Under the pieces are notes generated by a model that was not told the origin of the DNA, did no database searches, and saw only the letters and a program-made list of their open reading frames with translations. Positions 1-39,910 of a stretch of 39,910 nt of DNA are shown in pieces (within the stretch, counting starts at the first letter, position 1; every line of letters begins with the position of its first letter). The DNA is from Selenomonadaceae bacterium (GTDB taxonomy: Bacteria > Bacillota > Negativicutes > Selenomonadales > Selenomonadaceae), in assembly GCA_017535925.1 (NCBI GenBank), contig JAFXTD010000023.1:1-39910 (forward strand), given 5' to 3'. A program made the position numbers and the translations under genes.

Positions 1-157
1 CGGTCGTGACTTGCAATGGTGGAAAGAATTTTTCTCGGTGTGCCGCATGACAGGCTACAACGGTTACGTTTCACTCGAAATGGAAGATTTAACCATGAGC
101 GTCGAAGCCGGCTTGCAAACTTCGATTGACGCTTTGAATCAAACAATAAGCAAATAA
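1..157 (+). CDS. Sugar phosphate isomerase/epimerase, C-terminal end (partial)
   Basis: The gene enters from the left edge; the open frame starts at base 2 and ends at the TAA at 155-157. About 51 C-terminal residues are visible. They contain a WWKEFFSV stretch, then MTGYNGYVSLEMEDL and a final helix, which resembles the last strand and helix of xylose-isomerase-like TIM-barrel epimerases, where a glutamate near the C-terminus helps bind metal (here the E of SLEMED). Substrate cannot be told from this fragment. A hairpin followed by a T run lies about 35 bases downstream, so the gene probably ends its transcript here. Family-level call only. Confidence 0.65.
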   Translation, partial: GRDLQWWKEFFSVCRMTGYNGYVSLEMEDLTMSVEAGLQTSIDALNQTISK

Positions 158-190
158 ATGCCTTACCTCTAATCTTTCGGATAAATTTTA

Positions 191-228
191 ACCTGCAGGA
201 AAAATTTTTTTCTGCGGGAATTTTTTTG
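191..228 (+). terminator. Rho-independent terminator after the isomerase gene
   Basis: A 7-bp stem (CCTGCAG against CTGCGGG, one G-U pair) encloses an A/T-rich loop and is followed by a run of seven T. It sits 35 bases after the stop codon of the upstream partial gene. Confidence 0.6.
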
Positions 229-255
229 TTCAAAGGAGGCGAAAGCTTTATGAAG

Positions 256-280
256 TTAGTGATTAGTGATTAGTGATTAG
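256..280 (+). repeat. Heptamer tandem array (TTAGTGA unit, about 3.5 copies)
   Basis: Three and a half perfect copies of the 7-base unit TTAGTGA lie between the terminator and rsmI. This is one of at least thirteen heptamer array loci in the window. Confidence 0.85.
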
Positions 281-350
281 AAAAATCCTACAAGTTACAA
301 GCTGACAGCCGAATCGATGACCTTGACAAAATTTTTTGGGAGGAATAAAT

Positions 351-1175
351 TTGCACGGGATTTTATATTTATGCGCCACGCCGATTGGAAATTTGGAAGA
401 CATGACGTTTCGGGCGATACGGATTCTGCGCGAAGTCGATTTAATCGCGGCGGAAGACACGCGGCGCACGCGAAAACTTTTGACGCACTTTGAAATTCAC
501 ACGCCGATGATTCGTTTCGACGAAAATTGCAAAGCCTCCGTTGCCGAAAAAATTTTGCAAAGACTTCTTGCCGGCGAATCGGTTGCGGTCGTGAGTGACG
601 CAGGCTTACCGGCAATTTCAGACCCGGGCACCGACTTGGTCAAGCTTGCAATCGACGCGGGAATAAAAGTTTGTCCGATACCGGGAGCCAACGCCGCCTT
701 GAGCGCGCTGATTTGTTCGGGATTGGATACGTCGAAATTTTTATTCGCGGGCTTCGCACCCAAGACAAAAAAAAATCGCCGCGAGTTCTTTGAAAAACTT
801 TCGACGATTGAGGCGACGCTGATATTTTATGAGGCACCGCACCGCTTGAAAAATTTTTTGGAGGAATTGGCGGAAGTCTTCGGCGAACGTGAAATTGTCT
901 TGGCGAGAGAATTGACCAAAGTCCACGAGGAATTTCTTCGCGGGAAAATATCCGAGCTGCTTGAAAAAATATCCGAGCCGCGAGGCGAATTCGTTGTCGT
1001 CGTCGAAGGAAAAAAATTTTCGGAACCTGCCACACCCGAAGAAAATATTTTTGAGGTCGTCGAAAAATTTATGGCGGCGGGCTTGGACAAAAAATCAGCC
1101 ATGCGCGAGACGGCAAAAAAATTCAACGTGAGCCGCCGCGAAATTTACAACAGGTTATTAGGAACTGGGAAGTAG
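351..1175 (+). CDS. rsmI: 16S rRNA (cytidine(1402)-2'-O)-methyltransferase RsmI
   Basis: RsmI uses S-adenosylmethionine to 2'-O-methylate C1402 in the decoding centre of 16S rRNA. The protein has about 274 residues, normal for the family, with the N-terminal LCATPIGNLEDMT motif, the AEDTRRTRKLL segment, VSDAGLPAISDPG in the SAM-binding tetrapyrrole-methylase-like fold, and the downstream FAPKTKKNRREFF and FYEAPHRL motifs. I chose the TTG at 351 because GGGAGG at 338-343 is spaced 7 bases before it; an in-frame TTG at 336 overlaps that ribosome site. The last residues (GTGK) and the stop codon lie inside a heptamer repeat array, so the native C-terminus may have been replaced by repeat sequence. 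metG follows 77 bases later on the same strand. Confidence 0.93.
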   Translation: MHGILYLCATPIGNLEDMTFRAIRILREVDLIAAEDTRRTRKLLTHFEIHTPMIRFDENCKASVAEKILQRLLAGESVAVVSDAGLPAISDPGTDLVKLAIDAGIKVCPIPGANAALSALICSGLDTSKFLFAGFAPKTKKNRREFFEKLSTIEATLIFYEAPHRLKNFLEELAEVFGEREIVLARELTKVHEEFLRGKISELLEKISEPRGEFVVVVEGKKFSEPATPEENIFEVVEKFMAAGLDKKSAMRETAKKFNVSRREIYNRLLGTGK

Positions 1176-1234
1176 GAACTGGGAACTAGTTCACTAATCC
1201 CTACTAGTTCCTTGTTCCTAGTTCCTAGTTCCTG
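1158..1234 (+). repeat. Inverted pair of heptamer arrays (GGAACTA / TAGTTCC)
   Basis: Units of the form GGAACTG/GGAACTA run from 1161 to about 1190, and their reverse complement (CTAGTTC units) runs from about 1203 to 1233, so the RNA could fold into a long imperfect hairpin between rsmI and metG. Read on the minus strand, the second arm has the layout unit, unit, variant, unit (GAACTAG, GAACTAG, GAACAAG, GAACTAG). The first arm supplies the rsmI stop codon. Confidence 0.85.
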
Positions 1235-1252
1235 ATAAAGGGAGGAAACTCA

Positions 1253-2773
1253 ATGAAAACATTTTACATCACGACGCCGATTTACTACCCAAGCGCAAAC
1301 TTGCACATCGGGCACGCCTATTGCACGACGATTGCCGACGCCATTGCCCGCTACAAACGTTTGGCGGGTTACGAAGTTTTTTTCTTGACCGGCTCCGACG
1401 AACACGGGCAAAAAATTCAACGCACCGCACAAGCCGAAAATAAAACGCCGCTTGAATATGTCGACCCGATTGTTGAGAACTTCAAGGAGCTTTGGAAAAA
1501 ATTTTACATCTCGAACGACGACTTTATCCGCACGAGCGAGCCGCGTCACGAAAAAGTTGTTCAAGAAATTTTCAAGCGCATTCAAGACAACGGAGACATT
1601 TACAAGGGCGAATACACGGGGCTTTATTGCACGCCCTGCGAATCGTATTGGACGGAGTTGCAGCTTGACGAAAACGGCTGTTGTCCCGATTGCCATCGCC
1701 CTGTTGAAAAAGTTTCGGAGGAAGCTTATTTCTTCAAGCTGTCGAAGTACGCCGATAAACTTTTGCAACACATCGAGGAGCACCCCGAATTTATCGTGCC
1801 GACCTCGCGCCGCAACGAAATGATTAATTTCATAAAGAGCGGGCTGGAGGATTTGTGTATTTCGCGCACGTCGTTTGATTGGGGAATTCCCGTGCCCGGC
1901 GACGAACGCCACGTCATTTACGTTTGGTTCGACGCCGTCATAAATTACATTACACCGCTGATTCACAACCCCGATATGAAAAAATTTTGGCCGGCGGATA
2001 TTCACCTCGTCGGCAAAGAAATTGTCCGTTTCCACACAATCATTTGGCCGGCAATGCTCATGGCGGCAGGTCTTCCCTTGCCGAAACAAATTTACGGTCA
2101 CGGCTGGCTCGTCACCGACAGCGGCAAAATGTCCAAGTCCAAAGGCAACGTCGTCGACCCCGTGGCTTTGGTTGAGGAATTCGGCGCGGACGCAATCAGA
2201 TATTTTCTGCTTAGAGAAATAACTTTGGGGCTCGACGGCAATTTCAATCGCGATGCTCTCATTCAACGAATCAATTCCGACCTCGCAAACGACTTGGGAA
2301 ATCTTTTGCACAGAACGCTGAACATGATCGGCAAGTTCCAAAAGAAAATTTTAATCGCCTCGACCGAAGGCACCGACCTCGACAAAAGTTTTCGTCTGGA
2401 GGCTCTCGACACTGCTGAAGAATATCGGCAACTCATGGAAAATATTCAGCTGTCCGACGCCGTCAAAGTCGTTTGGAAATTTATCGGGCGGGCGAACAAA
2501 TACATTGACGAAACAACGCCGTGGAAACTTGCCAAAGACGAAACGCAACGTCAAGAGCTGGCGAACGTTCTTTACAACCTCGCCGAATCGTTGAGGATTG
2601 TCGGGATTTTAATTTCGCCGTTCATGCCCGCGACCGCCGAAAAAATTTTTGAACAGCTGAAAGTTTCTTCGGAACCCAAGCTCGACGACGCGAAAGTTTT
2701 CGGTCTGCTTGAGGCGAATCACGAAGTCGGCAAGCCCGAACAACTTTTCCCGCGCATACTGATTGAAGATTGA
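1253..2773 (+). CDS. metG: Methionyl-tRNA synthetase
   Basis: This class I aminoacyl-tRNA synthetase charges tRNA-Met with methionine. The N-terminus (TTPIYYPSANLHIGHAY) carries the HIGH signature, and KMSKSKGN near residue 295 is the second catalytic signature. Two CxxC pairs between residues 120 and 145 (CTPC and CPDC) form the zinc-knuckle region. At 506 residues it ends after the anticodon-binding helical domain and lacks the C-terminal EMAP/Trbp111-like tRNA-binding domain found in many Firmicute enzymes of about 650 residues; this short form is known and no truncation is implied. The ATG follows a GGGAGG site. It is co-directional with rsmI, separated by the inverted repeat array. A hairpin element begins 20 bases after the stop. 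Confidence 0.95.
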   Translation: MKTFYITTPIYYPSANLHIGHAYCTTIADAIARYKRLAGYEVFFLTGSDEHGQKIQRTAQAENKTPLEYVDPIVENFKELWKKFYISNDDFIRTSEPRHEKVVQEIFKRIQDNGDIYKGEYTGLYCTPCESYWTELQLDENGCCPDCHRPVEKVSEEAYFFKLSKYADKLLQHIEEHPEFIVPTSRRNEMINFIKSGLEDLCISRTSFDWGIPVPGDERHVIYVWFDAVINYITPLIHNPDMKKFWPADIHLVGKEIVRFHTIIWPAMLMAAGLPLPKQIYGHGWLVTDSGKMSKSKGNVVDPVALVEEFGADAIRYFLLREITLGLDGNFNRDALIQRINSDLANDLGNLLHRTLNMIGKFQKKILIASTEGTDLDKSFRLEALDTAEEYRQLMENIQLSDAVKVVWKFIGRANKYIDETTPWKLAKDETQRQELANVLYNLAESLRIVGILISPFMPATAEKIFEQLKVSSEPKLDDAKVFGLLEANHEVGKPEQLFPRILIED

Positions 2774-2793
2774 TTATCGAAAAATTTTTTGTT

Positions 2794-3012
2794 GGGGCGT
2801 GTTGGTAAATTAAAAAGCAGCGGTGAGCGAACACCCGGCCGCACATGGACGTGCGGCCGCCGCGACTTAAAACCTGGAAGGTTTTATAGCGGTCAACGCC
2901 CTTTTCTTTTGCTACTTTTCTTTTGGGCGCTGCAAAAGAAAAGTAGATTTAAAAAATAAAAGTCATTACAACGCTCAATCGGAGCTGTCGGTTGAATTTA
3001 TCAAAAGCACCT
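2794..3012 (+). mobile_element. Hairpin-rich miniature element, copy A
   Basis: About 219 bp without a coding region. The left end (2794-2811) and right end (2995-3012) form imperfect terminal inverted repeats related to GGGGCTGTTGGTAAATT. Between them are three stems: 2837-2858 (GGCCGCAC/GTGCGGCC), 2869-2885 (AAAACCT/AGGTTTT) and 2912-2946 (14 bp, CTACTTTTCTTTTG against its complement). Copies B (9835-10050) and C (about 19911-20022) have the same stems with paired base changes. The right end overlaps the stop codon of the minus-strand acyl-CoA ligase gene. The terminal repeats match those of the IS5-type remnant at 9052-9831, so it may be a MITE moved by such a transposase. Confidence 0.75.
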
Positions 3013-4655
3013 AAGCCTTCTGCGAATCGCGGAGGGCTTTAATTTTTTTGAGGGCATCCGTCTTTAAAGAAACCGAATCAATTTTGCCGCTGCCAAGCAG
3101 AGGAAATTTATCGTAAACGAAAAAGCGCGCGGGGATTTTATATTTGGCAATCCTCGCGGAAAGTTCGGCTCGCAAATTATTTTCGTCGAAAGTTTTTCCG
3201 GTTTTCAGCTTGACACAGGCACAAACCTCCTCGCCGAAAAAATCGTGAGGCACGCCGAAAACTTTCACGTCGTCGATAATTTCAAATTCGGAAATCGCCT
3301 CTTCGACTTCTGCGGGATAAATATTTTCTCCGCCGCGAATGATTATCTCCTTGATTCTGCCGGTCAAGTGCAAGTAGCCGTTCGCGTCGAGCTTGCCCAA
3401 GTCGCCCGTGTGCAACCAGCCTTCCGCGTCAATCGTCTGTTCTTCGGGGCGCAATTTGTAATAGCCCGTCATGAGATTGAAACCTTGAACCAAAATTTCT
3501 CCGATACCTTCCGAATCGGGCTTGTCGATTTTGATTCGAATGTTTTTGACGGGCTTGCCGACGGTGTGCAAAATATTTTCGAGGCTGTCGCCGTAAGCGG
3601 TAATGCTGACGGGTGCCGGTTCGCTCAAGCCGTAGCTCGACATAAAGTGATCGTTCGGCATAAGCTTTTGAAAAATTTTTATTTGAGTTTCGGCAGCTCT
3701 TGCGCCGCTGATAATCGAACAACGCAACGAGGAAAATTTTTCCGCGCCGAAATTTTTATTGTTAATCAGAGCGAGGAGCATCGTCGGGACGGAATGAAAA
3801 ATCGTGCAACGTTCCCGCGAAATTAAATTCAAAATAGAATCGGTACGAATTTTTTCGGGAAGGTAAATCGTCGAACCGGCAATCGCATTTGCAAAAATCC
3901 CCGCGACAAGTCCGAAGATATGAAAGAACGGAAGAATCACGCAAGCTTTATCGGAGGCAGCAAGTGTCCGGTCTTTGGAATTAATCTGCGCGGCGTTCAA
4001 AATGTTGTAAGACGAGAGCAAAACGCCCTTGAGCTTGCCGATCGTGCCCGAAGTGAAAATCATGACGGCGGGGTCGTCTTCGCGCACGATTTGCCGAATT
4101 TTATTTATGACAACGGTGCGCGCCTTAAAGTTCACGTCATTGCGAAAGGAATAAAACGTTTGGATTTTGTCTCCGCAAAGATTTTTTATTTCGTCAAGCG
4201 AGGCGGACATTTCTCCGTAACAAAAATGCGTGACGTTTGCATAATCGACAAGCGAGGAAATTTCTTTGGCGCAGAGGTTGAAGTTCACGAGCACGGCACC
4301 GGCTCCGAGCTTTTGAACGGCGTAAAAAGTCAAAATCCGGTTAATCGAGTTCGCGCTGCAAATCGCAACGTGACTGCCTTGCCGAACATTTTTTTTGCAA
4401 GTCGGCGGCGATTATTTCTTTCCAAATGTATTCTTCACCCGCGCTGACGACAAAAATTTTTTCGGCAGAATAAGTTGCTTTGTCTCTCAAAAATTTTTTG
4501 AACGAAACTTGAACATACGGCGAAGATTTTTCCGCGTCAACAAATTCGTTCAGCACGTCTTCGACCTTCGGCGCGGCGGCATTCAAAACATCAAGCCTCC
4601 CCGCGACAAAAATTTTCAACGCGCCGGAATTAAGACGTTCATTTGTTATAGTCAT
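3011..4655 (-). pseudogene. Acyl-CoA synthetase (AMP-forming), split by a frameshift
   Basis: AMP-dependent ligases activate carboxylic acids to acyl-CoA through an acyl-adenylate. The long 3' part (440 residues, start at 4333) has the phosphate-binding loop IFTSGTIGKLKG, the adenylate motif region SSYGLSEP, GWLHTGDLG, and the C-terminal GRIKEIIIRGGENIYPAEVEE with the late GSGKID lysine. The first segment is in another frame (4341-4655, ATG after GAGGAG) and begins MTITNERLNSG...GRLDVLN, which resembles the start of a STAS domain, before joining an acyl-ligase N-terminus (SFKKFLRDKA). The frames meet at eight T on the plus strand (4389-4396). With seven, the protein would read through DLQKN into VRQGSHVAICSANS, exactly as expected for the family. 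It is either inactivated, phase-variable, or a sequencing error; decay of the neighbouring genes favours inactivation. Confidence 0.8.
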
Positions 4656-4692
4656 GATGACTCCTCAAAAAATTTTTTAGTTGGTGATTGAA

Positions 4693-4863
4693 ATGAAGCG
4701 CGAAATTTTAACGGACAAAGAACTCGATATGGTTGCGGGCGGAGGCAAGACGCCGCAAATTCCTTCAGCCGGTGACCGTGAAAAATTTTCTTCGCCCGCG
4801 TGGCTCGACAACATTAAAAGCGAAATGAATCCCGCTATACACAGAATCACGTCGACCTTTTGA
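4693..4863 (+). CDS. Small peptide with a double-glycine leader-like N-terminus
   Basis: A 56-residue ORF begins MKREILTDKELDMVAGGG. The LTDKELDMVAGG stretch matches the general form of double-glycine leaders that ABC peptidase-transporters cleave in class II bacteriocins and NHLP/Nif11-type RiPP precursors. The remaining 38 residues are polar with no cysteine. The start is the ATG at 4693 with a weak GGTG five bases upstream; a TTG at 4681 is also possible. It is divergent from the acyl-CoA ligase, 37 bases away. No peptidase or modification enzyme lies in the window. Caution: the C-terminal part (DNIKSEM) would fit an upstream, frame-disrupted N-terminus of the citrate synthase remnant, so this could be a chance fusion of two decayed pieces. 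Confidence 0.45.
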   Translation: MKREILTDKELDMVAGGGKTPQIPSAGDREKFSSPAWLDNIKSEMNPAIHRITSTF

Positions 4864-5903
4864 AAAGCAACGATTACATCGACCCCGCGCTTTATGAAGA
4901 AAATCATTTCGACAAAATACATCGACGGCAAAAAAAAACTTGCGAGGGTGAACTTTGGTATCGCGGTCACAAAATCAACGGGCTTATCGAAAATCTCGGC
5001 AACGAACTCGGCTTTGAGAAAATCGCTTACCTGCTGATTATGGGCGTGCTCCCCGACGACAACGAGCTTGCCGAATTCAAAAAAGTTTTGGGCTAGGCAC
5101 GGACTTTACCGGCGCACTTTACCCGCGATATTATCATGAAGGCTCCGACCGCTCCGGATACAAGAGTGGGCAATTCCCTGCGTCAATGCCTCGAACTTAT
5201 CGCGACCTTCCCTCTGTTCGCGGCGTATGCTTATCACTCTTACAATCACTACAAAAAGGGCGGCTCAATGTATATTCACATGCCCGACCCGAAACTTTCT
5301 GCAGCGGAAAATCTTTTGAGCCTCTTGCGACCCGACAGACAATACACGCCGCTTGAAGCCAAGGTTTTGGATATGGCACTGATTCTTCACATGGAACACG
5401 GCGGCGCGAATTTGAAATTTATCAGCATGATGGGCGACATTCGCGAGCACGTCAACGATTGGTACGACCGCGACGAGGTTGCCGCTTACGTTCAAAAAAT
5501 CGTCAACAAAGAAGCTTTCGACCACACGGGTTTGGTTTACGGCATGGGGCACGCGGTTTATACGCTCTCCGACCCGCGCGAAAAAATCTTGAAAGAATAT
5601 GTCAAGCAGCTCGTCCGCGAAAAAGGCACCTTCGACGCAGACTTTGCCTTGCATGAAAATATCGAGGCAGTCGTGCCCGAAATTATCGCCAAAGCTCGGA
5701 ACATGCCTCGCCCGCCCGCGCCCAATGTCGACTTCTACAGCGGCGCAGTCTATTACATGCTCGGAGTCCCGCCGTCGTTCTACACCGCGATTTTCGCCAT
5801 TGCCCGAATCGTCGACCGGACTGCTCATCGTTTGGAAGAGTTGTCCACTTCAAATAAAATCATTCGCCCCGCTTACAAGAGCGTCATGAAATTGGAAGGA
5901 TGA
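4818..5903 (+). pseudogene. gltA: Citrate synthase remnant (several lesions)
   Basis: Citrate synthase condenses acetyl-CoA and oxaloacetate. The catalytic landmarks survive: the histidine of HMEHGGAN, the histidine of YGMGHAVYTLSDPR and the aspartate of NVDFYSG, plus a normal C-terminus. The gene is nevertheless broken in several places. A TAG at 5094-5096 stands in frame where the family has glutamate (LG-stop-ARTLPAHFTRDIIMKAP). About 30 residues expected after MKAP are missing. Near 4930 the IDGKK segment is in a different frame from CEGELWYRG, across a run of nine A. The N-terminus before NDYIDPALYEE lacks a convincing start. Fragments of 78 (4860-5096) and 255 residues (5136-5903) remain open. 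The stop codon overlaps the next ATG at 5900. Confidence 0.85.
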
Positions 5904-5992
5904 AAGAATTTACCAAACTTCGCGCGATTTTATTTTTGGCGGGAGGCGCGGCATTCGTCACCAAAACTTTTATCGACCCGAAAACAAAATGA
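5900..5992 (+). CDS. Tiny ORF overlapping the citrate synthase stop, unknown
   Basis: A 30-residue frame (MKEFTKLRAILF then LAGGAAFVTK) starts at an ATG that overlaps the citrate synthase TGA and follows GGAAGG closely. It has one hydrophobic segment and stops at 5990-5992. I do not recognise it. It may be the remaining N-terminus of a small membrane-associated protein that once followed citrate synthase. It lies in a block of decayed genes. Confidence 0.25.
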   Translation: MKEFTKLRAILFLAGGAAFVTKTFIDPKTK

Positions 5993-6035
5993 CCGTCGGC
6001 GTGGCGCAACATGATGAATCGGACGCAGTTGTTCT

Positions 6036-6696
6036 TTGGAAACGCTGATTAATTTAAGTCACGAGGTCATCGGAGTTTTGACGGCAACAAGCGTAAAGAT
6101 TTTTGTTTCGATAGTTGCGGCTTATATGAAGTCGTGGTCGTCGCACAAGCCTTTCGATTATTTTGCGTCGTGTTCAGCGTACCGTTCCTTGCAATGCAAA
6201 TGCTCGACGAAACGGAGGCGGCGGTTGCCCTCGAAAAAGTTGACGAATGGCATTGGCTTGCCTTAATTCCGATTTGTTTTGCGGGACGGTTTATCGGGAA
6301 AAAACTTCACTTGCCGACGAAACATCACGGCATTTTTCTCGACGTTGATTCATCCTCTCGAAGAGGCACCGAAATTTAACATCGGCTTGTATATCGGCAC
6401 ACACCTCGACAAGGAAAGATTAATCGCATTGCGCTCAATGGTATAACGCGGCAATGATAGCGTCCGGCTCACGCATGGCAATTTTCTTGTCGAAGACTTA
6501 CGGTTTCTCGTTGATAACGGCGTTCTTGGCAATGGCACCGGGCGGCATAACGGAAATGTGCGTCGCGGGCTTGGCAATGGGCGCGAACGTCCCGCTGATT
6601 TTGGCTTATCAGCTGTTCAGGTTGCTGACAATAAATTTTGCGTCGCCGTTCGTGATTAATTGGTACTTCAAACGAAATGAGGAGGAAAAAACTTGA
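6036..6696 (+). pseudogene. AbrB-family membrane transporter remnant
   Basis: AbrB-family (PF05145) proteins are multi-span inner-membrane permeases with two related halves. The last 80 residues are open (6454-6696) and carry the family hallmark AMAPGGITEM, followed by a hydrophobic helix and LAYQLFRLL. Upstream, a piece in another frame (6134-6379) contains VVVAQAFRLFCVVFSVPF, which looks like the end of the first half, and a third frame (6036-6130) holds LINLSHEVIGVLTATSVKIF. At least two frame changes and missing segments separate these pieces, so no functional protein can be made. GAGGAGG near its 3' end serves the next remnant, whose ATG overlaps this gene's TGA. Confidence 0.65.
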
Positions 6697-7885
6697 TGGA
6701 AAGTTTAAAAGGCAAAAGACTGTTACTTTTGGGCGGAGACTTCTGGATGGAAGAGCTCGCGCAATACGCAAAAGAAACGGGCGTCAAATTGATTGCCACG
6801 GCTAAGAAAGCTCCGTCGAAACTTTTTGAGATTGCGGAGGAAAGTTACACCGTCGACCCGACGCCGAGGGCATGAAAAAATTAATTCGTGATGCCAAAAT
6901 TGACGCGGTACATCCCGGCTCGGCTGAACCCGTTATCGGCGCGGCAAGTGCTTACCTGCGCGAGGTCGGTTTGCCCTGTTACGCCACGCCCGAACAATGC
7001 GCCGTCCTCCACGAAAAAATTGCCTTCAAAGAACTTTGCGATTCGGTCGGCTTGCCCGTCGTCAAGAGAATTGACGTTGACGAATCCGACCTTGCCAAAA
7101 GTGCCGCCGAAATAAAATATCCCGTCATTGCCAAACCTGTCGACTCGTCCGGCAGCGCGGGATGTTGTGTTTGCAGAAACGCCGAAGAATTTTTGAGCGG
7201 CTACAACGAAGCCAAACAAAATTCTTTCACGGGCAAAGTTATCGTCGAATCTTTCGTCGACAATCGCAGCGTATACCTTTATTACACCTTCAGCGGCGGC
7301 AAACCGTACTTCACGGGTGTGACCAGAAAATATACCGTCAAATATCCGCAAGGCAATTATGTCCTGTCGTTGCGTCTCGGCGAAAGTCCGTTCATTGCCG
7401 ACATTCGCGCACGCTTCGAAGAAAAACTTTTCGCCATGTTCAAGAAGATTGATTTGCGCGAAGGCGTCCTGTGGCTGGAAATTTTCCACGACGGCAAGGG
7501 AACATATTACTTTAACGAGGCGGGTTATCGCTATAACAGCTCGGTCTCGATTTACATGACGAATTTTTTCTACGGCATCAATCAGTTGTATACGGGGCTT
7601 TATTTTGAGCTGACGGGTAAGAGCCAAATCGACGGGCACAAATAACTTCGCGACAACGTCCTGACTGTTTGTGTCGGGCGTCCCGTCGGTTTGAAAATCG
7701 AAGATACCGGCACGTTTAAGCATGTGTTCGCCGTCGTTCAATTCGTGTTTGACACCAAAGAAGAATTCCTTGCCACGCTCGACGACATTCACAAAACGAT
7801 TCACGTCAAAGATACCGACGGCAATGAAATGATCAATCGTATTTTCGATGCCGACAAAGAAACTGCCGATTTCTTCAGTTGTTAG
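6696..7885 (+). pseudogene. ATP-grasp carboxylate-amine ligase remnant
   Basis: ATP-grasp ligases couple carboxylates to amines or thiols using ATP; the substrate here is unknown. The N-terminal piece (ATG 6696, after GAGGAGG) has the Rossmann-like GKRLLLLGGDFWMEEL and ends early at 6873-6875. Two bases out of register, MKKLIRDAKIDAVHPGS continues the same domain through the ATP-binding YPVIAKPVDSSGSAG loop and ends at a TAA (7643-7645). The same frame then reopens with LTVCVGRPVGLKIEDTGTF and a normal family C-terminus (DTDGNEMINRIFD) to 7885. So there is one frameshift and one stop, the latter probably with a short internal deletion. It was probably co-transcribed with the AbrB-like gene. 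Confidence 0.75.
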
Positions 7886-7930
7886 GTGTCAGAATTTTTC
7901 TAACAGCTAACAACTAACAGCTAACAGCTA
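7877..7930 (+). repeat. Heptamer array (TAACAGC unit) with an inverted partner
   Basis: TAACAGC, TAACAAC, TAACAGC, TAACAGC runs from 7901 to 7929. Read on the minus strand the order is unit, unit, variant, unit. AGTTGTTAG at 7878-7886 pairs with CTAACAACT-like sequence in the array, so a hairpin is possible between the convergent ATP-grasp remnant and ispG. Confidence 0.85.
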
Positions 7931-7954
7931 AAAAATGAGGAGGCTTGAAAAAAT

Positions 7955-9019
7955 TTATTCCGCCTCCAAAATTTTATCAAGCTCTTTGAAAAGTTCGGTG
8001 ACAAGTTCGGCTTCGGGCACCTTGCGAACGATAACGCCCTTGCGAAAAATAATTCCTTCGCCGTCGGCACCTGCAATTCCGATATCGGCAGTGCGAGCCT
8101 CGCCGGGTCCGTTGACGACGCAACCCATAACCGCAACCGTCAAATTTTTTTCAATGGAAGAAATTTTTTCCTCGACCTGCGCGGCGATAGCGGGAAGATT
8201 AATTTTCGTTCGCCCGCAAGTCGGACAAGCAATCAAAGTTACACCGCCTTCACGAAGACCGAGCGATTTTAAAATTTCTTTGGCGACTTTGACTTCGACG
8301 CAAGGGTCACCCGTCAATGAAACGCGAATGGTATCGCCGATACCTTCAGCCAACAACGCGCCGATACCGACCGCCGATTTTATGACGCCGCTTTTGACTG
8401 TACCCGCCTCCGTTATGCCCAGATGGAGCGGGTAATTTTTTTTCGCGCTCATCAATCGGTAAGCCGCCAAAGTCAACGGCACGTCGTGAGCCTTCAACGA
8501 AATTTTTATGTCGAAAAAATTTTCCGCCTCCAAAATTTTTACATGTTCCAAAGCAGATTCGACCAATGCTTCGGGAGTCGCGCCGCCGTATTTTTGCAGA
8601 AGCTTTCGACTTAACGAACCCGCATTGACTCCAATACGAATCGGGATTTTCGCCGCCCGCGCAGATTTTACGACTTCGCGAACGTGAGCCGCGCCTCCGA
8701 TGTTTCCGGGATTCAATCGCAGAGCCGCCACGCCTTGAGCAATCGATTCAAGCGCAAGTTTATAATCGAAATGAATATCCGCGATAATCGGAACCTCGAC
8801 CGCCGAAATTATTTTGCCTAAAGTTTTGGCAGCCGTCATGTCGGGCACGGCAACTCTTACAATGTCGCAACCTTGAGCCGCAAGATTTTGAATTTGTTCA
8901 ATCGTCGCCGGCGCGTCTTGCGTTTTGGTGTTCGTCATAGATTGAATGCTTATCGGCGCGCCGCCTCCGATTTTTATTTTCCCGACGCTGATTTGTCTCG
9001 TCTGTTTCCGTTCAAACAT
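7955..9019 (-). CDS. ispG: 4-hydroxy-3-methylbut-2-enyl diphosphate synthase (IspG)
   Basis: IspG (GcpE) converts methylerythritol cyclodiphosphate to HMBPP in the MEP isoprenoid pathway using a [4Fe-4S] cluster. The 354-residue protein is full length for the short bacterial form: TIM-barrel domain with ISIQSMTNTKTQD and DIVRVAVPD, RIGVNAGS, then the C-terminal iron-sulfur domain with IACPTCGRTK and MGCVVNGPGEA, giving the three cluster cysteines and the conserved glutamate. The ATG follows a GGAGGAG site. It is intact and transcribed toward the decayed block, and an IS remnant begins 33 bases upstream of its start codon, so its promoter may lie in or beside that element. Confidence 0.96.
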   Translation of the reverse strand: MFERKQTRQISVGKIKIGGGAPISIQSMTNTKTQDAPATIEQIQNLAAQGCDIVRVAVPDMTAAKTLGKIISAVEVPIIADIHFDYKLALESIAQGVAALRLNPGNIGGAAHVREVVKSARAAKIPIRIGVNAGSLSRKLLQKYGGATPEALVESALEHVKILEAENFFDIKISLKAHDVPLTLAAYRLMSAKKNYPLHLGITEAGTVKSGVIKSAVGIGALLAEGIGDTIRVSLTGDPCVEVKVAKEILKSLGLREGGVTLIACPTCGRTKINLPAIAAQVEEKISSIEKNLTVAVMGCVVNGPGEARTADIGIAGADGEGIIFRKGVIVRKVPEAELVTELFKELDKILEAE

Positions 9020-9051
9020 TTGCTCTCCTCCAAAAATAATATCAACCGATT

Positions 9052-9831
9052 GGGGCTGTTGGTAAACTCAAGTAAAAGAAAAACACAAGCAATGATAAAA
9101 TGAATTTGAAAGTAGGTCATTACTTATGTCAAATTCATTTTACCACAAAGATTTAACGGACGCTCAATGAACGTCTTCAATGCCATCATGTGGATTCTCA
9201 AAAGTGGAGCGCGTTGGCGCGATTTACCCGCCCGTTACGGTAATTGGAACAGTATTTATCACAAGTTCCGAAAATGGTGCGCTGATAATGTTTTCGAGAA
9301 CCTCTTGCAAGCGTTGGCAGACGACACGGAAAAATATCTGCTCGTCCAAATTGATTCAACCTTCTGCAAGGTGCATCAGCACGCCGCCGGGACTCTCAAA
9401 AAACACGGTAATCAAGCAATAGGCGTGTCACGCGGCGGCAAGACCACCAAAATTCATGATCTTGTCACAGAAAATTTTCAACTTATCGGGCTGTTACTGA
9501 CCGGCGGACATATTCATGATTCAAAGTGTGCCGTTGAATAAAACTCAAAAACAAAAAGGTTCCGGGTGATAAAGCTTTTTGTTCGTCTCATATTCAGGAT
9601 TTTATCCAAGAGCAAGGCGGTATTGTTTGTATTCCGGACAAAAACAACTCGCGAGCAAAACATGATTTTGATAAAGAGCTTTACAAAGCTCGCAACGTCG
9701 TTGAACGTTTTTTCTTGCGGCTAAAGAATTGCCGACATATCGCCACCCGTTATGACAAATTGGCTCTTTGCTTTCGCAATTTTATTTTGCTTGCTACCCT
9801 TATGCTTCAAGTCTAGACTTTACCAACACTC
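9052..9831 (+). mobile_element. Degenerate IS5-type insertion sequence
   Basis: The left terminus reads GGCTGTTGGTAAACTC (9054 onward). The right terminus, read in reverse, is GAGTGTTGGTAAAGTCT (9815-9831), giving imperfect terminal inverted repeats. The interior holds one broken DDE transposase. A miniature element with the same termini begins only a few bases to the right at 9835. I could not define a target-site duplication. Confidence 0.75.
9126..9816 (+). pseudogene. IS5-family transposase, disrupted
   Basis: The frame at 9126 (MSNSFYHKDLTDAQ) matches the usual N-terminus of IS5-type transposases but hits TGA where a tryptophan is expected, and the following text NVFNAIMWILKSGARWRDLP is in another frame, so roughly the usual 25-30 linking residues are missing. 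The central part (9167-9541) has the first catalytic aspartate in VQIDSTF and the second in GGHIHDS. It stops at 9539-9541. The third acidic residue is in a different frame (9538-9816): KAFCSSHIQDFI, then RNVVERFFLRLKNCRHIATRYDK. Frame 1 has a TGA at 9535-9537, immediately before the join, so simple programmed -1 slippage looks unlikely and small deletions are more likely. Probably inactive in cis. Confidence 0.8.
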
Positions 9832-9834
9832 TCT

Positions 9835-10050
9835 AGGGGCTGTTGGTAAATTAAATCGACGGCTCCGATTGAGCGTTTCAATGACTTTTGTTTATTGAAT
9901 CTACTTTTTCTTTGTCGGCGTCAAAGAAAAAGTAGCAAAAAGAAAGACGCTTAAACCGGCGGATGAACATCCTGTTCATATCGCCGGCGGCCGTCATCCG
10001 TGACGGCCGGGCACTCGCCAACCGCTGCTTTCAATTTACCAACAACCCCT
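9835..10050 (-). mobile_element. Hairpin-rich miniature element, copy B
   Basis: This is copy A inverted. The terminal repeats AGGGGCTGTTGGTAAATT (9835-9852) and its near-perfect complement (10033-10050) match at 17 of 18 positions. The same three stems are present in reverse order: 9901-9935 (CTACTTTTTCTTTG with its complement), 9963-9979 (ATGAACA/TGTTCAT) and 9989-10008 (GGCCGTCA/TGACGGCC). Stem sequences differ from copy A but stay paired. It abuts the IS5-type remnant. No ORF of interest lies inside. Confidence 0.8.
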
Positions 10051-10060
10051 AATTAAACAT

Positions 10061-10083
10061 TCCCAATTTCCAATTCCAAATTG
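10061..10083 (+). repeat. Heptamer array (TCCCAAT/TTCCAAT type)
   Basis: About three 7-base units (TCCCAAT, TTCCAAT, TCCAAAT) follow the right end of miniature element B and precede the promoter of the next gene. Confidence 0.65.
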
Positions 10084-10114
10084 AAAAAAATCCCTGCCGC
10101 AAATTTTTTCTGTG

Positions 10115-10123
10115 TGATATAAT
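10115..10123 (+). promoter_or_regulatory. Extended -10 promoter
   Basis: TGATATAAT is a perfect extended -10 element 20 bases before the ATG at 10143. No good -35 hexamer is seen, which is usual for extended -10 promoters. It would drive the DUF3298-like gene and the small peptide gene. Confidence 0.6.
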
Positions 10124-10142
10124 CTGCGCGGAGGTGATTTTT

Positions 10143-10775
10143 ATGCGGAAGATTTTTTTGACGTTGCTCGTCGCGCTGATTGTGGGCGTTCAAAATTTTT
10201 GCGGCGCGGTGACGATTGAAACTGCAAACTTCAACGGCAACGAGAAAATTGTTTATCCTGTGGTGCACGCGGCGGACGCAGAAATCGAAAACAAAATCAA
10301 TCGCAAAATCCGGGAGGAACTTGTAAGTTTTATCAAAGGAAATCAATACGCCGTGCAATATCACAATCAAAAAATTCTCGACGCTCGCATGAATTACGAA
10401 GTCACTTGCAACGAGGCGGGCAACACCGTGATTTTGAGTATCGTCTTCACGGAAAGTCGTTATGTCGAAGGCGCGGCGCATCCTGCGACTTGGAAACGTG
10501 CGCTGAATATCAACACCTCGTCGGGAAATCGGATGAGCTTGGATTATTTGACTGACATCGGCGGCGGCAATCCTCAATTTTCTCTTGAAAATGTTTCGCG
10601 CAAACTTCGGGAGCATTGCGAGCGCGAAAAAATTTATCTTTTCGACGACGCGCTTCCGCTGAAAAAATTGCCCGAAAATTTTTATTGGGATGAAAATCTT
10701 CACGTACATTTGATTTTCCAACATTACGAGGTTGCGCCCTACGCGGCGGGCATTATCGATGTTGACATGAATTAG
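10143..10775 (+). CDS. Exported DUF3298-like protein
   Basis: A 210-residue protein with an N-terminal signal segment (MRKIFLTLLVALIVGV) and a mature part that resembles the DUF4163/DUF3298 pair of RsiV and PdaC-like proteins: IVYPVVHAADAEIENKIN near the start, an EVTCNEAGNTVILSIVFTE strand, and the characteristic C-terminal FQHYEVAPYAAGI. Family members are extracytoplasmic, some sensing or binding lysozyme, others deacetylating peptidoglycan; no deacetylase domain is present here. The ATG at 10143 follows GGAGGTG; an in-frame upstream ATT/ATG alternative overlaps that site. The gene lies 12 bases upstream of a cysteine-rich peptide gene and shares its promoter, so the two products may act together outside the cytoplasmic membrane (inference). 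Confidence 0.75.
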   Translation: MRKIFLTLLVALIVGVQNFCGAVTIETANFNGNEKIVYPVVHAADAEIENKINRKIREELVSFIKGNQYAVQYHNQKILDARMNYEVTCNEAGNTVILSIVFTESRYVEGAAHPATWKRALNINTSSGNRMSLDYLTDIGGGNPQFSLENVSRKLREHCEREKIYLFDDALPLKKLPENFYWDENLHVHLIFQHYEVAPYAAGIIDVDMN

Positions 10776-10787
10776 GAGGTTGACAAC

Positions 10788-10973
10788 ATGAAAAAATTTT
10801 TAATCGGAGCGTTGGCGGCGGTCATGCTCATGAGTTTCGGCGCGTTCACCGAAGCCACTCAACTTGACACGGAAAATATTTGCTGCAGAGGCTATTGCTA
10901 TCAAAATTGCGACAACGACACCGGCAACGGCGGCGAATACTGCGGGCGTTACGGTTGCGGGCAAGGCAGATAA
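10788..10973 (+). CDS. Small secreted six-cysteine peptide
   Basis: A 61-residue protein with a clear signal peptide (MKKFLIGALAAVMLMSFGAF, cleavage probably near EATQ). The predicted mature part of about 37 residues has six cysteines spaced CC-x3-C-x3-C-x10-C-x4-C, rich in glycine and tyrosine, and ends GCGQGR. This looks like a disulfide-bonded miniprotein. I do not recognise a family. AGGAGG precedes the ATG at good spacing, only 12 bases after the DUF3298-like gene, so the two are an operon. It ends two bases from the end of the convergent DUF6056 gene. It could be a bacteriocin, a toxin or a structural peptide; function unknown. Confidence 0.75.
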   Translation: MKKFLIGALAAVMLMSFGAFTEATQLDTENICCRGYCYQNCDNDTGNGGEYCGRYGCGQGR

Positions 10974-10974
10974 T

Positions 10975-12366
10975 TTATTCCTTCTTAGTCGTCACGATTT
11001 TTTTCAAGCCGTAACAGCGGCAGAAAATTATGTTGCGGTTGTTGGAATCGTAAGACTTCAAATCGCCGCCCAACAAAAGCGTGAGCTTATCCCAAGTGCG
11101 CGAGCCCAAAAATCTTTCAGACCAAGCGGGCAACTCAATCGGCGGGACAACAATCAAGTCGTCGTTCTTGTGAGCGGCGACATTTTTTATTCGAGCCTCA
11201 ATCTGATTGTGGAAACCGTATTCGACGTAAAGGCAGCCCGCCAAACTCATCAACCAGACGATTGAAAAAACAGCAACGATTTTTACGTGACGAGTGAAAA
11301 ATTTTTCGACGAGCGGCAAAATTTCTTTCAGCGCGGCGAGCGAGGCGACCAACAAAAATATCGTCGAAGGGAAACCTGCACGTTCGGGGAACATCGGCGC
11401 GAACATCATGACTGCCAAACTCAAAACCGACGCCGCCGCGAACGTCAAAATAAATTTCGTGGCTTCGGGCGAAGTTTTTGCTTTGACGAAATAAAAAATT
11501 ATCGGCACGAACAAAATCGCTTCACGCAGGAAGACCGGCAAGAATCCGTTAAAAAAATTCGTGTACAACATTTGAACTTTGGAGCCCGGCAAGTGGTCGC
11601 TTATCAAATCGGCGCGGTGCAAATTTCCCGGCGCGAGGATTAAAATCGCGAAGCCGACCAGCAAAAATATAAAAGCGATATTCATCCACGGCTGAAGATT
11701 TTTTTCTCTGTGGAAGTGGAGGAGGAACATGAACGTTATAAAAATCGTGACTGCCGCGCCCGGTTCAATCGACCAGCCCGCAAGAAATGCAATTAGGAAT
11801 GTGCAATGCGGAATGCGCAATGATTTTTCAGGATTACGATAGGCTTCGGCGAACGGCAGCAGGAATAAAATTATCAGCGTGGACATCCAAAGATAGTTGC
11901 AAGTGCCCGTCAGCCAAACCGTCGTGATTATCTGCGACGGCGCGCAAAAATAAATTCCCGCCAAAATCAACAGCAGATAACTTTTTTTCATTTCGCGCAG
12001 CGGCAAGCCCGTCCCGATTTTGAACAAGAGCAACACCAACGCCGCGAACACAAAGACATTTGCAACGTCGAAGAAAATTTTTTCATGGCACACGAAAAAC
12101 TGAACAAAGGTATGCGCAATCGTTCGCCCGCCCCAAGAAAAATAATGTTGCCACTGCGAAATTAAAATGTCGGAAAAACTTTCGACGGGTTGCAGGCGAT
12201 TCGGGTCAATGCCGTTGAGTAAATTTCCCTTGCCCGCGCCGTCCCAAATGAATTTGTAGGAATAATCGTCGGCGACGAGCGGCGTTAATAAATTGCGCAA
12301 AAAAAATATCGCCAAGTACGCGGCGAAAATCATTTGCCAAGAGAGGCTTTCAAAAAAATTTTTCAT
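10975..12366 (-). CDS. DUF6056-like multi-span membrane protein
   Basis: The 463-residue protein has about ten to twelve hydrophobic segments. The N-terminal loop PLVADDYSY and the later HYFSWGGRTIAH are typical of DUF6056 and related GT-C-like membrane proteins, in which an acidic pair in the first outer loop binds a lipid-linked sugar. A transferase role in surface glycan or glycoprotein assembly is an inference. AAGGAGGT precedes the ATG. It is the last gene of the minus-strand run that follows flagellin. A heptamer array at 11789-11823 is read in frame as part of the protein (about residues 182-193, SLRIPHCTFLIA), where it forms one edge of a hydrophobic segment. Confidence 0.8.
   Translation of the reverse strand: MKNFFESLSWQMIFAAYLAIFFLRNLLTPLVADDYSYKFIWDGAGKGNLLNGIDPNRLQPVESFSDILISQWQHYFSWGGRTIAHTFVQFFVCHEKIFFDVANVFVFAALVLLLFKIGTGLPLREMKKSYLLLILAGIYFCAPSQIITTVWLTGTCNYLWMSTLIILFLLPFAEAYRNPEKSLRIPHCTFLIAFLAGWSIEPGAAVTIFITFMFLLHFHREKNLQPWMNIAFIFLLVGFAILILAPGNLHRADLISDHLPGSKVQMLYTNFFNGFLPVFLREAILFVPIIFYFVKAKTSPEATKFILTFAAASVLSLAVMMFAPMFPERAGFPSTIFLLVASLAALKEILPLVEKFFTRHVKIVAVFSIVWLMSLAGCLYVEYGFHNQIEARIKNVAAHKNDDLIVVPPIELPAWSERFLGSRTWDKLTLLLGGDLKSYDSNNRNIIFCRCYGLKKIVTTKKE
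11789..11823 (-). repeat. Heptamer array inside the DUF6056 gene
   Basis: Five 7-base units (GCAATTA, GGAATGT, GCAATGC, GGAATGC, GCAATGA on the plus strand) occur in frame within the coding region. Total length is close to 35 bases, and the frame is kept across it. Confidence 0.75.
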
Positions 12367-12395
12367 GCGTCAACCTCCTTTGCATTACAGAAATT

Positions 12396-13357
12396 TTACA
12401 AAGTGTTCAAATCCTGTTCGAGGACGCCGATTTGATGATTCAAATCCTTGGCGGCGCGGCTTTTAAGTTGCCAATCCTCGTAAAGCCGAAAATCAATCAG
12501 AAACTCTTTAAACATGTTTAAGTTAAACTTAATCGTGTCGGAGTGAACTTCGGAAAAAATTTCGTTCAAAAATTTTTCGGCGCAAGTGACTTCGGCAATG
12601 TATTTGTCGAGGCAAGCGTTTTTTTCTTGCGGAGGAAGCGCGTTGAATTTTTTCGCGACTTCATGAACTTTCAAGACCGTTTGCTTGATTTGAGCCTTCT
12701 TGTCGTCCGTCTGACCTTGCGGAGAACGTCGGCGAAGTTCTGATTTAAATGTCGGGGAAAGTTCCAATTCGACGACCGAAAAATTTTGTTCCAAGTCAAA
12801 AGTTTGTGCGGCGTTCGTCCAAAAATCGGGAAGCGAGAATTTCGGCGCAGCGAAGAAAACTTTTCCGTAATCTTTTGGCGCAAGCAAAACTTCAATCGGC
12901 GGGAGCGTTTGCTCTGAAAAAATCACCGAACCGAATTTGTTTTCCGGAATGATATACCCCCCCCGTTTACCTCAGCAAAGATAAAATTGACGCTTGAAAA
13001 TTTTCCGACGGGACGAACGGGCGCGTAGTACCAGAGAAAATTTTTTGCATTGAACTTCGGCAGGGTGAATGCAAGAGTATCGTCGAGCGGCGACCACTGT
13101 CCGAAATGCAGGACGTCATGTTTTTGCGGCTTGCGCATGAGTTCGGCGACGAGCCGCAGATAAATTATAGAGTTCAGCGCACCGCCTGCCGTTTTGTCGA
13201 AGAGCTTATGCAAATTGCTGTTCACTTCGTTGACGAGATTAATTTGTAACATGTCGCTTTGATTCGCTGCAATGTTCCCGAATTCGACGAGACTGCGCGG
13301 TTGATTGGAGACGTCGTGAAGAATGATTTCGCCGTTGTTGAAAGTAAAGTAGCTCAT
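12396..13357 (-). CDS. Unknown protein, frame split by a G8 tract (possible phase-variable gene)
   Basis: Two frames belong together. The first (start 13357) encodes 144 residues beginning MSYFTFNNGEIILHD and runs to FAEVNGGG before leaving frame. The second, down to 12396, would continue YIIPENKFGSVIFSEQ and carries about 180 more residues ending in a helical, charged region. They meet at eight G (plus-strand C at 12957-12964). Six or nine G would give one protein of about 320 residues; eight gives early termination. I do not recognise the family. The start overlaps the end of the glycosyltransferase gene by four bases (ATGA type), so the two are translationally coupled. Poly-G tracts in coding regions of surface-modification genes are classic contingency switches in other bacteria. 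A sequencing error in the homopolymer is the main alternative. Confidence 0.65.
12957..12964 (-). repeat. Poly-G homopolymer tract (G8 on the coding strand)
   Basis: Eight consecutive C on the plus strand, read as GGGGGGGG in the gene. It is the longest G or C run I noticed in the window and lies exactly where the reading frame changes. Confidence 0.85.
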
Positions 13358-14478
13358 TGCGTTTCGCCTCCGTAAAGCAGATAGTACAGCCTCGCGACGA
13401 TGTGTTCGGCGTCAAAATTTCGGCGGGCATATTCGACGGCATTTTTTCCGCCCACAAGGATCAAATCGTTATCAAGGCAGACTTTGCGGAAAATATTTGC
13501 AAGCGCGTCGACGTTGCCAATCGGAAAAACTCTGCCGCATTTGTTGTCGTCTGTTGCCTCGTAAGCCGCGTCTATTGACGAAAAAATCATGAAGTCACCC
13601 GCGAAGAGAGCTTCTGCCGTGACATTTGGTGTGCCGCCCTCGAAAGTCGACGTCAGGCAAAAAATTTTTGCACGCTTGTACTCTTCGGCAAGAGCGGCTT
13701 TGTCTTCAATCAGTCCGGTAAATGTCACACGTTCGCGCAGGTCGGGATATCTGGAAAAATAATTTTCAATCCACGGATTAAATGTTTCATGTACTTCGCC
13801 AACAAGTCGAATGCTCCAATCGGGCAAATCGTCAGCAACTTTGGCGAATGCCTCAAGCAAATCTTGATTGCGCTTTTGGTCAGTGCCGAGCCGCCCGACA
13901 GTCAAAATAATATTTTCCTTTTGCGCGAAAAGGTTGTTGAAAGAAATTTGCGAGAAGTTATACCAGCCGTTGCGAATCAGCTCGATAGGTACGCCCCACT
14001 TCGCCGAAAGATATTTTTGCACGGCACGACAACTCGCCGCCACCACATCGCAGGATTGAATAAATTTTTTGTAATCGGAATTATTGTGCGGGAAATTGCT
14101 TGCCCAGCCGCTGTTCATGTCCGTTGCAAGATAAATTTTGCCGTCCGGGCGAACTCGTTTGTAATATTCAATGCATGGAAAATATTCCTGATAGGGACCG
14201 TAAAGAATAAACAAATCCATTTCGGCGGCGTGCGCGTTAATGTATTCAATCCGCCCCTTCAGCGAATCTTCCGGCAAGAAATCCATTTCAAGCCCGCGAA
14301 CATACTTCTCAAGGTAAGGAAATGTTTCATGCTCATTTACTGCGCCAACCATTACCGAACGGAAGCCGTGATTTTTGTAAAGCAGATAGGGAATAATGCC
14401 GCAGTCCTTCGTAAGTTGTTGATTGCCCCAAGAACCGAGCGGATGTATCGAAAATGCGCCGCGTTTGTCGTTTTGCAT
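13354..14478 (-). CDS. GT4-type glycosyltransferase
   Basis: The protein of about 374 residues has the retaining GT-B layout. The C-terminal half carries ILTVGRLGTDQKRNQDLLEAF, then TFTGLIEDKAALAEEY and FCLTSTFEGGTPNVTAEAL, the usual donor-binding E(x)7E-type region of family 4 enzymes, which transfer sugars from nucleotide-sugar donors. I prefer the ATG at 14478 (MQNDKRG), eight bases after GAGG; GTG/ATG codons at 14487 and 14484 sit too close to that site. It lies between ubiD and the poly-G gene on the same strand and overlaps the latter by four bases. With flagellin two genes upstream, modification of flagellin or another surface glycan is plausible but not shown. Confidence 0.85.
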   Translation of the reverse strand: MQNDKRGAFSIHPLGSWGNQQLTKDCGIIPYLLYKNHGFRSVMVGAVNEHETFPYLEKYVRGLEMDFLPEDSLKGRIEYINAHAAEMDLFILYGPYQEYFPCIEYYKRVRPDGKIYLATDMNSGWASNFPHNNSDYKKFIQSCDVVAASCRAVQKYLSAKWGVPIELIRNGWYNFSQISFNNLFAQKENIILTVGRLGTDQKRNQDLLEAFAKVADDLPDWSIRLVGEVHETFNPWIENYFSRYPDLRERVTFTGLIEDKAALAEEYKRAKIFCLTSTFEGGTPNVTAEALFAGDFMIFSSIDAAYEATDDNKCGRVFPIGNVDALANIFRKVCLDNDLILVGGKNAVEYARRNFDAEHIVARLYYLLYGGETQ

Positions 14479-14500
14479 AAGCATCACCTCAAAAAAATTT

Positions 14501-15958
14501 TCAATCCAACTCCAATGAACTCCAAATGTTATCGACGCGGGCTTTGACTTCGGAAGTCATTTCGATTTCGTCAGGCCATTCGCGTGCGTGACCTTCTTCC
14601 GCCCAAGTTTTTGTTGCGTCAATGCCGAGCTTCGCGCCCCATTTTGCATACGGCGAGGAATGGTCGAGCACGTCAAGCGGTCCGTGAACAATTTCCAAAT
14701 CGTGTTCGGCGTCAATGTTGTTAAAGACGCGCCACGCCACCTCGCTCAAGTCTTGAACATTTACATGCGAATCGACGACGATAATCATCTTGACGTTCAT
14801 CATTTGCCCGAGCCCCCAAAGCGCGTGCATGACTTTCCTCGCGTGCATGGGGAATTGTTTTTTTATCGAGACGATAACGCAATCGTGAAAGACACCTTCG
14901 AGCGGCATGTTGATATCGATAATTTCGGGCAAGAGTTGTTGCAGGAGCGGCAGGAAAATTCTTTCGGTCGCCTTCGCCATGTAGCAATCTTCCATCGGCG
15001 GCTTGCCCACGACGGTCGCGAAGTAAATCGGATTTTTGCGGTGAGTAATGCAAGTGACGTGAAAGACGGGATAATCGTCCGCCAAAGAATAATAGCCGGT
15101 GTGGTCGCCGAAAGGTCCTTCGCGGCGGAGTTCGTCGGTCGAGACGTAGCCTTCCAAAATAATTTCTGCAGTCGCGGGAACTTCCAAATCGACGGTTTTG
15201 CATTTTGTCAGCTCAACGGATTTTTTCCTCAAGAAGCCCGCGAAAACCATTTCGTCCACGTCACGCGGCAGAGGAGCGGTCGCGGCATAAGTTACGACGG
15301 GGTCTGTGCCGATAGCAACAGCCGCCTCGATTTTGTTTGAGCCGAGAGTTTTTGCGTCACGAAAATTTTCTGCGCCGTTCTTATGAATGTGCCAATGCAT
15401 GCCCGTCGTCCGAGCGTCATATTTCTGCAAACGATACATGCCGACGTTGCGCTTGCCGGTCGCGGGATTTTTCGTGAAGACAAGCGGCAACGTTATGAAA
15501 GCTCCGCCGTCTTTCGGCCAGCATTTTAAAATCGGAATTTTATCTAGCGAGGGATTGACTTCGACGACTTCTTGACACGGCGCGTTCTTGACGTATTTTG
15601 GAAAATTAATTGCCTTGTGCGCAGTCGAGACGATTGAAAAAATATTTGAGCGGTTCTTGAAGGAAAGATAAGGCAACTTCATAATTTCGCGAATATCATC
15701 CGCCGCGTCGTCCAATTTCTCAACGCCCAATGCCAAAGCCATGCGCTCGTAACTTCCGAAGGCGTTCATCAAAACGGGCATATCGTAGCCGCGAACATTT
15801 TCAAACAGCAAGGCGACGTTGCGGCTGTCTTTGAACTTGGAAACGCGGTCGGTTATTTCGGTTATCTCAAGCTCGGCGTCGACGGGAATTTTTATTCGCT
15901 TGAGCAAATTTTTTTTCTCCAACACTTCAATGAATTCGCGCAAATCTTTATAAGCCAA
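14501..15958 (-). CDS. ubiD: UbiD-family decarboxylase
   Basis: UbiD-family enzymes use prenylated FMN to decarboxylate (or carboxylate) aromatic and alpha,beta-unsaturated acids. The 485-residue protein is full length: LAYKDLREFIEVLEKK at the N-terminus, NVGMYRLQKYD and GMHWHIHKNG in the prFMN-binding region, and DELRREGPFGDHTGYY with the catalytic glutamates. The start is the TTG at 15958, seven bases after GGAG; the longer frame to 16051 would overlap flagellin. Only 13 bases separate it from the flagellin stop, so it is probably co-transcribed, an odd pairing. No UbiX prenyltransferase gene is in the window. The substrate is unknown. Confidence 0.92.
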   Translation of the reverse strand: MAYKDLREFIEVLEKKNLLKRIKIPVDAELEITEITDRVSKFKDSRNVALLFENVRGYDMPVLMNAFGSYERMALALGVEKLDDAADDIREIMKLPYLSFKNRSNIFSIVSTAHKAINFPKYVKNAPCQEVVEVNPSLDKIPILKCWPKDGGAFITLPLVFTKNPATGKRNVGMYRLQKYDARTTGMHWHIHKNGAENFRDAKTLGSNKIEAAVAIGTDPVVTYAATAPLPRDVDEMVFAGFLRKKSVELTKCKTVDLEVPATAEIILEGYVSTDELRREGPFGDHTGYYSLADDYPVFHVTCITHRKNPIYFATVVGKPPMEDCYMAKATERIFLPLLQQLLPEIIDINMPLEGVFHDCVIVSIKKQFPMHARKVMHALWGLGQMMNVKMIIVVDSHVNVQDLSEVAWRVFNNIDAEHDLEIVHGPLDVLDHSSPYAKWGAKLGIDATKTWAEEGHAREWPDEIEMTSEVKARVDNIWSSLELD

Positions 15959-15971
15959 AGCTTCATCTCCT

Positions 15972-17615
15972 TTATTGCAATAAGTTGAGTATCGCGCTTG
16001 AATTTTGATTCGCCTGTGCAAGCATTGACTGCGCGGCTTGAGCCAAAACATTTGCTTTTGTGTAAGAGGTCATTTCCTTAGCCATATCGGCGTCGCGGAT
16101 TGTCGATTCGGAGGCTTGAACGTTTTCGCCCATTGTCGTCACGTTGATATCCGTAAATTCTAGCCGCTGAAGATATGCGCCCATGCGAGTGGCTTGGTCG
16201 AGAGCATATTCAAGCGCGCCGTCAAGCACGTGAATTGCAATGTTTGCATTTTCCTTCGTCGTGACGGAAATATCATCAATGGTTTTATTTTCCGCCGCCT
16301 TGAGAGTTGCAAGCCACTCCGCCTGCTTGGCAGTGTTGTCATTCAATGCATTGTAGCGGGCAATATCGCTTTCGTTTATGAGCCTGCCGCCGTTGAAAAG
16401 TTGTCCCGCGCCGAGAGATTTTGTCTGCATGTCCTCTATATAAAAATTGCTGTGTTGCCCTGCCTGCGTGCCGTGCTGAATCCACAGCGGACCGGTTTTT
16501 CTTTTATTAAACTCTTCCAATTCTTCCAAATCGGGATTTTTAATAATGCCGTTTCTGAATTGCATGGCATTACTATCCTTTGTGAACAAAATTTTTGAAG
16601 AATCGTTTGGGTCGCGCCTGATTCGGAGGTTATGAGCCGCGTTGACCAAAATATCATCAGAGGTATTGGTGTGAGTGGCTGTCTTGGTTCCCATCAAAGT
16701 GGAGTTAAAACTTTTTTCGATACTGCTGCTGACAGCCGAAATGCCTTGAAAGAGTACTTCAGCCAAATCTTCGGAGGATTTTACATCTTTGACGCCGATA
16801 ATAAATTCGCGAGCCATATCATTAACCGTGCCGTTCGCCGAACTATTTGCCGTTTTGTTGTAAGTTGATTGTGCCGCAGTTTTGTTGGCATTAAAAAGAA
16901 TGTTTATGTATTGAGGACAGCCGCCGCATAAAATAGAAAAACCTTGATTGTGCAAGGCTTCGGGATAAGTACCGCCCTCCGCAATCATTGCGGAAAAATC
17001 CAATTCTACCGAAAATGCTCCGGTAGTGGAATTGATAAAGCTTTTGTCCACTGCAAATTTCCAGTTGGCGGGGTCGTCTGTAGTGCCGCTGTAGCTGTAA
17101 AGTGAACCTTTTTGTTCCACCGAATTATAAGAAGCTTTGAAAGCATTGACAACATCTTTGATTTCGGCTGTACTAAAAACAGGCTTGGCGTATCTGCCGT
17201 CGAGAAGAATTTTTCCGTTATACTGCGTGCCGATAGCGATATCGTCAATCGTCTCCCGAAGTTTATTGAATTCTTTTTGAATGGTTTGGCGATCTTCGTC
17301 GGTGTTGGAGTCGTTGGCGGCGTTGATTGCCTTTTCCTTCATCGTGCGCATGTTTTGAATAATCTGGTCAATGCCGCGTTCGGCAGTTCTGATTATTGAC
17401 GAGCCGTTTTGAACGTTTTGATTGTCTTGTGTGAGGGCACGAAGTTGCACGCGCATTCTTTCGGAAATGGAATAGCCCGAAGCGTCGTCGGCTGCAGAAT
17501 TTATTTTCATCCCGCTTGAAACTTTTGCCAGAGCTTTGGCGGCTTCGTTATTGTTTTGGTTGAGTTCAATCAACGAAAACCGAGCCCCCGCATTGTACAT
17601 GACCGTCATAGCCAT
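15972..17615 (-). CDS. Flagellin
   Basis: Flagellin is the filament subunit exported by the flagellar type III apparatus. The conserved N-terminal D0/D1 region is clear (NNNEAAKALAKVSSGMKIN, then SAADDASGYSISERMR and TAERGIDQIIQNM) and so is the C-terminal helix (ADMAKEMTSYTKANVLAQAA ... NSSAILNLLQ). Between them are about 300 variable surface residues. The product is about 547 residues from the ATG at 17615, which follows GGAGGTG; the six-base-longer ORF start is less likely. It lies 33 bases after tatC and just before ubiD on the same strand. No sigma-28-like promoter is evident in the short gap, so it may be read from a promoter inside or upstream of tatC. Confidence 0.95.
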   Translation of the reverse strand: MAMTVMYNAGARFSLIELNQNNNEAAKALAKVSSGMKINSAADDASGYSISERMRVQLRALTQDNQNVQNGSSIIRTAERGIDQIIQNMRTMKEKAINAANDSNTDEDRQTIQKEFNKLRETIDDIAIGTQYNGKILLDGRYAKPVFSTAEIKDVVNAFKASYNSVEQKGSLYSYSGTTDDPANWKFAVDKSFINSTTGAFSVELDFSAMIAEGGTYPEALHNQGFSILCGGCPQYINILFNANKTAAQSTYNKTANSSANGTVNDMAREFIIGVKDVKSSEDLAEVLFQGISAVSSSIEKSFNSTLMGTKTATHTNTSDDILVNAAHNLRIRRDPNDSSKILFTKDSNAMQFRNGIIKNPDLEELEEFNKRKTGPLWIQHGTQAGQHSNFYIEDMQTKSLGAGQLFNGGRLINESDIARYNALNDNTAKQAEWLATLKAAENKTIDDISVTTKENANIAIHVLDGALEYALDQATRMGAYLQRLEFTDINVTTMGENVQASESTIRDADMAKEMTSYTKANVLAQAAQSMLAQANQNSSAILNLLQ

Positions 17616-17648
17616 AAAAAACACCTCCATGTAAAAGAAAAAAACTTC

Positions 17649-18404
17649 CTAACGTCGCAAAATATATTTCACGACGAGATAGCCGACTTCATACAGCAAA
17701 ACGACGGGGATTGCCACGGCGATTTGAGTTATAACGTCGGGCGAAGTGACCAACGCTCCTATCACGAACGAAAAGAAAAATACGTAGCGGCGATACTTTC
17801 CCAATTTTTCACTCGTCAAAATTCCCAGCTTGCCCAAGACGATTATCACGAGCGGCAACTCAAAGACAAACCCGAACGGCAACACGAACAGTATCACGAA
17901 TTCGAAGTAGCTGCCGAACGAAAACAACGTTTGAAGATTTTCCGATTCTTGACCGAAGCCCATAAAAAATTTCAGCGCGAAAGGCAATATCAAAAAAAAC
18001 GAAAACGCCAGCCCTGCGAAGAACAACACGACCGACGAGGGCACAAGTATTCCCAAAGCGGCGCGTTCGCTCCTTGTCAGCGCGGGCAAAAAAAATCTCC
18101 ATGCGTGATAAAAAATTATCGGCAAGGCAATCAAAAAGCCCGCCGCGATATCGATTTTGAGATACGTGAAAAACGCCTCGCCCGGTTTCATGTAGTAGAG
18201 CTTGCCGACGGGCAACGTCAGCAGATTTGTTATCTCGTCGAGAAAAAGATACGCGACGCAACTTCCGAACGCGACAGCCAACAGCGATTTTATGAGGCGT
18301 GAGCGAAGTTCCTCAAGGTGCGCCGTCAAACTCATGGTACCGTCGTCTTCGGCGGGAACTTCGTCTTGCTCAACCTGCGCGGAATTTTTTTCTTGCTCTG
18401 TCAT
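17649..18404 (-). CDS. tatC: Sec-independent translocase subunit TatC
   Basis: TatC is the multi-span receptor that recognises twin-arginine signal peptides. The 251-residue protein has a charged N-terminal tail of about 25 residues, then the diagnostic MSLTAHLEELRSRLIKSL, six membrane segments, FFTYLKIDIAAGF, and FELPLVIIVLGKLGI with the conserved C-terminal ALVTSPDVITQ. The start overlaps the stop of tatA, so they are translationally coupled. Confidence 0.95.
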   Translation of the reverse strand: MTEQEKNSAQVEQDEVPAEDDGTMSLTAHLEELRSRLIKSLLAVAFGSCVAYLFLDEITNLLTLPVGKLYYMKPGEAFFTYLKIDIAAGFLIALPIIFYHAWRFFLPALTRSERAALGILVPSSVVLFFAGLAFSFFLILPFALKFFMGFGQESENLQTLFSFGSYFEFVILFVLPFGFVFELPLVIIVLGKLGILTSEKLGKYRRYVFFFSFVIGALVTSPDVITQIAVAIPVVLLYEVGYLVVKYILRR

Positions 18405-18595
18405 TTCTTATCGGAATCAATCTTCGCGGCTTCAAGTTTCTTTTGCTCGGTCTTATCGTCTTCGGAATTTGCCTGCTTAAATTCTTTGATACTCTGCCCC
18501 AAAGCTTTGCCGACGCCCGGCAATTTTCCCGGTCCGAAGACAACCAAGCCGATAATCAAAATCAAAATGAGTTCGGGAACGCCTATTCCAAACAT
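18401..18595 (-). CDS. tatA: Sec-independent translocase subunit TatA
   Basis: TatA forms the pore-like oligomer of the Tat system. The 64-residue protein has the short N-terminal GIGVPELILILIIGLVVFGP membrane helix with the FGP hinge, LPGVGKALGQSIKEFK amphipathic helix and a charged tail. I use the ATG at 18595, eight bases after GGAGAG; a GTG three codons earlier overlaps that site. A good sigma-70 promoter lies just upstream. Confidence 0.93.
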   Translation of the reverse strand: MFGIGVPELILILIIGLVVFGPGKLPGVGKALGQSIKEFKQANSEDDKTEQKKLEAAKIDSDKK

Positions 18596-18623
18596 TTTAA
18601 TCACTCTCCAAAAATTTTTCGTG

Positions 18624-18652
18624 ATTATATCATAAGTTTTTCTGCGTGTCGA
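18624..18652 (-). promoter_or_regulatory. Sigma-70-type promoter for tatA-tatC
   Basis: On the minus strand: TCGACA, 17-base spacer, TATAAT with an upstream TG (extended -10). The -10 lies about 28 bases before the tatA ATG. It may also feed flagellin and the genes after it. Confidence 0.7.
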
Positions 18653-18660
18653 AAAAATTT

Positions 18661-18716
18661 TAGCTGATAGCTGTTAGCTGTTAGCTTTTTAATTCCTCAT
18701 TCTTAATTCCTAATTG
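18661..18716 (+). repeat. Two adjacent heptamer arrays (TAGCTGT and ATTCCTA types)
   Basis: TAGCTGA, TAGCTGT, TAGCTGT, TAGC at 18661-18685, then ATTCCTC, ATTCTTA, ATTCCTA, ATT at about 18692-18714. The second is the complement of the array found in purL at 32086-32120. They fill the divergent gap between tatA and the metallohydrolase gene. Confidence 0.85.
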
Positions 18717-18782
18717 TTTCTGCGTGTGAATCACTTTCCACTTGTCTTTTTTTTTGTTATCATTATGGCGGAGGTGATAAAG

Positions 18783-19889
18783 TTGCGGAGCGGAAAAATA
18801 ATTTTCATGCCGCTTGGCGGAGCGCAGGAAGTCGGGGCAAGTTGTTATTTCCTCAAGCTCGGCGAAAATAATTTGTTGCTTGATTGCGGTTGCGGCTCGA
18901 CACACGGAATACGTTTCGCACCGAAATTTAATGCACTCTTGCAGACGCCTTACCTCCAAGATTTTCATCAAGTGTCGCAAATATTTTTGTCGCACGCGCA
19001 CCTCGACCACGCCGCAGCCTTGCCGGATTTTTTGGAACTCAACGAACGCGCCGCCGTTTACATGACCGATCTGACACGAGAAATTTTATCGGTGCAGTTG
19101 GAGGAGCGTTTCGACAAGATTGAAAAAAATATTTCGTCGGTTGCCTTCCTGCAAAAAATTCCTCTGCCGAATCTGCGAATCAGTTTCCATCAAGCGGGGC
19201 ACATCCCCGGCGCAATGATGACGCTGATAAATTTTCGCGGGAAAAATATTTTGTACACGGGCGACTATTCGACTTTCCCGACGCAACTTGTCGGCGCGGC
19301 TCTGCTTCCCGAAGTGAAGATTGATATTTTAATTCTTTGCGGACTTCACGCGAGGCACCCGAATTATCGACGCTTTGGCGACAGCGATTCTGCTTTGAAA
19401 AAAATTCTTCGTAAAATTTATTATGCGTTGCGTCGAGGCAAATCGGTTTATTGTCAAGTCACGCAAATCAGCAAGGGCGTCGAACTTATCACGCTGATAA
19501 ATAAATTTTTGCCGCAAGCCGAAATTTTTATCGACGAGCGCGTCATGAAAATCGTCCACCGTTTTGAAAATCTTCATATCCCGATAATGCGAGAACAAAA
19601 TCATCCGTTGAGTGCCTTCCCGCGAGCTCCTTGCGTATTTTTATCGACGAAGCCTCCGCCGCCGCGTTCGGGCATGGAAATTTTAAACGGCGATTTTTCT
19701 TTGCATGACGACTTCGCCGCGACGGTTGAATTTGTTCGCCGACTCAATCCGAAAACTTGCGTCGTCGTTCACAGCCCGCCCGATAAATTTTTTCACACGG
19801 GCACGACCCTCGAACAAGTTTTAATCAACGACCCCGACTCAAGGACGAGTTTCATTTTTCCAAATACTTGTGTACCTTTTGAACTTTGA
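18783..19889 (+). CDS. Metallo-beta-lactamase/beta-CASP-like hydrolase, atypical
   Basis: The 368-residue protein resembles the CPSF-type MBL plus beta-CASP nucleases that process RNA. It has PLGGAQEVGASCYFL, the metal motif HAHLDHAAALP, HIPGAMM and YTGDYS. Near the C-terminus DFSLHDDFAATVEFVRRLNP followed by CVVVHSPPDKFF matches beta-CASP motifs B and C. The usual motif A (ESTYG, with an acidic residue) is replaced by ILCGLHARHP, so activity or substrate may differ. I prefer the TTG at 18783, six bases after GGAGGTG; the ATG at 18765 lacks a ribosome site. It stands alone and is followed by a hairpin element that begins close to its stop. Confidence 0.75.
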   Translation: MRSGKIIFMPLGGAQEVGASCYFLKLGENNLLLDCGCGSTHGIRFAPKFNALLQTPYLQDFHQVSQIFLSHAHLDHAAALPDFLELNERAAVYMTDLTREILSVQLEERFDKIEKNISSVAFLQKIPLPNLRISFHQAGHIPGAMMTLINFRGKNILYTGDYSTFPTQLVGAALLPEVKIDILILCGLHARHPNYRRFGDSDSALKKILRKIYYALRRGKSVYCQVTQISKGVELITLINKFLPQAEIFIDERVMKIVHRFENLHIPIMREQNHPLSAFPRAPCVFLSTKPPPPRSGMEILNGDFSLHDDFAATVEFVRRLNPKTCVVVHSPPDKFFHTGTTLEQVLINDPDSRTSFIFPNTCVPFEL

Positions 19890-20075
19890 AAAATTTTTTA
19901 AAGAGTCTCAACCCGGCCGTCACGGATGACGGCCGCCGCGACTTAAAACCTGGAAGGTTTTATAGCGGTCAACGCCCTTTTCTTTTGCTACTTTTCTTTT
20001 GGGCGCAGCAAAAGAAAAGTAGAATAAACCCCTTTTGAGCTTTGAAAAATTTTTTTAAGAGTCTCAACCCGACCG
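19876..20075 (+). mobile_element. Hairpin-rich element, copy C, between 44-bp direct repeats
   Basis: The core (about 19911-20022) has the same three stems as copies A and B: 19915-19934 (GGCCGTCA/TGACGGCC), 19945-19961 (AAAACCT/AGGTTTT) and 19988-20022 (14 bp). The core is nearly identical to copy A but lacks the GGGGCTGTTGGTAAATT termini. It is instead flanked by 44-base direct repeats at 19876-19919 and 20032-20075, which match at 41 of 44 positions. The left repeat begins inside the end of the metallohydrolase gene and the core's first stem starts within it. Confidence 0.75.
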
Positions 20076-20084
20076 CGTAAAACC

Positions 20085-20100
20085 CTGACCACTGACCACT
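20085..20100 (+). repeat. Short heptamer array (CTGACCA unit)
   Basis: CTGACCA twice plus CT, ending a few bases before the AGGAGG of the GrpE-like gene. Confidence 0.7.
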
Positions 20101-20117
20101 AAAAAGGAGGAATTATT

Positions 20118-21188
20118 ATGATTAACGTTTCCGACCCGACTGTTAAAAGGATTATCGAAAATTTGCACAGGGCGATTGAACGCAAGAGCAAAAATCTTTC
20201 TTCCGCCTCTTATGACGAATACATTCTTGACAACCGCATTATCAAACTTTTTTGCGCGGATAAATCGCTCACGCTTCGCCAATGCGCCGAAGAAATGAAC
20301 ACCAAGTATAACATGAATCTCGGCAACGAAGATGTTATTCGTCTCTTGAAGGCAAACCGTTTGAGCTATCAAGTCAAGCGCGGCGAATTGATTGATTGGG
20401 CGGAAGAATTGGTTGCGGCTTTTGCAAAGGCACTCGAATCTCGCAAGCAAAAAGATTTTGATGACTTTATCGTCGTGCGCAACAAAATCATTTACACACG
20501 TGACGAGGAACGCTACAAAATTCAAGAACGCATTGCCTGCCTCATGCTCTACGTCAAGCACCCCGAACTTGACAGCGGCAACGACGCCGAAACAATCGAA
20601 AAATTCGGCAATGTCTACATGAAACATTTTCTCGGCGACGCAAGCGACTTCTTGAGAAATATTTGTGCAAAGTCCAAAAGCAATTCGAAGGGCGAAAAGA
20701 AAGATGCTCAACAAGAAAAGATTGAGCTCTTGGAAAACATGCTCAATCGTTCCGACATGTTGCTGAAAGATTTGCAAGACGAATTCGACGCCCGAATCAA
20801 GCAAAGCCATCAAGATGATTTGATTGAATTTTTTTCGCGATTGAACTCGGAGAAGTACGGTTGCATTCTCGACGAGGTTTTGAGTGCAAGAAACGGCGTC
20901 CGTCAATTGCGCAAAAAAAATATTCAGCTTCCGCCCGAAATCGGAGGCTTGTTCATTTTGATTGAGCGTCTTGCCCAATTTATTCGTGACAGTGAAATAA
21001 ATCCGATTCTCAAACCCGGCGCGGTGAAAGACATGCGCCTCGACGAGGTTGAAAGTTGCGATTATGAAGGTTCGCCCTTCCTTTCCGCCGCCGAAGTCAA
21101 AAAAGTTAAAGTCCTTTCGCCCGGCTGGGTTTATAAAAATAAAGATGTTCAAATTTCACGCCCGCGACTTAAAGAAGTCGTTGAGTAA
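20118..21188 (+). CDS. GrpE-like protein paired with an atypical Hsp70
   Basis: The 356-residue protein is not a standard GrpE (about 200 residues), but its C-terminal part looks like one. A helical, probably coiled-coil segment (about 205-300, with IELLENMLNRSDMLLKDLQ) leads to ILKPGAVKDMRLDEVES and finally GWVYKNKDVQISRPRLKEVV, comparable to the GrpE beta-domain ending GYKLKDRVLRPAMVKV. Residues 1-190 are unrecognised, with a possible helix-turn-helix-like stretch near SLTLRQCAEEMN. GrpE proteins release ADP from Hsp70; here the partner is probably the Hsp70-like gene 15 bases downstream. The ATG follows AGGAGG. The role is inferred from motif and context. Confidence 0.6.
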   Translation: MINVSDPTVKRIIENLHRAIERKSKNLSSASYDEYILDNRIIKLFCADKSLTLRQCAEEMNTKYNMNLGNEDVIRLLKANRLSYQVKRGELIDWAEELVAAFAKALESRKQKDFDDFIVVRNKIIYTRDEERYKIQERIACLMLYVKHPELDSGNDAETIEKFGNVYMKHFLGDASDFLRNICAKSKSNSKGEKKDAQQEKIELLENMLNRSDMLLKDLQDEFDARIKQSHQDDLIEFFSRLNSEKYGCILDEVLSARNGVRQLRKKNIQLPPEIGGLFILIERLAQFIRDSEINPILKPGAVKDMRLDEVESCDYEGSPFLSAAEVKKVKVLSPGWVYKNKDVQISRPRLKEVVE

Positions 21189-21203
21189 AGGAGGATTTTT
21201 TTT

Positions 21204-24092
21204 ATGTTGATTAACGGAGAAGAGCACAACGATTTGTGCGTGGGAATTGACTTGGGAACAACCAATTCCGTTTTGGCGACGGTGAATATCCGCCCGAACG
21301 GAAATATCGTCAGCAAAGTTGTCGACCTCGACAGAGCCGTCGATATGTATAACGCCGGAGCAGGTGCGAAGTTCACGCTCAAGAAAAATCCCATTTTGCC
21401 GAGTTGTGTCTACTACAACGACGAAAAAAATTATCAGCCCATTGTCGGCGATTTCGCGAAAGGCAGATACCCTCTGCGCCCGTATCTCGTTGCCAAGTCA
21501 ATTAAAAGTCAGATGGGCAACGCTTTTGTCGAAGGCTTATCCTCGAATATTCACGATAAGACGCCCGCGCAAGTTTCCTCAAGAATTTTGGAGCACATGT
21601 TGAGAAATGCCGCCAAAATTTATCACTTGGAGAAAATTGACGACGCAGTAATTACCGTGCCGGCGAATTTCGATTTTATTATGCGTCAAGCAACTTTGCA
21701 GGCAGCTGAACTTGCGGGAATAAAAATCAGAAAGGCGGACGGCTCACCCAGACAAATTTTATTGTCAGAACCTCGCGCCGTCATTTACGATTTTATAAAT
21801 CAAGTTCGCAACGGAGAAATTGCCGATAAAATTTTGGATTTGAGCTCGAAAAAAAATGTAATGGTTTTCGACCTCGGCGGCGGAACTTTGGATATTACTC
21901 TTCATGAAATTTCTCGACGAGACGACGCGCCCGAAATTTTGAAAGTCCAAGACATTGCCACGAACAGATACACTTTGCTTGGCGGCGACGATTTTGATTT
22001 GTGTCTTGCAAAAGTCATGTTCCGAAATTATCTCAATCAATACGCCGCGCATTCCGATATTGTCAAAAAAATTCGCAACGAGGAAAAAGGCGTCATGAGT
22101 CAGCTCCTCAATTACGCCGAAAATTTAAAATTGGAGGTCAGTGCTCAAAAAAGTGATGCATTCGGCGGCGAAAATTCCGGTTGGTGGGACGAGGAGGAAG
22201 ATTTTCCCGTCGGAGGCAATATCGGCACGACCGGTTATGCTTACAGCGACAATTTCACCGCCGCGCAACTTGAAGACATTTGGAAAGATTTTATGGGCGA
22301 CGAAATTATTTTCGACGATTACAAAAATCTTGACGCCGTCACGGAAAAATTCGGCAGTCAAAAAAATATTATCCTTCCGATTCTCGACGTGCTCAAAAAA
22401 GCTTCCGCCAAGCTCGGAAATGATGTTAAAGTCGACGCCGTCATTATGAACGGAGGCATGTCAAGGTTTTATATGGTTATCAATCGCTTGAGAAAATTTT
22501 TCGGCTTCGAACCGATTGTTGCTCTCGACCCCGATCAAGCCGTTGCTCGCGGTGCCGCCGTCTATCATTATTTTCTTCACAAATACGATAAAGAACTTGC
22601 CGATGAACTCAAGAACGAATTGCCGACAGAAAAACTTCCTCCCGCTCAACAAGTCGCCCGCTCAAATTCAAATTCAATTTTCAACAAAACTTCTTCAAGC
22701 AATCGAAACATCACGGCTGCCGACCGTTCAATCGGTGTCGTCTTCGGCAGCAACATCCTCAACGAAAGTTTTTATCTTGTCACGTTCGGAGGAAATTACG
22801 AGGAAATTATTCCCGCAGGAAAAGAATTGCCTTACACCTCGCAAAGATTCACGGGCTTTCGTCTGCCGCCGGGAAAAAATGTTATCAGCGTTCCGATTGC
22901 CCGCGCAGAAGCCGACGGCTCTTACAAAATCATTGCAAAAGGAAATATCGAATTCCCCGAAAGATATTCGCGCATGACGGGCGATAATTTTATAACGTTC
23001 AGCATTTTTATGGACGAGGATAAAATTATTCGCATGGACGCCGCCACTTGCCGAGACGAACGCGGGCTTGAATTGCTTGACCACGGCACGACAGAAATTT
23101 CTATCGCGACGGGTGTCGAAAAAGGTCCCAAGTCGAAATTGATTGCGCGTTTCGGAGGAAAAGTAAATCCTCGCGCTCAACTGAATACGATTCGTTCGCT
23201 CTGCCGAAATGTCGACGAGGCTTTCCGCCGCAGGAGCAAAGATGAAAACGTTCGATATTCCGCCACGCTCAAATTGAACGTGAACACAATCCTCTCCGCC
23301 ACGAATCACAAAGATTTTGCCGAACCGCTCTTGCAAATGTTTGACGACGTAAAAAATTCGCGTGAAGAATCTTTCAAACTTCGCTGCGTCATTATCGCGA
23401 GGAAAATCGGCTCAAATTGGACGGCTCAACAAAAAAGACGCCTTGCGCGCCTGTGTTTATATCAACTTGACGAAGAGCTTTACAATCCCGGCTTGACACT
23501 CGGTCGCGGCTTGAAGATGAACACGAAAATTCAATGTATTTATACTTTGTCGATGTGCGGAGACGAAAACGATATTGCCCTGCTCGTCAATCTTCACAAC
23601 AACGAAAAATTTCGCATGGCGAATCTTTACACGCACGCGATTACAAAAACCGAAGTCGATTGGATTTATTACGAGTTCAAAAAAGATTACAACAAAGTTT
23701 TGGCGGGCGCACCGACTTCCTCAATTCAAATTTCGGCTCACGCGCTGGGTGTTGCTTTCAAAATCGACGGGCGTCCGACAAATTCCTCAATCAAACGCGA
23801 ACAAATCGTTTCGGACTTGTGCAAAGTGATTCGTTCGAGGAATTTGAACAACGTCGAGATAAGCGTTTGCATTTTGGCTGTAGGAATGATTTGCGACCGC
23901 CGCACGACAAACAATATGACGCAGGATTCTTTCGACGACGCGGAAAATCTTTTCAACGACCTCAACAAGATTTACGATGAAAATTTTGCCGAACTTTTTT
24001 CGAAGGCGCAGGGCGTTGCACAAAAAATGATTCACGGCAGCGAATTGAGCGCGGAAGAAGAAGAATCTCTGCTTATGAAATGGGCAACGTGA
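21204..24092 (+). CDS. Large atypical Hsp70/DnaK-like protein
   Basis: A 962-residue member of the Hsp70 family, much longer than DnaK (about 610-640). The nucleotide-binding domain is well kept: GIDLGTTNSVLATV (phosphate 1), VMVFDLGGGTLDITLHE (phosphate 2) and MNGGMSRFYMVINRL (adenosine), with AVARGAAVYHYF after it. About 25 residues rich in glycine and acidic side chains (GWWDEEEDFPVGGN) are inserted in the second lobe. A divergent beta-sandwich substrate region follows (about 500-640). The last 300 residues are helical, not the usual short lid, and suggest HEAT-like or other scaffold repeats. The ATG follows AAAGGAGG. It is coupled to the GrpE-like gene; no DnaJ is near. It probably serves a specialised client set. 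Confidence 0.88.
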   Translation: MLINGEEHNDLCVGIDLGTTNSVLATVNIRPNGNIVSKVVDLDRAVDMYNAGAGAKFTLKKNPILPSCVYYNDEKNYQPIVGDFAKGRYPLRPYLVAKSIKSQMGNAFVEGLSSNIHDKTPAQVSSRILEHMLRNAAKIYHLEKIDDAVITVPANFDFIMRQATLQAAELAGIKIRKADGSPRQILLSEPRAVIYDFINQVRNGEIADKILDLSSKKNVMVFDLGGGTLDITLHEISRRDDAPEILKVQDIATNRYTLLGGDDFDLCLAKVMFRNYLNQYAAHSDIVKKIRNEEKGVMSQLLNYAENLKLEVSAQKSDAFGGENSGWWDEEEDFPVGGNIGTTGYAYSDNFTAAQLEDIWKDFMGDEIIFDDYKNLDAVTEKFGSQKNIILPILDVLKKASAKLGNDVKVDAVIMNGGMSRFYMVINRLRKFFGFEPIVALDPDQAVARGAAVYHYFLHKYDKELADELKNELPTEKLPPAQQVARSNSNSIFNKTSSSNRNITAADRSIGVVFGSNILNESFYLVTFGGNYEEIIPAGKELPYTSQRFTGFRLPPGKNVISVPIARAEADGSYKIIAKGNIEFPERYSRMTGDNFITFSIFMDEDKIIRMDAATCRDERGLELLDHGTTEISIATGVEKGPKSKLIARFGGKVNPRAQLNTIRSLCRNVDEAFRRRSKDENVRYSATLKLNVNTILSATNHKDFAEPLLQMFDDVKNSREESFKLRCVIIARKIGSNWTAQQKRRLARLCLYQLDEELYNPGLTLGRGLKMNTKIQCIYTLSMCGDENDIALLVNLHNNEKFRMANLYTHAITKTEVDWIYYEFKKDYNKVLAGAPTSSIQISAHALGVAFKIDGRPTNSSIKREQIVSDLCKVIRSRNLNNVEISVCILAVGMICDRRTTNNMTQDSFDDAENLFNDLNKIYDENFAELFSKAQGVAQKMIHGSELSAEEEESLLMKWAT

Positions 24093-24093
24093 A

Positions 24094-24177
24094 TTCAATT
24101 GGGAATTGGGAATGGGGAATTGGGAATTATTTTTTCTAACCACTAACCACTAATCACTAATCACTAAATTAGGAATT
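24094..24177 (+). repeat. Two adjacent heptamer arrays (AATTGGG and CTAACCA/CTAATCA)
   Basis: AATTGGG, AATTGGG, AATGGGG, AATTGGG, AATTA at about 24098-24129 (unit, unit, variant, unit), then CTAACCA twice and CTAATCA twice at about 24136-24166. Together they fill the gap between the Hsp70-like and TauE-like genes; the start of the latter follows with only a weak ribosome site (AGGAATTGAA). Confidence 0.85.
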
Positions 24178-24180
24178 GAA

Positions 24181-24951
24181 ATGGAAGCTTTGGATTTTAC
24201 AATTATGGCAGCAATGGCGGGCATGGGTTTTATCGCGGCGTTTATCGATTCGGTTGTCGGCGGCGGAGGATTAATTTCCGTTCCGACTTTGATGTGGGCG
24301 GGCTTGCCGATGCTAAACGTTCTCGGCACGAATAAAATTGCCTCTTGCATGGGAGCCTGCGCGGGATTTTTAACTTATCTTCGTTCGGGCACGATTGACA
24401 AAAAAATTATGCGCGTGATGTTTCCGCTTTCGTTCGTCGGCTCGATTATCGGCGTCTTGGTCGTCAGGCAAATCCCGCCCGATTTTTTGCGACCGCTCGT
24501 CGTCGTCATGCTGATTGTCATTGCGATTTACTCTGTGGCGAAAAAAAATTGGGGCGCGGATAAAAAATCTGTCCGCATCTCCCACAAAAATTATTTGCTC
24601 GGTTTGATTTTAATTTTCGTGCTCGGCTTCTACGACGGCTTCTTCGGACCGGGCACGGGCTCTTTCATGTTGTTTTTGTATTTGATGATGGGCTACGGTT
24701 TTCTCGGAGCCGCCGCAAATGCTCGCGCCGCGAATTTTGCAAGCAACCTCGCCGCCGCGATAATTTTTACCGGCTTCGGGCTCGTGAATTTTTCCTATGC
24801 AATTCCTATGGGTCTCGGAATGATTCTCGGTGCGGCTTGCGGCGCAAAGATGGCAATCACGAAAGGCGCGGCTTATGTCAAACCTCTTTTTATCGGCATG
24901 ACCGTGATTTTAATCGGCAAGCAACTAATTGAGCTTTTCACTAACCACTAA
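24181..24951 (+). CDS. TauE/SafE-family permease
   Basis: TauE/SafE proteins export sulfite or organosulfonates, or take up other small anions; the substrate here is unknown. The 256-residue protein has about eight membrane segments, the family's FIDSVVGGGGLISVPTLM and GFYDGFFGPGTGSFM motifs (the two related halves) and NARAANFASNLAAAIIF. The ATG follows AGGAATTGAA, a weak site at the edge of a heptamer array. The last residues (about FTNH) and the stop are encoded by another heptamer array, which is shared with the 3' end of the convergent AMP-ligase gene; the reading frames overlap by 11 bases. Confidence 0.9.
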   Translation: MEALDFTIMAAMAGMGFIAAFIDSVVGGGGLISVPTLMWAGLPMLNVLGTNKIASCMGACAGFLTYLRSGTIDKKIMRVMFPLSFVGSIIGVLVVRQIPPDFLRPLVVVMLIVIAIYSVAKKNWGADKKSVRISHKNYLLGLILIFVLGFYDGFFGPGTGSFMLFLYLMMGYGFLGAAANARAANFASNLAAAIIFTGFGLVNFSYAIPMGLGMILGAACGAKMAITKGAAYVKPLFIGMTVILIGKQLIELFTNH

Positions 24952-24960
24952 CCACTAACA
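24939..24960 (+). repeat. Heptamer array at the convergent gene ends (ACTAACC unit)
   Basis: ACTAACC, ACTAACC, ACTAAC provides the stop of the TauE-like gene on the plus strand and the last codons of the AMP ligase on the minus strand. Confidence 0.8.
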
Positions 24961-26044
24961 GCTTCTTATCGACTTTGCCCAAAGAATTAAGCGGCAACGA
25001 CTTCACGAAAAAAATTTCTTTCGGCGATTCGGCAGGCGTCAAAGCTTGTCGAATTATTTTTTTGTCGACGCTGCCGACGACGTAAGCCGAAAAATTTTCG
25101 CCGCGAATCTCATCGGGAATTTTTATGACTGCCGCCGCCTCGACACCTTCAATCGCACAAATTTTTTGTTCAAGCGCAAGAGCCGAAAGTTTCACGCCGC
25201 CTCGATTGATAAAATCTTCGCCGCGCCCCAAGAAAATCAAATCGCCGCGTTCATCGATAAAGCCTCTGTCGCCGACGGTCGCGGGCTTCGAAATATTTTC
25301 TGCGCGGAAAGGAGTATCGACGTAAATCAATCCGTCTCGAATAAAAATTTTCACGCCGTCGAAAGGCTTGCCCAAATTTTGAACTTCGGAAACGTTTTCG
25401 GCAGAAATTTTTTTGTACGTGACGAAACTCAATTCGCTTGCGCCGTAGTAAAGAAAAATTTCGGCGTTCGGAAATTTTTTCAAGAGCGAAAGACTTTGAG
25501 CGGCAGTCAAAACTTGAGAGCCCGTGAAGATTGAGCGAATGTTTTCAAGCGGCGCGCCTTGAGTGAGCAAAGCCAACTTGCTCGGCACAAGATAAATCGT
25601 CGTGGCGTCTTTGAGGAGTTCAAGCCAAATTTTCGGAGAAAATTTTTTGCTCGTGACGATTGAGCCGCCCGCGTGCATTACGGCGAGGAAAGTGTTCAAA
25701 TTCCCCGTGAAGTTCAAGCTGCCGTGCATGAAAACTTTTGAGCTTTCGTCGACGCGAAAAATTTTATTCTGCGTCGGAAAAAAATCCGTCCAGCTGTCAA
25801 AAGTTCGCGATAAAATTTTTGGCGAGGAAGTTGAGCCGCTTGTAGTGACTTCAAAAATATTCGAGCGATTAATTTTCTGCGCGGAGAAAAAATTCACGGC
25901 TTGAGTAAAAAATTTCACATCGTCTGCAGTGCCGTCGACCGCCGCCAAAAAATTTTTGCAGCTGAAACTTTTCCCGTCGACTTGCAGAAAAATTTTATCG
26001 CCGAAGACTTCAGCCCGCGCCTTGAGCAAATCGTAAAAGTTCAT
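24941..26044 (-). CDS. Short AMP-dependent acyl-CoA synthetase-like protein
   Basis: A 367-residue adenylate-forming enzyme, shorter than most (about 500-550). The P-loop is VTTSGSTSSPKIL, followed by YYGASELSFV (A5-like), then a compact C-terminal domain with GRGEDFINRGGVKLSALALEQ and the catalytic lysine region LPLNSLGKVDKK. The N-terminal lobe before the P-loop is reduced to about 70 residues, resembling o-succinylbenzoate-CoA-ligase-like or other compact ligases; the substrate is unknown. It is the third gene of a minus-strand operon, its start overlapping the thiolase-like stop (ATGA). Its C-terminus is formed by a heptamer array. Confidence 0.8.
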   Translation of the reverse strand: MNFYDLLKARAEVFGDKIFLQVDGKSFSCKNFLAAVDGTADDVKFFTQAVNFFSAQKINRSNIFEVTTSGSTSSPKILSRTFDSWTDFFPTQNKIFRVDESSKVFMHGSLNFTGNLNTFLAVMHAGGSIVTSKKFSPKIWLELLKDATTIYLVPSKLALLTQGAPLENIRSIFTGSQVLTAAQSLSLLKKFPNAEIFLYYGASELSFVTYKKISAENVSEVQNLGKPFDGVKIFIRDGLIYVDTPFRAENISKPATVGDRGFIDERGDLIFLGRGEDFINRGGVKLSALALEQKICAIEGVEAAAVIKIPDEIRGENFSAYVVGSVDKKIIRQALTPAESPKEIFFVKSLPLNSLGKVDKKLLVVSG

Positions 26045-27174
26045 GTCAACGCCTCGATTAAAACAGCCTCGCCGGTGCCGCCCGCGCCCGCTATCGACAG
26101 CAAACCCAAGCCGCTCTTCAAAGCCGCAAGCAAATGAATCATGAGAATCACGCCGCTTGCGCCGTAGGGGTGCCCGTAAGCCAACGCGCCGCCGAGCCGA
26201 TTGAATTTGTCGATAAGGTTTGGATGCGCCCGTTCGAAGAGGACATCAATCACGGCGAACGCCTCATTAAACTCAATCGCGGCGAGGTCTTCGTAAGTCA
26301 GATTGTTCTTGCGCAAAAGTTTATCGGCGACGACTTGAGCACCGCGAGGACTTTCAAGCGGATTGACGCCTCCCGTTGCAACGTCGACAATCTGCACGGC
26401 GGGCGACAAATTTTTTTCACGGACGAAATTTTCACTTGCGAGGACGACAAACGCTGCGCCGTCATTGATTCGGCAGGCATTTGCGGCGGAAATGACGGTA
26501 CCTTCACCGAGCGGCAACGGAGCGCGTTCAAGAATTTTTTTCGAAAGATTTTTAATGCCGGTGTCTTCACGAACGCCCGCGACTTCGACGATAAAATTTT
26601 TCAAAATGTTTTTGGCATTTGCGGCACGTTGATGACTTTTCAAAGCCCAAGCGTCGAGTTCGTCTTTGGAAATTTTTTCGGCTTCGGCGACGCGTTGAGC
26701 ACCTTTGAGCATGGCGAGCGGGTTGAGTTCGTTCGGAGAAAATTGCGCCGTGCGATACGCGCCCTGAATATTATCGGCGGTCGTCAAATTAAATCGGTCG
26801 TCGTTCTTGTGATAAATTTTCAGCGGTTGCAGTGAGGAAGATTCCGCGCCGCCCGCGATAATCACTTCGGCAAGCCCGCAAGAAATTTTTGCATAGGCGA
26901 TTGAAATTGCCGACGCGCCGCTTGCACATTGCCTGTCGACGGTCAAAGCCGCAGTCGAATCGTCGAAGCCGGCGAGGAGTGTCATGAGCCGCGAAATATT
27001 TCCGCCGGTGCCGACCGCATTTCCGCAAATGATTTCGTCGACGTATTCGAGAGAAAATTTTTCGCGAAGAGCTTTCAAAACTTCTGCGCCGAAAATTTCC
27101 GGACGAATCATTTTGAATTTTGTATTGGCGACGACAATCGGACTTCGCAAGCCGCCCAAAATGTAAACGTTCAT
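26041..27174 (-). CDS. Thiolase-like protein lacking the second catalytic cysteine
   Basis: Thiolases make or cleave beta-ketoacyl-CoA. The 377-residue protein has the acyl-accepting cysteine (DRQCASGASAI), EFNEAFAVI and the catalytic histidine in GGALAYGHPYGASG. The C-terminal CxG motif, which carries the proton-transferring cysteine in thiolases (as in CIGGGQG), reads IAGAGGTG instead, so alanine or another residue stands at that position. The enzyme may therefore be altered in mechanism or be a non-catalytic or condensing variant. It overlaps both neighbours by four bases, between a hot-dog dehydratase and an AMP ligase, suggesting one short acyl-modifying pathway. Confidence 0.8.
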   Translation of the reverse strand: MNVYILGGLRSPIVVANTKFKMIRPEIFGAEVLKALREKFSLEYVDEIICGNAVGTGGNISRLMTLLAGFDDSTAALTVDRQCASGASAISIAYAKISCGLAEVIIAGGAESSSLQPLKIYHKNDDRFNLTTADNIQGAYRTAQFSPNELNPLAMLKGAQRVAEAEKISKDELDAWALKSHQRAANAKNILKNFIVEVAGVREDTGIKNLSKKILERAPLPLGEGTVISAANACRINDGAAFVVLASENFVREKNLSPAVQIVDVATGGVNPLESPRGAQVVADKLLRKNNLTYEDLAAIEFNEAFAVIDVLFERAHPNLIDKFNRLGGALAYGHPYGASGVILMIHLLAALKSGLGLLSIAGAGGTGEAVLIEALT

Positions 27175-27671
27175 AAAAATTCTCCCGAAATTTTTTTGAC
27201 GCCCGCGCTTGTGATTTCAAATTTGTTTCCGACGCTTTGCAAGGTGAGAGGTTCGCCCGCCGTGATAAAATTTTTGAACTTGACCTTGAAAGATTTCGAC
27301 GGGAACGCCGCGCAGATTGTCTCCAAAATTAAAAGACCGGGCACAATCGGCGGATTGAATTGATGAATTTTATTTTGGTCGCCGACTGCCGCCGTGAATT
27401 CCGAAACTTCCGACGCGGTGAACACTCGCCAAATTTTTTCCGCCGTTTGGATTCGACTGCCAAACGTTGCTTGTATCTCTTTTCGCGGGCGAATCATTTT
27501 GATTAAAAGTTCCGCCTCCGACGAACGAACACGAATTAAAATCATCGCCGCATGAACTTTTAAAATTTCCGCGCTTTCCTCGAAGGTGCCGCGTTTGAAT
27601 TGAGCCGCGATAATCACGCAGTCGACGAACTCTTTGAACGCTGCCAATTTTCTTGCAAGCTCTCTTATCAT
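27171..27671 (-). CDS. MaoC-like hot-dog dehydratase
   Basis: The C-terminal half shows the MaoC hot-dog pattern: VFTASEVSEFTAAVGDQNKIH followed closely by PPIVPGLLILETICAAF, corresponding to the catalytic Asp/His hydratase-2 motif (GDxNxIH) and the hot-dog helix. The N-terminal 75 residues are less conserved. I take the ATG at 27671, with only a weak GGAA upstream; a TTG at 27677 lies in the heptamer array that forms the leader. Such domains hydrate enoyl-CoA or dehydrate 3-hydroxyacyl-CoA. It is the first gene of the operon with the thiolase-like and AMP-ligase genes. About 167 residues. Confidence 0.7.
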   Translation of the reverse strand: MIRELARKLAAFKEFVDCVIIAAQFKRGTFEESAEILKVHAAMILIRVRSSEAELLIKMIRPRKEIQATFGSRIQTAEKIWRVFTASEVSEFTAAVGDQNKIHQFNPPIVPGLLILETICAAFPSKSFKVKFKNFITAGEPLTLQSVGNKFEITSAGVKKISGEFL

Positions 27672-27750
27672 TTCCAATTCCCAATTTAGCTGTTAGTTGT
27701 TAGCTGTTAGAAAAAATAATTCCCAATTCCAAATTCCAAATTCCCAATTG
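27672..27750 (+). repeat. Heptamer arrays upstream of the MaoC-like gene
   Basis: TTCCAAT/TCCCAAT at 27672-27685, TAGCTGT, TAGTTGT, TAGCTGT, TAG at 27686-27710, and TTCCCAA, TTCCAAA, TTCCAAA, TTCCCAA at about 27720-27748. This fills the space between the MaoC-like gene and the FliD-like gene terminator. Confidence 0.85.
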
Positions 27751-27782
27751 AAAAAGGCTCGCCGTGTTGACGAGCACTTTTT
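27751..27782 (-). terminator. Terminator after the FliD-like gene
   Basis: GCTCG and CGAGC with a 9-10 base loop, flanked by A and T runs on both sides, so it could work in both directions. It lies 20 bases past the stop of the minus-strand FliD-like gene. Confidence 0.65.
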
Positions 27783-27801
27783 ATTTCGAGTAAAAATTTT
27801 T

Positions 27802-28608
27802 TCAGAACATCATGTTAATCAAGTTGCCCATGTTGCTTGCGGCAGTCATGTTTCGATAAGCCTTGCCGGTATAAACGGAGGCGGTTTCGAGTTGGTCGCC
27901 GATCATTGCCTGCGCGGTCGGGAAGAGTTTATCGGCTTGGCTGTTGGCGAAAGTGACATGACTTTCCGCTTTGCCCGCGAGCCCGTCCTTGCCCAAAACG
28001 GAAGAAATTTTTCCGGGGTCGTTGATAATCGTTTCGGCAAGCTTTGCCTCGTTGATAGTCATTGAGCCGTTGCTATTGACGGTCAAGCCGATTGTCGCCA
28101 AGCTTGAGGCGCGATAAGTCGTATCGCTGAAAGTCGTAGCCATCATTTCGACGCGCTTTGAAATGGAGCTGTTGTCGCCGAAGAATTTAACCGCGCTGTT
28201 GTAGTCGTCGACAAAATTTTTAACGGTGTCGATAGCCGCCTGCAACTCTTTGCTGTAAGTGGTCGTCGTGGTGACGTTGCCGTCCTTGTCGGTTTCGGTC
28301 TTCGTGCTTATCGCGTCGTCACCGGCAACTTGGAAATTGTATTCCTTGATTTTTGCGGCGGAGGAGCTTAGGTCGCTCATTGTCTCTTTAAATTCGGAAC
28401 TGAACGCGGTCTTTGCGTCGTCGTAGCTGGCAAGCACGGCTTTGAGGTTTGAATTGACTTCCGTCAAGCCGGCAAGTGAGTTCGTCGCATTGGATTGGAA
28501 GTTGCCGTAAGCATTCCACAGTTGCGAAACGGAATTTTGCTTCTGATTGTTCGAGCCGAAGAGCCAACTGTAATTGTTGATGCCGCCCAACGAATTAATC
28601 CCTGACAT
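27802..28608 (-). CDS. Short FliD-like (flagellar cap, HAP2) protein
   Basis: The 268-residue protein from the ATG at 28608 (MSGINSLGGINNYSWLFG, after AAGGAAGGTG) matches the C-terminal domain of FliD rather than the full 400-700 residue cap: YSKELQAAIDTVKNFVDDYN, then SSLATIGLTVNSNGSMTINE and LAETIINDPGKISSVLG. FliD caps the filament and directs flagellin assembly. The missing N-terminal D0 region suggests a specialised or partner role. A DKDGNVTTTTTYS segment precedes the FliD-like part. A TTGCAA-17-TAGAAT promoter lies just upstream and a terminator follows, so it is a single-gene transcript. No hook or other cap gene is nearby. Confidence 0.7.
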   Translation of the reverse strand: MSGINSLGGINNYSWLFGSNNQKQNSVSQLWNAYGNFQSNATNSLAGLTEVNSNLKAVLASYDDAKTAFSSEFKETMSDLSSSAAKIKEYNFQVAGDDAISTKTETDKDGNVTTTTTYSKELQAAIDTVKNFVDDYNSAVKFFGDNSSISKRVEMMATTFSDTTYRASSLATIGLTVNSNGSMTINEAKLAETIINDPGKISSVLGKDGLAGKAESHVTFANSQADKLFPTAQAMIGDQLETASVYTGKAYRNMTAASNMGNLINMMF

Positions 28609-28654
28609 TTCAATCACCTTCCTTGAATAAAAACACTCCTTGAAACTTTGCTTG

Positions 28655-28683
28655 ATTCTACAATATTTATCGGCGTCTTGCAA
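28655..28683 (-). promoter_or_regulatory. Sigma-70-type promoter for the FliD-like gene
   Basis: TTGCAA, 17 bases, TAGAAT on the minus strand, about 47 bases before the ATG at 28608. Confidence 0.7.
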
Positions 28684-28690
28684 GAAGATT

Positions 28691-29401
28691 TTAGCGGCTG
28701 ATTTCAAATTCGACGTGAACATTTGCCGAGCAAGTCAACGTTCCGCTTTCAATCGGCGTTTCGGCAACGGCGACAGAATCTTCCATTGCCATTGAGCGTG
28801 ACATTTTATAATTTCGCGGCGAGGACACCGAACTTGAATTAATCGACACGTTGCGAACACTGACGATACTTTTTCCGAGCGCGGCGGCTGTGACTTCCGC
28901 TTTGCGTTTGGCGTCGAGCACGGCAAGCCTCAAAGCCTCGTCTTGATAAGCTGTCTTGTTGCGCAAGCCGAAGTTCAAGCTGTCGACGCGATTGGCTCCG
29001 TGATTCAATGCCGCGTCGATAACTTTTCCGACAAGATTCAAATCGTCAACGATAACCGTCACGGAATTTGTTGCCTCGTAGCCTTCAAGAATTCTTTTGC
29101 CGTTGTCCGTGTGGCGATAAATCGGATTGAAGTTGTAATTGCCCGTCGAAATTTTTTTGCGTTCAATGCCGAGCGCGACGATTGAGTTGATAACATTCGA
29201 AGCGGCTTTGGCATTTGCATTTTGAACGGCGGAAGGATTTTTTTCACGAGTCACCACTCCGACAGAAATTGTTGCGCGGTCGGGTTGAACTTCTACAATT
29301 CCTTCGCCGCTCACGGAAATTATCGGCGGATGAATTTCTTCGGCGAACGTCGTTGCACAAAACATCATCACGATTAAAAGTGTCAAGCTGAAAATTTTCA
29401 T
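28691..29401 (-). CDS. SIMPL-domain (DUF541, YggE-like) exported protein
   Basis: The 236-residue protein has a signal peptide (MKIFSLTLLIVMMFCATTFA) and the SIMPL/DUF541 hallmarks PPIISVSGEGIVEVQPDRAT near the mature N-terminus and VDSLNFGLRNKTAYQDEAL ... AVLDAKRKAEVTAAALGKS. YggE/BP26 relatives are periplasmic or outer-membrane oligomers linked to stress responses; molecular function is poorly known. I start at ATG 29401, preceded by GAGGTG; the ORF could extend three codons upstream without a site. It is divergent from purL, and the two promoters share bases. The FliD-like gene follows but has its own promoter. Confidence 0.88.
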   Translation of the reverse strand: MKIFSLTLLIVMMFCATTFAEEIHPPIISVSGEGIVEVQPDRATISVGVVTREKNPSAVQNANAKAASNVINSIVALGIERKKISTGNYNFNPIYRHTDNGKRILEGYEATNSVTVIVDDLNLVGKVIDAALNHGANRVDSLNFGLRNKTAYQDEALRLAVLDAKRKAEVTAAALGKSIVSVRNVSINSSSVSSPRNYKMSRSMAMEDSVAVAETPIESGTLTCSANVHVEFEISR

Positions 29402-29419
29402 TGAACTCACCTCGAAGGG

Positions 29420-29448
29420 ATTTTATCACAAATGATTAAGCTTGCCAA
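29420..29448 (-). promoter_or_regulatory. Sigma-70-type promoter for the SIMPL gene
   Basis: TTGGCA, 17 bases, TAAAAT with an upstream TG on the minus strand, 18 bases before the ATG at 29401. The -35 overlaps that of the purL promoter. Confidence 0.7.
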
Positions 29449-29470
29449 AGCGGGCGCGAAATTTTACAAT
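29442..29470 (+). promoter_or_regulatory. Sigma-70-type promoter for purL
   Basis: TTGCCA, 17 bases, TACAAT on the plus strand, 28 bases before the ATG at 29499. The -35 is on the same TTGCCAA bases as the divergent -35. Confidence 0.65.
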
Positions 29471-29498
29471 GGAAAAAAATTTTTTGAGGAGGTTGCTG

Positions 29499-32400
29499 AT
29501 GGTTAAGAGAATTTACGTTGAGAAGCGCGAGGGTTTCGACGTGCCCGCCAAAAATTTGCTTGAAGATTTTCGCGAAACTTTTGACGTTAAACTTTCGGGC
29601 GTGCGGCTGCTTGTCCGCTACGACGTTGAAGGCTTGAGCGACGAAGACTTTTCAAAAGTTCGTGACATAGTTTTTCGCGAGCCGAATGTCGACAAATTTT
29701 ATTTTGAATTGCCCGCCGACCTCGACGCCGAAAAAACTTTTGCGGTTGAGTATTTGCCGGGACAATTCGACCAACGAGCCGACTCCGCCGCGCAATGTGT
29801 TCAGCTTGTCACGGGCAAAGACTTGCCGACGATTCATTCTGCGCGGGTCATATCGTTAATCGGCGACGTTTCGGCGGAAGACTTCGCGAAAATCAAAGCC
29901 TATTCGATAAACGCGATTGAATCACGCGAGGCGACTTTCGATTTGCCTGCGACGTTGAAAATTTCTGCCGAGACTCCTCCCGACGTTGAGACTTTAAAAA
30001 ATTTCAACGACATGAACGACACCGCTTTGAAAAAATTTTTGACGGAACGCGGGCTTGCCATGAACCTCGACGACTTGAAATTTTGTCAAAGCTACTTCCG
30101 CGACGAGGAGAGCCGTCCGCCGACGATAACCGAGCTTAAAGTTATCGATACTTATTGGAGCGACCACTGCCGCCATACGACTTTCACGACCGCGATTGAC
30201 GAGGTGACCTTCGACGCGGGCGCAGAGGTTATCGAACGCGCTTTCAAAGAATATCTTGCCGTGCACAATCCCGCCAAAGATATTTCGCTGATGGATTTGG
30301 GAACGATCGGCGCGAAAATTGTTAAGCCGAAAAATCTTGACACCTCCGAAGAAATTAACGCCTGCTCAATCAAAATCAAAGCCGTGATTGACGGGCGCGA
30401 GGAAGATTGGCTTGTCATGTTCAAGAACGAGACGCACAATCACCCGACGGAAATTGAACCGTTCGGCGGCGCGGCAACGTGTCTTGGCGGCGCGATTCGT
30501 GACCCTTTGAGCGGCAGAAGTTATGTTTATCAGGCAATGCGTGTGACGGGCGCGGCTGACCCACGAAAAAAATTTTCAGAGACTTTGCCGGGAAAACTTC
30601 CGCAGAAAAAAATTGTTCGAGGCGCGGCTCAAGGTTACAGCTCCTACGGAAATCAAATCGGTTTGGCGACGGGGCAAGTCAAAGAAATTTATCACGAAGG
30701 CTATCTTGCCAAACGCATGGAAATCGGCGCGGTCATTGCTGCGGCTCCCGCCGGAAATGTCATTCGCAGTCGACCCGTTGCAGGCGATAAAGTTGTTTTG
30801 CTCGGCGGCAGGACGGGACGTGACGGAATTGGCGGCGCGACCGGCTCAAGCAAAGTTCACACGACCGAATCACTCACGACTGCCGGTGCGGAAGTTCAAA
30901 AAGGAAATCCTCCGACCGAAAGAAAAATTCAACGCCTCTTCAGAAATCCTTCTGCCGCAAAACTTATCAAACGTTGCAACGACTTCGGCGCGGGCGGTGT
31001 TGCGGTTGCCGTCGGCGAACTTGCTGCGGGCTTGCAAATAAATCTTGATGCTGTCAGAAAAAAATACGACGGGCTTGACGGCACCGAGCTTGCCATTTCC
31101 GAAAGCCAAGAGCGCATGGCGGTTGTCTTGGATAAAAATGACGTTGAAAAATTTATCGCACTTGCCGACGAGGAAAATCTTGAGGCTTACGTCGTCGCTG
31201 AAGTCACAAACAGCGGGCGCATGATTATGAATTGGCGCGGCTCTGAAATCGTGAGCATCAGCCGAAAATTTTTCGACACCAACGGCGTCAAGAGGCATGT
31301 AAGGTGTCAGGTGTCAGGTATCAGGTGTCAGGAAGATGAGAAAAAAATTTCGTGGCTTGAAAATCTTCGCGGGCTCAATGTTTGCAGTCAAAAAGGTTTG
31401 GTTGAGCGATTCGATTCGACAATCGGTGCGGCGACCGTTTTAATGCCCTTCGGAGGAAAAAATCAGCTCACGCCGGCTGAAGGCATGGTTGCGAAAATTC
31501 CTTGCGACGGTGAAACTTCGACGGCAACGGCTATGACTTTCGGTTTCGACCCGCAAATTTCCGAACGCAGTCCTTTTCACGGAGCGATTGATGCGGTGAC
31601 AAGTTCGCTTGCAAAGTTGACGGCACTCGGCGCGGATTTTTCCAAAGCTTATCTGACTTTCCAAGAATATTTCGAAAAGCTCGGCGACGTTCCCGAAAAA
31701 TGGGGCAAGTCTCTTGTTGCGTTGCTCGGTGCGTTCGTTGCGCAGAAAAATTTCGGCGTGGCGGCTATCGGCGGCAAAGATTCAATGAGCGGAACTTTTG
31801 AAAACATTCACGTGCCTCCGACGCTTGTAAGTTTTGCGGTTGCCCTCGTCGACGCGGCAAAAATCATTTCGCCCGAATTCAAAGCACCCAATCACAAAGT
31901 TTATCTTGTCGAGTGTCCTCGCGATAAAGACGGCGTCCCCGACTTCGACGCGCTCAAGAAAAATTTTTCCAAAGTTCACGAATTAATTTGCAAGGGAAAA
32001 ATTATTTCGGCGATGAGTTTGCAGGCGGGCGGCATTGCCGAGGCGATTTCCAAAATGGCAATCGGCAACGACATCGGCTTTTGTCAATTAGGAATTAGGA
32101 ATGAGGAATTAGGAATTAATTACGGCAGCTTGATTGTCGAAGCGACGACCGAGCTTGAGTTCAAACTTTTGGGCGAAACAATTTCCGAGCCCGTGATAAA
32201 AATCGGCGACGAAAAAATTTCTCTTGACGACGTTAAAAAATCTTTGACCGAGCCGCTTGAAAAAATTTTCCCGACGCGAACAAAAAGCTTTGAACAAAAA
32301 ATTCCTAATGAAACCAAAAACCTGACAGCTGACAGCTATCAGCTGACAGCTAAAATCGCCAAGCCGCGAATTTTTATTCCGGTCTTTCCCGGCACGAATT

Positions 32401-33158
32401 GCGAATACGACAGCGCGAAGGTTTGGCAAAAAGCCGGCGGCGTTCCCGAAATTTTTATCGTTCGCAACTTGACGCCTCAAGCTGTCGAAGAAAGTATCGA
32501 GGCGATGACCGGAAAGATTCGTGCCGCGCAGATTATCATGTTGCCGGGCGGCTTCAGCGGCGGCGACGAACCCGACGGCAGCGGAAAATTCATTGCGGCG
32601 ACGTTTCGCAATCCGAAAATCGCGGAAGAAGTCATGAAACTTTTGCGCGAACGCGACGGCTTGATTTTGGGCATTTGCAACGGCTTTCAAGCACTGATTA
32701 AATTGGGCTTGCTTCCCTACGGCGAAATTCGCGACCTTGAGGAAGATTCTCCGACTTTAACGCACAACTCTTTGGGTCGACACGTCAGCCAATACGTTCG
32801 CACACGAATCACGAGCAACTTATCGCCTTGGCTTGCGAAAAATAAAATCGGCGACGTTCACGCGATACCTGTTTCACACGGTGAAGGCAGATTCGCCGCG
32901 AACGAGGCTTGGCTCAAAAAACTTTCCGACAACGGTCAAATCGCCACGCAATACGTTGACGATAAAAATAATCCTGCAAGCGAACTTCCGTATAATCCGA
33001 ACGGTTCGGCTTGGGCGATTGAGGGAATAACCGACGCGAGCGGAAAAATTTTCGGCAAGATGGGTCACTCCGAGCGAATCGGCGAACACGTTGCAAAAAA
33101 TATTCACGGCGAAAAAGACCAAAAACTTTTCGAGGCGGGAGTTGAGTACTTTGAATAA
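29499..33158 (+). CDS. purL: Phosphoribosylformylglycinamidine synthase (single chain)
   Basis: PurL makes formylglycinamidine ribonucleotide in purine synthesis using ATP and glutamine. The 1219-residue protein is the clostridial single-chain type with fused glutaminase: N-terminal PurS-like domain, synthetase with DTYWSDHCRHTTF, VMFKNETHNHPTEIEPFGG, VGGRTGRDGIGG-type loop (LGGRTGRDGIGGATGSS) and FGAGGVAVAVGELA, then a second half (FSKAYLTFQEYF) and the C-terminal amidotransferase with FPGTNCEYD, the cysteine in GICNGFQALIKLG, and SHGEGRF. I start at ATG 29499 after GAGGAGG. Three heptamer arrays (31302-31333, 32086-32120, 32322-32352) are read in frame, encoding VRCQVSGIRCQED, QLGIRNEELGIN and LTADSYQLTAK, apparently in loops or the linker before the glutaminase. 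The next ORF overlaps its stop. Confidence 0.95.
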   Translation: MVKRIYVEKREGFDVPAKNLLEDFRETFDVKLSGVRLLVRYDVEGLSDEDFSKVRDIVFREPNVDKFYFELPADLDAEKTFAVEYLPGQFDQRADSAAQCVQLVTGKDLPTIHSARVISLIGDVSAEDFAKIKAYSINAIESREATFDLPATLKISAETPPDVETLKNFNDMNDTALKKFLTERGLAMNLDDLKFCQSYFRDEESRPPTITELKVIDTYWSDHCRHTTFTTAIDEVTFDAGAEVIERAFKEYLAVHNPAKDISLMDLGTIGAKIVKPKNLDTSEEINACSIKIKAVIDGREEDWLVMFKNETHNHPTEIEPFGGAATCLGGAIRDPLSGRSYVYQAMRVTGAADPRKKFSETLPGKLPQKKIVRGAAQGYSSYGNQIGLATGQVKEIYHEGYLAKRMEIGAVIAAAPAGNVIRSRPVAGDKVVLLGGRTGRDGIGGATGSSKVHTTESLTTAGAEVQKGNPPTERKIQRLFRNPSAAKLIKRCNDFGAGGVAVAVGELAAGLQINLDAVRKKYDGLDGTELAISESQERMAVVLDKNDVEKFIALADEENLEAYVVAEVTNSGRMIMNWRGSEIVSISRKFFDTNGVKRHVRCQVSGIRCQEDEKKISWLENLRGLNVCSQKGLVERFDSTIGAATVLMPFGGKNQLTPAEGMVAKIPCDGETSTATAMTFGFDPQISERSPFHGAIDAVTSSLAKLTALGADFSKAYLTFQEYFEKLGDVPEKWGKSLVALLGAFVAQKNFGVAAIGGKDSMSGTFENIHVPPTLVSFAVALVDAAKIISPEFKAPNHKVYLVECPRDKDGVPDFDALKKNFSKVHELICKGKIISAMSLQAGGIAEAISKMAIGNDIGFCQLGIRNEELGINYGSLIVEATTELEFKLLGETISEPVIKIGDEKISLDDVKKSLTEPLEKIFPTRTKSFEQKIPNETKNLTADSYQLTAKIAKPRIFIPVFPGTNCEYDSAKVWQKAGGVPEIFIVRNLTPQAVEESIEAMTGKIRAAQIIMLPGGFSGGDEPDGSGKFIAATFRNPKIAEEVMKLLRERDGLILGICNGFQALIKLGLLPYGEIRDLEEDSPTLTHNSLGRHVSQYVRTRITSNLSPWLAKNKIGDVHAIPVSHGEGRFAANEAWLKKLSDNGQIATQYVDDKNNPASELPYNPNGSAWAIEGITDASGKIFGKMGHSERIGEHVAKNIHGEKDQKLFEAGVEYFE
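31302..31333 (+). repeat. Heptamer array in purL (AGGTGTC unit)
   Basis: AGGTGTC, AGGTGTC, AGGTATC, AGGTGTC, AGG: unit, unit, variant, unit. It is read in frame just after DTNGVKRH, where the family is variable in length. Confidence 0.9.
32086..32120 (+). repeat. Heptamer array in purL (AATTAGG unit)
   Basis: AATTAGG, AATTAGG, AATGAGG, AATTAGG, AATTAAT: unit, unit, variant, unit. Read in frame as part of LGIRNEELGIN, just before YGSLIVE. Confidence 0.9.
32322..32352 (+). repeat. Heptamer array in purL (CTGACAG unit)
   Basis: CTGACAG, CTGACAG, CTATCAG, CTGACAG, CTA: unit, unit, variant, unit. Read in frame within the linker before the glutaminase domain (AKPRIFIPVFPG). Confidence 0.9.
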
Positions 33159-33885
33159 AAAATTTTACGTGGCGGCTTGCGTCTTCACGGAAGAATATCC
33201 CGCGTTGAGCAAAAAAATTTGCGATTACCTGCGCGAAAAATTTTCCATGCCGATAATCCGCTGTTGCGTCGACAAATACAAGGTCGCCGAATTTGAACAG
33301 CGCATGCCGGAAAATTATCGTGACGAGTGGCGGGCGATTAAACACTTTGAAAAATTTCCGGCGGGTAGCACGCTTGTTTCAATTTGTCATAACTGCTCGG
33401 CGATTTTCGAGGAGAGGCACCCCGAATTTTTCCGCGAATCGATTTGGGAATTTATTCTTGCCGATAAAAATTTTCCTTACCCGAATCATCACGGCGAGGA
33501 AATTACGATTCAAGATTGTTGGCGGTCGAAAGAAAATTCGGCGGAGCAAGAGGCGGCTCGTGAACTTTTGCGGCGCATGAATTTTAAAATCGTCGAGCTT
33601 GAAGAAAATCACGGGCGAACAAAATTTTGCGGCGTGTCTTTGTATCAACCGCAACCGCCGCGCAATCCGAAACTTGCCCCGAAAAGATTTTTGCACGGCG
33701 CGCAAGGTTTGTTTCAAGAGCACACGCCCGAACAAAAAAAATCGCTCATGCTGGAGCACTGCGCAAAGATTCGGACGGAAAAAGTTGCGGCGTATTGCCA
33801 TTATTGCATTCGCGGTTTAAAATTGGGCGGAGCCAAAGCATTTCACTTGGCGCAACTGTTATTCGAGGAAGGTGGACAATATTAA
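33151..33885 (+). CDS. Cysteine-rich protein with a CCG-like motif
   Basis: A 244-residue soluble protein. Cysteines near the start follow C-x27-CC-x39-CxxC (AACVF ... IIRCCVDKY ... SICHNCSAIF), close to the CCG domain of heterodisulfide reductase subunit B and other iron-sulfur or zinc proteins, and further single cysteines occur in QDCWRSKEN, KFCGVS and YCHYC. So it may bind a metal cluster and act in thiol or redox chemistry (inference). Start is TTG 33151 (LNKKFYVAACVF), nine bases after GGGAG and overlapping the purL TAA; a TTG at 33142 is also possible. The stop overlaps the next gene. It is probably co-expressed with purL and the DUF2156 gene. Confidence 0.6.
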   Translation: MNKKFYVAACVFTEEYPALSKKICDYLREKFSMPIIRCCVDKYKVAEFEQRMPENYRDEWRAIKHFEKFPAGSTLVSICHNCSAIFEERHPEFFRESIWEFILADKNFPYPNHHGEEITIQDCWRSKENSAEQEAARELLRRMNFKIVELEENHGRTKFCGVSLYQPQPPRNPKLAPKRFLHGAQGLFQEHTPEQKKSLMLEHCAKIRTEKVAAYCHYCIRGLKLGGAKAFHLAQLLFEEGGQY

Positions 33886-34783
33886 TCTGCAGAAATTGAC
33901 TTGCACAGACAAACCTGCGTTCGATAAATTTTTCGGCTCGCGCTATTGCGAAAATTCAGGGTATACGTTCACTAATTTTTTTATGTGGCGCAAGATGCGC
34001 GATTATCGCCGGGCAATAGAAGACGACGTGCTTTATATTTTCTCTTCCGACGAAAAAAATTTCTCGGCGTGGCAACCGATTGGTGCACAAGAAAAAATGC
34101 AGGACACCATCACAAAAATTTTGCACGTGGCGGAGGAAAATCGCGGCGATAAAAAATTTATGTTCGTCGTCGTGGAAAAAATTTTCGCCGAGGAGTTGGA
34201 AAAATATCCTCACGCCAAATTCAACATCACGCCCGCAAGAGACAACTTCGACTATGTTTACCTCGCGCAGGACTTGATAAATCTTTCGGGCAGAAAATTT
34301 CACGGCAAGAAAAATCATCTCAACGCCTTCCGCAAAGAACATCCCGACGCGAAATATTTGCCGATAACCGAAAAAATTATTCCGCAGTGCCGCGAAGAGT
34401 TCAACATTTGGTCTGAAATTCATAAGCGCGCCAATCCCGACGACCCGTTTATAGGCTGCGAGCAAGCTGCGATTCATGAAATTTTTGACCACTTCGAAGA
34501 GTTTAAACTCAAGGGCGGCGCGATTGTGCTTGATAATAAAGTTGCGGCGTTCACGTTCGGCGAGCGGCTCAATTCCGACACGGCAGTTATTCACGTCGAG
34601 AAGGCTGATTCAAATATTCGCGGGATTTACACGGCGATTAATCAAGCTTTCGTCGAGCATGAATGGTCTGACATGATTTATATCAATCGCGAGGAAGACA
34701 TGGGCATTGACGGCTTGCGGCAAGCCAAAGAATCTTATCGCCCGATAAAAATGATTGAAAAGTTTAACGCGACGCTTGCATAA
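33872..34783 (+). CDS. DUF2156 (phosphatidylglycerol lysyltransferase C-terminal-like) protein
   Basis: The 303-residue protein has the GNAT-fold arrangement of the C-terminal catalytic half of lysyl-phosphatidylglycerol synthase (DUF2156): SGYTFTNFFMWRKMRDYRR, FHGKKNHLNAFRKEHPDAKY and, later, INREEDMGIDGLRQAKESY with YRPIKMIEKF at the end. No membrane domain is present, so it is the soluble form found in many Firmicutes, sometimes next to flippase-like genes elsewhere; substrate unknown. GTG 33872 is used as start, overlapping the CCG-like gene; its ribosome site (GAGG) is close. A terminator follows. Confidence 0.85.
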   Translation: MDNINLQKLTCTDKPAFDKFFGSRYCENSGYTFTNFFMWRKMRDYRRAIEDDVLYIFSSDEKNFSAWQPIGAQEKMQDTITKILHVAEENRGDKKFMFVVVEKIFAEELEKYPHAKFNITPARDNFDYVYLAQDLINLSGRKFHGKKNHLNAFRKEHPDAKYLPITEKIIPQCREEFNIWSEIHKRANPDDPFIGCEQAAIHEIFDHFEEFKLKGGAIVLDNKVAAFTFGERLNSDTAVIHVEKADSNIRGIYTAINQAFVEHEWSDMIYINREEDMGIDGLRQAKESYRPIKMIEKFNATLA

Positions 34784-34789
34784 AAAAAT

Positions 34790-34817
34790 AAAAGCTCCGC
34801 CAATCGACGGGGCTTTT
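34790..34817 (+). terminator. Terminator of the purL transcript
   Basis: AAAAGCTCCG and CGGGGCTTTT (one G-U pair) around an 8-base loop, followed by T. It ends the purL, CCG-like and DUF2156 group and could also serve the convergent gene ending at 34831. Confidence 0.8.
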
Positions 34818-34830
34818 TGATTTATAACGG

Positions 34831-36438
34831 TCATTCTTTCAGGCGATACAATTTCATCATCTGCGGGAAGATGTAAACTTCGCCCTTGAATAAATATTTT
34901 TCTTCAAGCAGCTGTTCAAGTTCGCCGTCTTCCGTTGGAGTTTTCGGAGGCTCGCCGGGCTTTCTGCTTGGGTCGGTGCCGTAGAGAATCCACAGCGGAT
35001 AATCTTTTCGGACGTTATCAAACCATTCTTTTCTGATTGCGGGATCTATTTTGCCATTAATACTGTTTAGAAAAAATTCTCGTTCGCGCGGCTTCATGTC
35101 AGCATAAATTACCCAATGCGGCGCGTTGCAATAATCGCCCCAACAAACAAAAGAATCTTTTTCTTCTTCGGGAATAATCGAACTCAATTTCAAAATTTCT
35201 TCGTGTTCGTTTGAATTCAGCTCAATTACTTTACGGTTCACAGTAGGAGCAAACAGTAACAGCGTAGATTCTTCATTCAAACAAAGTTCTTTAATGCAAC
35301 ACGACGACATATAAATATCAATCACCGCGAGAATAATAAAAATTTTTAACAGAATCCTTTTGAAAGACAGCCCTGACGTTTGCCATATTTTTTGAAGTTC
35401 GTTGCGGCTCTCGTGAAGGACGGCAAACAAAATCGACATGGCGGGAAAAATAATCATCGCGTAATGACCGTAGGGGCGAAGTTTCATCAGCAGGAACGCC
35501 ATCATTGCTCCGATAAAAATTGCGCTCCATAACAGCCGGCTTTTTGAATTTTGTTTTAATGTAAGGGCGGCGACGATAATCATGATAAAGAGCGGCAAGA
35601 AATGAAACACATTGTACAGCACTTGATATTTAAACGGCAACCAGAAAGACGCGTCCGTATATTTCATGTTGAATAAAATCGTGCCGTAAATCATGTCGTA
35701 AAGTGCCTCGTGCGCCGCGAAGTAAATCACGAACGGCAAGACGATTGCCGCGAAGCCCGCGCAGAAGCTCAAAATATTTTGCCAAAGATTTTTAAAGTCT
35801 CGTGCTTGCAACAAAAATATCGCCGCCAAAAAAGTTTGACAACAAATCTGCGCGGCGTCCGAAGTCCGAATCAAAACACACGCTCCGAAACCGAAACCGT
35901 AAATAAATCCGTAAAGCGGCGGGTGGAAAAATTTTTTGCCTTCCGAATCTTTTAACGCTCGCAAGAAAACATATGCCGCCGCCGACAAAAATAAAACGCT
36001 GTATTCTTCGACGTGGTTGCCTTCCTCATAATGCGCCGCGTAAAAAATCAGTGCAATCAACAAGAAGAAAATTTTTCCAACTGTCGACGAATAAAGCTCC
36101 ATTGCCCGCCAAATGAATACGCATGACAAATATAAAAAAATTATTTGCGGCACCATGATTCCCGCGCGAGGATAAATTGCGTAGCCGATTGCGTCAATCA
36201 GAAATAACAACGGTCCTTTATTCTCAAAAAGTTCCACATAAGGCAGGTGACCTTGCGTCCAAAATTTTCCGATACTTTGAAAGATTGATGAATCACCGCC
36301 GAGCATATCATAGCGGAAACTCGTCGAATAGGAAAAAATGTAGACGAACATAAAACTCATCAGAATCATTGCGACGTGAAAAAGAATTACATTCAGAGTG
36401 AAAAACTTTTCCCTGCCGAGAAAAATTTCTTTGAACAA
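34831..36438 (-). CDS. ArnT/PMT-like (GT-C) membrane glycosyltransferase candidate
   Basis: A protein of about 535 residues with about ten to eleven membrane segments. The first outer loop has RYDMLGGDSSIF and, further on, LPYVELFENKGPLLFLID, an arrangement of acidic residue plus ENKGPL that is common in GT-C-type dolichyl- or undecaprenyl-phosphate-sugar transferases. The soluble C-terminal 130 residues (from ELNSNEHEEI) are predicted to be extracytoplasmic. Sugar donor and acceptor unknown. No ATG exists at the start; GGGAGG near 36450 favours a TTG at 36438 (10-base spacing) over those at 36447 or 36456, so the start is uncertain. It lies alone between the DUF2156 operon and the histidine kinase. 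Confidence 0.75.
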   Translation of the reverse strand: MFKEIFLGREKFFTLNVILFHVAMILMSFMFVYIFSYSTSFRYDMLGGDSSIFQSIGKFWTQGHLPYVELFENKGPLLFLIDAIGYAIYPRAGIMVPQIIFLYLSCVFIWRAMELYSSTVGKIFFLLIALIFYAAHYEEGNHVEEYSVLFLSAAAYVFLRALKDSEGKKFFHPPLYGFIYGFGFGACVLIRTSDAAQICCQTFLAAIFLLQARDFKNLWQNILSFCAGFAAIVLPFVIYFAAHEALYDMIYGTILFNMKYTDASFWLPFKYQVLYNVFHFLPLFIMIIVAALTLKQNSKSRLLWSAIFIGAMMAFLLMKLRPYGHYAMIIFPAMSILFAVLHESRNELQKIWQTSGLSFKRILLKIFIILAVIDIYMSSCCIKELCLNEESTLLLFAPTVNRKVIELNSNEHEEILKLSSIIPEEEKDSFVCWGDYCNAPHWVIYADMKPREREFFLNSINGKIDPAIRKEWFDNVRKDYPLWILYGTDPSRKPGEPPKTPTEDGELEQLLEEKYLFKGEVYIFPQMMKLYRLKE

Positions 36439-36481
36439 TATTGACAAACCTCCCAATTAAATTTCCATTAACCACTTAAAT

Positions 36482-38722
36482 TCAGACGGGAAGAATTTTT
36501 GCAAAAGTCTCCATCATCTTTGGCACGTCGATAGGTTTGGCAATGTGCGCGTTCATGCCGGCGTCAAGAGCGTTCTTCACGTCCTCGCTGAAGGCGTTGG
36601 CAGTCATAGCGATAATCGGAACATTTGCAAGCGCGGGATTTACCGGCTCGCGAATTTTTTTTGCCGCCTCGTAGCCGTTCATTATCGGCATTTGTATATC
36701 CATCAAGACCGCGTCATAATCGCCCGCCTTAGCCGCCGCGATTTTTTCGACAGCTTCTTTGCCGTCGCTTGCCGTGTCGACGATAAAGCCCTCGCTTTCG
36801 AGGAGCATCTTGGCAATTTCGCGATTAACTTCAATGTCGTCGACGAGCAAAAGTTTTTTGTTCGTGAAGTCGATAACCTTGCCCGCCGCCTGTTCGTTTT
36901 CGGAATCAAGTTCGTCTTGCATATCTTCGGCAAGTTCAAAGGTAATGTCGATGACAAATTCGGTGCCTTCGCCGGGCGCGGTGATAACTTTAATGTCGCC
37001 GCCCATGAGGTCGACGATACTTTTTGTAATCGCCATGCCGAGCCCCGTGCCTTGAATTTTGCTGACGGTCGAAGTCCTCTCACGTTCAAAAGCCTCAAAA
37101 ACTTTCGCGGCGAATTCGGGCGTCATGCCGATACCGCTGTCCTTGACGCGCAACTCATAATCGGCAAAAACGTCGCGCACTTCGCTGACCTGCTTAAGCT
37201 TGACGGAAATATTTCCTCCTTCGGGCGTGAACTTGTAAGCATTGCTCAAAAGATTCAGCAAGACGCGGTTCAAACGATTTTTATCGCAGATAACAAATTT
37301 ATTTTTGACTTCGGAAGTGTCGACGTTGAAAGAAATTTTCTTGCCCGCCATTTGCGTGGCGAACATGTCATGAACTTCTTCAAGGGCGGTGACGATGTTC
37401 ATATCGTTGAGTTCGAGTTCCATCTTGCCGCTTTCGATTCGGCTCATTTCCAACACGTCATTAATCAGCGCAAGCAAATGCTGACCGGAGGCGTCGATTT
37501 TATTCAGGTATTCGTAAATTTTATCGGGAATGTTGTCGGGGCAATATTCGTGCTTATATTTCGGGCAAGCCTCGCAGGTTGCATGAAGAGATTTCGCAAT
37601 GTTGAGGTAGCCGACGATTGCATTCATTGGCGTGCGGATATCGTGGCTCATGTTGGAAAGGAAAGTCGACTTTGCTTTATTGGCTTCTTCGGCGCGTTCC
37701 TTTTGAGCGATAAGTTCCGCCTGCTGATTTTTCAACTGTTCGCTCTGAAGTTTAATCGTATCCAAATTTTCTTGCAGCCGGTGAGTGTAAGCCTCCTGCG
37801 AATGTGCGTAACGAACTTGCATGAAGGTGTAGCCGATTAACAAAAACACGAAGAGGACACTTGAAAGAATCAGCGCGATGAGCCACGGGCGGCTCGTGAC
37901 CATTTCCTCAAGCGTGATGTTTTCGTAACGATTGACAATCCATTTTCTGTTGAGTGCTTCGAGACGACCTTCCTGTTGCATTTGAATCAAGACGGCGTTG
38001 ACTTTGACGCGGAGCATTGTGTCTTCGGGGTGCATGGCGAGCGTACCGTAGACGTGTTGAACGGCGTAGCTTGGAAAAACGTCGTTGAGGTCAAGCTCTT
38101 CTATGAAACTGCCGCCGACTTGAATCGGACAAATTGCAAATTCGTATTCGCCGCTCTTGAGTCCGTTGAAAATTTTTTTATAGGAATGGACGTAGGAAAT
38201 TTCGTCGTCGAGACCGAGCCCGGGCATGTTGTGCAAAGAGGCAACGCGTCTGCCGTAAAGTTCGGCAACGGAAGAAATTTCCTTGCGCCCGTAAACGACG
38301 TATTGTTTTTCGGTCGTCGGGAGCGTCGCGATAATCGAGGAATTATTTATAATCAAATCGCTTTCCATGTTCATGATAATATCCGCGCCGCCGCTTAGGA
38401 AAATTTTATTGGCGTCATTCCAATCCATGAGCGACAAGTCCAGATTCATTTGCAGGCGGTTGGCAATTTCATTCATCATTTCCACGTCGTAGCCCTGATA
38501 GTTGCCTTGTTCGTCGACGTAGGAATAAGGCGCGTAATCGCGGTCGGTGACAACGTGCAAAGTTTTTTTGAAGTTGTTGAGCGGCTGAACTTCGACTTTG
38601 GGCGCGTCACGAAATACACCAGAGAGATTGAAATAAATCCCCGCGAAAATTATCGCAAGAATTATCGGCAGAGCGATTGCCGCCTTCACAAGAAAATTTT
38701 TCTTTGGTGCCTGCGTGTTCAT
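36482..38722 (-). CDS. Hybrid histidine kinase with a periplasmic solute-binding sensor domain
   Basis: The 746-residue kinase starts at ATG 38722 (MNTQAPKKN, after GAAGGGAAG). Order: N-terminal membrane helix (about 9-31), an extracytoplasmic SBP_bac_3-like domain (TLHVVTDRDYAPYSYVDEQG ... VQHVYGTLAMHP), a second membrane helix (about 280-303), coiled coil, HisKA with the phospho-acceptor in MSHDIRTPMNAI, HATPase with NLLSNAYKFTPEGG and GTGLGMAITKSI, and a receiver ending with LLVDDIEVNREIAK and the phospho-accepting aspartate in LMDIQMPIMNGYEAA. It probably senses an amino acid or similar solute. Unusually, a cysteine cluster (CEACPKYKHEYC) is inserted in HisKA just after the phospho-histidine helix. 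No separate response regulator or output domain is near. Confidence 0.93.
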   Translation of the reverse strand: MNTQAPKKNFLVKAAIALPIILAIIFAGIYFNLSGVFRDAPKVEVQPLNNFKKTLHVVTDRDYAPYSYVDEQGNYQGYDVEMMNEIANRLQMNLDLSLMDWNDANKIFLSGGADIIMNMESDLIINNSSIIATLPTTEKQYVVYGRKEISSVAELYGRRVASLHNMPGLGLDDEISYVHSYKKIFNGLKSGEYEFAICPIQVGGSFIEELDLNDVFPSYAVQHVYGTLAMHPEDTMLRVKVNAVLIQMQQEGRLEALNRKWIVNRYENITLEEMVTSRPWLIALILSSVLFVFLLIGYTFMQVRYAHSQEAYTHRLQENLDTIKLQSEQLKNQQAELIAQKERAEEANKAKSTFLSNMSHDIRTPMNAIVGYLNIAKSLHATCEACPKYKHEYCPDNIPDKIYEYLNKIDASGQHLLALINDVLEMSRIESGKMELELNDMNIVTALEEVHDMFATQMAGKKISFNVDTSEVKNKFVICDKNRLNRVLLNLLSNAYKFTPEGGNISVKLKQVSEVRDVFADYELRVKDSGIGMTPEFAAKVFEAFERERTSTVSKIQGTGLGMAITKSIVDLMGGDIKVITAPGEGTEFVIDITFELAEDMQDELDSENEQAAGKVIDFTNKKLLLVDDIEVNREIAKMLLESEGFIVDTASDGKEAVEKIAAAKAGDYDAVLMDIQMPIMNGYEAAKKIREPVNPALANVPIIAMTANAFSEDVKNALDAGMNAHIAKPIDVPKMMETFAKILPV

Positions 38723-38852
38723 AAAATTCTTCCCTTCGAGCGGATACGTTTCAAAAAATTCCAACCGACGAATGATTAATCATATTTTAGCGGCGAAATG
38801 CAAATTGCGCAAGTTAAATAAAGAGTGTCGAAGTTTTTAGCCGTTGCGACCG

Positions 38853-38887
38853 AAAAAAAAAAAGCCCCGACAAATTTTGTCGAGGCT
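38853..38887 (-). terminator. Terminator of the RTX gene
   Basis: Stem AGCCTCGACAA / TTGTCGGGGCT on the minus strand with a short loop and a following T run (11 A on the plus strand, 38853-38863). It lies past the stop of the RTX gene. Confidence 0.8.
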
Positions 38888-38908
38888 GAAAAATTTTCGG
38901 TTGTCAAA

Positions 38909-38937
38909 GTTTAGCTTTTAACTTTCAGCTTTTAAAC
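38909..38937 (-). repeat. Heptamer array after the RTX gene
   Basis: Degenerate 7-base units (TTAGCTT, TTAACTT, TCAGCTT, TTAAACC) lie between the RTX gene and its terminator. Confidence 0.6.
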
Positions 38938-38951
38938 CGATCGTCAATCGC

Positions 38952-39910
38952 TTAGTTTAAACCGCTGCCGCTTATCTTGTGGCTCGTGCCGTTGATATTA
39001 ACGGAACTGCCGCTCTTGACATTCGTGAGGATGACCGAGCCGCCGCCGTCAATCGTAAGCGTGAGGGTGTTGTCTGCGAACGCCGCTTTAGTGTAAGTGC
39101 CGTTCGTGCCGTCCGCATTGAGGATTTGCAGGATGTCGCCGCTTGCATAATCGGTGATGGTATCTTTGCCCGTGTTCGGCTGATAGATGAAGGTGTCGTT
39201 ACCTGCACCGCCCGTGAGCGTATCGTTACCTGCGCCGCCCCACAGACTGTCGTTACCTGTTCCGCCGTTGATTGAATCGTTGCCTTTACCGCCGTCGATA
39301 TAATCAACTCCCGCGCCGCCGAGAATAGTATCTGCTCCACTGCCGCCGAGTATTGAATCGTTGCCGTTACCGCCGTTCAAGTAATCGGCTCCGGTGCTGC
39401 CCGTGATGGTATCGGCTCCTGCGCCACCCAAGATTGACGAATTGGCTCCCGTGCTCTTGATGAAGTCGTTGCCTGCACCTGCGTCGATTGTGACTTTCGC
39501 GCCGCTTGAGACAATCGAGTCGTTGCCGTTGCCCGTGTTGATTGTGAGCTCCGCGCCTTTATTCGATATCGTGTCGGCTGCCGTGCCGCCCGTTAAGGTC
39601 ATGTCGGTGTATGTGCCGCTTGCTATATAGAACTTGTAGTTGCCCGTGTTGCTCGCAACCGCGATATTACTGTCGAAGTTTGCAGCAGTCAATGTCACGA
39701 CGCCTTTCTTCACAGCAGCCGGTGTCGTCGCAACACCTGTCAATTTAAGTGCCTCCGTCGAGCTTGCCGCAACATAGGTAAGAGTCGTCTTATCGTCGTT
39801 GAGTTCGTAGTGAGCAAAAACACGATCCGTCTCGTAGGAGACTGTGCCGTTGGACAGCGTGCCCCATTGATCATCGCCGCCGGCAATCGTACTCATCTTG
39901 TTGCCGTAAG
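38952..39910 (-). CDS. RTX calcium-binding secreted protein, C-terminal part (partial)
   Basis: The gene runs off the right edge: the frame is open before the ATG at 39896 (YGNK precedes it), so the visible 319 residues are only the C-terminal part. About nine glycine-rich nonapeptides of the GGxGxDxux type (from about GGAGADTIT to GGAGNDTFI) form a calcium-binding parallel beta-roll, preceded by another repeat-like region (GNGNDSIVSSGAKVTIDAGA). The end (VNINGTSHKISGSGLN) probably carries a type I secretion signal. Such proteins need an ABC exporter, none of which is in the window. Cargo activity lies outside the window. A terminator and heptamer array follow. Confidence 0.9.
   Translation of the reverse strand, partial: YGNKMSTIAGGDDQWGTLSNGTVSYETDRVFAHYELNDDKTTLTYVAASSTEALKLTGVATTPAAVKKGVVTLTAANFDSNIAVASNTGNYKFYIASGTYTDMTLTGGTAADTISNKGAELTINTGNGNDSIVSSGAKVTIDAGAGNDFIKSTGANSSILGGAGADTITGSTGADYLNGGNGNDSILGGSGADTILGGAGVDYIDGGKGNDSINGGTGNDSLWGGAGNDTLTGGAGNDTFIYQPNTGKDTITDYASGDILQILNADGTNGTYTKAAFADNTLTLTIDGGGSVILTNVKSGSSVNINGTSHKISGSGLN

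Follow-up and report, generated by a model that had tools for sequence, protein, structure and literature searches.

The repeated element found in the genome of this Selenomonadaceae bacterium is best explained, with modest confidence, as a mobile RNA module which would bind CsrA, is carried by a mini-transposon (MITE) and includes a pseudoknot with a predicted triple helix. Three copies (A, B and C) lie in the window, that is, the whole analysed stretch of 39,910 nucleotides of contig JAFXTD010000023.1. In the core, two hairpins with variable stems and, mostly, GGA in the loop precede an H-type pseudoknot (stems S1 and S2, loop L1). The features were located as follows.

2795-3011, plus strand: copy A, whole element; left inverted end GGGCGTGTTGGTAAATT, right end decayed
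2836-2859, plus strand: copy A hairpin 1, GGCCGCAC-ATGGAC-GTGCGGCC, loop with GGA
2860-2892, plus strand: copy A hairpin 2, CCGC..TAAAACCT-GGA-AGGTTTTA..GCGG
2897-2901, plus strand: copy A, 5' strand of S1 (CGCCC); partner GGGCG/GGCG at 2925-2929 in the hairpin 3 loop; S1 pairing seen across relatives
2902-2911, plus strand: copy A loop L1, TTTTCTTTTG, predicted third strand
2912-2946, plus strand: copy A stem S2, CTACTTTTCTTTTG / CAAAAGAAAAGTAG, shape 4C4
9052-9833, plus strand: IS4/5-type insertion sequence; inverted ends GGGGCTGTTGGTAAACT / TTTACCAACACTCTC related to those of the element; transposase frame broken
9836-10049, minus strand: copy B, intact mini-transposon of 214 nt that retains its two inverted ends and is flanked by TA on either side
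9900-10011, minus strand: copy B core
9988-10009, minus strand: copy B hairpin 1, CGGCCGTCA-CGGA-TGACGGCCG
9956-9987, minus strand: copy B hairpin 2, CCGGCG..ATGAACA-GGA-TGTTCAT..CGCCGG, loop context ACAGGAUGU
9946-9950, minus strand: copy B, 5' strand of S1 (GCGTC); partner GACGC/ACGC at 9918-9921 in the hairpin 3 loop; S1 pairing seen across relatives
9936-9945, minus strand: copy B loop L1, TTTCTTTTTG, matching AAAGAAAAA of S2 in the parallel (Hoogsteen), not the Watson-Crick, sense
9901-9935, minus strand: copy B stem S2, CTACTTTTTCTTTG / CAAAGAAAAAGTAG, shape 5C3
19912-20023, plus strand: copy C, core only, without recognisable inverted ends
19978-19987, plus strand: copy C loop L1, TTTTCTTTTG, adjoining S2 at 19988-20022

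The three copies, with the stems quoted in the earlier note, are present in the sequence. That note had described three hairpins per copy; hairpins 1 and 2 stood, while the third stem proved to be one half of a pseudoknot, its loop pairing with CGCCC in copies A and C and with GCGTC in copy B, and the third-strand pattern had been missed. A plain third hairpin was thus rejected, since its loop pairs just upstream. The cores of A, B and C scored 106.6, 120.9 and 115.5 bits with model R1, all three being members of the set from which R1 was built (scoring input: the window and loci L240-L297, L298-L313 being left out). Each was more stable than all 200 of its dinucleotide shuffles (z = -5.5, -6.0 and -5.2, respectively) in nested folding, in which the pseudoknot cannot appear. 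Copy C has the hairpin 1 of B together with the hairpin 2 and pseudoknot of A, and 12 combinations of module variants were seen among 48 cores, so that A, B and C by themselves do not count as independent evidence, unlike the genome-wide and cross-species sets.

The element belongs to a dispersed family. When 150 of 2029 first-look candidates from the 2.6 Mb genome were scored, 100 matched the model at E<1e-6; some of these, located at contig ends, cover the core only in part. Two other candidate scans scored 40 of 170 and 40 of 222. Of the 107 loci from genome contigs, 83 were used as model input, those omitted being L111, L113 and nearly all non-Selenomonadales loci. The genome-contig scan searched with shape 5C3 and its loci are the matches listed, so 5C3 is over-represented by design. 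The viral scan contributed one contig.

The RNA structure of the family is strongly supported by comparison of these sequences. Within the genome, 62 distinct rows had 93.6% of cells paired and 228 double-sided changes, against a shuffle mean of 66 and at most 60 in slid alignments. The 99 distinct rows from other genomes gave 577 such changes, S1 included (154 on average in shuffles, no more than 139 in slid alignments); alignments A2 and A3 lean towards the model because they were fitted to it. Four duplicates and one core were dropped, and L066 was left out of alignment A1. Among the relatives 82.4% of cells were paired in S1 and 99.5% in S2, with double-sided changes at all 4 S1 pairs. S1 of at least 3 bp was found in 160 of 181 contexts, compared with a mean of 71 and a maximum of 87 in 500 re-pairings; it was missing in the other 21, of which 11 were Oscillospiraceae/Clostridia or the viral contig. 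The proposal that structure is under selection is strongly supported by the larger alignments. That every change is matched on the other arm holds between variants and between species, but single copies carry uncompensated changes, e.g. in hairpin 1 of L072. A few recent duplications had been named as a possible explanation of the copies; those of the window are indeed recombinants of amplified variants, yet comparisons of variants and of species remain compensated.

L1 is a pyrimidine tract matching the purine strand of S2 in the parallel (Hoogsteen) sense. Altogether 263 distinct hairpins were examined, the tally having been redone by hairpin because 114 strand readings had been dropped, mostly the other strand of kept hairpins. 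The tail of L1 equalled the head of S2 in 238, did not in 3 (L096, L175 and L326), was without a readable L1 in 18, some of them on the core strand (L138, L321, L324, L346), and lay at an edge in 4; the position of the C in L1 thus tracks S2 in 238 of 241 readable hairpins. An earlier reading had left 16 of 197 contexts without a readable L1. With stricter de-duplication 179 of 181 tracked. Based on the 193 readable asymmetric hairpins, of which 190 tracked and 187 fitted the whole third strand, L1 was rejected as an alternative Watson-Crick partner, there being no direct copies (0 of 193). More than one stem shape, with L1 tracking each, occurred in 13 of 34 groups (33 genomes and one viral contig). 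A scan with another shape, 4C3, gave 25 fits among 27 readable L1s, and 7 more of its 35 had none readable. The pattern recurs in three phyla. Since the C of L1 follows the purine strand of S2 in parallel, this predicts a major-groove triple helix of U.A-U and C+.G-C triples in the pseudoknot.

The H-type topology with a loop along the S2 stem is known from telomerase and ENE RNAs. Guanidine-III and SAM-V share it, as far as the accessible parts of their descriptions go. The element differs from all four in its predicted 8-9 triples, its dispersal as bacterial repeats, its lack of a ligand context and its having no curated Rfam match in the sources searched. A tRNA, a tmRNA or a curated Rfam family was rejected as its identity, no match being found in those sources, and text searches of open papers revealed no description of the element.

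Intact elements are about 215 nt long with inverted ends of about 17 nt, and of 42 distinct elements with paired ends, 36 are flanked by TA on each side. Copy B adjoins the broken IS4/5-type element at 9052-9833, whose ends share TGTTGGTAAA with those of the element. One open piece of its transposase matched PF13340 (E=2.5e-16). The left end of this insertion sequence had 12 further matches, at least 10 of the 12 at contig ends, the pattern expected of collapsed copies; no intact copy was seen. It is a candidate relative of the mobilising transposase. The element resembles the mini-transposons of the IS5 group in being short and non-coding, in having ends related to an IS4/5 element and in its TA target, but differs in carrying an RNA core that is conserved and selected for its structure; this core is also found without recognisable ends.

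The element might instead be a selfish MITE whose inner structure is used in transposition, either as hairpin DNA or as an intramolecular triplex (H-DNA), and has no role as RNA, a reading we consider unlikely. It would account for the inverted ends, the TA sites and the many copies, and for random orientation with respect to genes; a pyrimidine mirror repeat is also required by H-DNA. The core was, however, absent from at least 6 of the 42 end-paired elements, a minimum read off the element sequences (the pseudoknot label in this set missed 5C3 elements and let through some partial cores), and 36 of 82 located cores had no end motif within about 130 nt, one mismatch being allowed. Moreover, H-DNA needs neither a covarying S1 nor GGA-loop hairpins in fixed order on the pyrimidine strand. 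The earlier note had left the choice between RNA and transposition hairpin DNA; the same counts speak against the latter, and RNA is the better reading because the GGA loops, the hairpins and the polarity of the pseudoknot all lie on one strand in a fixed order.

The orientation of the 82 cores relative to the upstream gene was random (the same in 39 cases, opposite in 41, no call in 2), as judged with a simple gene caller that overlooked at least one gene. About half of the copies are therefore antisense to the upstream gene, and the idea that the element lies in the mRNA of that gene every time was rejected. A simple consensus scan of the window copies revealed no sigma-70-like promoter in A or B, and one near C which sits downstream of it; for this reason transcription mostly by read-through is proposed. 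A terminator-like site follows copy A at 3013-3039, shuffles averaging 0.9 such sites. The core itself was rejected as an intrinsic terminator, as A, B and C have no T run after S2.

The hairpin loops usually retain GGA, a feature of CsrA-binding sites. At least one GGA loop was found in 67 of 69 contexts of the genome and 78 of 109 contexts elsewhere (38 and 79 distinct hairpins), and two or more in 50 and 28 of these, respectively. The genome encodes CsrA (PF02599, E=2.2e-24), which matched the PDB chain group 2jpp/2mf0 (E=1.6e-12). CsrA does not clearly discriminate between genomes, being present in 51 of 53 that contain the core and in 85 of 98 that lack it (24 candidates were scored per genome, giving presence and not copy number).

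TwoAYGGAY and rsmX, two families of clan CL00106, gave sub-threshold Rfam matches, in a list in which unrelated families (microRNAs, Flavo-1) reach similar E-values. TwoAYGGAY (RF01731) is the nearest Rfam family; it shares with the element two adjacent hairpins with AYGGAY-like loops, but its Rfam model, as aligned here, has no triple-helix pseudoknot. All 5 of its matches at E<=1 in the genome were on copies of the element, and none passed the gathering cut-off of 43 bits (best 36.1 bits). The rsmX model gave 13.7 bits against 56. In 20 other genomes, TwoAYGGAY matched at E<=0.01 in 5 and exceeded the cut-off in one, Thalassocella, which has 8 matching loci, one at 43.8 bits (L362). Just downstream of these the pseudoknot was intact in 4 cases, interrupted in 3 (including L362) and at a contig edge in 1. 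CsrA binding was proposed for TwoAYGGAY RNAs, predicted in Clostridia, Bacillales and Lactobacillales (PMC4333381). Several GGA-loop hairpins and an expected binding of CsrA are shared with the CsrB and RsmX/Y/Z sponge RNAs, from which the element differs in its approximately 100 dispersed copies, in having no promoter found in the scanned copies and in the triple-helix pseudoknot that follows.

The structured RNA might instead serve a protein other than CsrA, e.g. a nuclease or a mobile-element protein with GGA as its loop motif. A sizeable share of hairpin 2 variants have a GUGA loop in place of GGA, as this would allow. The pseudoknot is also a separable module, preceded by different upstream domains in other lineages, and the GGA hairpins were absent from the Pasteurellaceae, Bacteroidota and Oscillospiraceae copies examined. 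We nevertheless regard such a partner as improbable, given the loop context ACARGGAUGU, which fits the CsrA consensus, the Csr/Rsm-clan Rfam matches, albeit mostly under cut-off, and the presence of CsrA. The absence of any selection, with template switching renewing palindromes in a few source variants amplified by transposition, would suit the small number of module combinations and the uncompensated single-copy changes, but is highly improbable, as template switching follows Watson-Crick rules in copying and would not be expected to hold a mirror-type third strand in register (238 of 241 readable), nor to retain GGA loops while stems are rewritten, and the same pattern appears in three phyla.

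For the favoured CsrA-binding module, we infer that the mini-transposon carries a structured RNA whose core would be expressed, mostly by read-through, and act once transcribed. CsrA of the genome would probably bind the paired GGA hairpins, and the triple helix may form a stable 3'-side domain shielding the transcript from 3' exonucleases. Spread by transposition, the module would then function as a binding site or decoy for CsrA. A wider reading is offered tentatively: the triple-helix pseudoknot module may have spread in the dispersed repeats of three phyla, and in Selenomonadaceae and Quinella transposition may multiply and move copies joined to CsrA-binding hairpins, so that a mobile, evolvable RNA would set CsrA titration or the CsrA regulon; the helix might then play in bacteria the part that stability elements play in telomerase RNA and in viral or transposon RNAs.

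RNA triple helices usually come to light through solved structures. The one postulated here was predicted from sequence alone, its third strand following the duplex in 13 genomes with multiple stem shapes. If true, it would define an RNA family without a curated Rfam match in the sources searched, TwoAYGGAY-like RNAs would gain a downstream partner, and mini-transposons would appear to spread CsrA-binding RNA in the Negativicutes.

All three copies of the three-hairpin element described in the earlier note (A, B and C), with the stems given for them, were found in the sequence. RNA folding of their cores, each consisting of hairpin 1, hairpin 2 and a pseudoknot, gave z = -5.5 (A), -6.0 (B) and -5.2 (C), with 0 of 200 shuffles equally stable. 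No tRNA or curated Rfam family was called across the window. The copies and their neighbours are as follows:

Upstream (5') of copy A, same strand as copy A: methionyl-tRNA synthetase gene
2795-3011, + strand: copy A
3013-3039, after copy A: terminator-like site, of a kind no less frequent in shuffles
9052-9833, two bases before copy B: IS4/5-type element, an open piece of which matches PF13340 (E=2.5e-16)
9836-10049, core on the - strand: copy B
19912-20023, + strand: copy C, core only

Direct repeats of 45 nt with 93% identity (19875-19919 and 20031-20075) lie on either side of copy C and end in CCCGGCCG / CCCGACCG; this duplication may be a trace of how the end-less core arrived. Runs of the TAACCACTAA / TTAGCTGTTAG type lie in both orientations at 256-285, 7895-7924, 18662-18690, 24094-24160 and 27686-27752, and several core-less end-paired elements are filled by the same type. 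Tandem units of 27 nt (39194-39428), located within a - strand reading frame (38952-39896), resemble calcium-binding nonapeptide repeats.

The covariance model of further genomic copies that the earlier note had proposed (R1) was built from 48 cores. With 150 of 2029 candidates scored in the organism's own genome (2.59 Mb in 76 contigs, the window being contig 11), R1 found at least 138 matches with E<=0.01, some of the weaker ones being true copies read on the reverse strand, and at least 100 with E<1e-6, some of which are partial cores at contig ends. R1 matches in another genome of the genus coincide in position and score with two loci of Quinella sp. 2Q5 (L170, L182), which makes the genus probably that of Quinella 2Q5. 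The end motif TGTTGGTAAATT, allowing one mismatch, occurred 116 and 114 times per strand; the reversed pattern occurred 5 and 2 times. TA was present on both sides of 36 of 42 distinct readable end-paired elements, and at least six of the 42 had no core; these figures are not a genome-wide rate, because loci were fetched mainly for their cores. The reading frame of the IS4/5-type element is broken. Searching with it brought up a single further long match; another 12 matches cover its left end, and at least 10 of these are no more than 240 nt away from the end of a contig, as would be the case if intact IS copies break the assembly. According to a simple purpose-made gene caller, which missed at least one gene (18714-19889), overlap with called genes was 60 nt or less for all 82 located copies; 39 were oriented as the upstream gene, 41 opposite, and 2 were without a call.

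On the core strand hairpin 1 comes first, then hairpin 2 and last the pseudoknot, which in some copies is separated from hairpin 2 by an insert carrying a GCGA-type hairpin. Twelve module combinations were observed among the 48 own-genome cores, from which it follows that modules recombine. The hairpin stems vary while the loops are kept: 38 distinct GGA-loop hairpins were counted in own contexts and 79 in others, GGA being the commonest loop triplet in both, and only 2/69 own and 31/109 other contexts lacked any GGA loop. The covariation test proposed in the earlier note upheld the pairing. The own-genome alignment, with 62 distinct rows among 65 matches taken from 59 sources, had 93.6% of cells paired and 228 double-sided changes (shuffle mean 66, 0/500 as high; slid controls <=60). 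That from other genomes, with 99 distinct rows among 101 matches taken from 83 of the 107 contig-scan loci listed, had 93.0% paired and 577 double-sided changes, against 154 on average in shuffles and no more than 139 in slid controls. The fitting of both alignments to the model tilts them in its favour, and related rows count one event repeatedly; more weight is placed on the double-sided changes and on the slid controls. A second copy of the 3' strand of S2, the stem of hairpin 3 (AAAAGAAAAGTAG or similar, after GAAGAGACTTG or similar), lies 3' of the pseudoknot in L039, L087, L222, L064 and L098. A 3' tail with GTTCTGCGTGCCCACTCTTTGGCAAAGACGGG, common to many cores without recognisable ends (L202, L207, L218, L264, L284, L298, L303), constitutes another repeat attached to the core.

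The other pseudoknot stem, S1, is formed by the initial bases of the hairpin 3 loop and the bases preceding the pyrimidine tract (CGCCC/GGGCG, GCGTC/GACGC, GCACC/GGTGC, TCGCC/GGCGA, TTGCC/GGCAA, GTGGCC/GGCCAC and others). Of 181 contexts, 160 have an S1 of 3 bp or longer; random re-pairing of the loops gave 71 such contexts on average and never more than 87. The pyrimidine loop, L1, lies between the two S1 strands. If the S2 5' strand is T(a)CT(b), its purine strand is A(b)GA(a), for which a parallel Hoogsteen third strand is predicted to mirror the S2 5' strand and read T(b)CT(a), and a Watson-Crick competitor to read T(a)CT(b). Genome contigs were scanned with asymmetric S2 and L1 left free, yielding at least 107 stretches. 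A second scan, with four and three Ts either side of the C (4C3), covered 15 genomes, 8 of them with matches; L1 fitted in 25 of 27 readable cases, and 7 more were not readable.

Across all fetched loci L1 tracked S2 in 238 of 263 distinct hairpins and failed to do so in three (L096, L175, L326); 4 were at an edge and 18 had no readable L1. Four of these 18 were on the core strand with substitutions (L138, L321, L324, L346), and in several others the tract was lost or never present, or the wrong strand had been chosen. Among 193 readable asymmetric hairpins 190 tracked, 187 fitting in full, and none was a direct copy; in a count by genome, with its own de-duplication, 174 of 177 tracked. L1 follows each shape in the 13 genomes with two or more S2 shapes (seven Selenomonadales, the own genome among them, Haemophilus haemolyticus, Lonepinella, Thalassocella, two Oscillospiraceae and a record labelled Pseudomonas stutzeri), and in L142, from Quinella, S2 and L1 each contain two Cs; the pattern is therefore not one inherited event. 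The records span Bacillota (Negativicutes, Clostridia), Pseudomonadota (Pasteurellaceae, Cellvibrionales) and Bacteroidota. Neutral formation of palindromes by template switching leaves L1 unexplained, since it should not create mirror repeats. The predicted geometry of a third-strand L1 suits an H-type pseudoknot with L1 in the deep groove of S2. Telomerase RNA has an H-type pseudoknot with a loop in the deep groove of a stem, and the likeness lies in this predicted placement.

The pseudoknot was found behind different upstream domains. In Thalassocella it is preceded by a closed domain that contains two hairpins with GGA loops and scores 39.3 bits (L349) and 43.8 bits (L362) against TwoAYGGAY (RF01731, cut-off 43). 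Downstream of 13 TwoAYGGAY-matching loci the pseudoknot was intact in 7, interrupted in L362, L369 and L373, and present only as pieces in L363 and L365, while L371 ends at a contig edge. A Thalassocella insertion starting ACTAAGC/ACCAAGT follows the S2 5' strand in L373 (about 1500-1700), L369 and L362. In the Oscillospiraceae copies read, a short hairpin precedes the pseudoknot and S1 is mostly absent. In those of Pasteurellaceae the preceding domain is a long hairpin without GGA loops, and an Rfam search of one such copy (L353) gave no match at E<=2. The top of this hairpin is conserved near TGTNTGAGCGNAGCGAGTT (L100, L121, L155, L325, L332, L353, L354). Pasteurellaceae-like versions also occur in CABDVE010000001.1 (L181, L326), titled Pseudomonas stutzeri NCTC11607; its 1.93 Mb is small for that species, and the label is possibly wrong. 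In the own genome five TwoAYGGAY matches were obtained, each of them on an element copy; the best scored 36.1 bits, so that none reached the cut-off. The window element is thus no member under Rfam's rule but a relative in kind.

TwoAYGGAY RNAs have been proposed as CsrA binders (PMC4333381). The own genome encodes one CsrA, whose sequence closely resembles that of Csr/Rsm proteins of solved structure. R1 matches with E<=1e-6 were present in 53 of 151 genomes of the order (4/30 genera), and CsrA in 51 of these 53 versus 85 of the 98 others; over the 151 genomes CsrA presence did not discriminate core presence.

The mobility features, the paired, mostly GGA-loop hairpins and the covariation of pseudoknot and third strand form, at the sequence level, the established part of the proposed mechanism. 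The core would be transcribed mostly through read-through, for copy A from the methionyl-tRNA synthetase gene in front of it, its two GGA hairpins would bind CsrA, and the triple helix would protect the RNA. A pseudoknot with the predicted triple helix is considered quite probable and CsrA binding by the core hairpins moderately likely; the whole chain, from mobile RNA module through transcription to predicted CsrA binding and triple-helix protection, is only slightly favoured. A search of the open literature found no description of the element. Mini-transposons, GGA hairpins and triple-helix pseudoknots are already known in kind; what is new is the combination of these parts, the three-strand covariation and the spread over three phyla.
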